Part shown: piece after piece, positions 1-64,000 of the stretch
Layout of the letters: each line of letters opens with the position of its first letter
Numbering within the stretch: the first letter of the stretch is position 1
Assembly (NCBI RefSeq): GCF_030372105.1
Contig: NZ_JAUDBQ010000001.1
Location: 248,001-312,000 of the forward strand
From: Cellulomonas cellasea
GTDB lineage: Bacteria; Actinomycetota; Actinomycetes; Actinomycetales; Cellulomonadaceae
Length of the DNA: 64,000 nucleotides
Direction of reading: 5' to 3'
Program-made: the position numbers and the translations under genes
Notes under the pieces: generated by a model
The model's database searches: none
The model's input: only the letters and a program-made list of their open reading frames with translations
Told to the model about the DNA's origin: nothing

Positions 1-309
1 GAGCGCGAGCGGGAAGTTCGCGACCACGCCCATGAGGATGGTGAGCACGCCGGCGACCAGCGCCGTGGCCGCGGCGATCATCGCCAGATTGGGCTCGTCG
101 CCCCCGCCCAGGTACTGGCCGGTGCCGTCCTGGACGAGGCCGAGGATGATCGGGTTGAGGACGATGATGTAGCTCATCGTGAAGAACGTGACCAGGCCAC
201 CGCGGATCTCGGTGCCGATGGTGGAGCCACGCTCGGTGATCTTGAAGAAGCGGTCGAGGGCGCCCTGCGGGGGTGACGCCTTCACGACATCGGGGGAGGT
301 TGTCGCCAT
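1..309 (-). CDS. NCS2-family purine permease, N-terminal part
   Basis: Only the first 103 codons are in the window; the gene runs off the left edge. The start is ATG at 309. The translation begins MATTSPDVVKAS, then reads FFKITERGSTIGTEIRGG and LVTFFTMSYIIVLNPIILG. This is the N-terminal cytoplasmic segment and first membrane helix typical of AzgA/PbuG-like guanine-hypoxanthine permeases (NCS2 family), which import purine bases by proton symport. A further hydrophobic stretch with NLAMIAAATALVAGVLTILMGVVANFPLAL follows. The family call rests on the TERGSTxxTEIRGGxxTFxTMxYI block, which is very characteristic; substrate is inferred from the family. The upstream 99 bp (310-408) separate it from the CAP-domain gene on the same strand; a weak inverted repeat lies at 322-337 but no clear promoter was identified. 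Confidence 0.85.
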   Translation of the reverse strand, partial: MATTSPDVVKASPPQGALDRFFKITERGSTIGTEIRGGLVTFFTMSYIIVLNPIILGLVQDGTGQYLGGGDEPNLAMIAAATALVAGVLTILMGVVANFPLAL

Positions 310-408
310 GGCGCGAATAGTCTCAGATCGAACTGAGGAGATCGTGCGCGCGTCCATCGCCTGAACACTCCAGCGCTTGCGCGCGCGTGAATCCTGTGCG
401 ATAGGGCC

Positions 409-1212
409 TCAGCCGAGGAAGACCTGGGCGCACAGCATGCCGCGCGGCCCACTGACGCACCCGATGCCGACCGATGTGTAGGACGCGCGCAGGATGTTCT
501 CGCGGTGCCCCGGCGATCCCATCCATCCCGCGGTCATCTCCGCCGGCGTCCGGTACCCCAGCGCGAGGTTCTCCCCCACGGTGCGGCCCTCGCATGCGGC
601 GAGGATGGGGCCCAGCGGATCGTGCTCGAATCGCCCCTCGGCGACGAGCAGGGCCGCGCGCTGTGCCGCCTGTGACGTTGCGCACTCGGACGTCGCCAGT
701 GCCGCGAGGCCCGCGGCGGCGCGCTGCTCGTTGGTCTGCGCGACGAGTGTCGCGGCGAACTCCACGGCGGGGTCGGCAGGCGGATCGGCCGGAGGGGCAG
801 GCGGATCGGCGGGCGGCGCGGGCTCAGCGGCCTGCGCGGCGTCGGCCGGTGGCGCGTCGGCTGGCGGCGGGTCTGCGGCAGGCGGGGGCGCGGTGGTCGT
901 CGTCGCCGTCGGGTCGCCGGTCTCACTCGCCGCGCTGACCAGCGGCGTCGCCTCACGGGACCCGCTGCGCGAGACCCCGGGGCCGTCCCGTTCGACGAGC
1001 GCCGTGACTCGGTCCGGGAAGCCCGCGAGGGTCACCGTGCCCGACTCGTCGCGGAGCGCGGGGGCCGCGACGGCCACTGCCGCGCCCAGCAGCAGGACCC
1101 CGGCGACGCCGACCGTCCGGCGGAGCCTGCGCGCCCGTCGGGCCTTGCGCGTACGCCACGCCCGGAGGTCCCGCCGACGCGGAGGCGTCACGTCCGCATC
1201 GGTCGAGTTCAT
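409..1212 (-). CDS. CAP (SCP/PR1) domain protein with membrane anchor
   Basis: 267 aa from the ATG at 1212 (MNSTDADV); an upstream in-frame ATG at 1260 is also possible. Residues 1-35 are strongly basic, followed by one hydrophobic helix (about 36-55, VGVAGVLLLGAAVAVAAPAL) acting as a signal anchor. Residues about 95-145 form a Pro/Ala/Asp-rich linker with repeated PPADPP units, likely a cell-wall-spanning stalk. The C-terminal 120 residues are a CAP domain: VAQTNEQRAAAGLAAL, RFEHDPLG, GRTVGENLALGY, GWMGSPGHRENIL and VGIGCVSGPRGMLCAQVF are the classic YkwD-like blocks with the His/Glu cavity residues and a Cys pair. Role is unknown; CAP proteins are extracellular and some bind lipid or act as proteases. 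It sits between the permease and the chemotaxis genes with no visible link to motility. Confidence 0.85.
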   Translation of the reverse strand: MNSTDADVTPPRRRDLRAWRTRKARRARRLRRTVGVAGVLLLGAAVAVAAPALRDESGTVTLAGFPDRVTALVERDGPGVSRSGSREATPLVSAASETGDPTATTTTAPPPAADPPPADAPPADAAQAAEPAPPADPPAPPADPPADPAVEFAATLVAQTNEQRAAAGLAALATSECATSQAAQRAALLVAEGRFEHDPLGPILAACEGRTVGENLALGYRTPAEMTAGWMGSPGHRENILRASYTSVGIGCVSGPRGMLCAQVFLG

Positions 1213-1304
1213 CTGCGGCACGTTATCCGATCGTGACCCGCAGATCGCCGAGCGGCGCATGTGAAAGCTCTCATCACGCCGCCCGGCCCCGCACCCGAGC
1301 GCCG

Positions 1305-1799
1305 TCAGCCGCCCAGGACGAGCATCGAGAACCGGCCGGGCCCATAGCCCTTCACGTCCACGTCCAGGTCGAGCCGGCGCACATACGTCAGCACCCACTG
1401 GGACACGTCGGCGGGCAGCGCTTGGCCGGGCTCGTACACCGCGTCGAGCTTGAGGTGCGGCAGGCCCTCGCCGTTGAACAACGAGGCGAGCACGTTGAGG
1501 ATCTCGCTCGCGTTGTCCAGCAGGTTCTCCGGCAGCGCGCCCGCGCCGATCGCGCGCTCCGCGCCCGACGACGGGATCAGCGCGATGGCCGCCCCGCACC
1601 GCGCCGCCAGGTCGAGGTCCATGATGACCAACGCGCTGAGCTGCAGGCGGCGGTCCACATACACCCCGACGAGGGCGCCGAACTCGTCCGCCGGGTCCAC
1701 CATCCCGCCACCCGTGAGCACCTGCACGTCACGGCCGAGCAGGTCGGCGATGACGTCGCGGACCTCCTTCGCCGCGGGCAGCGGCGTCAGGTCGCTCAT
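1305..1799 (-). CDS. CheX/CheC-like CheY-P phosphatase (second copy)
   Basis: 164 aa, ATG at 1799, overlapping the preceding cheY stop by 4 bp (ATGA). The signature is E99-x-x-N102 in the helix NASEILNVLASLFN, the acid/amide pair that CheC, CheX and FliY use to dephosphorylate CheY-P. A first beta-alpha unit (LSALVIMDLDLAARCGAAIA, about 54-73) and a C-terminal LDLDVDVKGYGPGRFSMLVL strand region fit the CheX fold. Only one ExxN motif is seen, as in CheX. It is the last gene of cheB-cheR-cheY-cheX-cheY-cheX, and pairs with the CheY just upstream. The homology is remote, so phosphatase activity is an inference from the motif and the context. Confidence 0.65.
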   Translation of the reverse strand: MSDLTPLPAAKEVRDVIADLLGRDVQVLTGGGMVDPADEFGALVGVYVDRRLQLSALVIMDLDLAARCGAAIALIPSSGAERAIGAGALPENLLDNASEILNVLASLFNGEGLPHLKLDAVYEPGQALPADVSQWVLTYVRRLDLDVDVKGYGPGRFSMLVLGG

Positions 1800-2158
1800 G
1801 CGAGCACCGGCTCGATGACGTCGCGGAAGGACTCCGCGCTGAACGGCTTCGCGATGAGGAACAACGCCCCCGCCTGCTCGGCGGCCTGGCGCATCTCCGG
1901 CGACCCCTCCGACGTCACGAAGCCGAACGGCGTGGAGAACCCGGCCGCGCGCAGCTCGCGCAGCAGCTCGATGCCCGTCATCTCGGGCATGTTCCAGTCC
2001 GAGAGGACGAGGTCCGGCTCATCGGCCCGGACCGCCGCCAACGCCTCGGCGCCGTCGGCCGCCTCGGTGACGGACCAGTCGTACCCCGCCTGACGCAGCG
2101 TGCGGATGACGATCTGCCGCATCACGCGGCTGTCGTCAGCGACGAGGACTCGCAGCAT
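1796..2158 (-). CDS. cheY: CheY-like single-domain response regulator (second copy)
   Basis: 120 aa, ATG at 2158, a lone receiver domain. The acidic pocket is D8/D9 followed by S10, the phospho-acceptor is D54 (LVLSDWNMPEM), the switch Thr/Ser lies in FGFVTSEG (about 82) and the conserved Lys is K104 in IAKPF. NMP after the phospho-Asp is typical of CheY. Its stop overlaps the downstream CheX-like gene by 4 bp, while 66 bp separate it from the upstream CheX gene; this intergenic gap suggests the cheY-cheX pair may be translated independently of the first pair. It is expected to be phosphorylated by CheA and either bind FliM or act as a phosphate sink. Which of the two CheY proteins drives the motor cannot be told from sequence. 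Confidence 0.9.
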   Translation of the reverse strand: MLRVLVADDSRVMRQIVIRTLRQAGYDWSVTEAADGAEALAAVRADEPDLVLSDWNMPEMTGIELLRELRAAGFSTPFGFVTSEGSPEMRQAAEQAGALFLIAKPFSAESFRDVIEPVLA

Positions 2159-2224
2159 GGTGTTCCCTCCCTTGGGGTGCGCCGATCGCGCACCGGATCT
2201 CCTGGCTGTCGGAACTCTCGGGCA

Positions 2225-2704
2225 CTACTCGGCGGCCGTGACGATGACGGCGAGCGGGCGCCCGCGCCACGCCATGCGCAGCTCGTGCAGCACAGTGCCC
2301 GCCATGGGCGGCGCGGCGTCGGCGACCTGCGGGAGCCCGAGGCGCCCCACCTCGGTCAGCAGGGTCTTCACGTTCCCCCCGACGACGTTCGCCACCTCGC
2401 CGAACGCGTCCGCCACGTCGTCGTCGCCCACCGGCTCCTCGGGGCCCATGCCCAGGAGCGCGCGGCTCAGGTCGTGCGCGGTGGTGAGCTCCGTGGTCAG
2501 CGCCACGCGTCCCGTCCACGGGCCGGTGACATCGACCCAGGCGTCCATCGAGTCCTCCAGGTCGGGGAAGAGCCCCGCCCACAGGACCAGCGCGCTGGGG
2601 TCGTCGTCGATCATCGCCGAGAACACCTGCTCCGCGATGGACTGCACCTGCGAGCCGTCGAACGTGCGGCGCTGGCCCTCCCCGCTGACCTGCACGATGC
2701 TCAT
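2225..2704 (-). CDS. cheX: CheX-like CheY-P phosphatase (first copy)
   Basis: 159 aa, ATG at 2704 overlapping the cheY stop (ATGA). The phosphatase signature E103-x-x-N106 sits in FGEVANVVGGNVKTLL, a near-textbook CheX active-site helix. N-terminal MSIVQVSGEG and SQVQSIAEQVFSAM, and the strand ALVLWAGLF, fit a CheX domain with one active helix. The following Gly/Pro-rich segment LGLPQVADAAPPMAGTVLHEL matches the loop before the last strands. It is expected to remove phosphate from CheY and reset the motor; this species has no CheZ, as is usual for Gram-positive bacteria. Position directly after the first CheY supports pairing of the two. Confidence 0.8.
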   Translation of the reverse strand: MSIVQVSGEGQRRTFDGSQVQSIAEQVFSAMIDDDPSALVLWAGLFPDLEDSMDAWVDVTGPWTGRVALTTELTTAHDLSRALLGMGPEEPVGDDDVADAFGEVANVVGGNVKTLLTEVGRLGLPQVADAAPPMAGTVLHELRMAWRGRPLAVIVTAAE

Positions 2705-3084
2705 CGGGCGCCTCCCACCGGGAGCAGGCCGAGCAGCGCGAGCTTCTCCTCGAACTCCAGCGGCGTGAACGGCTTCACCAGGTACTCGTGGGCGCCTGCC
2801 GCGAGCGCGCGCACGATCTGGCCCTGCTCGCTCTCGGTGGTCACCATCATCAGCGTGATCCCCCGCCACTCGCGGTTCGCACGGACCCGCGTGACGAAGG
2901 TGAGGCCGTCCATGACGGGCATGTTCCAGTCGACGCACGCGAGGTCGACCTCGAGTCCGCCGGCGAGCAGGTCGAGGGCCTGCTGGCCGTCGGCGGCCTC
3001 CGCGACCTCGAACCCGAGCGGCTCCAGGATGCGCGTGACGATGCGCCGCATCGTCCGTGAGTCGTCGATCACCAGTGCTCTCAT
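2701..3084 (-). CDS. cheY: CheY-like single-domain response regulator (first copy)
   Basis: 127 aa from ATG 3084, which overlaps the cheR stop by 4 bp; a longer in-frame extension up to 3129 would run into cheR and is unlikely. Receiver residues: D7/D8-S9, phospho-acceptor D52 in CVDWNMPVMDG, T82/T83 in MMVTTES, and K104 in YLVKPF. The NMPVMDG context is the usual CheY form. It is followed by a CheX gene with a 4 bp overlap. By family it is the diffusible signal from CheA to the flagellar switch (FliM/FliN). The second CheY in the same operon shares WNMP and the KPF block but differs elsewhere (SDWNMPEM, VTSEGSPEM), so the pair are paralogues rather than a recent exact duplication. Confidence 0.92.
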   Translation of the reverse strand: MRALVIDDSRTMRRIVTRILEPLGFEVAEAADGQQALDLLAGGLEVDLACVDWNMPVMDGLTFVTRVRANREWRGITLMMVTTESEQGQIVRALAAGAHEYLVKPFTPLEFEEKLALLGLLPVGGAR

Positions 3085-3959
3085 CGGGGGGCTCCTGATC
3101 CGAAGGGGGTCGGGACTGTGGCCGGCCACGGCGGCGGGTCACTTGCGGCGCCACGCGGCCGGTACACCGAGCCCCTGCCGAGGGGCAGGCGCTCCCAGTC
3201 GTCGTCGACGCCGATGGTGGTCTCCGCCGCGCCCAGCACCAGGAACCCGCCTGGCCGCAGGACCCGGTGCATCCGCGCCAGGATCTGCTGCTTGGTGGCC
3301 ACGTCGAAGTAGATGAGGACGTTGCGCAAGAAGATGAGGTCGAACCCCTGCCCGGCGGGCGAGGCGTCCAACAGGTTGTGCCGCATGAACCGGACGGCGG
3401 CGCGCAGCTCGTCGCTGATGCGCCACTCGGACCCCGCGGCCTGGAAGTGGCGCTCGCGCATCGCCGACGGCAGCCCGCGATCGACCTCGAGCTGGCTGTA
3501 CAGGCCCGCGCGGGCCCGCGCCAGCACCTGCTCGGACAGGTCGGTGGCCAGGATGTCGGCGTCGACGTGCGACGGCAGCGCGTCCTGCAGCGTCATCGCG
3601 ATGGAGTACGGCTCCTGGCCGGTGGAGCAGGCGGCCGACCACACCCGCAGCCGCCGGGGGGCGACGGCGTCGGCCGTCAGCGCCGGGACGATGTGCTGGC
3701 GCAGCGCCACGAACGGCGCGCCGTCCCGGAACCAGGACGTCTCGTTGGTGGTGAGCGCCTCCACCACCAGGTCGCGCTCATGCTCGGACGCGGCGGCCCG
3801 CACGGACTTCACGAACTCGTCGAGGCCGAGGCCCGCGCGGCGGGCCAGCGGGGCCAGGCGGCTCTCCACCAGGTACTCCTTGCCCGCCTCGAGCTGGATG
3901 GCGCTGCGGCGCCGCACGAGGTCGGCGACGAACTCGAACGAGTCGGTGGTGAGGCTCAT
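3081..3959 (-). CDS. cheR: Chemotaxis protein methyltransferase CheR
   Basis: 292 aa from ATG 3959, with ATGA overlaps at both ends (cheB upstream, cheY downstream). The N-terminal helical domain (about 1-75) is followed by a SAM-dependent methyltransferase fold. ALTTNETSWFRD is the CheR signature, LRVWSAACSTGQEPYSIAM is the SAM-binding glycine-rich loop, and FDLIFLRNVLIYFD followed by LRPGGFLVLGAAET completes the fold. It methylates glutamates on chemoreceptor signalling helices using S-adenosylmethionine, opposing CheB. Length is normal for CheR. The receptors encoded next door (5235-8770) have no C-terminal pentapeptide tether, so this CheR probably acts without docking. Confidence 0.95.
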   Translation of the reverse strand: MSLTTDSFEFVADLVRRRSAIQLEAGKEYLVESRLAPLARRAGLGLDEFVKSVRAAASEHERDLVVEALTTNETSWFRDGAPFVALRQHIVPALTADAVAPRRLRVWSAACSTGQEPYSIAMTLQDALPSHVDADILATDLSEQVLARARAGLYSQLEVDRGLPSAMRERHFQAAGSEWRISDELRAAVRFMRHNLLDASPAGQGFDLIFLRNVLIYFDVATKQQILARMHRVLRPGGFLVLGAAETTIGVDDDWERLPLGRGSVYRPRGAASDPPPWPATVPTPFGSGAPR

Positions 3960-5113
3960 GACGCCCCGCCCTGCGACACGGCGAGGCCGCGCAGCCCGGC
4001 AGGACGCGTGGCGGCCCGCTGCACGGTGGACTCGATCACCTGCGCCATCTCGTCGAGCGGCACGATCCGGTGGGCCAGGCCCGCGGCGGCCACGACGCCC
4101 GGCATGCCCCACACGACGCTGGAGGCCTTGTCCTGGACGACCACTGTGCCGCCGGCGGTCACGACATCCTCACAGCCCGTGCGCCCGTCGGCGCCCATGC
4201 CGGTGAGGACGACGCCCAGGAGGTCGCCGCGCAGCACCTGCACGGCGGAACGGAACAGCACGTCGACGGCCGGCCGGCAGAAGTTCACCGGCGGCGCCTG
4301 GGTGAGCGCCGTGCGCAGGCCGGAGCCCACACGGCGCAGCTCCAGGTGGTGGTTGCCGGGGGCCACGTACACGTGGCCGGGCAGCACGTCCTCGTCGCCG
4401 TGGCACTCGACCACCGTCGAGGGCCCGATCCGGTCCAGGCGGGCGGCGAGCTGGCGGGTGAACACCGGCGGCATGTGCTGCACGACGAGCACCGGCACGG
4501 GCAGCGGCTGGGACAGCGAGCCGAGCACCCGGGACAGCGCCTCGGGGCCTCCCGTCGAGGAGCCCATCACCACGGCGCGCACCGGATGGCGCGATGGCTC
4601 GGGGCGGCCCGGCGCGGGATCGGCGCCCTCCGGGCGGGCCGGCGGGCGGGTCAGCCCGGGCGCCGGCGGCGCGGCGCGCTCGACGCGGCCCGGCAGCTCG
4701 AACCCGGGGCCGACGAGCGCGTGGATCTTGGGCAGGAGCTGCCCGGCGACCCGCTGCAACGACTCCTGGACGCTGCCGCTGCCGCTGGGCTTGGTCACGT
4801 AGTCGCTGGCGCCCGCGACGAGCGCGTCGAGAGTCGCCGCCGCGCCCTTCTCGGTGAGCGTGGAGAACATGACGATCGGCATCCGATGACCCGTGCGGCG
4901 CAGTTCCCGCACTGCCTCGATGCCGTTCATCTCCGGCATCTCGACGTCCATGGTGATCAGGTCGGGCCCGAGCTGGGCGGCCTTGGCCAAGGCCAGCCTG
5001 CCGTTGGACGCGGTGCCCACGACCTCGACCGACGCGTCGGTGGACAACGCCTCGGTCACGAGCCGGCGGATGACGACCGAGTCGTCGACCACCAGCACCC
5101 GGATGCGGGTCAT
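3956..5113 (-). CDS. cheB: Chemotaxis methylesterase/glutamine deamidase CheB
   Basis: 385 aa, ATG at 5113 (a GTG-led extension to 5167 crosses the promoter and is rejected). Receiver domain 1-125 with D10/D11 and phospho-acceptor D56 (LITMDVEMPEMNG) and KPS as the conserved Lys loop. A Pro/Ala-rich linker (about 150-185) leads to the esterase domain, with the catalytic Ser in GSSTGGPEAL, His in VVQHMPP and Asp in LTGMGADG. It removes methyl groups from chemoreceptors when phosphorylated by CheA. First gene of the cheB-cheR-cheY-cheX-cheY-cheX operon; a sigma-28-like promoter lies at 5153-5182, about 40 bp upstream. Confidence 0.95.
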   Translation of the reverse strand: MTRIRVLVVDDSVVIRRLVTEALSTDASVEVVGTASNGRLALAKAAQLGPDLITMDVEMPEMNGIEAVRELRRTGHRMPIVMFSTLTEKGAAATLDALVAGASDYVTKPSGSGSVQESLQRVAGQLLPKIHALVGPGFELPGRVERAAPPAPGLTRPPARPEGADPAPGRPEPSRHPVRAVVMGSSTGGPEALSRVLGSLSQPLPVPVLVVQHMPPVFTRQLAARLDRIGPSTVVECHGDEDVLPGHVYVAPGNHHLELRRVGSGLRTALTQAPPVNFCRPAVDVLFRSAVQVLRGDLLGVVLTGMGADGRTGCEDVVTAGGTVVVQDKASSVVWGMPGVVAAAGLAHRIVPLDEMAQVIESTVQRAATRPAGLRGLAVSQGGAS

Positions 5114-5152
5114 AGGAGCTCCTGCCTGGCGCCCGAATGGGCGCATGTCGTC

Positions 5153-5182
5153 CTGATCGGCTGGCACGGTCGGATCCTGAGC
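5153..5182 (-). promoter_or_regulatory. Sigma-28-like promoter of the cheB operon
   Basis: On the minus strand GCTCAG (5182-5177), a 16-nt spacer, then CCGATCAG (5160-5153). It matches the motif found before eight other operons in or beside the flagellar island. It sits 40 bp upstream of the cheB ATG, beside the hairpin that ends the receptor gene. Confidence 0.8.
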
Positions 5183-5183
5183 A

Positions 5184-5207
5184 GTGCGCCGCAGTGATCC
5201 GGCGCAC
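5184..5207 (-). terminator. Hairpin terminator after the first receptor gene
   Basis: Perfect 8-bp inverted repeat, GTGCGCCG (5184-5191) and CGGCGCAC (5200-5207), with an 8-nt loop. It lies 27 nt past the receptor stop and just upstream of the cheB promoter -35, so it separates the two transcripts. There is no clear T-tract, as is common in high-GC genomes. Confidence 0.55.
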
Positions 5208-5234
5208 GGCCGCTAGGCGTCAGGCCGCTAGGTG

Positions 5235-6905
5235 TCAGTAAGTGAAGGCGGCCACCCGGGAGCGCAGGTCCGAGGAGTTCGCCGCCAGCACGTCGACGGA
5301 GACCTCCATCTGCGTCACGACGCCCGACGTCTGCGCCGCCTCCCCCGCGACGGACGTGATCCGCTCGGCGATCTCGCCCGTGCCGGCGGCGGCCTCCTGC
5401 ACGCCGCGCGACATCTCGCCGGTGGTGGCGGTCTGCTCCTCCACCGCCAGGGCGATGGTGAGCTGGTAGTCGTTGATCTGGGCGATCACCGAGGAGATCT
5501 CCTCGATGGCGGCCACCGCCGAGGCGGTGTGCTCCTGGTTGGCCTGCACGCGGGCGGCGATATCGTCCGCGGCCCGGGCCGACTCCAACGCCAAGTCCTT
5601 GACCTCCCCCGCGACGACGGCGAACCCCCTGCCCGCCGCGCCCGCCCGGGCCGCCTCGATGGTCGCGTTGAGCGCCAACAGGTTGGTCTGCCGGGCGATG
5701 GCGGTGATGGACTTGACCACTGTGCCGATCTCGGCGGAGCTGGCGCCCAGCGCGTCGACGGTGACCGCCGCGGCCCGGGCGTGCTCGACGCCCTCGGTCG
5801 CGATCTTCGCCGCGAGGTTGGCGTTCTGCGCGATCTCCCGGATCGAGTCGCCGAGCTGCTCGGCGCCGGCCGCGACGGCCTGCACGTTGCGGCTGACCTG
5901 CTCCGCGGCCGCGGCCACCACGCCTGCCTGCGAGGACGTCTCATGCGACCCGGCGCTCACCTGCGCCGCGGCGCCCGCCAGGTCGTGCGCCGCCCCGGAG
6001 ACCTCGCCCGCTGTGGCGCTGACCCCCTCCAGCGTCGCGCGCACCGACGCCTGCGCCTGCGTCAGGGCCCTGGCCATGCGCCCCAGCTCGTCCTCCGAGC
6101 GCTGCGTGGCCACCACCGTGAAGTCGCCCCCCGCCATGGCCTCGAGCGCGTGGTGCACCTCTTGCACGGACCTGCGGATGGAGCGGGCGATGACCAGCCC
6201 GAGCGCCACCACGAGCACCAGCGCCGCCGACAGGCTCGCGGTGAGGATCAGCACGGCGCGCTGCGCCTTCGCGTCGGCGCTCTCGGCGACCGTGTAGAAG
6301 TAGGAGTTGGTCTCGTCCGCGACCCGTCCCAGAGCCGCGGTGTAGGTGTCCACCAGCGGCTGGCTGGAGTCCTCCACGAGCGTCGAGTAGTAGACGCGGT
6401 CGTCCTTGAGCGCGGTGGGGATGAGCACCCCGTCGCGCAGCTTGACCCACTTGGCGTAGGTCGTCTTGAACGTCTCCCACGCCTCGCCGCTGTCGAAGGC
6501 CTGCTCGTACTCGGCGATCGCCTCGCTCACCGCCGCGTCGTTCTCGGCCTGCTTGGCCAGCCAGGCGTCGGTCATGCGCTCGTTGTCGAAGGCGGCGATC
6601 TCCGCGGCGATCACCCGCGCGGCGAGCTGGCCCTGCTCGACCTCGCTGCGCTTGAAGACCGTCTCCTCCTGCAAGCGCGCGAGCTCCTGCGTGTCCGCGG
6701 CGATCGAGCGCATCGCCACGGCCGCATAGGCGCCGGCGGCGAGCGCCACGACCGCGAGCAGCAGGATCGCCGCGAGGATCTTGGTCCGCACCGACCGCGC
6801 CGCGAGCCAGCCGCCGGTGCGGGCCGGGCGGCTCGCACTGCCAGGGCGGCGGGCGCCCGCGGGCTCGCCACCGCGCCGTCGTGCCGCGACTCTCATGACC
6901 CGCAT
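5235..6905 (-). CDS. Methyl-accepting chemotaxis protein (first)
   Basis: 556 aa from ATG 6905; a second ATG at 6896 gives nearly the same protein, and in-frame sequence upstream of 6905 is non-coding. A basic N-terminus precedes TM1 (about 43-65), then an all-helical periplasmic-side sensor of about 160 residues (4HB-MCP-like), TM2 (about 226-250), HAMP (about 250-302) and a long coiled-coil signalling domain. The hairpin tip reads [19 protein letters not shown], the CheA/CheW contact region. There is no C-terminal CheR-binding pentapeptide; the protein ends RVAAFTY. Ligand unknown. It has its own sigma-28-like promoter (6939-6968) and a terminator (5184-5207), so it appears to be a single-gene transcript. 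A paralogue follows at 7013. Confidence 0.93.
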
Positions 6906-6938
6906 GCCCGCTCCTTCGCTGAACCTGGTGGTACGGGG

Positions 6939-6968
6939 CCCATCGGCGGCCGTGGGGCGTGCGTGAGA
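6939..6968 (-). promoter_or_regulatory. Sigma-28-like promoter of the first receptor gene
   Basis: Minus strand TCTCAC (6968-6963), 16-nt spacer, CCGATGGG (6946-6939). The -10 core CCGAT is intact, though the last bases differ from the CCGATSAG of the other sites. The predicted start is about 30 nt before the ATG at 6905. Confidence 0.65.
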
Positions 6969-6974
6969 CTCGGG

Positions 6975-6990
6975 CGGGGCGAAATCCCCG
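6975..6990 (-). terminator. Possible short terminator after the second receptor gene
   Basis: Inverted repeat CGGGG (6975-6979) and CCCCG (6986-6990) around a 6-nt AT-containing loop, 22 nt past the receptor stop. The stem is only 5 bp, so this is weak. Confidence 0.3.
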
Positions 6991-7012
6991 GGGCCAGGAG
7001 GTGAAACTCGCG

Positions 7013-8770
7013 CTAGTACCTGAACGTCTCCACCCGCGCGTGCAGATCGGCGGACATGCGGGCGAGCTCCTCCACGGCGGTTCCCATCTGGCTGACCACC
7101 ACGGCGTTGGACTCGGCCGCCGCCGCCACCCCGGCGATAGTCGAGCTGATCTCCTCCGAGCCGGCCGCGGCCTCGCCGACCCCGCGGGACATCTCGTTGG
7201 TGGTGGCCGTCTGCTCCTCCACCGCTGAGGCGATGGTGAGCTGGTAGTCGTTGATGTTGGCGATGACCTGCGCGATCTCCGCGATGGCGCCCACCGCTGA
7301 GGAGGTGTCCACCTGGATCGCCTCGACTCGGCGGGCGATGTCCTCGGTGGCCCGGGCCGTCTCGGAGGCGAGCTCCTTGACCTCGCCCGCCACCACCGCG
7401 AACCCCTTGCCGGCGGAGCCCGCCCGGGCGGCCTCGATCGTCGCGTTCAGCGCCAGGAGGTTCGTCTGCGCCGCGATCGAGGTGATGACCTTGACGACGT
7501 TGCCGATCTCCTGGCTCGATGTGCCGAGCTTCGCGACCTGCGCGTTGGTCCACTCCGCGACTCCCGTGGCGGCAGACGCCACCTTCGCCGCCTCGTTGGC
7601 GTTCTGCGCGATCTCCCGGATCGAGGAGCCCATCTGCTCCGAGCCCGACGCGACGGCCTGCACGTTGCGGTTGACCTGCGCGGAGGCCGACGCGACGACG
7701 CCGGCCCGCTCGGAGGTCTCCTGCGATCCGGCGGCCACCTGGACGGTCGCCGCTGACAGCTCCTCCGTCGCCGCGGCGACGGCCTGGGCGGTCCTGGCGA
7801 CCTCCGTGAGGGCGCCGCGCACGGACTCCTGGGCCACCCCCAGCGCGCTGGCCATCTTGCCGATCTCGTCACGGGAGGCCACGTGGCTGGTCACGGTGAA
7901 GTCGCCCTCGGCCATCGCCTCCAGGGACTTCTGCACGCTGGCCGCGGAGCGGCGGATCCAGCTCGCGGTGAGGCTGCCCAGCACGATCGAGAGCACGAGC
8001 CCGACGGCCAGGCTGGCCACCAGGATCAGCTTGGCGGTCTGCGCCTCGGCCTGGCCCTCGGCGGCCACGGCGTCGAAGTACTGGGTGATGTCGACGCGCA
8101 GGTCGGCGAGCGACGCCTCGAAGGCCATCGTGAGGGCCTGGCTGCGCGTCTCGAGCAGCAGGTTGTACCGGTCGAGGTTGCCCGACAGGCCCGCGGGCAC
8201 CAGCTCGGTGTCGCGCACCCCCAGCCACGTCGCGTAGTCGTCCTTGAACGACTGCCACACCTCGTACGTCCCGCCGCCTCCTGCCTCGAGGCCCTTCATC
8301 GCCGCGTTCATCGCGGCGTCGTTCTTGTCCTGCTCGCCCTTCAGGCTGGCCGACAGCGACACGTCGGCCGCGGCGATCTGCGCGACCAGGAGCTGCGCGC
8401 GCACCTCCGCCTCCGTCACCTGCGCCACCCGCGCGACGACCTCCCGCTGCACCGTCGCGAGCTCGGCCGACCGGTCCGCGACCTTCCCCAGCGAGATGAA
8501 GGCGTACACGCCCGTCCCCGTGGCGGCGACGCCCAGCATGAGGATGCAGCTGAGGATCTTGGTGCGCACCGACCGGTCGACGAACCACGACCGCAGGCCC
8601 CGGCGTGGCTTCCGGGCCTTCCGGGGCTTCCGGGGCGCGACGGGCTCCGGCGCGACCTCAGCGGTTGTCGGCTCCCCCTTGGCAGAGGCCGCCTCCGGCG
8701 TCTCCAGCGAGGCCGCCTCGGGCTCCTCAGCGGAGGGCAGGTCGGGGGAACGCTCAGAGGTGCGCATCAT
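7013..8770 (-). CDS. Methyl-accepting chemotaxis protein (second)
   Basis: 585 aa, ATG at 8770 (MMRTSERS; the next codon is also ATG). A long cytoplasmic N-tail (about 1-68) rich in Glu/Ala/Pro and then Lys/Arg precedes TM1 (about 70-93). A helical sensor follows to about 258, then TM2 (about 260-284), HAMP and the signalling domain with [19 protein letters not shown] at the tip. The signalling half is nearly the same as the first receptor but the sensor differs, so the two probably recognise different signals. No tethering pentapeptide is present (ends ARVETFRY). No motif-type promoter lies in the 43 bp before it, so it is probably transcribed by read-through from cheA-cheW. Ligand unknown. 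Confidence 0.93.
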
Positions 8771-8813
8771 CGGGCTCCTTCATGGAAAACAGATCTCAGA
8801 CCGGGCGTCCCTG

Positions 8814-9230
8814 TCAGGCCGCTGCCGCGGAGTCGACGTCGAGGACCAGAAGCAGCTCGGCGTCGAGCTTGTACGCGCCGAGGATCACGGCGCGGAGGCG
8901 CGCGTCGAGGGTGTCGGGCGGCGACTCGAAGGCCTCGGGGCCGACATCCACCACATCGCCGATCTCGTCGACGAGGAGGCTCACGGGCTCCCCGTCCACC
9001 TGCACCACGACCATCATCGGCTCGGCGCCCTCGGCCAACGGCTCCAAACCCAGCCGGGCGCGCAGGTCGACGGTGAGCACGACCTGCCCGCGCAGGTTCA
9101 CCAGCCCCGCCACGCCCACCGGGGCCAGCGGGACCCGAGTGCGGGTGTGCGCGCGCAGCGCCTCCTGCACGCGCGTCACGGCGACCCCGTACAGGCCGCC
9201 GCCCAGGGTGAAGGTCACGAACTGGCTCAT
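8814..9230 (-). CDS. cheW: Chemotaxis adaptor CheW
   Basis: 138 aa, ATG at 9230 overlapping the cheA stop (ATGA). It is a lone SH3-like CheW domain: MSQFVTFTLGGGLYGVAV, then VGVAGLVNLRGQVVLTVDLRARLG (the NLRG block), and VSLLVDEIGDVV with VILGAYKLDAELLLVLDVD at the end. CheW couples CheA to the receptors in polar arrays. Its direct coupling to cheA and position before a receptor gene are the usual arrangement. Length and motifs are standard. Confidence 0.95.
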   Translation of the reverse strand: MSQFVTFTLGGGLYGVAVTRVQEALRAHTRTRVPLAPVGVAGLVNLRGQVVLTVDLRARLGLEPLAEGAEPMMVVVQVDGEPVSLLVDEIGDVVDVGPEAFESPPDTLDARLRAVILGAYKLDAELLLVLDVDSAAAA

Positions 9231-11611
9231 CGGACGGCCCCCACGAGGTCACGGCTGGCATCGGCGTCGTAGAAGGACGGATCGGCGGCCAGGACGGCGC
9301 CCCGCACGTCCAACAGCTCGGTGACCCGGTCGCCCAGCACCGTCGAGCCCAGCAGGCCGGTGTCGACGATGTCGGAGTGCCGGCCAGCGTCGTCGTCGAC
9401 GATGTCGATGATCTCGTCCACCACGAGCCCGACGCTGCGGTCCTCATGCGTGTAGACGACCAGCAGCAGCTCGGCGGGATCCTCAGCGCCCGCGGCGCCA
9501 TGCGCCCGCAGCACCCGGTCGAGGCGGGCGAGCGGGAGGATCGTGTCGCGGTACTGGATGACCTCCCGGCCGCCGACCAGCTCGACCTGGTCGGCGGGCA
9601 CCAGCTCGAGCCGTGCGACGGACGCCAGCGGCATCGCGACCCGGCGGCCCCGCCCGATGCCGACCACCAGCACCTGCTCGGTGGCGGCCTCCTCCAGCTC
9701 CACGTCGAACTCGCGGGCCGCCCGGGCCAGCTCGCCCTCACTGGTCAGCGCGCGCCGGGCGATGGACTGCACATCCAGGATGAGCGCGACCCGCCCGTCG
9801 CCGAGCACCGTCGCCCCGGCGTACACGCCGATGGACTTCAGCCGCGCCGACAGCGGCTTGACCACGATCTCCTCAGTGTTGAGCACCCGGTCCACCAACA
9901 GCCCGAATCGCTGCTGGTCGGCCTGCACCACGGCGATGACCCCGCCCTGCTCGACTCCCGCCTCGGGGCCCGAGCCGACCTGCAGCACGCCCGCCAGGGA
10001 CACCAGCGGCAGCAGCTCCCCGCGCAGCCGGTAGACCGGCGCCGAGTGCACGTACTCGATGCCCCCACGCGAGCGCTGCGTGTCGAGCGCGACGAGCTCC
10101 AGCAGGCTGACCTGCGGCACCGCGTACAGGTCGCCCGCGCACTCGACCGTCAGCGCCGGCATGATCGCGAGCGTCAACGGGATGCCCAGCCGCCACACCG
10201 TGCCGCGCCCGACCGTCGAGTCGACGTCCACAGCCCCGCCGATGGCCTCGATCTTGGTGCGCACCACATCCATGCCCACACCGCGGCCGGAGACGTTCGT
10301 GACCGACTCCGCGGTGGAGAACCCCGCGTGGAACACCAGGTTGATGATCTCGCCCTGGCTCATCACCGCGAGCTGCTCGGCGGTCCGCAGGCCGCGCTCG
10401 AGCGCCTTGGCGGCGATCTTCTCCGGGTCGATGCCGCGGCCGTCGTCGGAGATCTCCACGACCACCTGCCCGCCCGCGTGGAACGCCCGCATCGACAGCA
10501 GCCCCTTGGGCCGCTTGCCGGCGGCGACCCGCTCGGCGGGCGACTCGATGCCATGGTCGACGGCGTTGCGCACCAGGTGCGTGAGCGGGTCCTTGACGGC
10601 CTCCAGCAGGCTGCGGTCGAGCTCGGTGTCGCCGCCCAGCATCTCGAGCTGCACCTCGCGGTCGCAGTGCGCCGCCAGGTCCCGGACGATGCGCGGCATC
10701 TTGGACCACACGTGCTCGATGGGCTGCATGCGGGTCTTCATGACCCCCTCCTGCAGCTCCCCGGCGATGAGGTTGAGGCGTTGCGCGGTGCGCGTCAGCT
10801 CGGCGTCCTCGCCGCCCGTCGCGAGCCGGGTGATCTGGTTGCGCGCGAGCACGAGCTCCCCGACCTGGCGCATCAGCGCGTCCAGCAGGTCCACGTCGAC
10901 GCGGATCGAGGCGTCGGCGACGCCCCGCGACGATGTGGAGTCGTCAGTGGCCGCCGGCGCGGCGGGAGCAGGGGCTGCGGGGGTGCGCGGCTCGCCGATG
11001 CGGCGCTGCTGCGGCACACCGAGGACGGATTCGGCGGCGGCCGCGGGCGCGGCGGGCTCCGGCGACGGCTCGGGGGTGGCGGACTCGGCGGGGGCAGCAG
11101 GCTCGGTGGCGGCGTCGGGCTCAGTGGGCGCGTCGGGCTCGGGGGCCTCGACAGCGGCGGCGGGCTCAGCAGGCTCTTCGACCTCGGTGGCGGCCGGCGG
11201 CGCGGGCTCGGTCGCGGCCGGGGCTCCGCCGTTCTGCAGCTCGGTGATCGCCATGATCACGTCGTCCACGGCGACGTCGCCCTCGGCGCCGTCCCGGTCG
11301 ATGGCCGCGAGGATCGCGCGCACGGTGTCCACCAGGCGCAGCAGCAGGTCAGTGGTCGGGCCGTCCATCTGGCGGTGGCCGTCGCGCAGCTCGACGAGCA
11401 GGTTCTCCCCCGCATGCGTCACCCGCTCGAGCTGGCTGAACGCGAGGAAGCCGCTGGTGCCCTTGATCGTGTGGACGGTGCGGAAGACGCTGCTGAGCAG
11501 CTCCCGCGAGCCCGGGGACCCCTCGAGCGCGACGAGGTCCTGGTCCAGCTGGTCCAGGTTCTCGTGGCTCTCGACGAGGAACTCGCGAACGATGTCGTCC
11601 ATGTCCTCCAC
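9227..11611 (-). CDS. cheA: Chemotaxis histidine kinase CheA
   Basis: 794 aa from GTG 11611; GGAGG 7 nt upstream supports this start over the ATG at 11602. P1 (HPt) covers about 1-115 with H47 in FRTVHTIKGTSGFL. Residues about 130-235 are a low-complexity Ala/Pro/Glu linker with no recognisable P2 (CheY/CheB-binding) domain. P3 dimerisation begins at about 240 (IRVDVDLLDALMRQVGELVLARNQI). P4 ATPase has N-box HLVRNAVDHGIESP, G1 ISDDGRGIDPEKI and G2 VSGRGVGMDVVR. The C-terminus holds two CheW-like domains (about 505-640 and 660-780), the second with LLVVYTHEDRSVGLVVDEI. It autophosphorylates on receptor signals and feeds both CheY proteins and CheB. Driven by the sigma-28-like promoter at 11663-11692 and followed by cheW. 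Confidence 0.95.
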   Translation of the reverse strand: MEDMDDIVREFLVESHENLDQLDQDLVALEGSPGSRELLSSVFRTVHTIKGTSGFLAFSQLERVTHAGENLLVELRDGHRQMDGPTTDLLLRLVDTVRAILAAIDRDGAEGDVAVDDVIMAITELQNGGAPAATEPAPPAATEVEEPAEPAAAVEAPEPDAPTEPDAATEPAAPAESATPEPSPEPAAPAAAAESVLGVPQQRRIGEPRTPAAPAPAAPAATDDSTSSRGVADASIRVDVDLLDALMRQVGELVLARNQITRLATGGEDAELTRTAQRLNLIAGELQEGVMKTRMQPIEHVWSKMPRIVRDLAAHCDREVQLEMLGGDTELDRSLLEAVKDPLTHLVRNAVDHGIESPAERVAAGKRPKGLLSMRAFHAGGQVVVEISDDGRGIDPEKIAAKALERGLRTAEQLAVMSQGEIINLVFHAGFSTAESVTNVSGRGVGMDVVRTKIEAIGGAVDVDSTVGRGTVWRLGIPLTLAIMPALTVECAGDLYAVPQVSLLELVALDTQRSRGGIEYVHSAPVYRLRGELLPLVSLAGVLQVGSGPEAGVEQGGVIAVVQADQQRFGLLVDRVLNTEEIVVKPLSARLKSIGVYAGATVLGDGRVALILDVQSIARRALTSEGELARAAREFDVELEEAATEQVLVVGIGRGRRVAMPLASVARLELVPADQVELVGGREVIQYRDTILPLARLDRVLRAHGAAGAEDPAELLLVVYTHEDRSVGLVVDEIIDIVDDDAGRHSDIVDTGLLGSTVLGDRVTELLDVRGAVLAADPSFYDADASRDLVGAVR

Positions 11612-11662
11612 GGAGCGCCTCCAGCTGTGCCTCGTCGAGGGCGGTCCACCGACGTCGACTCA

Positions 11663-11692
11663 CTGATCGACAGCGGAGGTGCGCAGTTGAGG
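11663..11692 (-). promoter_or_regulatory. Sigma-28-like promoter of cheA-cheW
   Basis: Minus strand CCTCAA (11692-11687), 16-nt spacer, TCGATCAG (11670-11663). It lies 52 bp before the cheA GTG, between that gene and the csrA-terminator hairpin. First -10 base is T instead of C. Confidence 0.7.
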
Positions 11693-11707
11693 GATGCGGC
11701 GAGGCGT

Positions 11708-11725
11708 CACCGGGTGATCCCGGTG
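11708..11725 (-). terminator. Hairpin terminator of the fliM-csrA operon
   Basis: Perfect 7-bp inverted repeat CACCGGG (11708-11714) and CCCGGTG (11719-11725) with a 4-nt loop, 48 nt past the csrA stop and upstream of the cheA promoter. No T-tract follows. Confidence 0.45.
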
Positions 11726-11773
11726 GGCTCGAGTGCGCTCGCCCGCGCGCTGACCTGCGCGCGGACCGTGCGG

Positions 11774-12046
11774 TCAGCGCCGCCCGACGGCCCCGGACGA
11801 GGGATCGGCGGCGGGACGCGGGCGGGCGACGAGCTCGCGCAGGGCGTCCACGGCGTCGTCGTCGACGGCGCTGGCCTCCACATTGGCGGCCGTCACGGCC
11901 TCGAGGATCTCCGCGCGGTGGATGCGCACGTCCCGCGGGGCGTCGATGCCCAGGCGCACCCCGTCGCTGCGGACCTCGATGACCGTCAGGACGATGTCGT
12001 CGCCGATCATGAGGCGTTCGCCGACGCGACGGCTCAGGACCAACAT
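11774..12046 (-). CDS. csrA: Carbon storage regulator CsrA
   Basis: 90 aa, ATG at 12046. MLVLSRRVGERLMIGDDIVLTVIEV, then VRLGIDAPRDVRIHRAEI, is unmistakable CsrA; these form the five beta-strands of the dimer and the R44-type RNA-binding edge. Residues 55-90 are an Ala-rich tail longer than in E. coli CsrA. In Gram-positive flagellar systems CsrA represses flagellin translation until FliW titrates it; fliW is at 40840 and the fliC leader carries candidate CsrA sites (36630-36671). Last gene of the fliM operon, 57 bp after the FlhF-like gene. Confidence 0.95.
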   Translation of the reverse strand: MLVLSRRVGERLMIGDDIVLTVIEVRSDGVRLGIDAPRDVRIHRAEILEAVTAANVEASAVDDDAVDALRELVARPRPAADPSSGAVGRR

Positions 12047-12103
12047 CCGGTCAGCCTACCGGCGTCCGGCCTCGACGCCCCCGCGCCGCGTCGGCTCGGC
12101 GCG

Positions 12104-13255
12104 TCAGTCCCATCGCGCCCCGGCGCCCAGGCGGTCGCTGAGCGCCGCCGCCCAGGCCACCCGGGTCGCGGGCAGCCCGTCGATCCACGCGACCGGGACG
12201 CCGAGGTCGAGCACCGTCCCCGGCTGCGTGGTCTCGAAGACGCCGCGCACGGCCAGCACGTCGATCCGGCGCCGGGCGCCCGTCTCGGCGAGCCAGCGCG
12301 CGCAGTCGCGCAGCTTGCTGTGCGCGTCCACCACACCCCACACCTGTTCCGGGGCGAAGGCCTCCAGCAGCTCGGCAGCCTCGCCTCGGGACGCGGCGTC
12401 GGGGCCGACGCCGAGGGCGACCACGGCGACCTGCCCGTCGGCGTCGGGGGCCTGCCCGCGCCAGCGCCGCGCGGCGACGACTGTGGCCACCCGCCGCCCG
12501 TGCCCCGCAGTCGCCTCCGCCCGGCCGGCGAGCACCACGCCGGAGGTGGGCTGGCCCAGCCGCTCGGCGAGCTGCATGGCCACTGCGAGCGCCTCGCCCG
12601 CAGGGCCCGCCACGACCACCACGGAGCCCGGCGTGCGGGGCAGGCGCGGCACCGCCGGCAGGGCCTCCAACACGGCGGACAGCAGCACGGGCCCGGTCCC
12701 CGCGACCCGGGCCAGGTAATGCTCGGGCACGCCCAGGTCGCGCAGCGCGTCGCGGCCCACGCCGCCGCTGGACGGCGTGGCCGTGGCGGGGACCAGCGGC
12801 TCGAAGGTGCGCGCGCCCGGCGCCGGCACCTCGACGTCGGCGATCACGGCGCCACCCGCCATCGCGCGGACCTGGTCCAGCACCGAGGCGAACGCCTCCT
12901 CCCCGGTGGACACGCGCGGCCCGGCGTCGGCGGACGACGTCGCCGTGACGCCCTGCCCGGCGAGGGCCGCGAGGTCCTGGCCCGGGGCGGCGTCGATCTC
13001 CGCCGCGTCCGCCGCGGCGAGCAACGCCTCCAGGCCCGACGGCGCGGGGTGCTGGCGCATCGCGCGGGGACGGGTGTGCGGCTCGTCCGCCACGTCCACC
13101 GTCAGCTCGTAGCGCTGGCGGGCGAAGAAGCCGGCGAACCCGCCGGACCGCACCCGCTCGGCGCGCACGATCCGCGCCGAGCTCCCGAACTCGGCGCGCA
13201 CATGCGCCATGAGCTCGGGCAGGTCGGTCCCCTCAAGCAGCAATCGTGTGGACAC
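12104..13255 (-). CDS. FlhF-like protein without a GTPase P-loop
   Basis: 383 aa, GTG at 13255, overlapping the end of flhA by 23 bp, the place where flhF normally sits. The N-terminus (LMAHVRAEFGSSARIVRAER, then GFAGFFARQRYELTV) matches the FlhF B-domain, and residues about 150-245 resemble an SRP-type N domain (LGVPEHYLARV). The G domain, however, is eroded: the P-loop position reads VVVVAGPAGEALAVAMQLAE without GKT/S, and where TKLDE is expected there is VRGVFETTQPGTVLDLG, followed by VPVAWIDGLPATRVAW in place of the usual xPIxYITNGQxVPxDI. It therefore probably does not bind GTP in the normal way. It may be a placement or export factor that lost catalysis. The FlhF relation is an inference from these blocks and from synteny. 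Confidence 0.6.
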   Translation of the reverse strand: MSTRLLLEGTDLPELMAHVRAEFGSSARIVRAERVRSGGFAGFFARQRYELTVDVADEPHTRPRAMRQHPAPSGLEALLAAADAAEIDAAPGQDLAALAGQGVTATSSADAGPRVSTGEEAFASVLDQVRAMAGGAVIADVEVPAPGARTFEPLVPATATPSSGGVGRDALRDLGVPEHYLARVAGTGPVLLSAVLEALPAVPRLPRTPGSVVVVAGPAGEALAVAMQLAERLGQPTSGVVLAGRAEATAGHGRRVATVVAARRWRGQAPDADGQVAVVALGVGPDAASRGEAAELLEAFAPEQVWGVVDAHSKLRDCARWLAETGARRRIDVLAVRGVFETTQPGTVLDLGVPVAWIDGLPATRVAWAAALSDRLGAGARWD

Positions 13256-15290
13256 CGCTCACCATCCCGACGGTCTCGATCTTGACTCCGGAGCCGGTGA
13301 CCTCGGAGTAGGACAGCACAGGGGTGCGCGTCTGGCCGAGCATCACCAGGCGGCGCAGGGCGGGGCGCAGCGCGGGCGCGCACACCAGGACCACGGGGTA
13401 GCCCGCGGCCTCGGCGGCGCCCACGGCGGTGCGCACCTGGGTGAGGATCGACTCGAGGCGGTCGGGCTCCACCAGCAGCTGCGACCCGGCGTCCGACGGG
13501 CGGAGCTGCTCGACGAGGCCCTGCTCGAGTGCCGGGTCGAGGGTGACGACCCGCAGCACGCCCTCGTGGGTGTGCTGCGCGCTGAGCGCGGGGCCGAGCG
13601 CGGCCCGGGCCGCCTCGACGAGCCCCTCCAAGTCGGCGCCCGTCTTCGCGCGCAGGGTCAGCGCCTCGTAGATCCGCGACAGGTCGCGGATGGCGACCTC
13701 CTCGGCGAGCAGCCCTTGCAGCACGCGCTGCACCTCGCCGAGGCTCAGCAGCCCCGGCACCAGCTCCTCGACCACTGACGGGTTGACCTGCTTGACGCCC
13801 TCGGTGAGCACGCGCACGTCCTCGCGGCCCAGCAGGCGCGGCGCGTTCTGGGCGATGATCGAGCCGAGGTGCGTGATGAGCACCGACACCCGGTCCACGA
13901 CTGTGGCGCCGGACAGCTCGGCGGCGTGCCGCAGCTCGGTGGGCACCCACTTGCCCGGCAGCCCGAACACGGGCTCCACGACCGCCTGCCCCGGCAGCGC
14001 CGCGAGGTCGTCGCCGAGGGCGAGCAGCCGGCCCGCGGGCGCCTCGCCCCGGCCGACCTCCACCCCGGAGATGCGCACCACATAGGTGGAGCGCGGCAGG
14101 TCCACGGAGTCGCGGGTGCGCACCGGCGGCACCACGATGCCCAGGTCCATCGCGATCTTGCGGCGCAGCCCGCGCACGCGGGTCAGCAGGTCCCGGTCCG
14201 GTCCCGCGCCGACCAGGTCCACCAGGTCCGGGGCGAGCAGGATCTCCAGGGTGTGCACCCGCATCTGCTCGATGAGCTGCTCGGGGGTGTCGCCTGCGGT
14301 GGGCGCGGCCTCCGCGGCGGCGGAGTTCTTCGCGGCCTGCGCGTCCCGGTCCTCGGTGGCCTTGATGCGCTGCGCGCCGATGAGCAGCGCGGCGCCCACG
14401 ATGAGGAACGGGGGCTTGGGCATGCCCGGCAGCATGGCCAGGGCGATGGCGCCGCAGCCCGCGATGGCGAGCGCCGAGCGGGACTGCATGAGCTGCTTGG
14501 CCGCGGCCGTGCCCATGTCGCCCTCGGCGGTGGCGCGGGTGACGACGATGCCCGTGGACACCGAGAGCAGCAGCGCGGGGATCTGGGTCACCAGGCCGTC
14601 GCCGATGGTCAGCAGGCTGAACCGCTCGAGCGACTCCCCCGCCGTCATCCCCATCTGCACCATGCCGATGACGAACCCGCCCACCAGGTTGATGACCGTG
14701 ATGATGATGCCGGCGATGGCGTCGCCCTTGACGAACTTCGAGCCGCCGTCCATGGCGCCGTAGAAGTCGGCCTCGGCGGCCACGTCGGCGCGGCGCTTGC
14801 GGGCCTGGTCCTCGGTGATGAGCCCCGAGTTGAGGTCGGCGTCGATGGCCATCTGCTTGCCGGGCATCGCGTCGAGGGTGAAGCGCGCCCCGACCTCGGC
14901 GACGCGGCCGGCGCCGTTGGTGATCACGACGAACTGGATGACCACCAGGATCAAGAAGATCACCAGCCCGATGACGAGCGAGCCGCCCACCACGAAGTGC
15001 CCGAACGCGTCGATCACCTGGCCCGCGTAGCCGTCCCGCAGCACGAGCCGCGTCGAGGCCACGTTGAGCCCGAGCCGGAACAGCGTGAACACCAGGATCA
15101 GCGACGGGAAGATCGAGAAGTCCAACGGCCGCTGCACGTACATGCTGGTCAGCAGGATGACGAGCGAGGCCGTGATGTTGATCGCCAGCAGGATGTCGAG
15201 CATCCACGCGGGCAGCGGCACGACCAGCAGCAACACGATGCCGACGACCCCCGCGGGGACGGCGAACTGGGCGATCGGACGGTTCCTCAT
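13233..15290 (-). CDS. flhA: Flagellar export gate protein FlhA
   Basis: 685 aa, ATG at 15290, overlapping a 36-codon ORF by 4 bp. Residues about 10-320 form the multi-helix membrane domain, with the invariant block YVQRPLDFSIFPSLILVFTL, RLGLNVASTRLVL and the proton-relay/FHIPEP-type loop (GARFTLDAMPGKQMAIDADL, then GLITEDQARKRR). Residues about 350-685 form the cytoplasmic ring domain that docks chaperone-substrate complexes, ending IETVGMVSGVHTIAA. It is the largest gate component of the flagellar type III apparatus. Normal length, no damage seen. Co-transcribed with fliM-flhB upstream. Confidence 0.97.
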   Translation of the reverse strand: MRNRPIAQFAVPAGVVGIVLLLVVPLPAWMLDILLAINITASLVILLTSMYVQRPLDFSIFPSLILVFTLFRLGLNVASTRLVLRDGYAGQVIDAFGHFVVGGSLVIGLVIFLILVVIQFVVITNGAGRVAEVGARFTLDAMPGKQMAIDADLNSGLITEDQARKRRADVAAEADFYGAMDGGSKFVKGDAIAGIIITVINLVGGFVIGMVQMGMTAGESLERFSLLTIGDGLVTQIPALLLSVSTGIVVTRATAEGDMGTAAAKQLMQSRSALAIAGCGAIALAMLPGMPKPPFLIVGAALLIGAQRIKATEDRDAQAAKNSAAAEAAPTAGDTPEQLIEQMRVHTLEILLAPDLVDLVGAGPDRDLLTRVRGLRRKIAMDLGIVVPPVRTRDSVDLPRSTYVVRISGVEVGRGEAPAGRLLALGDDLAALPGQAVVEPVFGLPGKWVPTELRHAAELSGATVVDRVSVLITHLGSIIAQNAPRLLGREDVRVLTEGVKQVNPSVVEELVPGLLSLGEVQRVLQGLLAEEVAIRDLSRIYEALTLRAKTGADLEGLVEAARAALGPALSAQHTHEGVLRVVTLDPALEQGLVEQLRPSDAGSQLLVEPDRLESILTQVRTAVGAAEAAGYPVVLVCAPALRPALRRLVMLGQTRTPVLSYSEVTGSGVKIETVGMVSGVHTIAA

Positions 15291-15397
15291 GTGCGGGCCT
15301 TCCTGGCAGCGGGTGCTGCGGGCTCGTCAGGTGCTGCGGGCGCGGGCGTCGGTGGGGCGGCGGGCGGAGGCATGCCGGGCCCGGGTGGCGGGCTCAT
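15287..15397 (-). CDS. 36-codon Pro/Ala-rich micro-ORF between flhB and flhA
   Basis: A 36-aa ORF that exactly fills the gap between flhB and flhA. Its ATG (15397) overlaps the flhB TGA as ATGA, and its own TGA overlaps the flhA ATG as ATGA. The peptide begins MSPPPGPGMPPPAAPP and ends with a basic tail ending ARKART; it has no membrane segment. Such double ATGA coupling is the way every neighbour in this operon is joined, so the ORF is likely translated, at least to carry ribosomes from flhB into flhA. Whether the peptide has a role of its own is unknown. No RBS-like GGAGG precedes flhA other than within this ORF, which supports the coupling idea. Confidence 0.5.
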   Translation of the reverse strand: MSPPPGPGMPPPAAPPTPAPAAPDEPAAPAARKART

Positions 15398-16533
15398 GCC
15401 GCGGCCTCCCGTCGGCGCCGGCCCCGGCGCTCCGGCGCGTCGGGCAGCTCGGGCGCGACGCCCGGCACCCGGTGCTTGCCCGCCGCGGCGCCCCGGCGGC
15501 GCAACGTCATGACGAAGGCCAGCACCCGGGCGACTGCCGTGAACAGGTACTCGGGGACCTCCTCGCCCAGCTCGCAGGCGCCGTGCAGCGCGCGGGCCAG
15601 CGGGATGTCCTCGACCAGGGGGACGTGCTTGGCGGTGGCCTCCTCGCGGATGCGGGTGGCGACGACGCCGGCGCCCTTGGCCACCACGCGCGGCGCGCCC
15701 GACCCCGGCTTGTAGCTGAGCGCGACAGCCACGTGCGTGGGGTTGACCAGGACGACGTCCGCGTCGGCCACCGCGGCCATCATGCGGTTGCGGCTCATGG
15801 CCATCTGCTTGGAGCGGATCGCGCCCTTGAGCAGTGGGTCGCCCTCGGAGCGCTTGTGCTCGTCCTTGACCTCGCGCATCGTCATGCGGGTCTTCTTGCG
15901 GTTGCGGCGCATGACCACGGCGACGTCGGCCACCGCGAGCAGGATGCCCGCGACGATGCCCAGCCGCAGCAGCATCGTCGCGCCGGACGACGCCGAGTCG
16001 ATGAGCTGCGCCAGGGTCAGGCGGCCCGAGCCCATCAGCATCGGCACCATCGACTGGACGCCGAAGTACAGCGCCCCCGCGACCACGCCCGTCTTGAGCA
16101 GCGTCTTGGCGCCCTGCCACCAGGTCTGGCCGCTGAACAGCCGCTTGATCCCGGCGAGCACGTTGAGCTGTTTGACGTTGAGCTTGAGCTTCTTGAAGTG
16201 CACGCCGCCCTGCGCCGCCGCCACAGCCACCGTGATGAGCACGACGAGGGCGAACATCGGCGCGAGGGTGGGCAGGAACGAGCCGAGGCCCTGCTCGAGC
16301 GCGGCGGTGACGGCGCCCTCGCGCGGGTTCGCGGCGATGTCGCGGACGGCGGCGAGCTGCGACTTCGCGGCCTCCCCCGCGGCGCCGATCACCATCGGCA
16401 GCATGAGCGCCGCCGCGCCGAGGCCGATCCACGCCGACAGGTCCTGCGAGCGCGCGAGCTCGCCCTTGCGGCGGACCTCCTTCATCCGCTGCGGAGTGGC
16501 CTTCTCGCTGCGCTCCTGGCCGTCGTTGCTCAT
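15394..16533 (-). CDS. flhB: Flagellar export switch protein FlhB
   Basis: 379 aa, ATG at 16533 with ATGA overlap to fliR. The opening GQERSEKATPQRMKEVRRKGELARSQDL is the FlhB/YscU N-terminal signature. Four transmembrane helices lie between about 30 and 215, then a cytoplasmic linker (KDEHKRSEGDP) and the autocleavage site NPTH in VVLVNPTHVAVALSY at about 275. The C-terminus is extended by about 30 Arg/Pro-rich residues. FlhB changes export specificity from rod/hook to filament substrates when FliK measures hook length; fliK is present at 25250. Confidence 0.97.
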   Translation of the reverse strand: MSNDGQERSEKATPQRMKEVRRKGELARSQDLSAWIGLGAAALMLPMVIGAAGEAAKSQLAAVRDIAANPREGAVTAALEQGLGSFLPTLAPMFALVVLITVAVAAAQGGVHFKKLKLNVKQLNVLAGIKRLFSGQTWWQGAKTLLKTGVVAGALYFGVQSMVPMLMGSGRLTLAQLIDSASSGATMLLRLGIVAGILLAVADVAVVMRRNRKKTRMTMREVKDEHKRSEGDPLLKGAIRSKQMAMSRNRMMAAVADADVVLVNPTHVAVALSYKPGSGAPRVVAKGAGVVATRIREEATAKHVPLVEDIPLARALHGACELGEEVPEYLFTAVARVLAFVMTLRRRGAAAGKHRVPGVAPELPDAPERRGRRRREAAA

Positions 16534-17300
16534 CGGACCACCCCCAGCAGAGCCTCGACGGCGCTGCCCAGCAGGCCGTCGATCACGCCGGGCATCGCGA
16601 GGTACGCGAAGCTCGCGAACGTGAAGGTCATCAAAATCTTCAGCGGGAAGCCCAGCGCGAACGCGTTCATCGCCGGGGACACCCGGGTGAGCAGGCCCAG
16701 CCCCACGTCGGTGAGGAACAGCACCACGATCAGCGGGCCCGCGATCTGCAGCGCCGCCACGAACATCTGGGCGGTGCCGTCCACGAGCGAGCTGCCCAGC
16801 CGGGACAGGTCCAGGGCCGCGCCGATCGGCAGCGCGTCGAAGGTGCGCGCCAGGCCCGCGATCAGCATCTGGTGGCCGTCCGAGGCGAACAGCAGCACCA
16901 CAGCCGTGAACTGGTAGAAACGGGCGAACTGCGCCGCGCTGGTCATGCTCATCGGGTCGAACGCCGCCGCCATCTGGAAGCCGCCGAACTGGTCGATGAA
17001 CGACCCCGCGGCCTGCACGGCGGCGAACACCAGCGCCACCAGGAATCCCAGCGCGCCGCCGATCAGCACCTGCATGACGAGGGCGCCCACGAACCCGGCG
17101 GTGCTGAGCGACTCATCCGCGGGGCCCAGCCGCGGGCTCACCGCGAGCGCCAGGCCCAGCGCCAGCATCGCCTTGACCCGGCCCGGCACCGCGCTGTTCG
17201 CGAACGGCGGGGCGATGACCAGGAACGCGGCGAACCGCACGCCGGCCAGCATCACCAGCTCCACCATCGCCAGCGGCAACGTGACGCTCACCGGGCCCAC
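16530..17300 (-). CDS. fliR: Flagellar export protein FliR
   Basis: 256 aa, ATG at 17300. Six hydrophobic helices with the FliR blocks RFAAFLVIAPPFANSAVPGRVK, FIDQFGGFQMAAAFDPMS and DVGLGLLTRVSPAMNAFALGFPLKI. It forms the core export channel with FliP and FliQ. Overlaps flhB by 4 bp; 5 bp separate it from fliQ. Confidence 0.96.
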   Translation of the reverse strand: MGPVSVTLPLAMVELVMLAGVRFAAFLVIAPPFANSAVPGRVKAMLALGLALAVSPRLGPADESLSTAGFVGALVMQVLIGGALGFLVALVFAAVQAAGSFIDQFGGFQMAAAFDPMSMTSAAQFARFYQFTAVVLLFASDGHQMLIAGLARTFDALPIGAALDLSRLGSSLVDGTAQMFVAALQIAGPLIVVLFLTDVGLGLLTRVSPAMNAFALGFPLKILMTFTFASFAYLAMPGVIDGLLGSAVEALLGVVR

Positions 17301-17305
17301 CGCGC

Positions 17306-17578
17306 TCAGCCGCCCACGAGTTGGGGGATGCGGGCGAACAGCTCATGGGTGAAGGTGACCAGCTCGGAGATCATCCAGTGCCCCGAGACCAGCAGCGCCA
17401 CCGCGGCGGCCACCGCCTTCGGCACGAAGCTGAGGGTCACCTCCTGGATCTGCGTCACCGACTGCAGCAGGGACACGATGAAGCCCACCACCAGCGCCGT
17501 GATCAGCACGGGCGCGGCCAGCTTCGCGGTGAGGATCAGGGCGTCCAGGCCGATGTCCAGGACGGCATTGGTGTCCAC
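17306..17578 (-). CDS. fliQ: Flagellar export protein FliQ
   Basis: 90 aa from GTG at 17578, 2 bp after the fliP stop; a TTG at 17584 that overlaps the fliP TGA is an alternative start. Two hydrophobic helices: ALILTAKLAAPVLITALVVGFIVSLLQ and VPKAVAAAVALLVSGHWM, joined by VTQIQEVTLSF, the FliQ signature. Length matches the family (about 89 aa). A component of the FliP5-Q4-R1 export channel. Confidence 0.95.
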   Translation of the reverse strand: MDTNAVLDIGLDALILTAKLAAPVLITALVVGFIVSLLQSVTQIQEVTLSFVPKAVAAAVALLVSGHWMISELVTFTHELFARIPQLVGG

Positions 17579-17580
17579 CG

Positions 17581-18492
17581 TCAACCACCGCCCGCATACG
17601 AGCCGATGAGCGCGGTGAGGATCAGGCCCCAGCCGTCGACGAGCACGAAGAGCAGCAGCTTGAACGGCAGCGACACCATGATCGGCGGCAGCATCATCAT
17701 GCCCATCGACATCAGCGCCGCGGAGACCACCAGGTCGATCACCAGGAACGGCACGAAGATGACGAAGCCGATGATGAACGCGGCGCGCAGCTCGGAGAGC
17801 ATGAACGCGGGAATCAGGGTGAGCATCGACACCGAGGCCGGGTCCTCGGGGTTGGGCTGGTCGGCGGCGCGGGTCATCAGCGCCAGGTCCGCCTCCCGGG
17901 TGTGCGCGAGCATGAACTCGCGCAGCGGCTCCGAGCCGACGTCCACGGCCTGGGAGAACGTCAGCTCCCCCGCCAGGTACGGCTGCACGCCCGCGTCGTT
18001 GACGTCGCCCATCACCGGCGCCATCACGAACAGGCTGAGGAACAGCGCCAGGCCCGCGAGCACCTGGTTGGGCGGCACGCCCTGCAGGCCGAGGGCGTTG
18101 CGGGTCAGGGACAGCACCACCAGGATCTTGGTGAAGCTCGTGGTCATCAGCAGCAGCGACGGCGCCACCGACAGCAGCGTGATCGCCAGCAGCACCACGA
18201 TGGAGCTGCTCGGGGTGCCGTTGACCCCGTTGACCGACACCGAGACGGTGTCCCCCGCGCCGGGCTCCCCGGGCGCCACGGGGGCGGTCGGGTCCAGCGG
18301 GTCGAGCGGCGCGGCGTGCGCGACGGCGGCCCCGACGACCATCAGCAGGACGACGAGCCCGGCGAGCAGCGCCGCCAGGGCGAGCACGCGCCCGGCGCCG
18401 CGCCGCGGGGCCGTCGTGCCTGTCGAGGCGATGCCCGTCGAGGCGATGCCCGTCGAAGCGATGCCCGTCGAAGCGATGGCCGTCGAGGTCAT
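17581..18492 (-). CDS. fliP: Flagellar export protein FliP with N-terminal repeat
   Basis: 303 aa, ATG at 18492 overlapping the fliO stop (ATGA). Before the signal peptide lies a tandem IASTG repeat (about residues 6-25) encoded by four 15-bp units. A cleavable signal (VLALAALLAGLVVLLMVVGAAVAHA) follows. The mature part has FliP blocks MTTSFTKILVVLSLTRNALG, PPNQVLAGLALFLSLFVM, the conserved REFML, and a C-terminus with LIPAFMLSELRAAFIIGF and GMMMLPP. It forms the pentameric export channel in the basal-body centre. The long pre-signal N-region is unusual for FliP. Confidence 0.96.
   Translation of the reverse strand: MTSTAIASTGIASTGIASTGIASTGTTAPRRGAGRVLALAALLAGLVVLLMVVGAAVAHAAPLDPLDPTAPVAPGEPGAGDTVSVSVNGVNGTPSSSIVVLLAITLLSVAPSLLLMTTSFTKILVVLSLTRNALGLQGVPPNQVLAGLALFLSLFVMAPVMGDVNDAGVQPYLAGELTFSQAVDVGSEPLREFMLAHTREADLALMTRAADQPNPEDPASVSMLTLIPAFMLSELRAAFIIGFVIFVPFLVIDLVVSAALMSMGMMMLPPIMVSLPFKLLLFVLVDGWGLILTALIGSYAGGG
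18424..18483 (-). repeat. Four 15-bp tandem repeats at the start of fliP
   Basis: Units begin at 18424, 18439, 18454 and 18469; they differ only at one G/A position and, in the last, one C/G. They encode IASTG on the minus strand. The unit length is a multiple of three, so copy-number change would lengthen or shorten FliP without a frameshift. Confidence 0.9.
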
Positions 18493-19109
18493 CGGCGCAC
18501 CGTGCGGTCTTGGAGCACACCGACGGCGCGGCGCCAGGTCGCGGGCGAGAGGATCGACCCGTCGAGCGGGCCCCTGGCGGCCGGCTCCGACGCCGTCCGC
18601 TCGGAGGCGGGCGCGGCGTCCGCGCGGTCAGCCGGGGCCGTGGGCCGCGTCGCGTCGATCCGCGCCTGGGCGAGGACGGCGTCGATGTCCAGGTCGGGCC
18701 GCGGCGCGGGAACCGCGGCGAGGGCGGGCGCGGCGCCGACCCGGCGTGCCGCCACTGAGCCGGAGCCGCCTGAGCCGCCCGAGCCGCCCGAACTGCCCGA
18801 CGCGGCGACGCTGCCGGCCTCGGCCATGCTGTGCGCCGCATGCGGCGCGGTGTCCGCCACCGGCGCGAGCTCGGTGAGCATCGTGACCTGCTGCTCGCCG
18901 TATCCGACCAGCAGCCGGCGGTTGCCCACAGCGAGCACTGCCACCCCGGAGTGCCGCCCGAAGACCTGCCGCGAGACGACCTGCATCTCGGGCGCGGTCA
19001 GCTTGCGCCGGCCCTGGGCGCCGCCGAGCTTGCGGCTGGCGAGCCAGATCAGGCCGAGCACGCACGCCAGGGCCAGGGCGACGCGCAGCACCAGGAGCGG
19101 CCCGTCCAT
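18489..19109 (-). CDS. fliO: Flagellar biosynthetic protein FliO
   Basis: 206 aa, ATG at 19109 with a 1-bp overlap to fliN (TGATG). One N-terminal helix (VLRVALALACVLGLIWLASRKL), then a small beta domain (KLTAPEMQVVSRQVFGRHSGVAVLAVGNRRLLVGYGEQQVTML) typical of FliO. The C-terminal half is low complexity, with a Ser/Gly repeat (SGGSGGSGGSG) and an Ala/Pro/Asp stretch. FliO is a scaffold for assembling the FliP ring. Order fliM-N-O-P-Q-R is canonical. Confidence 0.9.
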   Translation of the reverse strand: MDGPLLVLRVALALACVLGLIWLASRKLGGAQGRRKLTAPEMQVVSRQVFGRHSGVAVLAVGNRRLLVGYGEQQVTMLTELAPVADTAPHAAHSMAEAGSVAASGSSGGSGGSGGSGSVAARRVGAAPALAAVPAPRPDLDIDAVLAQARIDATRPTAPADRADAAPASERTASEPAARGPLDGSILSPATWRRAVGVLQDRTVRR

Positions 19110-19831
19110 CAGGCGAGGCCGTCCGAGCCCGCGACGATCTGCGTGATGCGGATGCCGTACTCCTCGTCGACGACGACGACCTCGCCGCGGGCGATCAGGC
19201 GGCCGTTGACCATCACGTCCGCCGGGCTCCCGGCGGTCCGGTCCAGCTCCAGCACGGCGCCCGGGGTGAGCTCGAGCACCTGGCGCACCGGCAGCCGGGT
19301 GCGGCCCAGCTCGGCGGTGAGGGTCATCTCCACGTCGTAGAGCACGTGCAGGCCCGCGCGCTGCGTCGGGACGCCCGCCTCGCGTGCGGGCACCGGCTCG
19401 GCGCGCACCCGCAGCGCGAACCAGGCGTGCGTGACGCCCTCGTGGGCCAGGGCGAACAGGTGGGCGTCGGAGGCCACGGCCTGGCTCGCGGGCGCGGTGC
19501 TCGCGGCGTCGAGCACCCCCGCGCCCAACTCGGCGCAGGCAGCCTCCAGCGCCGGGCGCAACGCGTCCGCCAGGGCGACGGGCGCCCCCGCGTCGGCGGC
19601 GGCGAGCAGTGCCTCGCGCACTGCCTCCTCGGCGATGATCACCAGGTCGGCGCTCACCGAGCCGACGAAGGACGCCACCACGGCGACGTCGTCCGGGCCC
19701 GGGCGCGCGCCGGCGGGCGCCGGTGACGCGGTGAGCGGCGCCGTCGACGGCAGCAGGCGGGCCACCGCCGCCGCCGCGTCGAGCGCGGCCGCCGTGAGCG
19801 ACCCGGCGGTGAGCGGGAGGGTGGGGTTCAT
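19109..19831 (-). CDS. fliN: Flagellar switch protein FliN, extended form
   Basis: 240 aa, ATG at 19831 (TGATG overlap with fliM). The C-terminal 75 residues are the SpoA/FliN domain: VLYDVEMTLTAELGRTRLPV, VLELTPGAVLELDR, VMVNGRLIARGEVVVVDEEYGIRIT. Residues about 15-150 have no counterpart in the short FliN of E. coli and look like an N-terminal domain of FliY type. At the place where FliY has a CheC-type ExxN there is LEAACAELG, so phosphatase activity is unlikely. It builds the C-ring base and binds CheY-P and FliH. Confidence 0.9.
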   Translation of the reverse strand: MNPTLPLTAGSLTAAALDAAAAVARLLPSTAPLTASPAPAGARPGPDDVAVVASFVGSVSADLVIIAEEAVREALLAAADAGAPVALADALRPALEAACAELGAGVLDAASTAPASQAVASDAHLFALAHEGVTHAWFALRVRAEPVPAREAGVPTQRAGLHVLYDVEMTLTAELGRTRLPVRQVLELTPGAVLELDRTAGSPADVMVNGRLIARGEVVVVDEEYGIRITQIVAGSDGLA

Positions 19832-20775
19832 CAGAGGTTCTCCTCGACGTCGACAACCATGCAGGCGAGCCGGGAACCGTTGTTCCCGGCGGCGGCTCGG
19901 GCGAGCACGACCCCGTCGACGACCACGTCCAGCGGACGCGACGAGGGGTGGTTCAGGGGCAGGACGTCGCCCACCGCCAGGCTCATGACCTGCGGGGGGC
20001 GGACGGACATCGGCGTGAACCGCACGGCCACATCCACGGGCACGTGCTGCACGGCCAGTTCCAGGTCCTCCTGGGCGATGGCCTGCGCGCGGCGGTCGTC
20101 GGCGGAGCGCGAGTCCGCGCCCTCCCCGCTCAGCAGGGCCGACAGCAGCAGGTCCGCGGGGAACATCAGCGTCGCGTGGTCCTCGCGCTGGCCGGAGCGC
20201 AACGTGAAGGATGCCTGTAGCACCGGGTCTGTGGCCCCGACGGCCTGCACGAACTGCGGGTTGTACTGCACCGACCGCACCGTCACGTGCAGTGGCAGCA
20301 GGCCCGCGAACGCGTAGCCGAGGTCGCCGAGCGCGAGCTGCAGCAGCTCGCGCACCAGGACCATCTCGATCTCGGTGAGCTCGCGGCCCTCCCGCTCGTC
20401 GCCCTTGCCGGCGCCGCCGAGCAGGTAGTCGACCCACACCATGAGCGCGCCCACGGGGATCTGCACGACAGCGGTCTGCCGCGACTGCTCGACGCCGCAC
20501 AGCACCATCGCCGTGGTGGGCGGCAGCGCCCGCACGTACTCGTCGTACGAGCAGAGCGTCAGCTCGTCGAAGGTGACCTGGGCGCTCACGCGCAGTCGCG
20601 CGCTGAGCTGGTTGCCCCACTGCCGGGCGAAGGTCTCGAACGCCATCTCCAGGACGCGGCCGTGCTCACGCGCCATGGTCATCGGCCGCCGGAAGTCGTA
20701 GGCCTCCGGCTCCTGCAGTCGAGCTCGCCGCGTCGCAGTGCGAGCGGAAGCGTGCACAGTCTCGTCAACGGTCAC
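19831..20775 (-). CDS. fliM: Flagellar motor switch protein FliM
   Basis: 314 aa, GTG at 20775. Residues about 24-210 are the FliM middle domain (YDFRRPMTMAREHGRVLEMAFETFARQ, then YVRALPPTTAMVLCGVE), and the C-terminal 70 residues are a SpoA domain (VDVAVRFTPMSVRPPQVMSLAVGDVLPL). The usual N-terminal CheY-binding motif LSQEEIDALL is not seen; the N-terminus is MTVDETVHASARTATRRARL, so CheY-P may bind elsewhere, for example on FliN. No Shine-Dalgarno sequence precedes the GTG; the sigma-28-like -10 ends only 6 nt before it, predicting a leaderless mRNA. First gene of the fliM-csrA operon. Confidence 0.94.
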   Translation of the reverse strand: MTVDETVHASARTATRRARLQEPEAYDFRRPMTMAREHGRVLEMAFETFARQWGNQLSARLRVSAQVTFDELTLCSYDEYVRALPPTTAMVLCGVEQSRQTAVVQIPVGALMVWVDYLLGGAGKGDEREGRELTEIEMVLVRELLQLALGDLGYAFAGLLPLHVTVRSVQYNPQFVQAVGATDPVLQASFTLRSGQREDHATLMFPADLLLSALLSGEGADSRSADDRRAQAIAQEDLELAVQHVPVDVAVRFTPMSVRPPQVMSLAVGDVLPLNHPSSRPLDVVVDGVVLARAAAGNNGSRLACMVVDVEENL

Positions 20776-20781
20776 GCACGA

Positions 20782-20811
20782 CTCATCGGCGGACAGCGCG
20801 CATTCATGAGC
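20782..20811 (-). promoter_or_regulatory. Sigma-28-like promoter of the fliM operon
   Basis: Minus strand GCTCAT (20811-20806), 16-nt spacer, CCGATGAG (20789-20782). The fliM GTG begins 6 nt downstream, so transcription would start at or within a base or two of the start codon. Confidence 0.75.
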
Positions 20812-20901
20812 AAGCGGCGTGCGCGGATTCTCCGACCTGGCCCGTCATGGGCCGTCTGCTGGGCGGAGCGGTATGGCGCCCTCCATGGCGCCCCGACTTC
20901 A

Positions 20902-20916
20902 CCGGCTGTCAGCCGG
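20902..20916 (-). terminator. Hairpin after fliL
   Basis: Inverted repeat CCGGCT (20902-20907) and AGCCGG (20911-20916) with a 3-nt loop, 3 nt past the fliL stop. Short but well placed to end the flbD-motA-motB-fliL transcript. A second short palindrome pair (GGCGCC at 20875 and 20887) follows. Confidence 0.4.
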
Positions 20917-20919
20917 GTC

Positions 20920-21435
20920 CTACTGGGTCACGTAGTTCGTCAGGTAGACGTCCATCACCTCGCCCTCGTAGACCTCGACGAGCTGCACGGCGAGCTCCGC
21001 GGTGAGCGCGTCCCGCGTGGCCGGGTCGGAGACCTCTTCCATCGTGCGACCCGAGAACAGCTTGATCGCGGCGTCCACCGCCTTCGACGGGTCGGGCGCC
21101 TCCTGGACGTCGCTGGTGAGCTGCAGGCCCAGCCCGATGCGCAGGTAGTGGCCCCCGGCGAGGTTGAGGCTCACCGGATCCACCGCCAGCACCTCCCCCG
21201 GCGTCGGCGCGGGGGGCGCCGTCGGCTCGGCGGCCGCGCCCCTGTCGAACACCCCGCCCAGGTACGCCGCCCCGACTCCGAGGACGACCAGCAGGACGGC
21301 GCCGATGACCAGCAGCTTGACGCGCTTGCCGCCGCTCTTCGCGGGGGGCTCCTCGGCGGCCTTCAGGCCGGGGCCCTGCTGGGCGTTCTTGGCGCCGATC
21401 TTGCCGCCGGAGATCACTCGTTGCTCGATGGGCAT
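20920..21435 (-). CDS. fliL: Flagellar basal-body protein FliL
   Basis: 171 aa, ATG at 21435, 4 bp after the motB stop. A basic N-terminus, one transmembrane helix (VKLLVIGAVLLVVLGVGAAYL, about 39-60), a Pro-rich linker, then the extracytoplasmic FliL domain: LAVDPVSLNLAGGHYLRIGLGLQL with AIKLFSGRTMEEVSDPATRDALTAELAVQL and the terminal VYLTNYVTQ. FliL surrounds the stator and supports its torque. Linked to motA-motB, as expected for this role. Confidence 0.92.
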   Translation of the reverse strand: MPIEQRVISGGKIGAKNAQQGPGLKAAEEPPAKSGGKRVKLLVIGAVLLVVLGVGAAYLGGVFDRGAAAEPTAPPAPTPGEVLAVDPVSLNLAGGHYLRIGLGLQLTSDVQEAPDPSKAVDAAIKLFSGRTMEEVSDPATRDALTAELAVQLVEVYEGEVMDVYLTNYVTQ

Positions 21436-21439
21436 GGGA

Positions 21440-22339
21440 TTACCCCTCCGTCCCTGTCAGGGTGGGCACCAGCGCGCGCACGGCCTCCGGCGCGCTGCTG
21501 AGGATGACGAGGTCGACGCGGCGGTTCGCGACGATGGCGTCCTCGCCGACGCCGTCGACGAGCGGGCGGGCGTCGCCGAAGCCGACCGCCATGATCCGGT
21601 GCGGCTGCACGCCGTCCACCTCGACGAGGTGGCGCAGCACCTGCGTGGCACGGTCGGACGACAGCTCCCAGTTGGTCGGGTAGCGGCCCGAGACGGGGAT
21701 GTTGTTGGCGTGCCCCTCCACCGAGATCGACTCGGCGAGGCCCACGAGGGTCGGGCCGGACACGTCGAGCACCTGGCGCGCGGTGGGCGTCAGCTCGGCG
21801 CTCGCCGCCGCGAAGAACACGTCGTCGGCCACCAGGCCCAGCACGAGCCCGCGATCGTTGATGCGGAACCGCACCGCGTCGCCCAGCCCGTTCGCCTCCA
21901 GCAACGCCGTGAGCTGGGCGCGCACCCCCTCGAGGTGCGCGGCCTCACGGCGAGCCGCCTCCAGCACCGCGGGATCGATCGTCTCCCCTGGGACGGACGA
22001 CGGGTTGGCGCCCTGCGTGCCGAGGCCCGCGTCCGCGTCCACCATCCCGCCGGTGCTCGACGCCGGGGCGGTCTCCGGCACGATGCTGGCCCCGTCGAGC
22101 GTGCCCGTGCTGCCGTCCAGCACCGAGGGCGCCGCGTTCGTGTTGAAGCCGGCCGCGAGGGAGTCGCGCAGCGCGACGTACTTCTGCTGGTCGACCTGGC
22201 TGATCGCGAACAGCACGATGAACAGCGCCATCAGCACGGTGATCATGTCCGAGTAGCTGACCAGCCAACGCTCGTGGTTGACGTGCTCCTCCTCGTGCTG
22301 CGCGCGGCGGCGGCCCCCACGCCCGCGGCCGGAGCTCAC
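21440..22339 (-). CDS. motB: Flagellar stator protein MotB
   Basis: 299 aa from GTG at 22339, overlapping the motA stop (GTGA). A basic N-terminus is followed by one helix, WLVSYSDMITVLMALFIVLFAISQV (about 22-46), with the proton-binding Asp in SYSDM. A Ser/Gly/Pro-rich plug/linker region precedes the OmpA-like peptidoglycan-binding domain (about 150-290): DDVFFAAASAELTP, VEGHANNIPVSG and NWELSSDRATQVLRHLVE. It anchors the stator to the cell wall and channels protons. Translationally coupled to motA. Confidence 0.96.
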   Translation of the reverse strand: MSSGRGRGGRRRAQHEEEHVNHERWLVSYSDMITVLMALFIVLFAISQVDQQKYVALRDSLAAGFNTNAAPSVLDGSTGTLDGASIVPETAPASSTGGMVDADAGLGTQGANPSSVPGETIDPAVLEAARREAAHLEGVRAQLTALLEANGLGDAVRFRINDRGLVLGLVADDVFFAAASAELTPTARQVLDVSGPTLVGLAESISVEGHANNIPVSGRYPTNWELSSDRATQVLRHLVEVDGVQPHRIMAVGFGDARPLVDGVGEDAIVANRRVDLVILSSAPEAVRALVPTLTGTEG

Positions 22340-23103
22340 GCCGCTGCCTTCGCGGCGGACGCCGCCGGCACCAGGCTGCGCAGGCGCTCGCCCACCAGGC
22401 GCGGGTTCGCGCCGGCCTGCACCGCGAGCAGCCCTTCGAGGGTGACCTCCATCTGCAGGCACTCCAGGTCGGAGATGCGCCGGATGCGCACGCCGATGGG
22501 CAGCCACACCGCGTTCGCCGAGAGGATGCCCCACAGCGTCGCCACGAAGGCCGCGGCGATCGAGTGGCCCAGCGACGCGGGGTCGGCCAGGTTCTCGAGC
22601 ACGTGCACCAGCGAGATGACGGTGCCGATGATGCCGATGGTGGGCGCGTAGCCGCCCATGTCCTGGAAGTACTTGGAGTGCACGCGGTCCTGGGTCCGCT
22701 TTGTGGCGATCTTGTCCTCGAGGATGATGCGCAGGTCCTCGGGGTCGGTGCCGTCGATCGCGGCCTGCAGCCCGGAGCGCAGGAACTCGTCGTCGATGTC
22801 CTTCGCGGCGTCCTCCAGGGCCAGCAGGCCCTCGCGGCGCGCCCGGTCGGCGAGGTCCACCACGGTGTCGACCATGACGCCCGGATCCGGGGCCTTGCTG
22901 AGGAACGCGCGCGGCACCGCCGAATAGGACGCGATGACGTCCTTGACGGTGTGCCCGGCGATGCCGACGCCGATCGTGCCCAGCCACACCAGCATCAGCG
23001 GGGCGGGCAGGAAGATCGACATCGGGTCGGCGCCCTCGATGAGGAGCGCGCCGAAGATGGCGCCGAAGGCGACGACGATCCCAATGAAGCCGGCGGGGTC
23101 CAT
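22336..23103 (-). CDS. motA: Flagellar stator protein MotA
   Basis: 255 aa, ATG at 23103 with a TGATG overlap to flbD. Four transmembrane helices (about 4-20, 32-48, 150-170 and 184-205) and a large cytoplasmic loop (about 55-148) carrying charged residues that contact FliG (DRARREGLLALEDAAKDID). FQDMGGYAPTIGIIGTVISLVHVL contains the conserved prolines of the channel. It makes the stator with MotB; the adjoining genes are flbD, motB and fliL. The Asp-type MotB helix points to proton rather than sodium drive, an inference. Confidence 0.95.
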   Translation of the reverse strand: MDPAGFIGIVVAFGAIFGALLIEGADPMSIFLPAPLMLVWLGTIGVGIAGHTVKDVIASYSAVPRAFLSKAPDPGVMVDTVVDLADRARREGLLALEDAAKDIDDEFLRSGLQAAIDGTDPEDLRIILEDKIATKRTQDRVHSKYFQDMGGYAPTIGIIGTVISLVHVLENLADPASLGHSIAAAFVATLWGILSANAVWLPIGVRIRRISDLECLQMEVTLEGLLAVQAGANPRLVGERLRSLVPAASAAKAAA

Positions 23104-23399
23104 CAGCGACTCCTGGGTCGAAGGGGCACCGGGTGCGCGAGGGGAGCGTCGTCCGCGGACTCGTCATCGCGGACCAGCTCGACCGCCGGCTTGGGGGTGG
23201 ACTGGATCTCCTGCGCGCGCGCCAAGAGCTGGGCGCGGTGCTCGTGGACCCGGGCGATGACCTCGGTCATCGACTCCTCCACGATGTACTTGGACCCGTC
23301 GATCAGCGTGAGGATCGTGTCGGGCGCGCTGTCGATGCGTTGCAGCAGGTCGGGGTTCACCCCGAACTGGTGCCCGTTGAGGCGCGTCACGACGATCAC
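23103..23399 (-). CDS. flbD: FlbD/SwrD family flagellar protein
   Basis: 98 aa, GTG at 23399. The first 60 residues, MIVVTRLNGHQFGVNPDLLQRIDS followed by PDTILTLIDGSKYIVEES, are the FlbD family (called SwrD in Bacillus, where it raises motor torque). Residues 60-98 are a variable, charged tail. It comes first in flbD-motA-motB-fliL, which fits a link with stator function. A sigma-28-like promoter lies 54 bp upstream. Confidence 0.9.
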   Translation of the reverse strand: MIVVTRLNGHQFGVNPDLLQRIDSAPDTILTLIDGSKYIVEESMTEVIARVHEHRAQLLARAQEIQSTPKPAVELVRDDESADDAPLAHPVPLRPRSR

Positions 23400-23452
23400 A
23401 GCGGTTCCGTCCCTGGTCCTGGCCGACGAGCCCGTCCGTGGGCCCTGTGTCT

Positions 23453-23482
23453 CTGATCGGCCGCTCTTCGGCGGGTATGAGG
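23453..23482 (-). promoter_or_regulatory. Sigma-28-like promoter of flbD-motA-motB-fliL
   Basis: Minus strand CCTCAT (23482-23477), 16-nt spacer, CCGATCAG (23460-23453). It sits between the flgE terminator and flbD. Confidence 0.8.
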
Positions 23483-23493
23483 CTTCCGGCGGA

Positions 23494-23529
23494 TGACCGG
23501 GCCGTTGTGGTGGTCACACGGCCCGGTCA
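23494..23529 (-). terminator. Strong hairpin terminator after flgE
   Basis: Perfect 12-bp inverted repeat TGACCGGGCCGT (23494-23505) and its complement (23518-23529) with a 12-nt loop, 15 nt past the flgE stop. It ends the flgB-flgE operon just before the flbD promoter. Confidence 0.75.
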
Positions 23530-23544
23530 ACCACCGGTGGCGCG

Positions 23545-24723
23545 TCAGCGCTTGAGGTTGACGAGCTCCTGCAGCACCTCGTCCGAGGTGGTGATGACCC
23601 GCGAGTTCGCCTGGAACCCGCGCTGGGCGATGATCAGCGAGGTGAACTCGCTGGACAGGTCCACGTTGGACATCTCGAGCGAGCCGCCCGCGAGGCCGCC
23701 ACGGCCGCCGGTGCCGGCGGTGCCGATCTGCGGGCCGCCCGAGTTGACGCCCGTGCGGAACAGCGAGCCGCCCGCCTTCTCCAACCCGCCCGGGTTGGTG
23801 AAGTTGCCCAGCGCGATACGCCCGATGGCCTGCTTGAGGCCATTGCTGAACGAGCCCGTGATGGTGCCGTCGGCGCCCAGCGCGAACGACAGCAGGGTGC
23901 CGGCCGCCTGGCCGTCCTGCGTGCCGGCCTTGAGCGTCTCGATGCCCGCGAACCCGGTGATGGTCGACAGGTCCACGTCCACCCCGCCGAGGTTGAACGT
24001 GGTGGGCGTGGTAAGCGAGCCGTCCGCCGCGAACGTCAGCGCGCCAGGCGTGGCGGTGGCCGCGCCGTCGGTGGCGTCCAGCGACCAGCCGGCGGCCGAC
24101 TTCGTGAAGGTGAGCTTGATCTCCCGCTCGACGCCCGTGGAGTCGTAGACCGAGATGGTGCGGTTCAGCACCGTCCCGTCGGCCGCGTCGGCCGGCAGGT
24201 TGCCCACGAAGCCCGCCTTGGTGCTCTGCACGGCGGCCATCACCGTGCCGGCGGGGACCTTGAGGTCCACCAGCGGGCCGTTGGTGTCGATGACGCCGTT
24301 CACGGCGGCCCAGCCCTGCACGATGGCGCCCTCGCCCGGCAGCACCATCTGCCCCGTGGGGTCGAAGTCGAAGCTGCCGGCCCGCGTGTAGAAGGTCTCG
24401 GCGCCCTTGCGGACCACGAAGAACCCGTCGCCCTGGATCATCATGTCGGTGCTGCGCCCGGTGGACTGCGAGGCGCCCTGCGTGAAGTTCGTGGTGATGC
24501 CCGCGACGCGCACGCCCAGGCCGACCTGCGCGGGGTTCGTGCCACCGGCGCCGTCCTGCGCGGCGCCGCCGTTCTGGAGCACCTGGCTGAGCGTGTCCTG
24601 GAACTGGACCTGTGAGGACTTGAAGCCCGTGGTGTTGACGTTGGCGATGTTGTTGCCGGTGACGTCGAGCATGGTCTGGTGACTGCGCAGACCGCTGATG
24701 CCGGAGAAGAGCGAGCGGAGCAT
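23545..24723 (-). CDS. flgE: Flagellar hook protein FlgE
   Basis: 392 aa, ATG at 24723. N-terminal rod/hook signature SLFSGISGLRSHQTMLDVTGNNIANVNTTGFK, then STDMMIQGDGFFVV and the FlgE-specific D1/D2 region. The C-terminus NVDLSSEFTSLIIAQRGFQANSRVITTSDEVLQELVNLKR is the partner helix. It polymerises into the hook. The size and the insertion after residue about 150 favour FlgE rather than FlgG or FlgF. Last gene of the operon, after flgD. Confidence 0.94.
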   Translation of the reverse strand: MLRSLFSGISGLRSHQTMLDVTGNNIANVNTTGFKSSQVQFQDTLSQVLQNGGAAQDGAGGTNPAQVGLGVRVAGITTNFTQGASQSTGRSTDMMIQGDGFFVVRKGAETFYTRAGSFDFDPTGQMVLPGEGAIVQGWAAVNGVIDTNGPLVDLKVPAGTVMAAVQSTKAGFVGNLPADAADGTVLNRTISVYDSTGVEREIKLTFTKSAAGWSLDATDGAATATPGALTFAADGSLTTPTTFNLGGVDVDLSTITGFAGIETLKAGTQDGQAAGTLLSFALGADGTITGSFSNGLKQAIGRIALGNFTNPGGLEKAGGSLFRTGVNSGGPQIGTAGTGGRGGLAGGSLEMSNVDLSSEFTSLIIAQRGFQANSRVITTSDEVLQELVNLKR

Positions 24724-24753
24724 GGGAGTTCCCTTCGGTGGAGGAGGCCTGCG

Positions 24754-25236
24754 TCAGGCGCTGGGCGCGGGGGTCTCGGGGGGTGTCTCGGGTGTCTCGG
24801 GGGTTGTCTCGGGGGGCGTGCCGGGTGTGGTGACGGTGGCCACGGCGTCGAGGCTGACCTCGGTGTCGCCGACCATCACCGTCGGCACTGCCGTCTTGTA
24901 GGACACGGACGACACGATCCCCGTCTGGGTCTCGCCCTCCGCGTCGGTGTAGGTGACCTGCTGGCCGACGAGGCCGGCAGCCGCCATCCGCATCTGCAGC
25001 GCGAACCCCTCACGGGACGTGGCGGTCAGCTCGGTGAGCTGCTCCATCGTCGCGAGCTGGGTGGTCTGCGCCATCAGGTCATTGGTGTCCATCGGCGAGC
25101 TCGGGTCCTGGTTGGCGAGCTGCGCGACGAGCAGGTTGAGGAACGCCTGCGAGTCGAGGGTGTTCTTCGCCGTCGAGGCGGTCTGGCCGGTCGCCGAGGC
25201 GGGAGCCGAGTAGATGGCTGACGTGTCGATGCTCAA
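24754..25236 (-). CDS. flgD: Flagellar hook assembly protein FlgD
   Basis: 160 aa. No ATG or GTG fits: the likely start is TTG at 25236, with AGGAG 8 nt upstream, giving LSIDTSAIYSAP (first residue read as Met). The core KNTLDSQAFLNLLVAQLANQDPSSPMDTNDLMAQTTQLATMEQL is diagnostic of FlgD. The hook-cap domain after about residue 95 is short, and the C-terminus is a Pro-Glu-Thr repeat (about 135-158). FlgD caps the growing hook. The order fliK-flgD-flgE is typical. Confidence 0.92.
   Translation of the reverse strand: MSIDTSAIYSAPASATGQTASTAKNTLDSQAFLNLLVAQLANQDPSSPMDTNDLMAQTTQLATMEQLTELTATSREGFALQMRMAAAGLVGQQVTYTDAEGETQTGIVSSVSYKTAVPTVMVGDTEVSLDAVATVTTPGTPPETTPETPETPPETPAPSA
24771..24817 (-). 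repeat. Short repeats encoding the Pro-Glu-Thr tail of FlgD
   Basis: Tandem imperfect 9-12 bp units based on GGTGTCTCG (plus strand) encode repeated PET/PPET at the FlgD C-terminus. Low complexity and possibly variable. Confidence 0.7.
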
Positions 25237-25249
25237 GGGGCGCTCCTGT

Positions 25250-26536
25250 TCAGGCGATGACGTCGATGCCGCCGGGCCGGGTGGCCGACGGGGTGCGGGG
25301 CTGGGCGGGCAGGCCGGCGGCCTGGCCGATGCCGGACGGGCCGGCAGGATCGGCGGCGCGGCGCTGGGCCCCGTCGCCGGAGCGCTGGTCGTCGGCGGAA
25401 CCGGCCTGCCGTTGGCCGAGCTCGAGCTCGGCCTGCAACCCGGAGGCGGCGAGGTCGCGGCGCAGCTCGGAGATCGAGGAGCGCAGGGCCTCACGTGAGG
25501 CGTCAGTCGCCCCGATCAACTCGATCCGGATGGCGTCCGGGGAGATGTGCGCCACGACCCGCACCGGGCCGAGGTGTTCGGGGTCGATGGCCAGCGACAT
25601 CACGTGCTGCCCCTCCCCCAGGCTGCGCACCGAGGCGAGCTGGGGCGCGAGCTGCGCGGCGACGGGCGGTGGCGGCGCGGGCGCGACCGGCGCCACCGCA
25701 CGGGTCGCGGACAGCGGCGTCGACTCGGCGACCACCGGGACGGCCACCGGCAACGGGTCCGCGGCAGGCGGTGCGACGGCCGACGCCGGGGCGGGGGTCG
25801 CGGCCTCGACGGGCGCGGCCCCGGCGACGGGCTGGGCCCCCGCAGTGGCCGCCGACACCGCGACGGGCGCCTGCGCGGCGGCCCGGGGGACGGCCTGGAC
25901 GGCGGGGTCCGTCACGGCGGCGACGGATGCCAGGCCGGCGACGGCGGGCTGGGCGGTGAGGGCCGACTGCGGGACGGGCGTGGCGTCGCCCTCGCCCGGC
26001 AGGGCTGTGGCGGACAGGGCGGACGGGGCCGTGGCGGGCACGGGGCTCGGCTCGGCCCGCACCACAGCGGGCGCCGCGTCAGCCGTGGCATCGGTGGCGG
26101 CAGGCGCTGTCGTGGCGGTCGCGGCGAGGGCGGCGGACTGATCAACCGGCGCCCCGACGGCGGTGAGGGACTGCGTGGCCACGGGGGCCACGAGCGGCGC
26201 GGCCAGCAGCACGGCAGGGGCCTCGGCGCCGGTGTCGGCGGTCGCGCTGGGCAGCGTGCCCTCCACGGCGGGCTCCCCCGACGCGTCTGCCGCGTCCGTG
26301 CCGCTGGCGCCCGTGGCGGGTGCGCCAGGCGCGGCGGCCTGGCGAGCCCGCAGGCGGTCGTCGACCTGCCGGTCGCGCTGCGCCCGGGCGGAGTCCTGGG
26401 CACGGGCCTGGGCGTCGCGACCGACCTGATCGCGCAGCACCGCGTCGAAGTCCCGCTGGGAGGTCGACGGGCTCGACGAAGGGCGCGCCGGGGACGCGGG
26501 CGCCGGCACACCGCTCGACTGGACAGGGCTGGTCAT
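25250..26536 (-). CDS. fliK: Flagellar hook-length control protein FliK
   Basis: 428 aa, ATG at 26536. The first 300 residues are low complexity (Ala, Pro, Val, Thr), as expected for a molecular ruler; the first 70 residues contain the export region (DFDAVLRDQVGRDAQARAQ). The conserved FliK C-domain is at about 300-390: LGEGQHVMSLAIDPEHLGPVRV, then DAIRIELIGATDASREALRSSISELRRDLAASGL. It stops hook growth by signalling to FlhB. ATGA coupling to the upstream NlpC/P60 gene; the stop is 13 bp before the flgD TTG. Confidence 0.9.
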   Translation of the reverse strand: MTSPVQSSGVPAPASPARPSSSPSTSQRDFDAVLRDQVGRDAQARAQDSARAQRDRQVDDRLRARQAAAPGAPATGASGTDAADASGEPAVEGTLPSATADTGAEAPAVLLAAPLVAPVATQSLTAVGAPVDQSAALAATATTAPAATDATADAAPAVVRAEPSPVPATAPSALSATALPGEGDATPVPQSALTAQPAVAGLASVAAVTDPAVQAVPRAAAQAPVAVSAATAGAQPVAGAAPVEAATPAPASAVAPPAADPLPVAVPVVAESTPLSATRAVAPVAPAPPPPVAAQLAPQLASVRSLGEGQHVMSLAIDPEHLGPVRVVAHISPDAIRIELIGATDASREALRSSISELRRDLAASGLQAELELGQRQAGSADDQRSGDGAQRRAADPAGPSGIGQAAGLPAQPRTPSATRPGGIDVIA

Positions 26537-27210
26537 GAGGCCACCCCCGTCCCGGCGAGCAGGCTCAGCACATTGCGCTGCGCGGTCGCGGTGGACAGCG
26601 CCGCCGACAGCGCCGCGCTCGGGTCGACGGTCGTCGCCGCCTCCTGCGGCAGCACCCGGCGGATGGCCGTGGGCGTGGTGTACACGTCGCGGATCTGCAC
26701 ATGCGAGCCCGCTCGCGGAGCGTCGATCATCTTGCCGTCCCCCATGTAGATGCCGATGTGCGTGCCCCCGCCGAAGACCACCAGGTCCCCAGGCAGCGCT
26801 TGGTCGAGCGAGGCGACCGGCGTGCCCATGGTCATCTGCTGCCGTGCGACCCGCGGCACGCCGTCACCGACGCCCAGGTCGGTCATCGCGCGCAGCACCA
26901 GGCCCGAGCAGTCGAGCCCGCCCTCGTCGAGCGTCTCCCCACCCCAGACGTACGGGACGCCCAGGTACTTCTTGGCCGCCTCGACCAGGCCCTGGCCCGT
27001 CGCCGCACCCGACGTGGCCGTCGTGGCCTGCCCGGTGAGGGCCGCGTACTGGGTCGAGTCGACGCCGAGCGCCGCGAGCGTCGCGGCGAACGTCGCGTCG
27101 GTGGTCGACCCCGTGGACGTCGACGACCCTGTCGACGTGGTGGCGGCCTGCGGCTCCACGAGCTGCCGGAGCTCGGCGATGCGCGCCTGCACGGCGGCGA
27201 TCCCGCTCAT
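26533..27210 (-). CDS. NlpC/P60 (C40) peptidoglycan hydrolase in the flagellar operon
   Basis: 225 aa, ATG at 27210, ATGA-coupled to fliJ and fliK. N-terminal helix and Ser/Thr-rich linker (about 1-70), then the NlpC/P60 domain: GLVEAAKKYLGVPYVWGGE, catalytic C101 in GLDCSGLVLRAM, QALPGDLVVFGGGTHIGIYMGDG with catalytic H151, and MIDAPRAGSHVQIRDVY. No Sec signal peptide is visible, so it may leave the cell through the flagellar export gate and cut peptidoglycan to let the rod pass. In other bacteria FlgJ does this job with a different fold, and no flgJ is found here. Function is inferred from fold and place. Confidence 0.88.
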   Translation of the reverse strand: MSGIAAVQARIAELRQLVEPQAATTSTGSSTSTGSTTDATFAATLAALGVDSTQYAALTGQATTATSGAATGQGLVEAAKKYLGVPYVWGGETLDEGGLDCSGLVLRAMTDLGVGDGVPRVARQQMTMGTPVASLDQALPGDLVVFGGGTHIGIYMGDGKMIDAPRAGSHVQIRDVYTTPTAIRRVLPQEAATTVDPSAALSAALSTATAQRNVLSLLAGTGVAS

Positions 27211-27644
27211 CGGACCCCTCCCTCCCGGTCGGCTGCCGGCCGCCGGCCGGCGACCTCGTCGATCACTGCCTGCTCGGCCCGCGCGTCCTCGGCGCGGACC
27301 TCGGCGTCATGGCGCTCCTCGAGCTTCTCGAGGGTGCGGGTCGCGGTGCGGGCCTGTGACCAGGCCTGCTGCGCGTCGTCCACAGTCCCTTGGGCCTGCG
27401 CCACATGCGCCCCGTGCTCGAGCAGCAGGCTGCTCAGCGCGGTGCGGCTCGCCACGGCGGCGCGCCAGTGCAACTCGTCGGCGCGCGCGGGCAGCGACGC
27501 GTTGCCGAGCATCACCTCGGTGTCGAGCCGGCGGCGCTCCGCCTCGTCGCGGCGGCGGGTGGCGGCCGCGAGCTCCACGGCGGCGCGATCCTCGGCGATG
27601 CCGCGCAGCCGCAGCAGGCTCGCCAGCCGGAAGGGGCCGCTCAT
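27207..27644 (-). CDS. fliJ: Flagellar export chaperone FliJ
   Basis: 145 aa, ATG at 27644, between fliI and the hydrolase gene, coupled at both ends by 4-bp overlaps. FRLASLLRLRGIAEDRAAVELAAATRRRDEAERR is the coiled-coil start typical of FliJ, with a second coiled-coil arm (about 70-130). FliJ is the stalk of the FliH-FliI ATPase and contacts FlhA. Sequence identity is always low in this family; the place after fliI makes the call secure. Confidence 0.85.
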   Translation of the reverse strand: MSGPFRLASLLRLRGIAEDRAAVELAAATRRRDEAERRRLDTEVMLGNASLPARADELHWRAAVASRTALSSLLLEHGAHVAQAQGTVDDAQQAWSQARTATRTLEKLEERHDAEVRAEDARAEQAVIDEVAGRRPAADREGGVR

Positions 27645-29002
27645 CGGGCCGCCCCCATCGCCGTGACGAGCTCGGCCAGCCGGCGCCAGGAGTCCTCCGA
27701 GCCGGCGGACTCCTCGAGCGGCTGCTGCAGGAACGCGTCGATGGCCCGGCTGTGCGTCACGGCGGCGTCCACCAGCGGGTTCGAGCCCGCGACGTAGGCG
27801 CCCACGTCGAGCAGGTCCTGCGCCTGGCGCCGCGCGGCCATGACGGTGCGCAGCCGCACGGCCAGGTCCCGCTGCTCGCGGGAGACGACCCGGGTCGCGA
27901 CCCGGGAGATCGAGGCGAGCGCGTCGACGCTCGGGAAGTGGCCGGCCACGGCGAGCTTGCGGTCCAGCACCACATGCCCGTCGAGGATCGAGCGGGCCGC
28001 GTCGGCGATGGGCTCGTTGTGGTCGTCGCCGTCGACCAGCACGGTGTAGATCCCGGTGATCGACCCGGCCGACGAGGTCCCAGCGCGCTCGAGGAGCTGG
28101 GCGAGCAGCGCGAACGTGCTCGGCGGGTAGCCGCGGGTGGCCGGGGGCTCCCCCACCGACAGCCCGATCTCGCGTTGCGCCATCGCCACGCGGGTCAGGG
28201 AGTCCATCATCAGCACCACGTCGGAGCCGTCGTCGCGGAAGTGCTCGGCGATGCGGGTGGCGACGAACGCCGAGCGCAGGCGCACCAACGGCGGCGCGTC
28301 CGACGTCGCGACCACCACGACGGAACGGGCCAGGCCCTCGGGGCCCAGGTCGTCCTCCAGGAACTCGCGGACCTCGCGCCCGCGCTCGCCGACCAGGGCG
28401 ATCACGGAGACCTCGGCGTCGGTGCCGCGCGCCACCATGGACAGCAGGCTCGACTTGCCGACGCCGGAGCCCGCGAACAGCCCCATGCGCTGGCCGCGCC
28501 CCACCGTCACCAGGGTGTCGAGCACCCGCACGCCCAGCTCGAGCGGCTCGGCCACGCGGCTGCGCTCGAGCGGATGCGGCGCGACGCCCGCCACGGGCAC
28601 ATGCGCGTCGGCCAGCAGCGGGCCCTTGCCGTCGATCGGGCGCCCCAAGCCGTCCACGACGCGCCCCAACAGTCCGCGCCCCACCGGCGCGGTGAGCGAG
28701 GAGCCCAGCGCCCGCACCGGCATCCCGGCGCGCAGACCGTGCGTGGGACCCAGCGGCATGCAGCGGGCCGCGCCCCGATCGGCGGCGACGACCTCCGCCG
28801 GGACGGCGTCCGGGCCGCTGCCGATCTCCACGAGGTCGCCCACCGCGGAGCCCGTCCCGGCCACCTCGACCGTCAGGCCGACGACGCCGCGCACCGAGCC
28901 GACCAGCTCCGGGCGCCCGACGCGCAGGGCATGCGCCCAGCCCGCGGCGCCCGCCACGGAGACGGCGGCGTCGAGCACGGGCTCGAGGGTGGGCGCGCTC
29001 AT
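27641..29002 (-). CDS. fliI: Flagellum-specific ATPase FliI
   Basis: 453 aa, ATG at 29002. F1-like ATPase: Walker A GSGVGKSS with K183, the catalytic Glu in LVGERGREVREF, Walker B VVLMMDSLTRVA and the family signature PPSTFALLAQLLERAGTS. The N-terminal beta domain (about 25-95) and C-terminal helical domain are of normal length. It powers unfolding and release of export substrates with FliH and FliJ. Coupled to fliH and fliJ by ATGA overlaps. Confidence 0.97.
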   Translation of the reverse strand: MSAPTLEPVLDAAVSVAGAAGWAHALRVGRPELVGSVRGVVGLTVEVAGTGSAVGDLVEIGSGPDAVPAEVVAADRGAARCMPLGPTHGLRAGMPVRALGSSLTAPVGRGLLGRVVDGLGRPIDGKGPLLADAHVPVAGVAPHPLERSRVAEPLELGVRVLDTLVTVGRGQRMGLFAGSGVGKSSLLSMVARGTDAEVSVIALVGERGREVREFLEDDLGPEGLARSVVVVATSDAPPLVRLRSAFVATRIAEHFRDDGSDVVLMMDSLTRVAMAQREIGLSVGEPPATRGYPPSTFALLAQLLERAGTSSAGSITGIYTVLVDGDDHNEPIADAARSILDGHVVLDRKLAVAGHFPSVDALASISRVATRVVSREQRDLAVRLRTVMAARRQAQDLLDVGAYVAGSNPLVDAAVTHSRAIDAFLQQPLEESAGSEDSWRRLAELVTAMGAAR

Positions 29003-29643
29003 GGGCTCGCCTGCCCGGGCGGGTCGAGCACTGCGCGGACCCGGTCCAGCGCCGTGGTCAGCCGGGCGTCGAGGTAGCCGTCGGCGTGCTCGCTGACCGC
29101 GTCCCCGACGGCGAGCGTCGCGTCGGCCACCAGGGTGAGGCCTGTGACGTCCACCGGCGCCGCGGCCGCCTGCAGCGCGGCGAGGTCGCGCGGGTGCAGG
29201 CGCACCGTCTGGCCGCCCACCTGCAGCGGCTGCGACCGGACCCGGGCCAGCGCCGCGCGCGCGGAGTGCTCCCCGTCCCGCAGTTCATGGCCGAGGATCG
29301 CCTGCGCGAGCTCCAGTGCCGCCGCGTGCAGGCGCCGCTCCGCGTCGGCGAGCACCGGGGCCGTGCGGGCCGCGGCGGCCGTCGCGGCCCGTCCGAGCAC
29401 CGCGAGCGCCTCGGCGTGCTCGGCAGCCCGCACCGCCTCGGCCCGCTCGCGCTCGAGGGCCACACGCGCGGCCTCCACGGCCGCTGCCTCGGCGGCGTCC
29501 CGGCGTCCAGCCGCGAAGCCCATGGCGTGCCCCGCCCCGCGCGCCCGGTCCAGCTCGGCCGCGAGGGCTGCGTCACGCGACTCGTCGCGACGCTGGCCCA
29601 CGAAGGCGGTCTCGAACGGGCTGGTGCGCAGGTCAGGAGACAT
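28999..29643 (-). CDS. fliH: Flagellar assembly protein FliH
   Basis: 214 aa, ATG at 29643, overlapping fliG by 11 bp. N-terminal region with LRTSPFETAFVG, a central Ala/Glu/Arg-rich coiled coil (about 25-120) and the C-terminal FliH/V-ATPase-E-like domain (LELAQAILGHELRDGEHSARAALARV, then VRLHPRDLAAL, VDVTGLTLVADATLAVGDAVSEHADGYLDARL). It anchors and regulates FliI at the C-ring. Its place between fliG and fliI is canonical. Confidence 0.9.
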   Translation of the reverse strand: MSPDLRTSPFETAFVGQRRDESRDAALAAELDRARGAGHAMGFAAGRRDAAEAAAVEAARVALERERAEAVRAAEHAEALAVLGRAATAAAARTAPVLADAERRLHAAALELAQAILGHELRDGEHSARAALARVRSQPLQVGGQTVRLHPRDLAALQAAAAPVDVTGLTLVADATLAVGDAVSEHADGYLDARLTTALDRVRAVLDPPGQASP

Positions 29644-30634
29644 ACTCGTCCTCGCCGTCGCGGCGGATGACGATCTGGCCGCCCTCCTCCAGGCGTCGGA
29701 TCACCTGCACGATGCTCGCGCGGGCGTCCTCCACCTGGGAGAGCCGCACCGGTCCGAGCAGCTCCACCTCCTCGGTGAGGTTCTCGCGCGCACGCTCGGA
29801 CAGGTTCCGCAGGATCTTCTCCCGCACCTCGGTGGCGACGCCCTTGAGCGCCACGGACAGCTCGCCCATCTCCACCTGGCGCAGCACGAGCTGCATCGCC
29901 CGGTCCTCGAGCAGCACGATGTCGCCGAAGACGAACATGCGGCTGCGCACCTCCTCCGCGAGCGCCTCGTCGCGGGCCTGCAGCCCCTCGAGGATGAGCT
30001 TCTCGGTGGTGGGGTCCGCGCGGTTGATGATCTCCACGAGCGGCTGCACGCCGCCCACGGCCGACAGCTCCTGCGGGGTCAGCACTGTGGACGCGTTGCG
30101 GCGCAGGTTGTCCGCGACGACTGCCACGACATCCGGCGAGGCGCGCTCCATCAGGGCGATGCGGTGCGCCACCTCGGCCTGCAGGTCCCCGTCCAGGCCG
30201 GCGAGGATCGCCGAGGCGTGGTCCGGGCGCAGGTGCGCGAGCACCAGCGCGATGGTCTGCGGGTGCTCGCCGCTGATCAGCGACAGCACCTGGCGCGCGT
30301 CGGCGTGCTGCAGGAAGTCGAACCGCTGCCCCGCCATCGACGACTGGAGCCGGTCGATCATCCCGGCGGCCTGGTCACGGCCGATCGACGCTTCCAGCAG
30401 GTGCTGGGCGTAGCCGAGCCCACCGCCCACGCCGGGGCCGGTCAGCGAGATCGCGTAGAACTCGTCGAGCACCTCATCAGCGACGGACTGGTCGACGTGC
30501 TCCAGGCGCAGGATCTCCGCGGTGAGCTCCTCGATCTCGGCGACGTCGAGCTGCGCCATGACGCGCGCGGCCCGGTCGCGGCCGAGCTGGAGCAGCATCA
30601 TCGCCGCCTTCTGGGTGCCCGTCAGCGTCGCCAT
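29633..30634 (-). CDS. fliG: Flagellar motor switch protein FliG
   Basis: 333 aa from ATG 30634, which overlaps the fliF stop as TGATG; the codon before it is TTG and less likely. Blocks: TGTQKAAMMLLQLGRDRAARVM (N-domain bound to FliF), the EHPQT motif in LISGEHPQTIALVLAHL (middle domain, contacts FliM) and the C-terminal torque helix with charged residues RAMQLVLRQVEMGELSVALKG and RENLTEEVELLG. It converts stator proton flow into rotation. Confidence 0.97.
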   Translation of the reverse strand: MATLTGTQKAAMMLLQLGRDRAARVMAQLDVAEIEELTAEILRLEHVDQSVADEVLDEFYAISLTGPGVGGGLGYAQHLLEASIGRDQAAGMIDRLQSSMAGQRFDFLQHADARQVLSLISGEHPQTIALVLAHLRPDHASAILAGLDGDLQAEVAHRIALMERASPDVVAVVADNLRRNASTVLTPQELSAVGGVQPLVEIINRADPTTEKLILEGLQARDEALAEEVRSRMFVFGDIVLLEDRAMQLVLRQVEMGELSVALKGVATEVREKILRNLSERARENLTEEVELLGPVRLSQVEDARASIVQVIRRLEEGGQIVIRRDGEDEYVS

Positions 30635-32235
30635 CAACGGCCGCCCGAGCTCGAGCCGGATGAGCTGAGCCAGCCGCGCAGCAGGTCCGCGACCTCGGCG
30701 GGCTGCTCATCGGCCAGGGCGCTGATCTCCGCCCGGCGCAGGGCCGAGCCGTCCTGCACCACGGGCGCCGCCACGAGGGCCATGGCATCCGAGTCCGGGC
30801 CGCCACCCTCGAGCTCGAGCGTCTCGCCACCGAGCAACGGCAGCTCCCCGATGTCGAGGGACTCGCGGCGGTTGCGCCGCGACCTGCGGGCGGCGGCGAT
30901 GGCCAGCGCCAGCACGACCATCAGCACGACGCCCCCGATGGCGAGCTGGCGGACCAGGGACGCGGTGGCGGCCTTGGCGGCCTGCTCGTCGGCGGCGCTC
31001 AGCGCGGCCTGCGCGGCCTCGGCCGTCGAGGTGTCGAAGGCCATCCGCTGCACGGCGACCGTGTCACCGCGCTCGGTGTCGATCCCGGCGGCGGCGCTGA
31101 CCATCGCGGTGAGCTCCGCCATGTCGATCTTCGCGGCGGCGGTGGCGTCCACGGCGACGGCCAGCGACTGCCGCTTCACGCTGCCCGGCGCCGTCACCGT
31201 CTGCTCGGTGACCTTGTTGACCGCGTTGTTGAGGTTCTCGGTGGTGGACGAGTACGCGCCGGAGTCGTCGTCGCCCGACGGCACCGCGATGTTGTCCGGC
31301 CCCAGCACGCCCGTGGCGGTCCCGCTGTTGCCCCGGCCCGTGTACTCCTCCTTGGTGGTCGCCGAGACGAGCGGCGGCACGTCCGGCGTGGCGGAGAACT
31401 GCTCGCTCACCCGCTCGGTCTGGTCGTAGTCGAGCTCGGCGGTGAGCGTCACGGCGGACTTGCCGACCCCGACCACCCGGTCCAGCAGCGCCTGCACGGC
31501 GACCTGCACCCGGGACTCGTACTCGGCGGTCTGCTGGCCGGACATCCCGACGCCGCTCTCGGCGCCCACGGTGGACAGCACCGCGCCGCTCGAGTCGACC
31601 ACCGCGACGTCGGCGGGCTTCATGCCCTCGATGCCCGCGGACACCAGGTGCACGATCGCCTGCACCTGCTCGGCGCCCAGCGACGTGCCGGTCTTGGTGC
31701 GCACGAACACCGACGCCGTCGGGTCGGCGGTCTGCGAGACGAAGACGCTCTCCTCCGGGATGGCCAGCTTCACCGTCGCGGCCTCGACGCCCGCCAGCGC
31801 GCTGATCGTCTTGGACAGCTCGCCCTCGAGCGCGCGCTGGTAGGTGACCTCCTGCTGGAACTCCGAGGCCGTCATGCCCATGTCGTCGAGCAGCGAGTAC
31901 CCGCCGCCGTCGGCGTTCGCGGGCAGCCCGGCCGCGGCGAGCTTGAGCCGCATCGAGTAGAGCTGGTCGGCGGGGACCATGACGGTGGAGCCGCCGTCGG
32001 CGAGCTCGTAGGAGACCCCGGCGGCGCTCAGCTCGTCGACCACGGCGCTCGCGTCGGTGGCGGACAGGCTGGTGAACAGCGGGCTCAGCGTCGGCTTCGT
32101 CATCCAGGCGCCCAGCGCCACGGCGCCCAGCACCACCACGGCCACGCCGATGATCGCCAGGGTGCGCTGCGCCAGCGTGAACTGCTTGACGGTGCCGCCC
32201 ATGCGCTCCAGCACCGCGGAGAGCTGCGCGGGCAT
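30634..32235 (-). CDS. fliF: Flagellar MS-ring protein FliF
   Basis: 533 aa, ATG at 32235 (TGATG overlap with fliE). Two transmembrane helices, about 24-45 and 440-460 (LAIGGVVLMVVLALAIAA), bracket the ring-building motifs: SLSATDASAVVDELSAAGVSY, QRALEGELSKTI, VKLAIPEESVFVSQTADPTASVFV, VSAGIEGMKPADVAVVD. The C-terminal tail (AEISALADEQPAEVADLLRGWL) is the FliG-binding segment. It is the base on which the flagellum is assembled. Confidence 0.97.
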   Translation of the reverse strand: MPAQLSAVLERMGGTVKQFTLAQRTLAIIGVAVVVLGAVALGAWMTKPTLSPLFTSLSATDASAVVDELSAAGVSYELADGGSTVMVPADQLYSMRLKLAAAGLPANADGGGYSLLDDMGMTASEFQQEVTYQRALEGELSKTISALAGVEAATVKLAIPEESVFVSQTADPTASVFVRTKTGTSLGAEQVQAIVHLVSAGIEGMKPADVAVVDSSGAVLSTVGAESGVGMSGQQTAEYESRVQVAVQALLDRVVGVGKSAVTLTAELDYDQTERVSEQFSATPDVPPLVSATTKEEYTGRGNSGTATGVLGPDNIAVPSGDDDSGAYSSTTENLNNAVNKVTEQTVTAPGSVKRQSLAVAVDATAAAKIDMAELTAMVSAAAGIDTERGDTVAVQRMAFDTSTAEAAQAALSAADEQAAKAATASLVRQLAIGGVVLMVVLALAIAAARRSRRNRRESLDIGELPLLGGETLELEGGGPDSDAMALVAAPVVQDGSALRRAEISALADEQPAEVADLLRGWLSSSGSSSGGR

Positions 32236-32546
32236 CAGGCCTGCATCCGCATGATCTCGGTGAACGCGTCCACTGCCTTATTGCGCAGCGCGGCGGTCAG
32301 CTCGAGGGTGAGGCTCGCCTCGGCGGAGGCCACCGTGTAGTCGTGCACGTCGTCGAGGTCGCCGGTGACGGCCCGCACCGCGAGCTCATTGCTCGTGGAC
32401 TGGAGCTGCTGCAGCGAGTCGATGGACCCGAGCACCGAGGCGAAGGCGCTGCCGTCGGAGGCCGGCGCCTTGTCCGTCCCAGTGAGCGCGGACAGGTACG
32501 CGGTGGGCGCGACAGAAGTCACGCCGCCGATCGCGGGGATGCTCAT
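32235..32546 (-). CDS. fliE: Flagellar hook-basal body protein FliE
   Basis: 103 aa from ATG 32546 (TGATG overlap with flgC). After a variable N-terminus the FliE core appears: SIDSLQQLQSTSNELAVRAVTGDLDDVHDYTVASAEASLTLELTAALRNKAVDAFTEIMRMQ. It links the MS ring to the rod. Its length matches the family. Confidence 0.93.
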   Translation of the reverse strand: MSIPAIGGVTSVAPTAYLSALTGTDKAPASDGSAFASVLGSIDSLQQLQSTSNELAVRAVTGDLDDVHDYTVASAEASLTLELTAALRNKAVDAFTEIMRMQA

Positions 32547-32947
32547 CAGTTGCGTCCGATCTGGAGTGCCGCCTCGTACGTGGCCTTCGCCCGGTCCACC
32601 ACGGCGGCGTTCGCCTGGTAGCCGCGCTGCGCCATGATCAACTGGCTCATCTGGCTGGCCATGTCCACCTCGGGGTAGCGCACGTACCCCGCCTCGTCGG
32701 CCAGCGGGTTGTCCGGCTCGTAGACCATCCGCCCCTCGGCGTCGCCCAGGGCGATGCCGGCCACCTGCACCCCGCCGCCGTCCTGGGTGGCGATCTCCTG
32801 GGCGATCACGTACTTCGCCTGGTAGGCGTCCTCCGTGGTGGACGTCGCGGTGGACATGTTCGCCAGGTTGTCGCTGACCGCGTCGAGCCACTTGCGGTAG
32901 ACGGTCAGGCCGGTGCTGGCGATGCCGATGGCGCCGAACGTGGTCAT
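32546..32947 (-). CDS. flgC: Flagellar rod protein FlgC
   Basis: 133 aa from ATG 32947 (TGATG overlap with flgB). Start motif FGAIGIASTGLTVYRKWLDAVSDNLANMST, middle GVQVAGIALGDAEGRMVYEPDNPLADEAGYVRYPEVD (FlgC-specific), end MSQLIMAQRGYQANAAVVDRAKATYEAALQIGR. A proximal rod subunit. Confidence 0.95.
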   Translation of the reverse strand: MTTFGAIGIASTGLTVYRKWLDAVSDNLANMSTATSTTEDAYQAKYVIAQEIATQDGGGVQVAGIALGDAEGRMVYEPDNPLADEAGYVRYPEVDMASQMSQLIMAQRGYQANAAVVDRAKATYEAALQIGRN

Positions 32948-33294
32948 CAGCTGCTCCTCATGGCGGTGCGGATCCCGGCGTACGTGCCGCTGACGGCCTG
33001 CGTCGCGAGCTGGTAGCGCAGGTTCGTGTCGATGTTGAGCAGCGTCTCGGCGTCGAGGTTCACGTTGTTGCCGTCCTCGCGCGTGGGCTCGAGGGACCGG
33101 GCGGTGGTGGCCTCGGCAGCGCCTGTCCCCTTGCCGACGGCACGCGTCAGGGCGTCCTCGAAGGACACGCGCTTCGCCTGGAAGCCGGGGGTCTGGATGT
33201 TCGCCACGTTCTCGGCGATGGCGCGCTGTCGCAGCGCCAACCCGTCGAGGGCGCTGTTCAGCGCCACATAGCTGACCGATCCGAACATGGACAT
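32947..33294 (-). CDS. flgB: Flagellar rod protein FlgB
   Basis: 115 aa from ATG 33294 (MSMFGSV), with GAGGTGG a few bases upstream; the in-frame sequence above it overlaps the promoter. Core: LDGLALRQRAIAENVANIQTPGFQAKRVSFEDAL, then NNVNLDAETLLNIDTNLRYQLATQAVS. A proximal rod subunit and the first gene of the 12-gene flgB-flgE operon. The sigma-28-like promoter is at 33373-33402, giving a leader of about 70 nt. Confidence 0.94.
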   Translation of the reverse strand: MSMFGSVSYVALNSALDGLALRQRAIAENVANIQTPGFQAKRVSFEDALTRAVGKGTGAAEATTARSLEPTREDGNNVNLDAETLLNIDTNLRYQLATQAVSGTYAGIRTAMRSS

Positions 33295-33372
33295 GCGAGA
33301 CCACCTCACCGACGTGGTACTTCGGGTCGGCCGATCCGTGGCCTGTTGCGCGAGCACTCCCTGCTCGGGTTC

Positions 33373-33402
33373 CTCATCGGAGGCGGCTGCGCAGACCTGA
33401 GG
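33373..33402 (-). promoter_or_regulatory. Sigma-28-like promoter of the flgB-flgE operon
   Basis: Minus strand CCTCAG (33402-33397), 16-nt spacer, CCGATGAG (33380-33373). Both hexamer and octamer are identical to those of fliC. It is the main recognisable element in the 209-bp gap 33295-33503. Confidence 0.85.
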
Positions 33403-33503
33403 TGTTCCACCCATCGAGGCCGACCTTCACCCGGACGGCTCAATCGGTTCGGGCATGTGTGTCCGGCGGTGTCCGGGTCATCCGGTGGGCGGCGGCGGGC
33501 TCC

Positions 33504-33839
33504 TCAGCCCTCGACGTCGAGGTACACGGGCGCCTGGGAGCCGTGCGTGCGCAGCACGGAGACCACGTCGAGGTGGCGTCGGCTCATCGCCGCCGCCTCG
33601 GCCACCCGCTGCGCCGCGGAGGCCTGCGCGTCGAGGAGCCGCCGCGCGCGGGGCGCCAGCTCGGCTGGCAGCGGGCCCAGGCCGGGCTCGGGGCGCCAGG
33701 GCGCGGGGTCCACGGCGGCAAGCCCGTCGGCGGCCAGCGCCTGCGCCTGCTCGACGTGGGCCTCGAGCGCGTCCAGGGCGGCGGGCCAGCCCGTGGGCGC
33801 GTCAGCCGGCGCGTCGGCGGCGAGCACGTCAGCCGACAC
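33504..33839 (-). CDS. Small protein in the fliT position
   Basis: 111 aa, GTG at 33839, overlapping the fliS stop by 11 bp. Mostly helical and rich in Ala; WPAALDALEAHVEQAQALAADGLAAVDP and RARRLLDAQASAAQRVAEAAAMSRRHLDVVSVL suggest two helices of a FliT-type chaperone, and the place after fliD-fliS is where fliT sits. FliT binds FliD. Sequence similarity is too weak for certainty. Confidence 0.55.
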   Translation of the reverse strand: MSADVLAADAPADAPTGWPAALDALEAHVEQAQALAADGLAAVDPAPWRPEPGLGPLPAELAPRARRLLDAQASAAQRVAEAAAMSRRHLDVVSVLRTHGSQAPVYLDVEG

Positions 33840-34266
33840 CGAGCTCGCCCACCAGCATCTCGGAGGCCACCGGCTGCCGGGGCGCCGGGACGGCGGCCCG
33901 CGCGACGACGTCAGCGGCGCCGTGCCACGCCTCGCGCAGCGGCCCGATGACGTCGCGGCACGCGGCCGTCCGGTCCGGGTCCGCCGTCATCGACGCCTCG
34001 ATCAGCTCGGCCAGCAAGTACGTGTAGATCGACATCAGGCCGGGTGCGCCGTCCCACGCGTCCACGTCCAGGCTCGCGATGAGCTCCGAGAGGATCTCCT
34101 GCGCGTGCGTGAGCTGCGCGGTGCCCTCGATCCGGTCGCCGGCGCGCTGCGCGGCCTCGGCCCGCTCGACGTCGAGCAGCATCCGGTCGTACAGCATGGT
34201 CAGCAGGCGCTCGGACCCGACGGTCGCGACGGTGTCAGCCAGGTAGCGCGATCGGACGTCATACAT
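33829..34266 (-). CDS. fliS: Flagellin export chaperone FliS
   Basis: 145 aa, ATG at 34266. Signature blocks MYDVRSRYLADTVATVGSERLLTMLYDRMLLDVERAE, THAQEILSELIASLDVDAWDGAPGLMSIYTYLLAELIEAS and then an extended C-terminal tail (PAPRQPVASEMLVGE). FliS keeps flagellin unfolded before export. It lies after fliD, 43 bp apart. Confidence 0.94.
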   Translation of the reverse strand: MYDVRSRYLADTVATVGSERLLTMLYDRMLLDVERAEAAQRAGDRIEGTAQLTHAQEILSELIASLDVDAWDGAPGLMSIYTYLLAELIEASMTADPDRTAACRDVIGPLREAWHGAADVVARAAVPAPRQPVASEMLVGELGVG

Positions 34267-34309
34267 GCCGGTCTCCTTCGGGCGTCGGCGAGGACAGGTG
34301 GGCTGGTCC

Positions 34310-35668
34310 TCAGGAGCTGGTCGAGAGCGACGCGAGCTGGCTGCTCAGCCAGCTCGACTGGGACTGGAGGTTCGAGAGCGTGACCTCGAGGGCCGAGTAG
34401 GTCTTCTGCAGGCCCTCGCGGCGGGAGGCGAGGCGCAGGTCCCACGACGCGATCTGCTCGCCGAGGTCCTTGACCATCCCCTCCTGGCTTTGGATCTTGA
34501 GCGTCAGGGTGCCGTCGTACTTGTCCGACGCCCCCGTCGCGACCTCGGCGACGCGCGCGGACAGGCCGGAGATGATCTTCTCGACCTTCGCGGGGTCGTC
34601 GGCGAGCGCCTTGGCGAACTTCTCCTCGTCGAAGTCGAAGTGGCCGGTCTTGGCGTTGATGCTGATGCCCGCCTCGGAGGGCGACATCCCCTCGACGGGG
34701 AACGACACGGCGCTCTGCAACTGCTGCTGGAGGCCGCGCACGGCGCTGTCGCCGCTGAACAGGCCACCCGTGATGACGGTGCGGCCGTCTTCGGCCGTGG
34801 TGGTGGTCGGCGACGTCCGGGCGGAGATCTCGGACATGACCACGCCGAGGGCGCCCATCAGGTCGGAGGCCAGCTTGGTGACCGCCGTGTCGTCGCGGGC
34901 CACCGTGAGGGTGACCGGGCTGGACTCGACCTGCGTGACGGTCACGTCGACGCCGGACATCAGGCCGGTGAACGTGTTCGTGTCCGACGTGACGGGCTGC
35001 TCATAGGCGGTCCCCGCCCAGAGGGTCAGTTTGGCGTCCTGGGCGGTGCGGACGTTGTTCAGCGTCAGGGCCTGCGTGCCCGAGCCGTCCGCGCCCGTCG
35101 CCACCGACAGGGAGAACCCCTTGCCGGCGCCGGTCTCGACACCCGTGAGCTGGAGCCGGTACTCGGGGGCCGCCGCCGTGCCCACGTTGACGGCCGCGGC
35201 CTTGACGCCCGTCCCCGAGGCGTTGAACGCGGAGACGATGTCGGAGATGTCGGCGCTCGCGGCGGTGACCACGGTGTCGACGCCGCCCTGCGAGATGGTG
35301 AACGTCGGGGTCGCGGAGTCGTAGCTCGCGGGGAGCGTGACGAGCGACGACTGGGACTGCGCGACCTGCGAGACGGTGAAGCTCAGCGTGGAGGGCTGGG
35401 CGCCCGCCGTGGCCGTGGCCGTCACGGACGGATGCGAGGACGTGGCATGCGCCGCCGCCCACGACGAGGGCTTGGTGGCCGCCGTCGCGGCTTCGCCCAG
35501 TGAGGAGAGCTTCGCGTTCAACGCCTGCAGCGCCGTCACCATGCTGCTGGTGGTCTTCTGCTTCGACACGAGGAGTCGCTGCGGCCCGGCTTCAGCCAGC
35601 ATGAGCTGGTTGATCAGGTCCGTGGTGTTCAGCCCACTGATCAGCCCGTCAATCCCGAGCGATGCCAT
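34310..35668 (-). CDS. fliD: Flagellar filament cap FliD
   Basis: 452 aa, ATG at 35668. N-terminus GIDGLISGLNTTDLINQLMLAEAGPQRLL is the FliD_N domain; the C-terminal FliD_C domain includes VSFPVEGMSPSEAGISINAKTGHFDFDEEKFAKAL and ends with coiled-coil QIASWDLRLASRREGLQKTYSALEVTLSNLQSQSSWLSSQLASL. FliD caps the filament and aids flagellin insertion. No sigma-28-like motif precedes it; it probably depends on transcription through the fliC hairpin or on an unseen promoter. Confidence 0.95.
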   Translation of the reverse strand: MASLGIDGLISGLNTTDLINQLMLAEAGPQRLLVSKQKTTSSMVTALQALNAKLSSLGEAATAATKPSSWAAAHATSSHPSVTATATAGAQPSTLSFTVSQVAQSQSSLVTLPASYDSATPTFTISQGGVDTVVTAASADISDIVSAFNASGTGVKAAAVNVGTAAAPEYRLQLTGVETGAGKGFSLSVATGADGSGTQALTLNNVRTAQDAKLTLWAGTAYEQPVTSDTNTFTGLMSGVDVTVTQVESSPVTLTVARDDTAVTKLASDLMGALGVVMSEISARTSPTTTTAEDGRTVITGGLFSGDSAVRGLQQQLQSAVSFPVEGMSPSEAGISINAKTGHFDFDEEKFAKALADDPAKVEKIISGLSARVAEVATGASDKYDGTLTLKIQSQEGMVKDLGEQIASWDLRLASRREGLQKTYSALEVTLSNLQSQSSWLSSQLASLSTSS

Positions 35669-35716
35669 CTGGCGCCTTCCTCCGTCTTACGTGATCATTC
35701 ACTGGCCTGGAAGTGC

Positions 35717-35756
35717 GACCGGCGGCGGGCGGACGGTTGTCCACCCACCGCCGGTC
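35717..35756 (-). terminator. Long hairpin terminator after fliC
   Basis: A 17-bp stem (35717-35733 with 35740-35756) and 6-nt loop, fully paired in the minus-strand RNA with two G-U pairs. It begins 39 nt past the fliC stop. No T-tract follows, so some read-through into fliD is possible. Confidence 0.75.
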
Positions 35757-35795
35757 GTGTGGTGCTGCGTCCTCACCGCGAGGGTGAGGTCAAGA

Positions 35796-36620
35796 TCACC
35801 GCAGGAGCGAGAGCACGCCCTGGGGGATCTGGTTGGCCTGCGCGAGCATCGCCGTGCCGGCCTGCGACAGGATCTGCGCGCGGGTGAAGGAGACCATCTC
35901 CGACGCCATGTCCGTGTCGCGGATGCGGGACTCCGACGCGGACAGGTTCTCGACCGCGACGTTGACGTTCTTGATGGTGTGCTCGAGGCGGTTCTGCATC
36001 GCACCGAGGTTGGCACGCGTGGTGGAGATCGCGCCGATCGCCGTGTCGACGGCGGCGAGCGACGTCTGGGCCGTGGCGTTGTCCGTGACCTTGAGCGCGG
36101 CGATGGTGCCGACAGTGGTCTTGACGTTGTCGAGGGTCACCACGATGGTGCTGTTGGCGTCGCCGTCAGCGCCGACCTGGAACGTCAGGCTGGCCTTGGA
36201 GCCGTCGAGCAGCTTGGTGCCGTTGAAGTTCGTCGAGTCCGTGATGCGCGTGAGCTCGGCGCCGAGGCTCTTGATCTCGGTCTCGATGTTGTCACGCGCC
36301 GCGACGCTGTTCGAGTCGTTACCACCCTGGACCGTGAGGTCACGCACACGCTGCAGGATCGCGTGGACCTCGGTCAGCGCGCCTTCAGCCGTCTGGACGA
36401 CCGAGATGCCGTCCTGGGCGTTGCGGGCGGCGACCTTGAGGCCACCGACCTGCGAGCGCAGGCCCTCGGAGATCGCGAGGCCGGCAGCGTCGTCCGCCGC
36501 GCGGTTGATGCGGAAGCCCGAGGAGAGCTTCTCGAGCGACTTGCTCAGGTCGTTCTGCGTGTTGGACAGGTTGCGGTACGAGTTGACCGCGGCGATGTTC
36601 TGGTTGATCGACAGACCCAT
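35796..36620 (-). CDS. fliC: Flagellin FliC
   Basis: 274 aa, ATG at 36620, with AAGGAGG 9 nt upstream. N-terminal D0/D1: NQNIAAVNSYRNLSNTQNDLSKSLEKLSSGFRINRAADDAAGLAISEGLRSQV. C-terminal: IRDTDMASEMVSFTRAQILSQAGTAMLAQANQIPQGVLSLLR. The central D2/D3 region is short (about 80 residues), so this is a compact flagellin. It is the main filament subunit and the only flagellin gene in the window. It has its own sigma-28-like promoter and a leader with candidate CsrA sites, pointing to tight late control. Confidence 0.97.
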   Translation of the reverse strand: MGLSINQNIAAVNSYRNLSNTQNDLSKSLEKLSSGFRINRAADDAAGLAISEGLRSQVGGLKVAARNAQDGISVVQTAEGALTEVHAILQRVRDLTVQGGNDSNSVAARDNIETEIKSLGAELTRITDSTNFNGTKLLDGSKASLTFQVGADGDANSTIVVTLDNVKTTVGTIAALKVTDNATAQTSLAAVDTAIGAISTTRANLGAMQNRLEHTIKNVNVAVENLSASESRIRDTDMASEMVSFTRAQILSQAGTAMLAQANQIPQGVLSLLR

Positions 36621-36629
36621 GATGAACGT

Positions 36630-36671
36630 CCTCCTTGAGGGGTCAGATGCTGCCCATCCGTGGGCACATCT
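36630..36671 (-). promoter_or_regulatory. fliC leader: candidate CsrA-binding hairpin and SD
   Basis: In the minus-strand RNA a hairpin spans 36671-36645: AGAUG, UGCCCA, loop CGGA, UGGGCA, a one-base bulge, then CAUCU. The loop context CACGGAUG resembles the CsrA consensus (ACANGGANGU). A second GGA lies in the Shine-Dalgarno AAGGAGG (36636-36630). Two GGA sites, one in a hairpin and one in the SD, are the arrangement known for hag in Bacillus subtilis. Confidence 0.6.
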
Positions 36672-36673
36672 CC

Positions 36674-36703
36674 CTCATCGGGCCCCTTGCCCGGCATCTG
36701 AGG
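36674..36703 (-). promoter_or_regulatory. Sigma-28-like promoter of fliC
   Basis: Minus strand CCTCAG (36703-36698), 16-nt spacer, CCGATGAG (36681-36674). The predicted RNA would start at the foot of the leader hairpin, about 50 nt before the ATG. Confidence 0.85.
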
Positions 36704-36741
36704 AGTTTGACGTGACCTTTTTCTGGCCGCGCGGAGTCCCC

Positions 36742-37632
36742 TCAGGCGCTGGTGAGCCGCGTGGGGGCGCCGATGGGCCGGCCGTCGTCCGCTCCGCGCC
36801 GGGGCGTGGGCACGGCGCCGGCGTCGGCCATCGCCGCGCGGTTCGCGGAGGTGGCCGCCCGGGCCGCCACTGCCGCGAAGTAGGTCTGGCGGCGGCGCTC
36901 GGCGACGCCCTGGGGGCGCTCGGCGGTGGTGACGAGTTCAGGGTCGAGGCTCGCGTTGAGCCCGTCGCGCAGCAAGCTCAGGGCCTCGGTGCGGAGCTGG
37001 CTGATGCGGGACTGGGTGACGCCCATCTCGGCGGCGAGCTCGGCGACTGGGCGGTCGTGGAAGAACAGCCCCTTGACGACCTGGCGCAACCGGTCGGGCA
37101 GGGTCTCGACGCCAGCGCGCAGGTAGCGCAGGCGCTCGCCGATCAGCAGCGCGTCCTCCGGTCCGGGGCTCTCGTCGCTGAGCAGGTCGGCGACGGGGTG
37201 CACTGTGGCGTCGATGCTGAGCACGCGGCGCTCGGCGTCCTGGCGCGCCTGGTCGACGGCTGTGACGTCGGTGCCGAGCGCTTGCGCGAGCTCCTCACGC
37301 GAGGGCGCGCGTCCGAGCGCGCCGGTCAGGCGGTCGCTCGTGGCGGCCAGCTCCCGTGCGCGATGACGGGCGCCGCGGGTGGCCCAGTCCATGGAGCGCA
37401 GTTCGTCGAGCAGCGCGCCACGGATGCGCAGGGCGGCGTACCGCGCGAACGGGACTCCGGTCGACGGGTCGTAGGCGCGGGCTGCCAACACCAGGGCGAG
37501 GCTCCCGGCGGAGGCGAGCTCGTCGCGCGTCACGGTCGGGGGCACCCGCATCATGACCTCGCTGACGTGGTACCCGACCAAGGCCAGGTTCGCGACCACG
37601 AGATCGTCGGTGGGGTGTCCGGAGGCTGTCAC
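36742..37632 (-). CDS. fliA: Flagellar sigma factor FliA (sigma-28 family)
   Basis: 296 aa, GTG at 37632. Region 2: ANLALVGYHVSEVMMRVPPTV, ELASAGSLALVLAARAYDPSTGVPFARYAALRIRGALLDELRSMDWATRGARHRARE, the FliA/WhiG pattern. Region 3: LTGALGRAPSREELAQALG. Region 4 with helix-turn-helix: LPDRLRQVVKGLFFHDRPVAELAAEMGVTQSRISQLRTEALSLL. About 55 C-terminal residues beyond region 4 (ending GAPTRLTSA) are an unusual tail. It likely reads the CTCA-N17-CGAT promoters of this cluster. No flgM anti-sigma gene is in the window. Sits between fliC and the divergent flgN operon. Confidence 0.93.
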   Translation of the reverse strand: MTASGHPTDDLVVANLALVGYHVSEVMMRVPPTVTRDELASAGSLALVLAARAYDPSTGVPFARYAALRIRGALLDELRSMDWATRGARHRARELAATSDRLTGALGRAPSREELAQALGTDVTAVDQARQDAERRVLSIDATVHPVADLLSDESPGPEDALLIGERLRYLRAGVETLPDRLRQVVKGLFFHDRPVAELAAEMGVTQSRISQLRTEALSLLRDGLNASLDPELVTTAERPQGVAERRRQTYFAAVAARAATSANRAAMADAGAVPTPRRGADDGRPIGAPTRLTSA

Positions 37633-37780
37633 CCGAGTTGTGTCGACCCGCGATCAGGCGCGCTTGAGCGATCTCGCGCAACGAGCTCACGGCGCCCCGC
37701 GGCCCCTGAGGGCCAAAGCGGACGATGTGGACGGTCGAATCACCCACAGGCGGCGCATCCGGAAATCCCTTCCCAACGAA

Positions 37781-37796
37781 TGTGACGAAGGTCACA
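37781..37796. promoter_or_regulatory. CRP/GlxR-type palindrome upstream of fliA
   Basis: TGTGACGAAGGTCACA: perfect TGTGA-N6-TCACA half-sites, the consensus of CRP/GlxR-family cAMP receptors. It lies 149 bp upstream of the fliA GTG and 133 bp before the flgN promoter -35, so fliA is the likelier target. Confidence 0.6.
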
Positions 37797-37928
37797 CCGG
37801 GTGGATTTGTAGGTCGCGACGCCCGCCGCGAACCTGGACGTCCGTCCAGGCCAGGGCCTCAAGCCCGGGCGGCGACCGCCCGGATCGGCCGGATCACCCT
37901 TTCGAGTGCAGATCACCCTGCCCGAAAA

Positions 37929-37958
37929 GGTCATGACCGGGGCGCCGCATCCGATCAG
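37929..37958 (+). promoter_or_regulatory. Sigma-28-like promoter of flgN-flgK-flgL-fliW
   Basis: GGTCAT (37929-37934), 16-nt spacer, CCGATCAG (37951-37958). One base of the -35 (G for C) differs from the rest. About 50 nt before the flgN GTG. Confidence 0.7.
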
Positions 37959-38014
37959 GAAGCCAGAACCCCGGCGCGCACCGCGCCGACCAACGAGCGA
38001 GAGGCGGTGGCCAG

Positions 38015-38497
38015 GTGGTCCTCAGCCGGCTGTCCGACGTGCTGTGGCAAGAGCGGCACCTGCTCGAGCTGCTGCTGTTCAAGCTGGAGGAGGAGCAGCT
38101 GATCCTCACCAGCGGGCGGACCCGCTGGCTCGGACACGCCACCCGCGAGGTCGAGGCCGTGCTCGAGCAGATCCGCGACGCCGAGCTGGGCCGCTCCATG
38201 GAGGCCGAGGCCGCCGCGCAGCTGCTCGGCGTGGACGCCGACACCAGCCTGCTCACGCTGTCACAGCACGCGCCGAGCCCCTGGGACGAGCTGCTGCGGG
38301 CGCACCGCGACGCCTTCGTCGCGCTCACCTCGGAGATCTCCCAACTGGCCAACGGCAACCGCGAGCTGCTCGCCATGTCCCACCGCGCCACCCAGGAGAC
38401 CCTGATGTCCCTGCAGGAGACGGTGCAGACCTACGCGCCCCACGGCCTGACGGCCGACACCGACCGCAGCGCCCAGCTGCTCGACCAGTCCTTCTGA
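38015..38497 (+). CDS. flgN: FlgN-type chaperone for hook-associated proteins
   Basis: 160 aa, GTG at 38015. Mostly helical: LSRLSDVLWQERHLLELLLFKLEEEQLILTSGRTRWL, LEQIRDAELGRSMEAEAAAQLLG, LANGNRELLAMSHRATQETLMSLQETVQTYAP. This is the FlgN pattern, and the gene precedes flgK and flgL, whose products FlgN escorts to the export gate. Translation of flgK begins 10 bp downstream. A well-supported call by context; sequence alone is moderate. Confidence 0.85.
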   Translation: MVLSRLSDVLWQERHLLELLLFKLEEEQLILTSGRTRWLGHATREVEAVLEQIRDAELGRSMEAEAAAQLLGVDADTSLLTLSQHAPSPWDELLRAHRDAFVALTSEISQLANGNRELLAMSHRATQETLMSLQETVQTYAPHGLTADTDRSAQLLDQSF

Positions 38498-38507
38498 GAG
38501 GCCACCC

Positions 38508-39935
38508 GTGAGCACCTTCTCCGGACTCGGCACCGCGCTGAGCTCGCTGATCGCCCAACGCCAGGCCCTCGAGGTCTCCGGTCAGAACATCGCCAACGCC
38601 AACACCATCGGCTACACGCGCCAGCGCGCCGCGCTCTCGTCGCTGCCGGCCGCGCAGCTCCCCTCGATGTTCTCCGTCTCGAACGGCCCCGGCTACGGCA
38701 CCGCCGTCACCGACATCGCGCGGCTGAACGACGTGTTCCTCGACGCGCAGGTCCGCACCACCACGGCCAGCAGCTCCTTCCTCGCGGCCCGGGCCTCGGC
38801 GTCCAAGCTGCTCGAGACGAACATCGGCGAGCCCGCGGCCACCGGGCTCGCGACCCAGCTCACCGGCCTGTGGGCCGCGTTCGGGGATGTCGCCAACAGC
38901 CCCAACAAGGACTCCTCGCGCGCGGTGCTCCTGGAGACCGCCGCCGCGGTGGCCGACCGCATCGGATCGCTCTACACCGCCGCGAGCACGCAGTGGTCAC
39001 AGGCCCGCACGCAGACGGGCGCGCTGGTCGAGCAAGCCAACACGGCCGCCTCGAACATCGCCGACCTCAACAAGCGCATCCTCGCCATGGAGAACTCCGG
39101 CTCCTCCGCGAACGAGCTCAAGGACCAGCGCGACCTGCTCGTCACCGAGCTGTCCGGCCTGGTGGGCGCGACCACGCGCACCCAGGAGAACGGCCAGATC
39201 GACGTGCTCGTCGGCGGGAACATGCTGGTGGACGGCTCCAAGTCGCGCCAGCTCGCGGTGACTGGCGCGGCCGGCTTCAGCGATGCGACGGGCGGCGCCG
39301 AGGTCAAGGTCGTCTGGGCCTCGGACCCGTCGCGCTCAGCCGGGCTGGAGGGCGGCCAGGTCGCCGGGCTCCTGTCGGTCCTGGCCCCGCCCGCCGCTGG
39401 TGGCACGGGCGGCCTGCTCACCGAGGCCGCGGCCTCCTACGACAAGCTGGCGACACAGCTCGCGACGCAGGTCAACACGCTGCACCGGCAGGCCCTCACC
39501 ATCGACGGCACGCAAGGTGGCGACTTCTTCGACTTCACGGCCGGGCAGCCCGCCGCGCTCGGCCTCAAGGTGGCGTTCGACGACCCGGCCCTGGTGGCCG
39601 TGGCCGCGCCCGGCGCCGGCGCCCTCGACGGCTCCTTCGCCCGTCAGATCGCCCTGCTCGGAACCTCCGTCGACGGCCCCGACGCCACGTGGAGCGCGTT
39701 CGTCGTGCAACTCGGCGTGAGCACCGCCAGCGCGACCTCACGGGCCACCGCCGCCGAGGCGACCCGTGCCTCCGCATCGGCGCAGCAGATCGCCCAGACC
39801 AGCGTCGACACCGACGAGGAGACGGTCAACATGCTCGCCTACCAGCGCGCCTACGAGGGCGCGGCGCGGGTGCTCAGCGCCATCGACGAGATGCTCGACA
39901 CCCTGATCAACAGAACCGGAATCGTGGGGCGGTAG
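38508..39935 (+). CDS. flgK: Hook-associated protein FlgK (HAP1)
   Basis: 475 aa, GTG at 38508 with GAGAGG upstream. Start STFSGLGTALSSLIAQRQALEVSGQNIANANTIGYTRQRAAL; then LNDVFLDAQVRTTTASSSFLAARASASKLLETNIGEP; end QIAQTSVDTDEETVNMLAYQRAYEGAARVLSAIDEMLDTLINRTGIVGR. All are FlgK marks. It forms the hook-filament junction with FlgL. Confidence 0.96.
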   Translation: MSTFSGLGTALSSLIAQRQALEVSGQNIANANTIGYTRQRAALSSLPAAQLPSMFSVSNGPGYGTAVTDIARLNDVFLDAQVRTTTASSSFLAARASASKLLETNIGEPAATGLATQLTGLWAAFGDVANSPNKDSSRAVLLETAAAVADRIGSLYTAASTQWSQARTQTGALVEQANTAASNIADLNKRILAMENSGSSANELKDQRDLLVTELSGLVGATTRTQENGQIDVLVGGNMLVDGSKSRQLAVTGAAGFSDATGGAEVKVVWASDPSRSAGLEGGQVAGLLSVLAPPAAGGTGGLLTEAAASYDKLATQLATQVNTLHRQALTIDGTQGGDFFDFTAGQPAALGLKVAFDDPALVAVAAPGAGALDGSFARQIALLGTSVDGPDATWSAFVVQLGVSTASATSRATAAEATRASASAQQIAQTSVDTDEETVNMLAYQRAYEGAARVLSAIDEMLDTLINRTGIVGR

Positions 39936-39937
39936 AG

Positions 39938-40843
39938 ATGATCAACCGTGTGACGCACCAGTCCGTGCAGCGCTCGACGCTGGCGAACCTGCAGGTCAAC
40001 CTCTCGACCATGGCCGATTTGCAGGCCAAGATGTCGAGCGGCAAGAAGATCAACGTGCCGTCCGACGACCCGGCCGGCGCCTCCGACATGCTGCGGCTGC
40101 GCGGCGAGCAGCGCGCGCAGGCCCAGTACCAGCGCAACGCCGATGACGGCGTCGCGTGGCTCACCACCATCGACACCTCGCTGCAGACCACCTCCACGAC
40201 CCTGCGCCGGGTGCGCGACCTGGTTCTCCAGAGCGGCTCCGGCGCGGCGAGCGTGCCCGCCCGCGAGGCGATCGCCGTGGAGATCGAGGGTCTGCGCGAC
40301 GAGCTGCTGCAGCAGGCCAACACGACGTACCTGGGACGCAACGTCTTCGCCGGCACCTCCAACGCGGGTGTCGCGTTCACCGTGGACAACACCACCGACC
40401 CGGCCACCTACACCTTCACCGGCGCCGCGAACGCCACCGTCGAGCGTCAAGTCGCCGACGCCACCACCGTGCGGGTCGACGCGGACGGCGCGAAGGTCTA
40501 CGGCGACGGCGCCCAGTCCGTGTTCGCGCTGCTCGACACCATCGCGGCCACCCTGCGGACCCCGGACGGCGACGCCACGGCGCAACTCGGCGCCATCGAC
40601 GCCCGGTTCGAGACGGTGCTCACCGAGCTGGCCGGCGTCGGCGCCCGGCAGACCCGGGTGGTCAACGCGCAGACCAGCCTGGTCGACGCGGCGCTGACCA
40701 CCAAGACGCAGCTCTCGGCGATCGAGGACATCGACCTGGCCGAGATCATCCTGGAGCTGGGCATGCAGGAGGTCGCGTACCAGGGCGCCCTCGGCGCCGC
40801 GGCGAAGGTGCTCCAACCGAGCCTGATGGACTACCTCCGATGA
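39938..40843 (+). CDS. flgL: Hook-associated protein FlgL (HAP3)
   Basis: 301 aa, ATG at 39938, 2 bp after flgK. Start MINRVTHQSVQRSTLANLQVNLSTMADLQAKMSSGKKINVPSDDP is typical FlgL; GTSNAGVAFTVDNTTDPATYTF and the C-terminal IEDIDLAEIILELGMQEVAYQGALGAAAKVLQPSLMDYLR complete it. Short central domain. Junction protein between hook and filament. Its stop overlaps the fliW ATG (ATGA). Confidence 0.95.
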   Translation: MINRVTHQSVQRSTLANLQVNLSTMADLQAKMSSGKKINVPSDDPAGASDMLRLRGEQRAQAQYQRNADDGVAWLTTIDTSLQTTSTTLRRVRDLVLQSGSGAASVPAREAIAVEIEGLRDELLQQANTTYLGRNVFAGTSNAGVAFTVDNTTDPATYTFTGAANATVERQVADATTVRVDADGAKVYGDGAQSVFALLDTIAATLRTPDGDATAQLGAIDARFETVLTELAGVGARQTRVVNAQTSLVDAALTTKTQLSAIEDIDLAEIILELGMQEVAYQGALGAAAKVLQPSLMDYLR

Positions 40844-41280
40844 GCGCCCTGCCGGTGGACGGCCTGCCCGTGGACGCCCTGCCCCCGTCGGGCCGCCGCA
40901 TGCCCCCCGCGCTGCGCCTGTGCTCGCCGCTGCCCGGCCTGCCCGGCCACGACACGTTCACGATGGACCCCCTGGACGACGACGGCACCCTGTACGCGAT
41001 GCGCAGCACCCCGGCGGACCGCCCGCCGGTGCGGCTGTTCGTCGTCCCCCCGCGCGTGTTCTTCCCGGACTACGCGCCGAGCGTCGACGCCGAAGCCCAC
41101 ACGCTCGTGGGCGGGCGGGCCGAGGACCACCTGCTCCTGGTCGTGGTGCACCCGGCGGAGCGCGACACCCCGCCCACCGCGAACCTGCTGGCCCCGCTCG
41201 TGATCGACCCGGCCACCGGCTCGGCCATGCAGACGGTGCTCGGCGACGGCGACTGGCCCCTGCACGCCCCGTTGGGCTGA
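40840..41280 (+). CDS. fliW: Flagellar assembly factor FliW
   Basis: 146 aa, ATG at 40840. After a variable Pro-rich N-terminus (about 1-25), the FliW core: LRLCSPLPGLPGHDTFTMDPLDDDGTLYAMRS, VRLFVVPPRVFFPDYAPSVDAEAHTLVG, LLLVVVHPAERDTPPTANLLAPLVIDPATGSAMQTVL. FliW binds flagellin and CsrA in turn and so frees fliC translation after the hook is made. csrA is at 11774 and fliC at 35796. It is the final gene of flgN-flgK-flgL-fliW. Confidence 0.92.
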   Translation: MSALPVDGLPVDALPPSGRRMPPALRLCSPLPGLPGHDTFTMDPLDDDGTLYAMRSTPADRPPVRLFVVPPRVFFPDYAPSVDAEAHTLVGGRAEDHLLLVVVHPAERDTPPTANLLAPLVIDPATGSAMQTVLGDGDWPLHAPLG

Positions 41281-41314
41281 GACCGGGCCGGCAGCGAACT
41301 CCGCAAGCGTTTTC

Positions 41315-41344
41315 ACTCATGTGCGCGGGCTGGGCGTCGATCAG
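41315..41344 (+). promoter_or_regulatory. Sigma-28-like promoter of the EAL-HDOD gene
   Basis: ACTCAT (41315-41320), 16-nt spacer, TCGATCAG (41337-41344). The ATG of the next gene is 47 nt downstream. It places this gene in the flagellar regulon. Confidence 0.7.
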
Positions 41345-41390
41345 ATGAGTGACGTCAGTTCGCCAGCCCGCACCCCAGGGGGACTTGTCC

Positions 41391-42614
41391 ATGAGTGTGC
41401 TCGATGGCCGTGACTCGGCCGCACGGGTCAGCGAGATCACGGTGCTGCGGCAACCCGTGGTGCACCCGGACCGGGCTGTCTACGGCTACGCGATCCGCGT
41501 GGTCGTGCTCGACGGCACGGGGACGCCGTTCCCCGAGCACCAGGTCGAGCACCTGATCGAGGCCGAGTACGCGAAGCTCGACTTCGCGGTGCTGGCCGGC
41601 GACCGCGCCATCCTGCTGCGCGCGACGAACCGCCTGCTCACCGGCGACCTCGCCACCCCGGCCAGCTCCCACGGCGTCGTCCTCGAGCTCTCGCCCCTGC
41701 TCGCCCAGCGCGCCGACGCGCGGCTCCTCGTCGACGCGGCCCGGCAGCGCGGCGCCCGCATCGCCCTCGCCGACTACTCCGGCAGCTCCTCGCAGGACGA
41801 GCTGCTCCCCCAGGTCGACCTCGTGAAGATCGACGTGGCGCGCGGCCCGGACCGGGTCAGCGAGCTCGTGTCCCGGGCGCATGCCGCCGGCGCCACGGTC
41901 ATCGGCGAGCGCGCCGACAACCGCGAGCGGATCCGCCTCGGCCAGCAGGCCGGCGTCGACCTGCTCCAGGGCCCCATGTTCCAGCGCCACCCCGAGACCA
42001 CGGGCCGCGACTTCTCCGCGGGCGAGCTCCAGTGCCTCGAGCTCATGCAGCTCCTCAGCGCGGAGTCCATCGACCAGGCCGCCGTGGTGCGGGTGGTCAG
42101 CTCGGACCCCGAGCTCGCGATCCGGGTGCTGCACCTGGTGAACTCGAGCGTGTACGCGCTGCGCCGCGAGGTCGACTCGGTGCACCAGGCTGTGGTGCTG
42201 GTCGGCCCGCAGCAGCTCTCCGCCCTGGCGATGGCCTCGCTCATCGACTCGCGCCCCACCACCGTGGGGGCCCTGTGGGCGACGCTCACCCGCGCGCTGA
42301 CCTGCCGCAGCCTCACCGGCGAGGACGCCGCGTACACCGTGGGGCTGCTCTCCGCCGTCGCCTCCCAGCTCGGCGTCGCCACCAGCGACCTGGTGAGCCG
42401 CACAGGCGTCTCCAACGACGTCGCGCGCGCCCTCAACGAGCAGACCGGCCCCTACGGCCCGACGCTGGCCGCGGTGCTCGCCCACGAGGAGAACGACGTC
42501 GACGGCGTCCGCGCGACGGGCCTGGAGCCCTACGACGTGGCCCACGCGTACCTCGCCGCCGTGCCCGAGGCCCTCGCCACGGCGACGTCCCTGGCGGTCG
42601 GGTCCCGGTCGTAG
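41391..42614 (+). CDS. Degenerate EAL plus HDOD domain protein (YuxH-like)
   Basis: 407 aa from ATG 41391; a GTG at 41349 in frame overlaps the promoter and is rejected. Residues about 14-200 are an EAL-like TIM barrel (VLRQPVVHPDRAVYGYAI, VVLELSPLLAQRADARLLV, RIALADYSGSSSQDELLPQVDLVKIDVA, HAAGATVIGERADN). The catalytic EAL signature is replaced by YAIRV, so c-di-GMP cleavage is unlikely. Residues about 205-395 are an HDOD domain (CLELMQLLSAESIDQAAVVRVVSSDPELAIRVLHLVNSSVYALRREVDSVHQAVVLVGPQQLSALAM). Such proteins are signalling adaptors. A flagellar-type promoter precedes it, suggesting a role in motility or its coordination with second messengers. Confidence 0.85.
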   Translation: MSVLDGRDSAARVSEITVLRQPVVHPDRAVYGYAIRVVVLDGTGTPFPEHQVEHLIEAEYAKLDFAVLAGDRAILLRATNRLLTGDLATPASSHGVVLELSPLLAQRADARLLVDAARQRGARIALADYSGSSSQDELLPQVDLVKIDVARGPDRVSELVSRAHAAGATVIGERADNRERIRLGQQAGVDLLQGPMFQRHPETTGRDFSAGELQCLELMQLLSAESIDQAAVVRVVSSDPELAIRVLHLVNSSVYALRREVDSVHQAVVLVGPQQLSALAMASLIDSRPTTVGALWATLTRALTCRSLTGEDAAYTVGLLSAVASQLGVATSDLVSRTGVSNDVARALNEQTGPYGPTLAAVLAHEENDVDGVRATGLEPYDVAHAYLAAVPEALATATSLAVGSRS

Positions 42615-42640
42615 CCAGGTTCGCGACGTAACCTGTGACA

Positions 42641-42883
42641 GTGCCATCACTGATCGAGGTCGTGCTCCACCCGGATCGCCGTCAGGCGAACCCGGAGCCG
42701 CTCGACGTCAGCCTGCGCCCGGTGTTCCTCGTCGGCATCGTGGTCTGGCTGGTCGCACTGGGCGTCTCGGCGCTGCTGTGGTGGCGCGGCACGATCGACA
42801 GCACCTCGCTGTGGGTGTGCGCCACCGGCATGCTGCTCGGCGCCGGCGGCTACCTCTGGTCACGGCAGAAGCCGGGCCGCTGA
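42641..42883 (+). CDS. DUF2530 small membrane protein
   Basis: 80 aa from GTG 42641; GTG at 42635 is an alternative. Residues LHPDRRQANPEPLDVSLRPVFLVG are the DUF2530 opening, followed by two helices (VFLVGIVVWLVALGVSALLWW and TSLWVCATGMLLGAGGYLWS). A conserved but uncharacterised actinobacterial membrane protein. It is convergent with the MFS gene, 22 bp apart. Confidence 0.8.
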   Translation: MPSLIEVVLHPDRRQANPEPLDVSLRPVFLVGIVVWLVALGVSALLWWRGTIDSTSLWVCATGMLLGAGGYLWSRQKPGR

Positions 42884-42905
42884 CCCCTGCGCTCGTGTCG
42901 AGCGC

Positions 42906-44249
42906 TCAGGGCAGCTCCTCGCGGGAGCGCACCGCCCCGCCACCCCACGTCAGCTCCACCCCCGCGCGCCGGCGCGTCGTGGCGTTCGCGTGCACCGACC
43001 ATCGCGGCACCCACCGCGCGAGCGCGCCCGCAGCGAGCAGCCCCAGGCCGCCGATGGTCGCGATGCCCGCCGCGAGGCTGCCCAGCGCGGCCCCGGCCGA
43101 GACCACCAGCGGCCCCGCCGCGGCGCCCGAGTCCTGCAGCAGCCGCCACGCGCCGAGGAACTGCGAGCGTCCGGCCACGGGCGCCACGTCGGCGCCCAGC
43201 GTCATGAGGATCCCGGAGCCGATGCCGTTGCCCAGCCCCATGACCATCGCCACCACGGCCAGGCTGACGAGGCTGTGGGTCAGCGGCAGCACGGCGATGC
43301 TCAGCCCCAGCACCAGCATCGACGGCACCGCCACCCACATCCGCCCGCGCCGGTCCATGACCCGGCCCGCCGGGTAGAACAGCAGCATGTCCACGGCCCC
43401 CGAGAGGCCGAAGACGAGGCTCGTGGCCGTCGGGGACAAGCCGATGTGCTCCGACCACAGCGGCAGCACCACCTGCTTGCTGGCCCGGACGGCGCCCACC
43501 AGCACCACCGCCGTGCCGAGCGTCGCCAGCACCCGCCAGTGCTGTGCCAGCACCTGCCGGGTCGAGACGCGGACCGCCGCGGCGCGGGCCGCCCGCCCGC
43601 CGCCCTCGACGTCGGGGACCAGCAGCACCACCAGGCCCGCGGCGAACGCGGTGCCGACCGCGAGCCAGAACACCCCGCGCAACTCGGTGAAGTGCAGCAC
43701 CGCCGCGCCGAGGAACGGCCCGAGGAACGACCCGATGCGCGTCACGCCGCCGAGCGTCGACATGGCCCGCGCCCGGTTCACCACAGGCGTCACCTCGGTG
43801 AGGTACGAGTGCCGGGCCAGGTGGAACACCGAGCTCGCCGCGCCCGTGCCCAGCACCGCGACGCCGAAGGTCAACAGGTTGGGCGCCAGCGCGCACCCGG
43901 CGAGCGTGAGCAGCGCGAGGACCGTCGCGACGAGCATCGCCCGCCGGTCGCCCACCCGGGCGGCCAGGGCCCCGGCGGGCACGTCGCCGAGCACCTGCCC
44001 GACGCCGAGCAGCGCCACCAGGACGCTCGCCCCCGCCAGGCTCGCGCCCAGGTCGGAGGCCGCCAGCGCCACCACCGGCAGGATCGCCCCGAGCCCGATC
44101 TCGAAGACCAGGCTGGGCGCGAGCACCCCGGCGAGCACGGCGCCTGAGGACAGCTTCGCGACCCGCGTGGGGCCGGGTTCAGGCTTGGCGGGCTCCTCAG
44201 GCTCGGCGGGCTCGGGCATGGCGGGCTCAGGCGGCTTCGGAGCCGTCAT
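42906..44249 (-). CDS. MFS transporter
   Basis: 447 aa from ATG 44249, overlapping the sacsin-like stop by 4 bp; longer in-frame sequence upstream lies inside that gene. About 12 hydrophobic helices from residue 35. Signature loop 2-3: GDVPAGALAARVGDRRAML; loop 8-9: FYPAGRVMDRRGRMWV. A Pro/Glu-rich cytoplasmic N-tail (1-28) precedes TM1. Drug or sugar efflux is possible; the substrate cannot be told from sequence. Last gene of the csp-DUF3027-ATPase-MFS operon. Confidence 0.85.
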   Translation of the reverse strand: MTAPKPPEPAMPEPAEPEEPAKPEPGPTRVAKLSSGAVLAGVLAPSLVFEIGLGAILPVVALAASDLGASLAGASVLVALLGVGQVLGDVPAGALAARVGDRRAMLVATVLALLTLAGCALAPNLLTFGVAVLGTGAASSVFHLARHSYLTEVTPVVNRARAMSTLGGVTRIGSFLGPFLGAAVLHFTELRGVFWLAVGTAFAAGLVVLLVPDVEGGGRAARAAAVRVSTRQVLAQHWRVLATLGTAVVLVGAVRASKQVVLPLWSEHIGLSPTATSLVFGLSGAVDMLLFYPAGRVMDRRGRMWVAVPSMLVLGLSIAVLPLTHSLVSLAVVAMVMGLGNGIGSGILMTLGADVAPVAGRSQFLGAWRLLQDSGAAAGPLVVSAGAALGSLAAGIATIGGLGLLAAGALARWVPRWSVHANATTRRRAGVELTWGGGAVRSREELP

Positions 44250-47200
44250 CCACGCGCCTGCAGGTCGGGGTCCAGAGCCGCCTCGACCCGCAGCTCGGCA
44301 AGCCGGTCGGGGTCGGTGAGCACCGTCTCCACCGCATGCCGGGCCCAGAACCGCCCGGCGGCCTGCGCGAGGCCGCGCGCCAGCCCGGCGAGCTGCGTCG
44401 CGTGCACCACCGCGGTCTCGCCGTGGCCCTCGACCCACCAGTCGACGGGCACGCCGTCGACCCGCAGGCTGTCGTGCTCGATCCATGTGGCGGGGGCGCC
44501 AGGCAGCAGCGCCAGGACCTCTGGGGGTGTGGGGACGCGAGCAGGGCTGCCATCGCCCTCGTCATCGGCGTCGCCCTCGTCGTCGGTGTCGTCGTCGGTG
44601 TCGTCGGTGTCAGACGAGTCGCCGGTCTCGGACGTGTCGTCGCCCAAATCGTCGTCGGAGGGGGCCGCGTCCACCCGCCCAGGCGCCAGGTCGGAGGCCA
44701 GCGGCAGGTCCAGCAGCGCGGCCAACGCCTCGGCCGTCGAGCGGTCCGCGTCCGCCGGCTGCCCGGGCAGCAGCGCCGGCACGGGGATCAGCGCTGCCAG
44801 ATCGGTGCGCTGCAGCCACATCGGGGCGTCGGCCACGGCCATGTCGTCGGTGTCCGCGACCTGCGCGTCCTCGGCTGAGACCAGGGCGGGCAGCAGGTCG
44901 ACGCCCTCCCCCGGGCCGTCCTGCGGCGCGTGCCTGGCGATCCACGCCCAGGTGCGCCACAGCCCGACGGCGAGCGTCAGGTCGACGGGGGTGCCCGCGT
45001 CCCCCAGCCCGTCGAGCAGCACCCCCCAGGCGGCGGCGTCCAGGTGGTGCAGGTCGCTGACGCCGCCCAGCGCGCGCTGCGCCTCGGCGTCGAGGCCGGA
45101 CACCGCGGCGGGCGGCGGCGGCAGCAGCTCCCGGGCCGCCTCGTCGGCGTCGGCGGGGGCGAACGGGCGGCCCAGGCCGAGCCCGGACCGCGTGCGCAGC
45201 CACCAGGCGGTGTACGAGGGCGCCGTGCGGGCCACACCCTCGGCGCGCACCGGCTCGAGCAGGGCCGACCGCAGCCGCGGCACGCTGGCGATGCGTGCCA
45301 GAACCTGCGGCCACGCGTCGTCGGCGACGGCGTCGAGGTCCGCGACGGCGACGATCTCGGCCACATAGGAGCCCGCCCCGAGCACCCGGGCGAGCTCGGC
45401 GACGTAGTCCTCCCAGCCGTCGAGGGACTGCGCGACGAGTTGGTCGGCGCCGTCGGCGTCGAGGTCGAGCGCGTCCACGTCCACCACGACGTCGCCGACC
45501 CGCACCGTCACCAGGTCGTCGCGCACGCCCACGGCGACCAGCACGTCGGCGCCCCACCGTTCCAGGGTGGCGACCTCCACCGCCGCGAGCACGCGCGCGT
45601 CGAGCAGGCGCTCCGCGTCGGAGCCCGGCAGCAGCAGGCCGTGGGCGGGGGTGGGCTCGCCGTCGGCGGCGGGCAGCGTGAGCAGGCCCAGCCACGCCGT
45701 GACCTCGGCCGGGAGCGCCAGCGCGGAGTCGGGGCCCCGCTCGTCGAGCGCCGCGCTGACCAGTGTGAGCACCGCGTCGGTCACCTCGTCGGCGAGGCGC
45801 AGGTCGTCGTCGTCGGCCTGGTCGAGCACCGCCTGCCGCACCGCCGGGTGGGCCAGCAGGCCCGCGGCGTCCGAGGCTGTCGCGCCGAGGGCCTCCAGCA
45901 GCGGGTGCGCGGCCTCGGGGTGCACGACGCGCAGCCCCCAGCGGGACAGCACCTCGAAGGCGGCGTCCTGCGCGGCGTCGCCCGCGCCGATGTCGCGCAG
46001 CACCAGCCCCCGGGCGCCGCGCACCACCCGGCCGTCGGCCAGCGGCACCGGCAGCGCGCCCAGTTGCTCGCGGACGTCCGGCTCGGAGGCCACGGGCGCC
46101 AGCGCGGCGTACAGGTCCCGCCACCGGCCCGGGTCGGCGCCACCGGCCGCGGGCAGCTCCTCGACCAGGTCGGACAGGTCCCGCAGCTCGACGCCCAGCG
46201 TGCGCGCCGCCGCCTCCGAGCCCGGGGCGAGGCGCACCAGCCCCGAGGCGTGCTCGGCCAACGCCGCCACGGCCCCAGGGTCCCGTCCGGCCGGCCCGGA
46301 GAGCGCCACCGCGCGCCGTGGCTCGAGTAGGCCGCCCACCACGGCGTCGCCGCCGTCCGTGTCGGCGTCGGGCAATGGCCGCGCCGCCGGGGCCAGCAGC
46401 GGGGTGCTGGCGAGCCGCTCCACCAGCCGCTCGCGCAGGGCGCCGTCCAGCCAGCCACCCGGCAGCCCGGTGGGCGCCAGGGCCAGCGGGTCGTCTCCGG
46501 CGTCCGCGAGCGTGATCGCGAGCCGGGCGTACACGTCCGCCGCGTGGTCCAGCACCGCGTCCGTCAGCGGCCCGCGGGCCACGTGGCGCCGTGCGGGGTC
46601 CAGCGGGAGCGTCGCCACCAGCAGCGCTGGCGCCGTGCACGGCTCGTCGGTGGGCGTGGGGGCGTGCACCACGCGCTCCCAGTGGGCGCCCGCGCCGGCG
46701 ACGGGCACCGCCCAGGTGACCCGCCAGCCGCGCGCGTCGCGCTCCTCGACGGGCCGGTCGGCGAGCAGCGCGAGGTCCAGCTCGCCCTGCGCGGACGCCA
46801 CATGCCACCGGTCCCCCACCTGCGCGATGCGCCGCACCGGCTGATCGGCGCCGTCGTCCTCGACGACGATCTCCACCAGGCCGGGAAGCGCCAGCAGCAG
46901 CGGGTCGCCCACGGCGGCGAGCAGGGCCCGCACCTCGTCGGTGGCGACCTCGTCACGCAGCTCGAGCACCACTGCGGTGTCGTAGCCCGTCGGCGGGGTC
47001 CCCTCGGCGGGCAGCGGCAGCCGCAGCGCGGGCAGCGAGCCGTCCCGGCGGCGCACCTCCTCCGCGAGTGCGGGCAGGTCTGCGGAGGCCTCGGCCAGCA
47101 GCTCGCGGGTGTCCGCGAGCGAGAACCGCACCCCGCCGGAGGCGGACAGCACCGACACCTCGTCGGCGACGGAGCGGACGGCGGCGAATCCCACGCCGAA

Positions 47201-47560
47201 CCGGCCGACGACGCCGGGAGTCGCGGCGCTCCCCTCAGGCGCGTCGCGCTTCGCCGAGGCGCGCATCGACGCGAGCGACGCCACTCCCGCGGCGTCCAGC
47301 GGGGCGCCCGTGTTCGCCGCGACGAGCACGGCGCCGTCCTGCGTGTCGGCGAGCCGCAGCAGCAGCCGTCCCGGCATGCCCGCACGGGTGGCGGCGTCCG
47401 ACGCGTTCTGCGCGAGCTCGACGAGGACCCGGTCGCGGTAGTACCCGCGGGCGTGGTCCTCCTCGGTGTTGGCGTCCTCGCGGAGCCGGGCCGCTGAGGC
47501 CCGCCACGCCTCCAGCACGGCGGCGCGCAACGCCGCCGTGTCGAAGGCGTCCGAGGTCAC
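44246..47560 (-). CDS. Sacsin-like protein with HSP90-type ATPase domain
   Basis: 1104 aa, GTG at 47560 overlapping the DUF3027 stop (GTGA). N-terminal GHKL ATPase: N-box VLVELAQNASDAATRAG, G1 region QDGAVLVAANTGAPLD, G2 VGRFGVGFAAVRSVADEVSVLS, as in the sacsin repeat of eukaryotes and in HSP90. The middle 700 residues are unlike anything I recognise. Near the C-terminus is an acidic Asp/Thr/Glu run (about 975-1015), followed by VPTPPEVLALLPGAP and a final helical domain. Annotated in Actinobacteria as a sacsin N-terminal ATP-binding-like protein. Chaperone-like activity is inferred from the fold only; substrates are unknown. Linked with DUF3027 and a cold-shock protein. Confidence 0.8.
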   Translation of the reverse strand: MTSDAFDTAALRAAVLEAWRASAARLREDANTEEDHARGYYRDRVLVELAQNASDAATRAGMPGRLLLRLADTQDGAVLVAANTGAPLDAAGVASLASMRASAKRDAPEGSAATPGVVGRFGVGFAAVRSVADEVSVLSASGGVRFSLADTRELLAEASADLPALAEEVRRRDGSLPALRLPLPAEGTPPTGYDTAVVLELRDEVATDEVRALLAAVGDPLLLALPGLVEIVVEDDGADQPVRRIAQVGDRWHVASAQGELDLALLADRPVEERDARGWRVTWAVPVAGAGAHWERVVHAPTPTDEPCTAPALLVATLPLDPARRHVARGPLTDAVLDHAADVYARLAITLADAGDDPLALAPTGLPGGWLDGALRERLVERLASTPLLAPAARPLPDADTDGGDAVVGGLLEPRRAVALSGPAGRDPGAVAALAEHASGLVRLAPGSEAAARTLGVELRDLSDLVEELPAAGGADPGRWRDLYAALAPVASEPDVREQLGALPVPLADGRVVRGARGLVLRDIGAGDAAQDAAFEVLSRWGLRVVHPEAAHPLLEALGATASDAAGLLAHPAVRQAVLDQADDDDLRLADEVTDAVLTLVSAALDERGPDSALALPAEVTAWLGLLTLPAADGEPTPAHGLLLPGSDAERLLDARVLAAVEVATLERWGADVLVAVGVRDDLVTVRVGDVVVDVDALDLDADGADQLVAQSLDGWEDYVAELARVLGAGSYVAEIVAVADLDAVADDAWPQVLARIASVPRLRSALLEPVRAEGVARTAPSYTAWWLRTRSGLGLGRPFAPADADEAARELLPPPPAAVSGLDAEAQRALGGVSDLHHLDAAAWGVLLDGLGDAGTPVDLTLAVGLWRTWAWIARHAPQDGPGEGVDLLPALVSAEDAQVADTDDMAVADAPMWLQRTDLAALIPVPALLPGQPADADRSTAEALAALLDLPLASDLAPGRVDAAPSDDDLGDDTSETGDSSDTDDTDDDTDDEGDADDEGDGSPARVPTPPEVLALLPGAPATWIEHDSLRVDGVPVDWWVEGHGETAVVHATQLAGLARGLAQAAGRFWARHAVETVLTDPDRLAELRVEAALDPDLQARG
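44563..44645 (-). repeat. Repetitive tract encoding the acidic run of the sacsin-like protein
   Basis: GTCGTCGGT-type repeats (plus strand) encode mixed Asp/Thr/Glu/Ser. Low complexity, in frame, possibly prone to length change. Confidence 0.7.
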
Positions 47561-48483
47561 CGGTCCGGGCTCAGCGTGTCGGCGACCTCGTCGGCGGCTG
47601 GCACGTCCGAGACGATCTCGGGCACGACGACCGCGGCGGTGGGGACCTCGGCCGGGCCCGCGTCAGCGTCGGAGGCGGCTGCGTCGGCGGAGGCGGAGGC
47701 GGTGGCGTCGGGGGTGTCGGCGTCCATCCGGACCACCTCCACCTCCATCTCGTCGATGCTCGGGTCGGGGGCCGGCCAGTCGCTCGGATGCGGCTCCACG
47801 TCCGTCTCGGAGTGCGCGCCGCAGCCGTGGTCGAGGCTCACCACGCGCCCGTCGTCGGGGGACCACTCGTTCGCGCAGACCCCGAAGAGGCGCCCCAGGG
47901 AGCCCTGCAACGGGATCAGGAACGCGCAGGTGACGCAGGCGGCGGCAGCGGTGACCGCGCCGGCGGCCGTGGGCCCCTGCGAGCCGCGGTACCAGCGCTC
48001 GGCCACCTCGTCGAGGCCCTGCGGCGACAGCACGCGGGCACGGGCGAGGGCGAGCTCGTCAATGGCGACCTCGTCGACCTCGGGGTCGCCGGTGGGCGTC
48101 CACCCCGGCTCGAGGCGCGGGTCGTCGGCGCGGAACGGCAGCACGTCGCCGGGGCCGATGTCGCCCGGGCGCAGCCGCTCCGACCACGGCACCCACTCGG
48201 GGGCGAGGATCGCGTCGTCGCCGGGCAGCAGCACTGCCTCGCACACCGTGGCGGTGCGGGCGCGGGGCGCCCGGGCGACGGTGACAGTCCAGGCCCAGCC
48301 CCGGTAGCCCTTGGCCGCGCTGGCGAACCGGTGGGAGACCAGCCGCTCGCTCTCGACGACGGCGCCCAGGTACTCGCCGACGTCCGCCGGGTGCTCGGCC
48401 AGCTCGACTGCCGCCGCGCGGGCCAGCTCGACTGTCGACTCAGAGCGGAGGACGGCGTCCTTCGTCGCGGTGGCCATCCTCAC
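47557..48483 (-). CDS. DUF3027 protein with a Cys cluster
   Basis: 308 aa, GTG at 48483 (or ATG 48477). N-terminal 130 residues include STVELARAAAVELAEHPADVGEYLG and GYRGWAWTVTVARAPRARTATVCEAVLLPGDDAILAPEWVPWSERLRPGDIGPGDVLP, the DUF3027 core. A Cys/His cluster follows (VTCAFLIPLQG, FGVCANEWSPDDG, DHGCGAHSE), likely a metal site. The C-terminus is acidic and Ala-rich. Function unknown. ATGA/GTGA coupling to the csp gene and to the ATPase gene. Confidence 0.85.
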   Translation of the reverse strand: MRMATATKDAVLRSESTVELARAAAVELAEHPADVGEYLGAVVESERLVSHRFASAAKGYRGWAWTVTVARAPRARTATVCEAVLLPGDDAILAPEWVPWSERLRPGDIGPGDVLPFRADDPRLEPGWTPTGDPEVDEVAIDELALARARVLSPQGLDEVAERWYRGSQGPTAAGAVTAAAACVTCAFLIPLQGSLGRLFGVCANEWSPDDGRVVSLDHGCGAHSETDVEPHPSDWPAPDPSIDEMEVEVVRMDADTPDATASASADAAASDADAGPAEVPTAAVVVPEIVSDVPAADEVADTLSPDR

Positions 48484-48863
48484 GCCTCGAGGTCGTCGGC
48501 GACGGCGCGCAGCACAGCGGCGACCTTGGTCGCCCCGCCCTTCTCGGGGTAGCGGCCGCGACGCAGGCCGTTGCCGACCCCGTCGAGCAGCTTGATGAGG
48601 TCTTCGATGATGACGGCCATGTCGTCGGCCGGCTTGCGCTGCGCCTTCGCGACCGACGGCACCGGGTCGAGGACCTTCACGGACAGCGCCTGCGGGCCGC
48701 GTCGCCCGTCAGCCACCCCGAACTCGACCTTGGCCCCTGGCTTGGGAGCCGCCGCCCCCGCGGGCAGCGCCGAGGCGTGCAGGAAGACCTCGTCGCCCTC
48801 GTCGCTGGCGATGAATCCGAATCCGCGCTCGGTGTCGAACCACTTGACCTTGCCGGTGGGCAC
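48480..48863 (-). CDS. Cold-shock domain protein with C-terminal extension
   Basis: 127 aa, GTG at 48863. Residues 1-67 are a CSD: GKVKWFDTERGFGFIASDEGDEVFLHASAL with RNP1 (GFGFI) and RNP2 (VFLHA) RNA-binding motifs. Residues 68-127 (VAKAQRKPADDMAVIIEDLIKLLDGVGNGLRRGRYPEKGGATKVAAVLRAVADDLE) are an added helical domain that E. coli CspA lacks but actinobacterial CspB-like proteins have. Probably an RNA chaperone. First gene of a four-gene operon. Confidence 0.93.
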   Translation of the reverse strand: MPTGKVKWFDTERGFGFIASDEGDEVFLHASALPAGAAAPKPGAKVEFGVADGRRGPQALSVKVLDPVPSVAKAQRKPADDMAVIIEDLIKLLDGVGNGLRRGRYPEKGGATKVAAVLRAVADDLEA

Positions 48864-48997
48864 CGCAACCCCTGGTGTTCGATGGATGAATACTGGCCAA
48901 TGCTACCTGTTGAGGCTGTCGCGCCATCGTCGCGCGCCGTGCCGGGGGCGCCGGGTCTGGACGGTGTCGCGGCGGGCCGCGGACGTATCGTGCCGGG

Positions 48998-49369
48998 ATG
49001 GGAGACGACGGCACGGCGGAGCCGGACCCGACCGGAGCCCGGGAGCGGTTGGAACGGCGCAGGCGCGACGCCGTCGAGCGGCTGCGGTCCCTGCGCGGCG
49101 ACCTGGCCGGCCTGTTCGACGCGCAGCGCGACACCGCCACCGACGACGAGCACGATCCGGAGGGCGCCACCCTCGCATTCGAGCGCGCGCAGGCGGACGC
49201 CCTCGCGCAGGCCGCCCTCGAGCAGGTCACCGAGATCGACGCGGCGCTGCGCAGGCTGGAGTCGGGCGACTACGGGCGGTGCGAGGCCTGCGGCGAGCCC
49301 ATCTCCCCCGGGCGGTTGGAGGCGCGGCCGGCGGCGCGGACCTGCATCAGGTGCGCGTCCCGGTCGTGA
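48998..49369 (+). CDS. DksA/TraR-family zinc-finger protein
   Basis: 123 aa, ATG at 48998, divergent from csp. A coiled-coil N-half (ARERLERRRRDAVERLRSLRGDLAGLFDA, TLAFERAQADALAQAALEQVTEIDAALRRLESGDYGRCEACG) ends in a CxxC-x17-CxxC zinc finger (CEACGEPISPGRLEARPAARTCIRC). Such proteins reach into the RNA polymerase secondary channel, often with ppGpp. The coiled-coil tip lacks the DxxDxA of E. coli DksA, so direct DksA-like action is uncertain. Confidence 0.88.
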   Translation: MGDDGTAEPDPTGARERLERRRRDAVERLRSLRGDLAGLFDAQRDTATDDEHDPEGATLAFERAQADALAQAALEQVTEIDAALRRLESGDYGRCEACGEPISPGRLEARPAARTCIRCASRS

Positions 49370-49488
49370 CGGGACCGCCGGGCGGGCTGACCTGCGCGGC
49401 CGCACGTGGCGCGCGGCCAAGGGCCGCCCCTCGGCCATAGGGCGTCGTCGCAGGGTAGGAGGTCCATCCGACACGTATCGTGGGAGGG

Positions 49489-51786
49489 ATGGTCACGTTC
49501 ACGGAGCACCTGCGCGCCCGCGGCGACGACGAGCTCGTCGCCCTGCTGCTGCAGCGCCCTGACCTGGCGGCGCCGTCGCCCTCCACGCTGTCGTCGCTGG
49601 CGGCGCGCGCCACGAGCCGGACCAGCCTGGAACGCGCCCTCGCGACGGTGGACGCGTCAGTGCTGCAGGCGCTGGAGGCGCTGGTCGCGCTGACCGACGG
49701 CGGCGCCACCGCTGGCCGTGACGACGTGGCCGCGGCGATCGGCGCCCAGCGCGCCCACCGCGAGCGCCTGGACCAGGCCCTGGACCGCGCCCACGAGCTC
49801 GCCCTGGTGTGGACCGACGAGGACGGGCTGCACCCCGCGCCGGGGCTGTCCGAGCTGCTCGGCCCGTACCCGGCGGGCCTCGCCCCGTCGACGGGCGCCC
49901 AGGAGCCGGTGGACCTCAGCGCGCTGGACGACGCGCCCGCCGCAGCCCGCTCGGTGCTGGACGCGCTGACCTGGGGCCCCCCGGTCGGCATCGCCCCGCC
50001 CGCCGGCAGCCCCGCCGCGGCGGCCGTGGACTGGCTGCTGGAGCGGCGGCTCCTGTCACCGGGCGACGCGCGCCACGTGGTGCTGCCGCGCGGCGTGGCG
50101 CTGGCCCTGCGCGAAGGTCGCACGCACCGCGCCCCCGCGACTCCCCCGGAGCCCGCCCCGACGGGCATGGCCCATGCCGAGGCGCTGGTCGCGGCGGAGT
50201 CCGCGGCGGCCGCCGAGCGGTTCGTGCGGCTCGTCGCGCTGCTGGTGCGGACTTGGGAGCAGACCCCCGCGCCGGTGCTGCGATCCGGCGGCCTGGGCGT
50301 GCGCGAGCTGCGCCGCGTCGCCGCCACCCTGGAGGTCGAGGACTCGGAGGCCGCGTTCGTCGTCGAGCTGGCCGCCGCCGCGGGCCTCGTCGCGGAGGAC
50401 GAGGAGGAGAGCCCGGCGTTCGCCCCGACCCTCGCGGTGGACGAGTGGCTCAACGACGACCTGCCCTCGCGATGGGCGACGCTCGCCAGGGCGTGGGCGA
50501 GCACCGTCCGCACGCCGTGGATGGTGGGCGGCCGTGACGAGCGCGGTGGCGTGCGCGCCGCGCTCGACCCCGAGCTGTCCCGGCCCTGGGCGCCCCGGGT
50601 GCGGCACGCCGTGCTCAACGCGCTCGCGGAGGTGCCGCCCGGCACCGTGCTGCGCACCGAGGCCGTGCTGGAGCTGCTGCGCTGGCGCACACCCCGGTCG
50701 GTCCCGCCCGAGGCTGCGGTCGCCGCGACCCTGCACGAGGCGGGGATGCTGGGCGTGCTCGGCGCCGGGGCGCTGTCCCCCGCCGGCCGGGCGCTCCTCG
50801 AGGAGGTGGACCGCTCAGCGCATGCCGTGCCCTCCGACGACGAGCCGGGGATCACCCCGGAGGCCGCGCTGGCCGAGGCGCTGCCCGAGCCCGTCTCCGA
50901 CCTGCTGCTCCAGGGCGACCTCACCGGCATCGTGCCCGGGCGCCCGACCCCCGAGCTGGCGGCGCTGCTCGAGCGGTCCGGCGTGATCGAGTCCCGGGGC
51001 GCCGCACTCACGGTCCGCTTCACCCCGGAGTCCATCCGCGCGGCCCTCGATGTGGGCGGCACGGCCGACGACCTGCTGGCCGGGCTGGCCGCGCATGCCC
51101 GAGGCGGCGTCCCGCAGCCGCTCGAGTACATGATCCGCGACGCGGGCCGGCGCCACGGGCAGCTGCGCGCCGGGTACGCCGCGAGCTACCTGCGGGCCGA
51201 CGACCCGGCGCTGCTGGCCGGCCTCGTGGACAACCCGGCCTTGGCCGAGCTGGGCCTGATGCGCCTGGCGCCCACGGTGCTGGGCTCGGTGGCCTCGCCC
51301 CGCGAGCTGATGGCCGTGCTCCGCGAGCACGGCCTCGCCCCGATCGCCGAGGGCCCCGGCGGACAGGTGCTGCACCCCGAGCCCCAGGTGCGCCGGGTGC
51401 GCAGCGTCCGGCGCAACCAGCCCCACAAGATCGGCGCCGCCCCCGCTCGGCGCCCGGAGTCCCTCACCTCGCAGGAGCGCGCCGGCCTGGTCGCCCAGCT
51501 GGTGCCGACGTTGCGCGAGGCCGAGGGGTCTGACGACGCGTCGGGTGAGGAGCGTCGCCGGGAGCCCGCCACCCCGAACCCCGTCTCCGCGCTCGGCGTG
51601 CTGCGCGAGGCGGCGGCGCAGGGACGCGAGGTGTGGCTGGAGATGGTCGGCCCGCATGGCGTCCACCAGCGCCGACGCGTGCGCCCCGTGCACGTCGAGG
51701 GCGGCAGGGTGCGCGTGCGGGATGAGGCCCGCGACGCCGAGCTGACCGTCGCCGTGCACCGCATCGCGTCGGCCACGCCCGTCTGA
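49489..51786 (+). CDS. Helicase-associated (Helicase_C_3) protein, partner of XPB
   Basis: 765 aa from ATG 49489, preceded by GGGAGGG (an in-frame GTG at 49480 is an alternative). N-terminal 120 residues are helical (LRARGDDELVALLLQRPDLAAPSPSTLSSLAARATSRTSLERAL); the C-terminal part has repeats of a helical type and VSDLLLQGDLTGIVPGRPTPELAALLERSGVIESRGAALTVRFTPESIRAALDVGGTADDLLAGL. This matches the actinobacterial protein next to XPB (in Mycobacterium tuberculosis the neighbour of ercC3/Rv0861c). No Walker motifs are seen. Its job is unknown; a link to DNA repair is inferred from the fixed neighbour. Confidence 0.8.
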   Translation: MVTFTEHLRARGDDELVALLLQRPDLAAPSPSTLSSLAARATSRTSLERALATVDASVLQALEALVALTDGGATAGRDDVAAAIGAQRAHRERLDQALDRAHELALVWTDEDGLHPAPGLSELLGPYPAGLAPSTGAQEPVDLSALDDAPAAARSVLDALTWGPPVGIAPPAGSPAAAAVDWLLERRLLSPGDARHVVLPRGVALALREGRTHRAPATPPEPAPTGMAHAEALVAAESAAAAERFVRLVALLVRTWEQTPAPVLRSGGLGVRELRRVAATLEVEDSEAAFVVELAAAAGLVAEDEEESPAFAPTLAVDEWLNDDLPSRWATLARAWASTVRTPWMVGGRDERGGVRAALDPELSRPWAPRVRHAVLNALAEVPPGTVLRTEAVLELLRWRTPRSVPPEAAVAATLHEAGMLGVLGAGALSPAGRALLEEVDRSAHAVPSDDEPGITPEAALAEALPEPVSDLLLQGDLTGIVPGRPTPELAALLERSGVIESRGAALTVRFTPESIRAALDVGGTADDLLAGLAAHARGGVPQPLEYMIRDAGRRHGQLRAGYAASYLRADDPALLAGLVDNPALAELGLMRLAPTVLGSVASPRELMAVLREHGLAPIAEGPGGQVLHPEPQVRRVRSVRRNQPHKIGAAPARRPESLTSQERAGLVAQLVPTLREAEGSDDASGEERRREPATPNPVSALGVLREAAAQGREVWLEMVGPHGVHQRRRVRPVHVEGGRVRVRDEARDAELTVAVHRIASATPV

Positions 51787-51831
51787 TCGCCCTGTCGATG
51801 CCCTCGCGCCCGGGCCCTCCCGGAACAAACC

Positions 51832-51847
51832 ACGCCGCCTGCGGCGT
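51832..51847 (+). terminator. Possible hairpin between the helicase-associated gene and XPB
   Basis: ACGCCG (51832-51837) and CGGCGT (51842-51847) with a 4-nt loop, 46 nt past the stop. Weak and without T-tract; it may equally lie in the XPB leader. Confidence 0.3.
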
Positions 51848-51889
51848 TCGCAGACATGCCCGGACCCGTGATCTACCGGAAGGCACCGC

Positions 51890-53533
51890 ATGACGAACGG
51901 CCCCCTGATCGTGCAGAGCGACAAGACCCTGCTGCTCGAGATCGACCACGACCAGGCTGCGGAGTGCCGCCGCGCGATCGCCCCGTTCGCCGAGCTGGAG
52001 CGCGCGCCCGAGCACATGCACACCTACCGGCTGACGCCGCTGGGCCTGTGGAACGCGCGCGCCGCGGGCCACGACGCCGAGCAGGTGATCTCGGTGCTGC
52101 TGGAGTACTCGCGCTACCCGGTGCCGCACGCCCTGCTCATCGACATCGCCGAGACGATGTCCCGCTACGGCCGCCTGCAGCTCGTGCAGGACCCGGTGCA
52201 CGGCCTGGTGCTGCACTCCCTGGACCGCGCGGTGATGGCCGAGGTGCTGCGCTCCAAGCGCACCCAGGGCCTCGTCGGGCAGCGCCTGGACGACACCGAC
52301 GTCGTGGTGCACCCCAGTGAGCGCGGGCACCTCAAGCAGGTGCTGCTCAAGCTCGGGTGGCCCGCCGAGGACCTCGCGGGCTACGTGGACGGCGAGGCGC
52401 ACGCGATCGGGCTCCAGCAGGACGGCTGGTCGCTGCGCCCCTACCAGGAGCAGGCCGTCGACGGCTTCTGGCATGGCGGCTCGGGCGTCGTCGTGCTGCC
52501 CTGCGGCGCCGGGAAGACGCTCGTCGGGGCCGCCGCGATGGCGCGCTCGCAGACCACCACGCTGATCCTGGTGACGAACACCGTCAGCGCGCGGCAGTGG
52601 CGCGACGAGCTGGTGAAGCGCACCACGCTCACCGAGGAGGAGATCGGCGAGTACTCGGGCTCCCGCAAGGAGATCCGGCCCGTCACCATCGCCACCTACC
52701 AGGTGCTCACCACCAAGCGGAAGGGCGTCTACACGCACCTCGAGCTGCTCGACGTCCGCGACTGGGGCCTGGTGGTCTACGACGAGGTGCACCTGCTGCC
52801 CGCGCCGATCTTCCGCATGACCGCCGACCTGCAGGCCCGCCGCCGTCTGGGCCTGACGGCCACGCTGGTGCGCGAGGACGGCCGCGAGGACGAGGTGTTC
52901 AGCCTCATCGGGCCCAAGCGGTACGACGCGCCCTGGAAGGACATCGAGCAGCAGGGCTACATCGCGCCCGCCGACTGCGTCGAGGTGCGCCTGACGCTCC
53001 CCGAGCGCGACCGGATGCTCTACGCCACCGCCGAGCCGGAGGACAAGTACCGCCTCGCGGCGAGCGCCCCCGGCAAGAACACCGTCGTCGAGCAGCTCGT
53101 GGCCAAGCACGAGGGCGAGCCGACGCTGGTCATCGGCCAGTACCTCGACCAGCTCGAGGAGCTCGGCGAGCACATCGGCGCGGACGTCATCACCGGCGCC
53201 ACCACAGTCCCCGAGCGGCAGCGGCTGTTCGACGCGTTCCGCTCCGGGGAGATCACCAAGCTCGTGGTGTCGAAGGTCGCGAACTTCTCGATCGACCTGC
53301 CCGAGGCGTCCGTCGCCATCCAGGTCTCCGGGTCGTTCGGCTCCCGCCAGGAGGAGGCCCAGCGCCTCGGCCGGCTGCTGCGCCCCAAGGGCGACGGCCG
53401 CACCGCGCACTTCTACGCCGTGGTGGCCCGCGACACCGTGGACCAGGACTTCGCGGCGCACCGCCAGCGCTTCCTCGCGGAGCAGGGTTACGCCTACACG
53501 ATCGTCGACGCGGAGGACCTCGTCGCCGACTAA
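51890..53533 (+). CDS. DNA helicase XPB (SF2, ERCC3-like)
   Basis: 547 aa, ATG at 51890. N-terminal domain (LIVQSDKTLLLEIDHDQAAECRRAIAPFAELERAPEHMHTYRLTPLGLWNARAAG), then SF2 helicase: Walker A VVLPCGAGKTLVG with K209, motif II DEVHLLPAPIF (DEVH box), motif III LTATLVRED, motif V-VI SVAIQVSGSFGSRQEEAQRLGRLLRPKG with the arginine finger region. Matches the bacterial/mycobacterial XPB helicases, which are 3'-5' DNA unwinding enzymes of uncertain cell role, presumably nucleotide excision repair. Full length and intact. Confidence 0.95.
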   Translation: MTNGPLIVQSDKTLLLEIDHDQAAECRRAIAPFAELERAPEHMHTYRLTPLGLWNARAAGHDAEQVISVLLEYSRYPVPHALLIDIAETMSRYGRLQLVQDPVHGLVLHSLDRAVMAEVLRSKRTQGLVGQRLDDTDVVVHPSERGHLKQVLLKLGWPAEDLAGYVDGEAHAIGLQQDGWSLRPYQEQAVDGFWHGGSGVVVLPCGAGKTLVGAAAMARSQTTTLILVTNTVSARQWRDELVKRTTLTEEEIGEYSGSRKEIRPVTIATYQVLTTKRKGVYTHLELLDVRDWGLVVYDEVHLLPAPIFRMTADLQARRRLGLTATLVREDGREDEVFSLIGPKRYDAPWKDIEQQGYIAPADCVEVRLTLPERDRMLYATAEPEDKYRLAASAPGKNTVVEQLVAKHEGEPTLVIGQYLDQLEELGEHIGADVITGATTVPERQRLFDAFRSGEITKLVVSKVANFSIDLPEASVAIQVSGSFGSRQEEAQRLGRLLRPKGDGRTAHFYAVVARDTVDQDFAAHRQRFLAEQGYAYTIVDAEDLVAD

Positions 53534-53620
53534 CGTCATCCACGTCTCGCCCGGCTGAGCGGGAACCAGCGGCGCGCTCGCGTCGTTGCACCCGTGAGAA
53601 CCCAGCGAGAGGATCGTGGA

Positions 53621-55582
53621 GTGCCACACCGCCGCACGACGATGACCAGCAAGGCACGCACCCCCTGGGCGGTGCTGGCCACGCTCCTCCTGGCGCTGGG
53701 GGCCGTGCTGCTGCCCGCGTCGGCGGCCACGGCCGCGGACCCGCTGTCGGTCTCCGGTGAGGTCACTGACCAGGTGGGCGCGCTGGGCGGTGACACCGCG
53801 GAGGTGCAGGCCGCGCTCGACGAGTTGTCCGGCGCGACCCGGTACCAGCTGTACGTCGTGTACGTCTCGACATTCGACGGGCCGTCGGACCCTGTCGCGT
53901 GGTCCGACGAGACCCGCGCGATGTCCGGGCTCGGCTCGGACGACCTGATGCTCTCGGTGGCAGTCGACGCCCGCAGGTACTCGCTGTCGCCGGAGAACGT
54001 GCCCGGGCTGAGCTCGTCCCAGCTCGACGACATCCAGGCCGCGATCGAGGACGAGCTCTCCGGCGACAACTGGGCGGGCGCGGCGATCACCGCCGCCCAG
54101 GAGATCCAGGCCGCGGCTGCCGGCGGCGGCGCGGGCGGCGGGCAACCGGCAGGCGACGGCTCGTCGGAGGGGTCCTCCGGCAGCGGTTTCCTCACGTTCC
54201 TGCTGGTCGGCCTCGTGGTCATCGTCGGGATCCTGGTGTGGACCACGATGAGCCGCCGCAAGCGGCCGGCGCCCGTCGGCGCGGGGGCTCCCAGCGGCCT
54301 GGAACGGCTCCCCACCGAGGAGCTGCGCAGCCGTGCGAGCTCCGCGCTGGTGCAGCTCGACGACGCCCTGCGCACCTCGGAGCAGGAGCTGGGCTTCGCC
54401 GAGGCGCAGTTCGGGCCGGAGGCCACCCGCGAGTTCACGCAGGTGCTCGCCACAGCGAAGACGCAGGTCAACGAGGCCTTCCGGGCGCGCCAGCAGCTCG
54501 ACGACAGCACCCGCGAGGCCGAGCCGCAGGTGCGCGCGGCCGCGATCCACATCCTCACCATCTGCCACCAGGCGGCGCAGGCGCTGGACGCCCAGCAGGA
54601 CAAGTTCGACGAGCTGCGGGACCTGCAGGCCCGGGCGCCCCAGATGCTCGCGGACGAGTCGGCGGCGGCGGACACGCTGGCCGCGCGCGTCGACCCGGCC
54701 CGCGCGACGCTCGCCACGCTCAGCCAGTCCTACCCGCCGGAGGCCCTGGCCTCGGTGGCCGCCAACCCGGACCAGGCGCTCGCGCTGCTCGCCGACGTCC
54801 GCTCCACCATCGACCAGGGCCGTGCCGCGCTGGAGCAGGACGACCGCGGCCGGGCCGTCGGCTTCGCCCGCGCCGCCGAGAACGCGCTGGGCCAGGTCAG
54901 GACCCTGCTCGACGCCGTGGACCGGGCCGGCGAGGACCTGGCCGCCGCGTCCGGGCGCCTGCAGCAGGCCATCGCGTCCATCTCCTCGGACATCTCCGAC
55001 GCGGCGCGCCTGGCCCCGGACCGCGCCGACGTCACCGCGCGCGTCACCGACGCGCGCCACGCCATCGAGCAGGCCCGCGCCGCCCAGCAGGGGGGCGACC
55101 CGCTGGCCGCGCTGCGGGACATCACCTCGGCGGAGGCCGCCCTGGACGCGGCCCTGGCGCCGATGCGCGAGGCCGAGGAGCAGGCCCGTCGGTCGTCCGC
55201 GCTGCTGCGCGACGTCCTGGGCCGGCTCGACTCGCAGATCCGCGCCACCACCGACTTCGTCGAGACCCGGCGCGGCGCGGTGGGCCCCGAGGCCCGCACG
55301 AGCCTCGCGGAGGCGCAGCGGCTGTTCCGGCAGGCCCTCGACCAGCGTGACTCCGACCCGACGTCGGCCCTCGCGGCCGCGCAGCACGCCGAGCGCTTCG
55401 CGGCGGACGCCCAGTGGCGCGCCCGCGCGGACGTGGAGGCCGCGGAGGAGCGGAACCGCCGCAACGACGGCGGCTTCGGCGGCGGCGGGGGCCCGAACGT
55501 CGGGGGCATGATCCTCGGCGGCGGGCGCGGAGGCGGCTTCGGCGGTGGAGGCGGCGGTGGCGGACGGGGAGGCGGCTTCTGA
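53621..55582 (+). CDS. TPM-domain membrane protein with Gly-rich tail
   Basis: 653 aa from GTG 53621 (AGAGGA 7 nt upstream; ATG 53642 also possible). A signal peptide (WAVLATLLLALGAVLLPASAATA), a TPM domain (about 40-150, with TRYQLYVVYVSTFDG and LMLSVAVDARRYSL), a Gly/Ser linker, one transmembrane helix (GFLTFLLVGLVVIVGILVWTTM, about 195-215) and a long coiled-coil cytoplasmic part (about 230-600). The end is an almost pure Gly/Arg/Phe tail. Known from Actinobacteria next to PspA; probably a membrane-stress or envelope protein. Sense of the Gly-rich tail is unknown. Confidence 0.85.
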   Translation: MPHRRTTMTSKARTPWAVLATLLLALGAVLLPASAATAADPLSVSGEVTDQVGALGGDTAEVQAALDELSGATRYQLYVVYVSTFDGPSDPVAWSDETRAMSGLGSDDLMLSVAVDARRYSLSPENVPGLSSSQLDDIQAAIEDELSGDNWAGAAITAAQEIQAAAAGGGAGGGQPAGDGSSEGSSGSGFLTFLLVGLVVIVGILVWTTMSRRKRPAPVGAGAPSGLERLPTEELRSRASSALVQLDDALRTSEQELGFAEAQFGPEATREFTQVLATAKTQVNEAFRARQQLDDSTREAEPQVRAAAIHILTICHQAAQALDAQQDKFDELRDLQARAPQMLADESAAADTLAARVDPARATLATLSQSYPPEALASVAANPDQALALLADVRSTIDQGRAALEQDDRGRAVGFARAAENALGQVRTLLDAVDRAGEDLAAASGRLQQAIASISSDISDAARLAPDRADVTARVTDARHAIEQARAAQQGGDPLAALRDITSAEAALDAALAPMREAEEQARRSSALLRDVLGRLDSQIRATTDFVETRRGAVGPEARTSLAEAQRLFRQALDQRDSDPTSALAAAQHAERFAADAQWRARADVEAAEERNRRNDGGFGGGGGPNVGGMILGGGRGGGFGGGGGGGGRGGGF

Positions 55583-55604
55583 GGCGCACCTGAACCCGTG
55601 CGCC
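55583..55604 (+). terminator. Hairpin right after the TPM gene
   Basis: GGCGCAC (55583-55589) and GTGCGCC (55598-55604) with an 8-nt loop, directly after the TGA. May lower read-through into pspA or protect the mRNA end. Confidence 0.45.
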
Positions 55605-55671
55605 GAGCGCGCCCCCACACCGGCACCCACCCCATCATCTGGCACGTCCTGACGACTGAGAGGCAGCACCC

Positions 55672-56439
55672 ATGACCGAGAAGCAGAGCGTCTTCGGCCG
55701 CATCACCCAGCTGGCCAAGGCCAACATCAACGCGCTGATCGACAGCGCCGAGGACCCGCAGAAGATGCTGGACCAGTTGGTGCGCGACTACACCAACTCG
55801 ATCGCCGACGCCGAGAAGGCCATCGCCCAGACCATCGGCAACCTGCGCCTCGCCGAGCAGGACTACAACGCGGACGTCGCCGCGGCGCGCGAGTGGGGCG
55901 GCAAGGCCATCGCCGCGTCGACGCGGGCCGACCAGTACCGCGCGCAGGGCGACACGGCGAGCGCCGACAAGTTCGACAACCTCGCCAAGGTCGCGATCCA
56001 GAAGCAGATCGCCGCCGAGGGCGAGGTCAAGCAGGCCGAGCCGATGATCGCCTCGCAGCGCGAGACGGTGGAGAAGCTCAAGAGCGGCCTCGCGCAGATG
56101 AAGGACAAGCTCGGCCAGCTCAAGCAGCGTCGCGACACGCTCGTGGCCCGGCAGAAGTCCGCCCAGGCGCAGCAGCAGGTGCAGTCCGCGATCGGCTCGA
56201 TCAACGTGCTCGACCCGACCAGCGAGATCGCGCGCTTCGAGGAGAAGGTCCGCCGCCAGGAGGCCCTCGCGATGGGGCAGGCCGAGCTGGCCGCGTCGTC
56301 CCTCGACGCGCAGTTCGCCGAGCTGGAGGCGTCCGGCGAGGAGCTCGAGGTCGAGGCGCGCCTGGCCGCCCTGAAGGCCGGCTCGTCGAACGCGACGGCG
56401 ATCGAGTCCACGGCTGTGACGCCGGAGATCGAGCGCTGA
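55672..56439 (+). CDS. PspA/IM30 family protein
   Basis: 255 aa, ATG at 55672 with GAGAGG upstream. Coiled-coil ESCRT-III-like protein: FGRITQLAKANINALIDSAEDPQKMLDQLVRDYTNSIADAEKAIAQTIGN is the PspA N-terminus with helix 0, and the rest is heptad-rich up to LEVEARLAALKAG. PspA/IM30/Vipp1 proteins bind and mend stressed membrane. It follows the TPM gene by 89 bp, the usual actinobacterial pair. Confidence 0.92.
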   Translation: MTEKQSVFGRITQLAKANINALIDSAEDPQKMLDQLVRDYTNSIADAEKAIAQTIGNLRLAEQDYNADVAAAREWGGKAIAASTRADQYRAQGDTASADKFDNLAKVAIQKQIAAEGEVKQAEPMIASQRETVEKLKSGLAQMKDKLGQLKQRRDTLVARQKSAQAQQQVQSAIGSINVLDPTSEIARFEEKVRRQEALAMGQAELAASSLDAQFAELEASGEELEVEARLAALKAGSSNATAIESTAVTPEIER

Positions 56440-56471
56440 GTTCCCTCGAGCGGCTGAGGCCGCCTGATGTG

Positions 56472-56503
56472 GGTGGGGTGGGCGCGGGCGCGCTCACCCC
56501 ACC
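56472..56503. terminator. Bidirectional terminator between pspA and the amidotransferase
   Basis: A 9-bp outer stem (56472-56480 with 56495-56503) plus 4 further inner pairs and a 4-nt loop. It lies between convergent genes and overlaps the last codons and stop of the amidotransferase gene (stop at 56494). Confidence 0.6.
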
Positions 56504-57288
56504 GGCACGTCCGAGGCGGTGACGGCGAGCGGCTCGGGCTGGTCGATCCCCGCGCGCTGCCGGACGAGGGCGGCGAAGGCCGCGCCGATCGCCTGGCCGC
56601 CCGCCACGACCTCGTGCTCGTGCGCGGTGTAGGACTCGGCCACGGGCCCGGGGTCGATCCCGTCCTCCGCCGCCCACAGGGCCAACGCCGCCGCGCCCGC
56701 CTCCGGGTGGAACTGCAGGCCCCACGCCGTCCCCGTCCGGAACGCCTGGTACGGGTAGGTCGCGGACGCCGCGAGCCACAGCGCGCCGGCCGGCAGCTCC
56801 ACGACGGCGTCCGCGTGCCAGCTCGGCATCGGGGTGCTCCGCCCGGACTGCCCCGAGCCGACGAGCCCGCCGACGAGCCCGCCGACCAGCGGGTCGCCGG
56901 CCGCCTGCGGGCGCCACCGCACGTCGATCACGCCGTGCTCCAACCCGGGGGGCGCCCCGACCTGCACGCGCCCGCCGCGGGCCACCGCGAGGAGCTGGGC
57001 GCCCAGGCAGATGCCCAGCGTCGGCAGTTGCGCGTCGACGCTGGCCGAGAGCAGCTCGCGGGTGGCCGGCAGCCACGGGGCCCGCACGTCGTCATAGGCG
57101 GACATCGGCCCGCCGAGCACGATGAGGCCGTCACCGGCCCCCGCCGCGCCCACGGGAACGGGCTCGCCCTCGTCGGCGCGGACCAGCCGCACCCGGACAC
57201 CGGGGAGCCACCCCGTCAGTCGGTCGAGGCCCACATCCGCGGAGCTCTGCACAACGGTCACGACAGGGGGCTGTGGCACGGGGATCAC
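56494..57288 (-). CDS. Class I glutamine amidotransferase
   Basis: 264 aa, GTG at 57288. GATase1 fold: GLIVLGGPMSAYDD, nucleophile C94 in LGICLGAQLLA and catalytic H194 in LQFHPEA, with the Glu two residues on. It resembles the GMP-synthase-like single-domain amidotransferases (YfeJ/GuaA-like) that supply ammonia or act as gamma-glutamyl hydrolases. Acceptor unknown; no synthetase domain is attached. Lies alone, convergent to pspA and divergent from the two-component system. Confidence 0.85.
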   Translation of the reverse strand: MIPVPQPPVVTVVQSSADVGLDRLTGWLPGVRVRLVRADEGEPVPVGAAGAGDGLIVLGGPMSAYDDVRAPWLPATRELLSASVDAQLPTLGICLGAQLLAVARGGRVQVGAPPGLEHGVIDVRWRPQAAGDPLVGGLVGGLVGSGQSGRSTPMPSWHADAVVELPAGALWLAASATYPYQAFRTGTAWGLQFHPEAGAAALALWAAEDGIDPGPVAESYTAHEHEVVAGGQAIGAAFAALVRQRAGIDQPEPLAVTASDVPVG

Positions 57289-57406
57289 GCAGAGGAAACT
57301 ACTCCCCCGCGCGGGCTGCTCTGCGGGACCGACCGCGCAACGGGTCGGGGGCGTCGGCGGCAGGTCTGTGACCTGGCACTGAGCGCGTCCTCAGCAGACT
57401 TCCAGG

Positions 57407-57420
57407 GTGTGCGCGCACAC
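57407..57420. promoter_or_regulatory. Palindrome before the response regulator gene
   Basis: GTGTGCGCGCACAC is a perfect 14-bp palindrome, 7 bp before the ATG at 57428, in the 139-bp divergent region. An operator for self-control is possible; chance in GC-rich DNA cannot be ruled out. Confidence 0.35.
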
Positions 57421-57427
57421 TGGGGTT

Positions 57428-58162
57428 ATGACCGGTGCACCCGTCGAGCCTGAAGCCCGGCTCTTGGTGGTGGATGACGAGCCCAACATCCGCGAACTCC
57501 TCGCGACGTCGTTGCGCTTCGGCGGTTTCGAGGTCCATACCGCCGCGGACGGCGCCAGCGCCCTGCGCCTCGCGCGCCTCGTCGACCCCGATCTCGTGGT
57601 GCTCGACGTGATGCTGCCCGACATGGACGGCTTCACCGTGACGCGGCGCCTGCGCGAGAAGGGCCAGCACGTCCCCGTCCTGTTCCTCACGGCCCGCGAC
57701 GACACGGCCGACAAGGTGCAGGGCCTGACGGTGGGCGGCGACGACTACGTCACCAAGCCGTTCAGCCTGGAGGAGGTCGTCGCGCGCATCCGCGCGATCC
57801 TGCGCCGCACCAGCCCGTCCGACCTCCTCGAGGGCAACCTGCTGCAGTACGCGGACCTCGAGCTCGACGAGGACAGCCACGAGGTGCGCCGCGCCGGGCA
57901 CGTCATCGACCTGTCCCCCACCGAGTTCAAGCTGCTCCGCTACCTGATGCTCAATCCCGGCCGGGTGCTGTCCAAGCAGCAGATCCTCGACCACGTCTGG
58001 CAGTACGACTGGGGCGGCGAGGCGAACATCGTCGAGTCGTACATCTCCTACCTGCGGCGCAAGATCGACCAGGTGCGCACCGCGGACGGCGCCCAGGTCA
58101 CGCCGCTGATCCACACGAAGCGCGGAGTCGGCTACATGCTGCGCCAACCGACAGGGACATGA
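57428..58162 (+). CDS. OmpR-family response regulator
   Basis: 244 aa from ATG 57428; a GTG 21 bp upstream lies in the palindrome. Receiver: D16/D17, phospho-acceptor D60 in LVVLDVMLPDMDG, T and K in FLTARDDTADKVQG and YVTKPFSLEE. DNA-binding winged helix: LELDEDSHEVRRAGHVIDLSPTEFKLLRYLMLNPGRVLSKQQILDHVWQYDWGGEANIVESYISYLRRKID. It resembles TcrX/TrcR and MprA-type actinobacterial regulators. ATGA-coupled to the sensor kinase. Confidence 0.95.
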   Translation: MTGAPVEPEARLLVVDDEPNIRELLATSLRFGGFEVHTAADGASALRLARLVDPDLVVLDVMLPDMDGFTVTRRLREKGQHVPVLFLTARDDTADKVQGLTVGGDDYVTKPFSLEEVVARIRAILRRTSPSDLLEGNLLQYADLELDEDSHEVRRAGHVIDLSPTEFKLLRYLMLNPGRVLSKQQILDHVWQYDWGGEANIVESYISYLRRKIDQVRTADGAQVTPLIHTKRGVGYMLRQPTGT

Positions 58163-59751
58163 GCGCCGACGCTTCCCCGACCACCCCGCAGTCCCCCACC
58201 GTCCGCGAGCGGTGGGGCGCCGCGGGCTCAGCGGCGCGCGCCTGGTGGGCGGGGGTGCCGTTGCGGGCCCGGCTGGTCGGGCTCATCACCGCGCTGCTGG
58301 TGGTGGGGCTGGCGATCGCCGGGGGCACCACTGCCGTCCTGCTCCAGCGGCATCTCGTCGGGCAGGTGGACCGCCAGCTCGCCACACAGGCGGAGACCCT
58401 GGCGCACACCACGATCGCGGAGACGCTGTTCGCCAGCCCGCTGAGCGGGCCCCGGCAGCAGACGGTGCTGCCGAGCGACTACGCGGTCAAGCTCACCACC
58501 GACTCCGGCCTCTGGGCGGACCTGGGCCGGGAGGCCACGTACTCGCAGTACGGCACTCCGAACCTCCCGGCCATGACGGCGGCCGAGGCGTCCCAGGCGG
58601 GCTCCGAGCCGTTCACCGTCGACAGCTCGAAGGCCGGCTCGACGTGGCGGGCTGTCGTGTTCCCGTACCAGGCCACGGTGAACGGGACCACGATCACGGG
58701 GACCGCCACCGTCAGCCTCCCGCTGGCCGCCATCCACAACACGATCGACACGGTGCTGCTCGTCATGGTCATCGGCGGCGTCGGGGTGGTGCTGCTCGGC
58801 GCCCTCGTGGGCGGCTGGGCCGTGCGCCGCGCGTTCCGCCCGCTGCGCCAGATCGAGGACACCGCCGCGGCCATCGCCGACGGCGACCTCAGCCGCCGCG
58901 TCCCCGCCGCGCCGGTCGGCACCGAGGTGGGCAGGCTCGGCGCCGCGCTCAACGGGATGCTGTCCCAGATCGAGCAGGCGTTCGCGTCCCAGAGCGCCTC
59001 GGAGCACCGCATGCGCCGGTTCGTCGCGGACGCGTCACATGAGCTGCGCACCCCGCTCGCGGCGATCCGGGGCTACAGCGAGCTGTACCGGATGGGCGCG
59101 CTCACCGAGCCCGCGCAGGTGGACGACACGATGCGCCGCATCGAGGAGTCGGCCACGCGCATGGGCGCGCTCGTCGAGGACCTGCTGACCCTGGCCCGGA
59201 TGGACGACGGGCGCCCGCTGCGCGCCGACGAGGTCGACCTCATGGTGCTGGTGGGCGACGCGCTCAGCGACCTGCACGCCCTCGACCCGAGCCGCCCGCT
59301 GCGCCTGGAGCCCGACGGCGGCACGTGCACGGTGCTCGGCGACGAGCCGCGGCTGCGGCAGGTGCTGGCGAACCTCGTCGGCAACGTGGTGCAGCACACC
59401 CCGGCGGGCAGCCCTGTCGAGATCGGCGTGACAGAGCGCGACGGGGTGGCGGTGCTCTCGGTGCGCGACCACGGCCCCGGCATCGACCCCGAGCATGCGG
59501 CGCGCGTGTTCGAGCGCTTCTACCGGGTCGACGCGAGCCGGGCCCGAGGCGGCGCCGGGGCCGCGGGCGCGGGTGGCGCCGGGCTCGGCATGGCCATCGT
59601 CGCGGCCATCGTGTCCGCGCACCATGGCGACGTCTCCATATCCCAGACACCGGGCGGCGGGACGACTGTGCAGGTCAGCCTGCCGCTGGCGGTGGGCGCC
59701 ACAAGCCGGGCGCGGCAGATGTCAGCGGACTGGGAGCCTTCGACGCGCTGA
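58159..59751 (+). CDS. HAMP-domain sensor histidine kinase
   Basis: 530 aa, ATG at 58159. TM1 about 36-62, an extracytoplasmic sensor of about 130 residues, TM2 about 196-220, HAMP (FRPLRQIEDTAAAIADGDLSRRV), phospho-acceptor H294 in DASHELRTPLAAIRGY, N-box NLVGNVVQHTPAGS, G1 VRDHGPGIDPEHAARVFERFYRVD and G2 AGLGMAIVAAIVSAHHG. It phosphorylates the regulator upstream. Signal unknown; the sensor domain has no known fold mark. Complete. Confidence 0.95.
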   Translation: MSADASPTTPQSPTVRERWGAAGSAARAWWAGVPLRARLVGLITALLVVGLAIAGGTTAVLLQRHLVGQVDRQLATQAETLAHTTIAETLFASPLSGPRQQTVLPSDYAVKLTTDSGLWADLGREATYSQYGTPNLPAMTAAEASQAGSEPFTVDSSKAGSTWRAVVFPYQATVNGTTITGTATVSLPLAAIHNTIDTVLLVMVIGGVGVVLLGALVGGWAVRRAFRPLRQIEDTAAAIADGDLSRRVPAAPVGTEVGRLGAALNGMLSQIEQAFASQSASEHRMRRFVADASHELRTPLAAIRGYSELYRMGALTEPAQVDDTMRRIEESATRMGALVEDLLTLARMDDGRPLRADEVDLMVLVGDALSDLHALDPSRPLRLEPDGGTCTVLGDEPRLRQVLANLVGNVVQHTPAGSPVEIGVTERDGVAVLSVRDHGPGIDPEHAARVFERFYRVDASRARGGAGAAGAGGAGLGMAIVAAIVSAHHGDVSISQTPGGGTTVQVSLPLAVGATSRARQMSADWEPSTR

Positions 59752-59801
59752 GGGCTACGATGGCCCGTCCGAGCACGAGAACGACACGTGAGGGCTGTCT
59801 C

Positions 59802-60497
59802 ATGGGCGTCAATGACGCACCACAGTGGTTGAAGTCGGCGTACGTCCGCAGCGCCGTCGAGGCTGGCGCCACAGCCCCGCCCGGTCAGATCCGGGAGGTC
59901 GCCGAGACGCTCATCAGCCGCTGGTCCTCCCCCGGCCGCCGCTACCACAACCTGCGGCACCTGATCGATGTGCTGGCGCATGTCGACGAGCTCGCCGAGG
60001 AGACGCACGAGCCCGACCTGGTGCGGCTGGCCGCCTGGTACCACGGGGCGAAGTTCGACGCCGCGGAGGCCGCCGCCTACGCGAACAAGGGCGGCGAGGA
60101 CGAGCCGGGCAGCGCGCGGCTGGCGCTCGAGGAGCTGCTCGCGCTGGGGGTGCCGGAGCGCGCGGCGCGGCGTGTGCACCAGCTCGTGAACGCACTGGCC
60201 CACCACCACGCGGAGCCGGGCGACTTCGACGGCGCGGTGCTGTGCGACGCCGACCTGGCGATGCTGGCCGCCGAGCCGCAGCGGTACAAGGCCTACCTGC
60301 AGGACATCCGCGCCGAGTACGCGCACCTGCCCGTGGAGGACTACCTGCGCGCGCGGGTGGCGATCATCGGGCGGCTGCTGGACCGGCCGCAACTCTTCAC
60401 CAGCCCGCTCGGCGCGGTCTGGGAGGAGCCCGCCCGGCAGAACCTCGCCGCCGAGCGGCAGCGGATCGACCGCGAGCTGGTCGCGCTCGCCCACTGA
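59802..60497 (+). CDS. HD-superfamily metal-dependent phosphohydrolase
   Basis: 231 aa from ATG 59802. HD pattern: RYHNLRHLIDVLAHVDELAEE, LVRLAAWYHGAKFDA, AHHHAEPGDFDGAVLCDADLAMLAAEPQRYKAYLQDIRAEYAHLP, matching the COG4339-type predicted HD phosphohydrolases. It may cut nucleotides or signalling phosphates; the substrate is unknown. Followed by a strong hairpin. Confidence 0.82.
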   Translation: MGVNDAPQWLKSAYVRSAVEAGATAPPGQIREVAETLISRWSSPGRRYHNLRHLIDVLAHVDELAEETHEPDLVRLAAWYHGAKFDAAEAAAYANKGGEDEPGSARLALEELLALGVPERAARRVHQLVNALAHHHAEPGDFDGAVLCDADLAMLAAEPQRYKAYLQDIRAEYAHLPVEDYLRARVAIIGRLLDRPQLFTSPLGAVWEEPARQNLAAERQRIDRELVALAH

Positions 60498-60508
60498 CCC
60501 TCCCCCCT

Positions 60509-60537
60509 GACCCGGGCGGCCCGGCGCCGCCCGGGTC
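60509..60537 (+). terminator. Strong hairpin terminator after the HD gene
   Basis: Perfect 12-bp inverted repeat (60509-60520 with 60526-60537), GACCCGGGCGGC/complement, with a 5-nt loop, 11 nt past the stop. GC-rich and without T-tract. Confidence 0.7.
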
Positions 60538-60652
60538 GCGGGCCGCCCACAGCCCTCGCGCGGCCGCGCCGTCCCACTGCTGGGCCGAGGGGCCGCGAGG
60601 GCCGCGCCGCCGCTGCGTAGCGTCCGTCACTCCCACACACCAGGAGGACGCG

Positions 60653-60943
60653 ATGAGCAGGTACGAGGTCGACAGCGCCCAGGTCGGGCAGGCCGCAGCC
60701 GCCGTGCAGGCCCGCACGGCGGCCGTCCGCGCCGAGGTCGCGGCGATGCAGCGGCAGCTCACCGAGCTGCAGGGCGCCTGGCGCGGCGGCGCGGCCACCG
60801 CGTTCGCCGGCGTGATGACGGAATGGGGCGCCACCCAGGTCCGCGTCGAGCAGGCGCTGGACCACATCACCGCCGCGCTGAACGCCGCGGCCCGCACCTA
60901 CGCCGACGCCGAGGAGCAGGCCTCCCGGCTGTTCCTGCGATGA
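60653..60943 (+). CDS. WXG100 (ESAT-6-like) protein
   Basis: 96 aa, ATG at 60653 with AGGAGGA upstream. Two helices joined by a WRG turn (LTELQGAWRGGAATAFAGVM), the WXG100 mark; the C-terminus ends YADAEEQASRLFLR, close to the YxxxD/E export signal. Such proteins are secreted by type VII systems. No EccC-type ATPase or partner WXG100 gene is nearby, so it is a lone copy. Confidence 0.88.
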   Translation: MSRYEVDSAQVGQAAAAVQARTAAVRAEVAAMQRQLTELQGAWRGGAATAFAGVMTEWGATQVRVEQALDHITAALNAAARTYADAEEQASRLFLR

Positions 60944-60972
60944 CCGGCCGGGCGGCGGGACGGCCCGGCGCG

Positions 60973-63900
60973 TCAGCCGCCGGCCACGTCGAGGACGACC
61001 AGGGCGGACCCCGGGCCCACCTGCTGCCCGGGCCGCACGCGCACCTGCACCACGCGCCCATCGGCTGGCGCCTGCACCCCGAGCTCGAGCTTCATCGCCT
61101 CGAGGGCCACCAACGGGTCGCCCTCGGAGACGAGGGCGCCCGGCTCGACCTCGACCCGCCACACGCTGCCGACCATGGGCGCCTCGACCACCACGCACCC
61201 GTCCGGGACGACCGGCGGCTCGGCTCCCGTGGCCGCGCCGAGGCCTGGGCCCAGGGGGCCCTCCTCAAGCGGCTCCGCGGCGGCGAACTCCCCCGCCGCC
61301 TCCCAGGCGGCGCGCTCCACGGCGAACGCCGCCTGCTGCGCAGTCGAGAACGCCTCGATCTCGGCGGCGGCCTCGCGCAGCATCGCCTGGTGCTCGCGGT
61401 ACGAGAACGTCCCGTGCTCCACCTCGACGTCGAGCCGGCCGGCGGCGAACGCGGTGCGCTGCTCCGCCAACTCGGCGGCCGACACCGGATGCCACACGAT
61501 CCGGTCGAAGAACCGCAGCAGCCACGGCTTCCCCTGCTCGAACACGCCGCGCTGCCGGTGGCCGGACCAGATCGGCACGGTGCGCCCCACGAGCTGGTAG
61601 CCGCCCGGCGACTCCATCCCGTACACGCACAGGTACGCGCCGCCCAGCCCCACGGTGTCGGCGGCGGTCCAGGTGCGCGCCGGGTTGTACTTCGTGGTGA
61701 GCAGCCGGTGGCGCGGGTCGAGGGGCACGGCCAGGGGCGCCCCGAGGTACACGTCGCCGAGCCCGAGCACCAGGTACTCCGCCTCGAACATCGTCCGGTA
61801 CACGTCCTGCACGGACTCCAGGCCGTTGACCCGACGGATGAACTCGATGTTCGAGGGCAGCCACGGCGCCTCCGGGCGGACGCCCGCGGCATACCGCGAG
61901 ACGGCGTCCGCGATGCACGGGTCGTCGAAGGACATCGGCAGGCGCACCGTGCGGCTCGGCACCACCAGGTCCTCGGTGGCCGGGAGCCCGGCCTCGAGCT
62001 CCCGCAGCACCTCCACCAGCGCGCGGACCGGCAGCACCGCCGGGTCGACGTGCACATGCAGGCTGCGCACCCCCGGGGTCAGGTCCACCACGCCTCGCAG
62101 CCCTGCGGCGACGCGCTCCCGCACAGCCTCGCCCAGCGCGTGCACGCGCAGCCGCATGCCCAGGTCGAGGGTCATCGGGCCGTACTCGACCAGCACGTTG
62201 TCGTCGGCGCCGCGCAAGTAGACGACGTCCGGGCGGCCCTCGGCGCCGCCCGTCACCCGCCCCAACACCCCGTCGTCGCCGTCCGGCCCCAGCGCGAGCC
62301 CGGCGCCCACCTGGGCCCGAGCGCGCCGCGCGTCCGAGACCCGCAGTGCGTCGGCGGTCGCCTCCGGCACCGGCACGAGCCGCACCGTGTCGCCGGGCCG
62401 GATCTGCCCCATCTTCCAGCGGTGCCCCGCCACCACCGTGACGGGGCAGGCGAAGCCGCCCAGGCTCGGGCCGTCGGGGCCGAGCAGGATGGGGGTGTCG
62501 CCGCTCACGTTGAGCGCGCCCACCGAGTACGGGTTGTCATGCAGGTTGGACGGGTGCAGTCCCGCCTCGCCGCCATCCGGCCGGGCCCACTGCGGGCGCG
62601 GGCCGGTGAGCCGGATGCCCGTGCGGTTCGCATGGGACTGCACCTGCCAGGTCGCGCCCCACAGCATCTCCATGTCGGCGGCGGTGAAGTAGGCGGGGGC
62701 TGGCTGCGGCCCCTCCTGCACAGCGATCTGCCAGTGGCGCACCAGCTCGGGGCGCACCTCGGGAGGCACCGGCGCCGGCGCGGGGGCGTCGTCGGGCGCC
62801 ACCCCGGGGACCAGCACGTCGCCCACCGCGAGCGCACGCCCCGTGTACCCGCCGAAGCCCCCGAGCGAGAACGTGGACGCCGAGCCCAGGTACAGCGGGA
62901 CGTCGAGACCGCCGCGCAGCAGCACATAGGTGCGCAGGCCCACGTCATGCGGCGCGCCCACGTCGAGCACACCGCCCGCCGGGACCACCACGGGCTCCCA
63001 CTGCGGCACGGGCGCGCCATCGACGGTGACGGGCGCCGGCGCACCGGTCACGCACACCACGGCCTCGTGGCTGAACCGCAGTCGCGGGCCCGTGAGCGTG
63101 CACTCCAGGCCAGGGGCGCCCTCCGGATTGCCGACCGCCCGGTTGCCCCACCGGAAGGACAGGTCGTCCATCGGGCCCGACGGCGAGATGCCGACGTCCC
63201 AGTAGCCCAGCCGGCCCGGCCAGTCCTGCACGGTGGTCATCACGCCGGGGCGCAGCACGTCCACGAAGGGCTCGTCGTCGCGGACGCCACCGAGGGTCGC
63301 CGTGGTGTGCTCGGCGGCGAGCACCAGCGGGTCGGTGACGGCGGCGCGCAGCAGCGGCAGGTTGGTCTGCAGCCCGGACATCGACGTCCCGTCGAGCGCC
63401 GCCCGGGCGCGGGCGAAGGCCTCGGCACGATCGGCGCCGCGCACGATCACCTTGGCCAGCATCGGGTCATAGTGGCTCGACACCTCCTGCCCGGTCTCGA
63501 CCCAGGTGTCCACGCGCACGCCCTCCGGGAACCGCACGTCGGTCAGCAGCCCGGCGCTCGGCCGGTAGTCCTTGCGAGGGTCCTCGGCGTAGACCCGTGC
63601 CTCCACCGCATGCCCGGTCACCGCGGGGCCGTTGTCGGGCAGCCCGTCGAGGAACGACGCGTCGCCCTGCGCGAGGCGGATCATCCACCCCACCAGGTCC
63701 ACGCCGGTGACCTCCTCGGTGACGGGGTGCTCGACTTGCAGGCGGGTGTTCACCTCCAAGAAAGACGCCTCCTGGCGGTCCACGTCGTAGACGAACTCCA
63801 CGGTCCCCGCCGAGCGGTAGCCCACCGACCCGGTGAGCGCACGCGCCGCTGCCTGCATCCGCTCCCGCACCAACGACGGCAGGCCCGGCGCCGGGGCCTC

Positions 63901-64000
63901 CTCCACCACCTTCTGGTTGCGGCGCTGCAACGAGCAGTCCCGGTCGCCCAGGCTCACGACCCGGCCGTCGCCGTCACCGAAGACCTGCACCTCCAGGTGC
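60973..64000 (-). CDS. Urea carboxylase (biotin-dependent), 5'-truncated by the window
   Basis: 1008 codons are present and the start lies past the right edge. Order: end of the biotin carboxylase domain (HLEMQVFGDGDGR, FLEVNTRLQVEHPVTEEVTGVDLV), a KipA/PxpC-like domain (GMTTV-type VLRPGVMTTVQDWPGRLGYWDVGISPSGPMDDLSFRWGNRAVGN), a KipI/PxpB-like domain (VRSLHVHVDPAVLP, PCIADAVSRYAAGV, LGDVYLGAPLAVPLDPRHRL) and the biotinyl domain with the biotin Lys in LEAMKLEL. This is the urea carboxylase (urea amidolyase first half) plan; it makes allophanate from urea, ATP and bicarbonate. The allophanate hydrolase is not in the window. Confidence 0.9.
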   Translation of the reverse strand, partial: HLEVQVFGDGDGRVVSLGDRDCSLQRRNQKVVEEAPAPGLPSLVRERMQAAARALTGSVGYRSAGTVEFVYDVDRQEASFLEVNTRLQVEHPVTEEVTGVDLVGWMIRLAQGDASFLDGLPDNGPAVTGHAVEARVYAEDPRKDYRPSAGLLTDVRFPEGVRVDTWVETGQEVSSHYDPMLAKVIVRGADRAEAFARARAALDGTSMSGLQTNLPLLRAAVTDPLVLAAEHTTATLGGVRDDEPFVDVLRPGVMTTVQDWPGRLGYWDVGISPSGPMDDLSFRWGNRAVGNPEGAPGLECTLTGPRLRFSHEAVVCVTGAPAPVTVDGAPVPQWEPVVVPAGGVLDVGAPHDVGLRTYVLLRGGLDVPLYLGSASTFSLGGFGGYTGRALAVGDVLVPGVAPDDAPAPAPVPPEVRPELVRHWQIAVQEGPQPAPAYFTAADMEMLWGATWQVQSHANRTGIRLTGPRPQWARPDGGEAGLHPSNLHDNPYSVGALNVSGDTPILLGPDGPSLGGFACPVTVVAGHRWKMGQIRPGDTVRLVPVPEATADALRVSDARRARAQVGAGLALGPDGDDGVLGRVTGGAEGRPDVVYLRGADDNVLVEYGPMTLDLGMRLRVHALGEAVRERVAAGLRGVVDLTPGVRSLHVHVDPAVLPVRALVEVLRELEAGLPATEDLVVPSRTVRLPMSFDDPCIADAVSRYAAGVRPEAPWLPSNIEFIRRVNGLESVQDVYRTMFEAEYLVLGLGDVYLGAPLAVPLDPRHRLLTTKYNPARTWTAADTVGLGGAYLCVYGMESPGGYQLVGRTVPIWSGHRQRGVFEQGKPWLLRFFDRIVWHPVSAAELAEQRTAFAAGRLDVEVEHGTFSYREHQAMLREAAAEIEAFSTAQQAAFAVERAAWEAAGEFAAAEPLEEGPLGPGLGAATGAEPPVVPDGCVVVEAPMVGSVWRVEVEPGALVSEGDPLVALEAMKLELGVQAPADGRVVQVRVRPGQQVGPGSALVVLDVAGG

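Follow-up and report, generated by a model that had tools for sequence, protein, structure and literature searches.

A shared promoter motif before flagellar and chemotaxis gene groups of Cellulomonas cellasea and its probable reader, a FliA-type sigma factor

The flagellar cluster of Cellulomonas cellasea raises the question of which sigma factor reads it and whether one promoter type serves all of its gene groups. The window analysed here is a 64 kb stretch of DNA that contains this cluster. The first-pass annotation had described nine two-part sites with a 16-nt spacer, and all nine were found in place and letter for letter. They behave like a single promoter class at the head of the flagellar and chemotaxis gene groups. 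They are given below with their ranks by a weight matrix.

5153..5182, minus strand: promoter-like site before cheB-cheR; exact motif, matrix rank 2
6939..6968, minus strand: promoter-like site before the chemoreceptor gene mcp1; exact motif, matrix rank 7
11663..11692, minus strand: promoter-like site before cheA-cheW-mcp2; exact motif, matrix rank 6
20782..20811, minus strand: promoter-like site before fliM-fliP-fliQ-fliR-flhB-flhA-csrA (presumably one transcription unit, from gene order); exact motif, matrix rank 1
23453..23482, minus strand: promoter-like site before flbD(swrD)-motA-motB-fliL; exact motif, matrix rank 4
33373..33402, minus strand: promoter-like site before flgB...flgE (rod, MS ring, export and hook genes, which by their order would form one unit); exact motif, matrix rank 5
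36674..36703, minus strand: promoter-like site before fliC-fliD-fliS; exact motif, matrix rank 3
37929..37958, plus strand: promoter-like site before flgN-flgK-fliW; GTCA variant, one mismatch, matrix rank 13
41315..41344, plus strand: promoter-like site before the EAL-HDOD gene; exact motif, matrix rank 9

A pattern scan with CTCA-N17-YCGATSRG gave an exact match at 8 of the 9 sites, GTCA being present at the flgN site. The spacer to GCCGA was 16 nt in all nine and thus lay within a range of 15–17 nt. When one mismatch was permitted, 12 matches were found in the window (3.7 expected), and the largest number in 100 shuffles was 10. As a spacing control, CTCA-N10..24-YCGATSRG was sought in the C. 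cellasea genome; 21 of the 106 matches had the N17 spacing, and the other 14 spacings together had 85, i.e., about 6 each. All 8 exact matches in the window region across these spacings were at N17. The -10 element read GCCGAT at four of the nine sites, another NCCGAT at three and GTCGAT at two; in relatives, the matrix frequencies of its sixth base were 0.79 for T and 0.15 for A.

Pfam profiles were used to identify genes at the heads of these groups.

9227..11611, minus strand: cheA (Hpt, H-kinase_dim, HATPase_c, CheW)
19831..20775, minus strand: fliM, switch protein (FliM)
35796..36620, minus strand: fliC, flagellin (Flagellin_N, Flagellin_C)
38015..38497, plus strand: flgN, chaperone (FlgN)
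41349..42614, plus strand: EAL-HDOD signalling protein (HDOD, 5.1e-16; EAL weak, under its cut-off)

The distances of 7 to about 80 bp between the sites and the first genes, as annotated earlier, held only in part, since the 7-bp values were based on upstream start codons. Starts preceded by a Shine-Dalgarno-like sequence were located 33 to 78 nt past the -10 element at eight sites, including an ATG at 39 nt for cheB (Shine-Dalgarno match 5/6), an ATG at 33 nt for mcp1 and a likely ATG at 46 nt for the EAL-HDOD gene. No start with a Shine-Dalgarno-like stretch was found for fliM within the 140 bases inspected; its Pfam match places the true start probably at about 20.69 kb. The intergenic location of the mcp1 site also needs qualification: the site falls inside an over-long mechanical ORF (5235-7553), yet in the reading direction it follows the mcp2 stop and precedes the likely mcp1 start.

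Training of the weight matrix used 150 distinct sites, all taken from other genomes (71 genome labels, 70 once known duplicates were merged). They are what remained of 185 examined regions once those lacking a site or carrying a duplicate had been removed; the training sites were chosen by a CTNA/CCGA anchor, and the information content of the matrix is therefore partly imposed. Among all window positions, the nine sites occupied ranks 1-7, 9 and 13, while ranks 8, 10, 11 and 12 were other places. The EAL-HDOD site (15.6) and the flgN site (12.5) score no higher than block-shuffled sequence can, the maxima of six such windows ranging over 11.2-16.7; the flgN site is supported by its position, because a similar site precedes flgN in relatives.

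The exact pattern occurred 8 times in the 64 kb of the window and 13 times in the other 3.74 Mb of the genome. Ten of the 13 outside matches were inside predicted ORFs and 3 were not, so the short pattern alone is not diagnostic beyond the motility cluster, and a genome-wide regulon defined by it was rejected. Two of the matches outside ORFs, L011 and L013, had no predicted gene nearby in the right direction. The outside site L010 (G000:C5) precedes a chemoreceptor gene (Pfam sCache_2, MCPsignal).

In related genomes, the motif recurs across the class. A site was counted at a score of at least 12 with a matrix that excluded the tested genome and its known duplicates, and duplicate names were merged (G088/N139, G143/N144, G087/N145, G134/N114). 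Regions shorter than 120–150 bases, weak matches and non-N-terminal matches were dropped from the conservation, matrix and Actinoplanes counts. An upstream site was found for fliC in 53 of 63 genomes, for flgN in 48/59, for flgB in 22/28, for cheA in all 4 genomes tested and for flbD in both genomes tested; the background was 1.9% of 1776 random 200-bp windows, which, like the random windows of the palindrome and Actinoplanes counts below, were drawn from the same loci with real sites included. The cheB site was poorly kept (1 of 11 relatives); because only approximate starts were used for cheB, fliM, fliE and fliA, upstream distances are blurred for these genes. Operon-internal genes were near the background, namely fliG (0/26), fliW (0/53), csrA (0/34), flgK (3/69), fliD (2/45), fliS (3/49) and fliF (3/29). 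Degenerate sites were seen in the close relatives G060 (CTTT before fliC, CTAC before flgB) and G144 (CTTC before fliC). Beyond the class, 50 further flagellated members of the phylum gave a mixed picture upstream of fliC: some sites were CTCA, some were TAAA-like, and many genomes were without a clear site.

Two sigma factors of the genome have to be considered as readers. One of them is encoded in the window.

36742..37632, minus strand: FliA-type sigma factor, likely reader of the sites (Pfam sigma-70 regions 2, 3 and 4)

The nearest solved structure to this protein was that of E. coli FliA (6pmi, E 6.7e-29). Its TIGR02479 score (155.2 bits) is under the curated cut-off of 189.6, which the FliA-type sigmas of G023, G078 and G108 exceed. 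The second sigma-28 paralogue, at G000:C12:24739-25419, is of the canonical WhiG type (265.4 bits). WhiG, known from Streptomyces and other actinobacteria, is thus a paralogous sigma present in the same genome; the FliA type forms a separate tree group, and the recognition helices differ (QSRISQLRTEA in the window FliA, ESRISQMHTAA in the WhiG-type paralogue). Among 149 genomes of the order, a FliA-type sigma was found in 54, and flagellin was found in the same 54. The WhiG type was found in 42 of these 54 and in 11 of the 95 others, and so its presence does not track flagella. FliA is argued to be the reader because the FliA type co-occurs exactly with flagellin and WhiG does not, and of the two paralogues it is the FliA type that these data favour as the motility sigma. 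The suggestion of a single sigma factor, likely fliA, was therefore sound as to the best candidate; the WhiG-type paralogue in the genome meant that an argument for it was needed. The nine sites very probably serve as promoters for this FliA, whose gene lies within the cluster.

That WhiG reads the sites, alone or together with FliA, appears rather improbable. Its canonical sigma-28 score is in its favour, as are G585, G704 and G859, in which only the WhiG type was found at E 1e-40 and CTCA-N16/17-GCCGAT lies upstream of fliC (with the classical AA end in G585 and G704). In addition, WhiG has no obvious other regulon in C. cellasea, because no TAAA-N15-GCCGATAA within 1 mismatch was found in the genome; a classical WhiG regulon with this pattern was accordingly rejected. 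The 12 flagellated genomes without a detected WhiG argue the other way, and G017, G108 and G137, together with the fragmented draft G129, are flagellates that retain CTCA sites with no WhiG found. It is far less probable still that the sites are operators of a regulator, or chance or coding matches, as the copies of the short pattern inside ORFs might suggest. The sites are oriented one way towards the gene, their spacing is fixed, the extended -10 GCCGAT is like that of classical sigma-28 promoters, and similar distances are conserved in dozens of genomes; the spacing, the matrix ranks and the conservation led to the rejection of chance matches.

A more serious alternative, which we consider possible though not favoured, accepts the promoter class and assumes staged expression by means of housekeeping promoters, CsrA-FliW, c-di-GMP or a non-FlgM anti-sigma factor. 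Both csrA and fliW lie within the flagellar cluster, the targets include the EAL-HDOD gene, and the fliA promoter is of a different kind. FlgM was sought by the Pfam profile PF04316 only, which gave no match in C. cellasea or in 24 of 27 other genomes and a match in 3 of the 28; in a control set (E. coli, B. subtilis, Thermotoga or the like) the profile was over its cut-off in 3 of 14. Staged expression is opposed by the same motif at the head of early, middle and late gene groups, and a review, which repeats the absence of a hierarchy for the flagellar genes of Actinoplanes missouriensis, was also counted against it.

The idea that all groups are expressed together, with no early and late classes, is supported as far as the common motif is concerned and needs correcting for fliA itself. 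C. cellasea lacks the motif upstream of fliA, and only one of the 117 other genomes has it there; the regulon thus has two tiers or more, with fliA first and the rest after it. Another element was found in this region.

37781..37796, plus strand: perfect CRP-type palindrome TGTGA-N6-TCACA in the fliA-flgN divergent region

It was the only match in the window at up to 1 mismatch (0.58 expected). Of 135 genome labels, 11 (C. cellasea among them) had the 10/10 palindrome in front of fliA, against 6 of 1460 random windows; with perfect copies in so few labels, the CRP site was rejected as a class-wide feature. The palindrome is also present upstream of fliA in close relatives. We infer that RNA polymerase carrying FliA would read the CTCA -35 element, the 16-nt spacer and the extended -10 GCCGATSAG, and that transcription would begin a few bases past the -10. 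The rod, MS ring, export, switch, stator, hook, filament and chemotaxis groups would all be turned on by the same promoter type, and fliA, which is without such a promoter, would be the entry point of the regulon, probably fed by a cAMP-receptor-type regulator at the palindrome.

The spacer of classical sigma-28 promoters is N15. For FliA, SigD and WhiG, the hexamers are TAAA and GCCGATAA according to PMC8325347. The -35 element was TAAA at none of the nine sites, and the full classical -10 was likewise absent, none ending in AA. The -35 is thus non-classic, as had been claimed, but less so than supposed, since CTCA-N16-GCCGAT overlays TAAA-N15-GCCGATAA in register as (C)TCAN. Both promoters share the GCCGAT core, the T of the -35 and the A at its third position. 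They differ in that the A at the second position of the -35 is replaced by C here, most sites have a further C in front, and neither the fourth A nor the terminal AA is kept.

The -35 element of relatives ranges over CTCA, CTTA and CTAA, and CTAA/CTTA are used by a single sigma clade whose recognition helix is altered. Where helix position 5 is Arg, CTNA had C as its third letter in 72 of 75 genomes, the exceptions (G004, N079, N124) each having mixed sites; with Ala, it was A or T in 11 of 11. In the sigma tree, the Ala rows are one clade of 11 plus a single row on a long branch, and supported branches hold no more than 2 independent pairs, so the helix/-35 change amounts to about one event. 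In G585, G704 and G859, the third letter is C despite a canonical helix. A simple helix code for the -35 is weakened by both observations. WhiG was found in none of the 8 HSA-type genomes of the order set, and insulation from WhiG as the cause of the -35 change is only suggestive; the idea is limited because G017, G108 and G137, also without a detected WhiG, keep CTCA. A broader scheme can be put forward tentatively: from the TAAA of WhiG, FliA may have been re-specified to CTCA via the helix ESR...R[AT]E, and to CTAA/CTTA via HSA in one clade. Motility would thereby be kept apart from the WhiG regulon, FliA would be the only tier above the flagellar and chemotaxis genes, fliA would be fed by cAMP-CRP in Cellulomonas and close relatives, and the paralogue pair would occur in many flagellated actinobacteria.

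E. coli FliA governs a late-class regulon with a FlgM checkpoint. A sigma of the same family reads filament and chemotaxis genes in both systems, whereas here the basal-body, export and switch groups share the promoter and FlgM was not detected. A closer precedent is A. missouriensis: Jang et al. (2016, J Bacteriol 198:2219) reportedly described flagellar promoters of the form CTCA(N15-17)GCCGAA before many flagellar genes, and are said to have proposed one sigma for all of them. Neither the CTCA motif nor its extension was found in the accessible parts of the literature searched. The motif and the one-sigma idea are not new, having reportedly been described for A. missouriensis already. The CTCA -35, the spacer range, the CCGA core and the many flagellar genes are common to both. 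In C. cellasea, by contrast, the -10 is mostly CCGATSAG and not GCCGAA, the spacer is 16 in all nine sites, the putative targets extend to chemotaxis and EAL-HDOD genes, fliA has a CRP-type site in front of it, and the sites are known from sequence alone. What is added here is the recurrence of the motif across the class, its overlay on the classical promoter, the presence of a WhiG-type paralogue, the exact coincidence of the FliA type with flagellin, the absence of the motif before fliA, the palindrome, and the sigma clade that uses CTAA/CTTA. The motif and matrix provide a way to find FliA targets in flagellated actinobacteria, fliA is singled out as the control point, and the natural CTCA/CTTA/CTAA series with two recognition-helix types offers a test bed for -35 reading by sigma factors.

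For Actinoplanes and its kin, 21 flagellin loci were examined, a set that leaves aside partial, C-terminal and unlisted places. In 17 of them, CTCA-N15-17-NYCGAW was found 75-115 bp upstream of fliC, against a background of 51 in 4200 random windows. Named relatives of Actinoplanes thus carry the motif in front of fliC as well.

The genome of C. cellasea is 3.8 Mb in size with a high GC content, and one motility cluster spans about 3 to 42.6 kb of the window. The cluster contains the following genes:

Minus strand: cheR, cheB, two chemoreceptors, cheW, cheA, csrA, flhA, flhB, fliR, fliQ, fliP, fliM
Minus strand, continued: fliL, motB, motA, flbD, flgE, fliK, NlpC/P60 protein, fliJ, fliI, fliH
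Minus strand, continued: fliG, fliF, fliE, flgB, fliS, fliD, fliC, fliA
Plus strand: flgN, flgK, fliW, EAL-HDOD gene

Two minus-strand ORFs inside the flagellar gene group, one after flhA (12104-13255) and one between fliS and flgB (33504-33839), had no Pfam match. FlgM was not detected in the genome using one Pfam profile, and PMC2587704 and PMC4255298 report no FlgM for the flagellated actinobacteria considered there.

All nine two-part promoter-like sites quoted in the first-pass annotation were found in the window. The pattern CTCA-N17-YCGATSRG was matched exactly by 8/9 sites, the ninth (before flgN) having GTCA. With free spacing, the pattern occurred 106 times in the genome, namely 21 times with N17 and 85 times with the other 14 spacings combined; all eight exact matches inside the window had N17. 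Thirteen exact N17 matches were located beyond the window, 10 of them within predicted ORFs. It had been asked whether such matches are equally numerous in random coding DNA; the density argues that they are not (8 in 64 kb vs. 13 in 3.74 Mb), but a pattern this short does have a real background. Further targets across the genome are known for the exact pattern only. The exact CTCA motif was found upstream of a chemoreceptor with an sCache_2 domain outside the cluster (L010:1-1515, minus strand; contig 5 near 14.2 kb). Two other exact motifs (L013, contig 7 near 18.2 kb, and L011, contig 5 near 78.2 kb) lie outside predicted ORFs with no correctly oriented gene nearby, and could possibly represent small RNAs or chance matches.

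A weight matrix was built from the best CTNA/CCGA pair in each upstream region of fliC, flgB, flgN, flbD and cheA from other genomes; 150 distinct sites were kept from 185 regions (71 genome labels, or 70 once known duplicates were merged), and none of the nine window sites was in the training set. An A-rich stretch 4-5 bases upstream of CTCA was visible in the matrix. Among window positions, the nine sites ranked 1-7, 9 and 13. Since the maxima of six block-shuffled windows ranged from 11.2 to 16.7, the first seven sites stand clear, and the two lowest-ranked sites (15.6 and 12.5) need their position as support.

Conservation was counted at a site score of at least 12, each genome and its known duplicates being left out of the matrix. 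Sites were found before fliC in 53/63 genomes, flgN in 48/59, flgB in 22/28, cheA in 4/4 and flbD in 2/2, against 1.9% of 1776 random windows. Operon-internal genes were near this background (fliG 0/26, fliW 0/53, csrA 0/34, flgK 3/69, fliD 2/45, fliS 3/49), with fliF somewhat over it (3/29); cheB had a site in 1/11 genomes. Genomes with CTCA sites include those of Nocardioides, Cellulomonas, Sanguibacter, Georgenia, Kineococcus, Quadrisphaera, Actinosynnema, Planomonospora and Dactylosporangium. In Actinoplanes and its kin, CTCA-N15-17-NYCGAW was located 75-115 bp upstream in 17/21 flagellin loci tested, compared with 51/4200 random windows.

Eleven flagellar transcription starts of A. missouriensis reportedly share CTCA(N15-17)GCCGAA, and Jang et al. 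2016 (J Bacteriol 198:2219) are said to have proposed a single sigma factor for all its flagellar genes. Thus, neither this class of promoter nor the idea of a single sigma factor is new, and the window provides a new member. According to PMC8325347, the classical consensus is TAAA / GCCGATAA, and WhiG-like sigma factors direct flagella and pili genes in Actinoplanes. In register, CTCA-N16-GCCGAT sets the T and the last A of its CTCA against positions 1 and 3 of TAAA in TAAA-N15-GCCGATAA. The -35 described as non-classic indeed has a changed second base and an extra C, but it is not an unrelated element, since this register gives (C)TCAN for TAAA. In relatives, CTCA, CTTA and CTAA occupy the same place.

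The genome encodes two sigma-28 paralogues, the cluster FliA (155.2 bits) and a canonical WhiG type on contig 12 (265.4 bits; TIGR02479); TAAA-N15-GCCGATAA was not found in it within one mismatch. The WhiG-type gene (24739-25419; L319, G000:C12:21000-30000) coexists with a full flagellar cluster. In the tree, the FliA clusters with Cellulomonas sequences. The FliA type (E 1e-30) and flagellin (E 1e-15) were detected in the same 54 of 149 genomes of the order, and the WhiG type (rows of at least 236 bits) in 42 of these 54 and 11 of the 95 others. CTCA sites were also present in G017, G108, G137 and G129 (the last a fragmented draft), where WhiG was not detected. This occurrence and the co-occurrence with flagellin favour FliA as the probable reader of the sites, as the first-pass annotation had proposed for one sigma factor. 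However, a strict division between FliA and WhiG appears doubtful: three genomes (G585, G704, G859) carry CTCA-N16/17-GCCGAT before fliC, and only the canonical type was detected in them at E 1e-40.

The recognition helix was compared among the 86 genome labels for which a -35 could be called. Where its position 5 was Arg, the -35 had C in 72/75 labels; where it was Ala, the -35 had A or T in 11/11. The altered helix was found as follows:

L323, L325-L328, L330, L331, L334, L357-L360: FliA with HSA/HAA-type helix (PSA in G069); -35 CTAA or CTTA wherever a site was found

In HSA-type genomes, the 29 sites comprised 17 CTAA, 10 CTTA, one ATTA and one GTTA, with no CTCA; in non-HSA genomes, with C. 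cellasea left out, CTCA was found in 125/163 sites. WhiG was not found in the HSA/HAA-type members of the order set. Since 11 of the HSA rows formed a single clade and the remaining one sat on a long branch, the correlation represents about one evolutionary event and does not prove a code.

The fliA gene itself is the exception, with an upstream site in 1/117 genomes. Matrix scores in the fliA direction reached at most 1.8 in the window's fliA-flgN region; in another genome (G144), a CTCA...GCCGAA pair oriented to fliA scored 8.9. The same region of the window contains the following feature:

37781-37796, fliA-flgN region: TGTGACGAAGGTCACA, perfect CRP/GlxR-type palindrome, the only CRP-type palindrome in the window within one mismatch

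It points to a candidate CRP/GlxR-type input upstream of fliA. A perfect palindrome 154-190 bp before fliA was found in 11/135 labels including C. cellasea (G088 and N139 being one genome), compared with 6/1460 random windows, and the carriers include Cellulomonas, Jonesia, Georgenia and Actinotalea.
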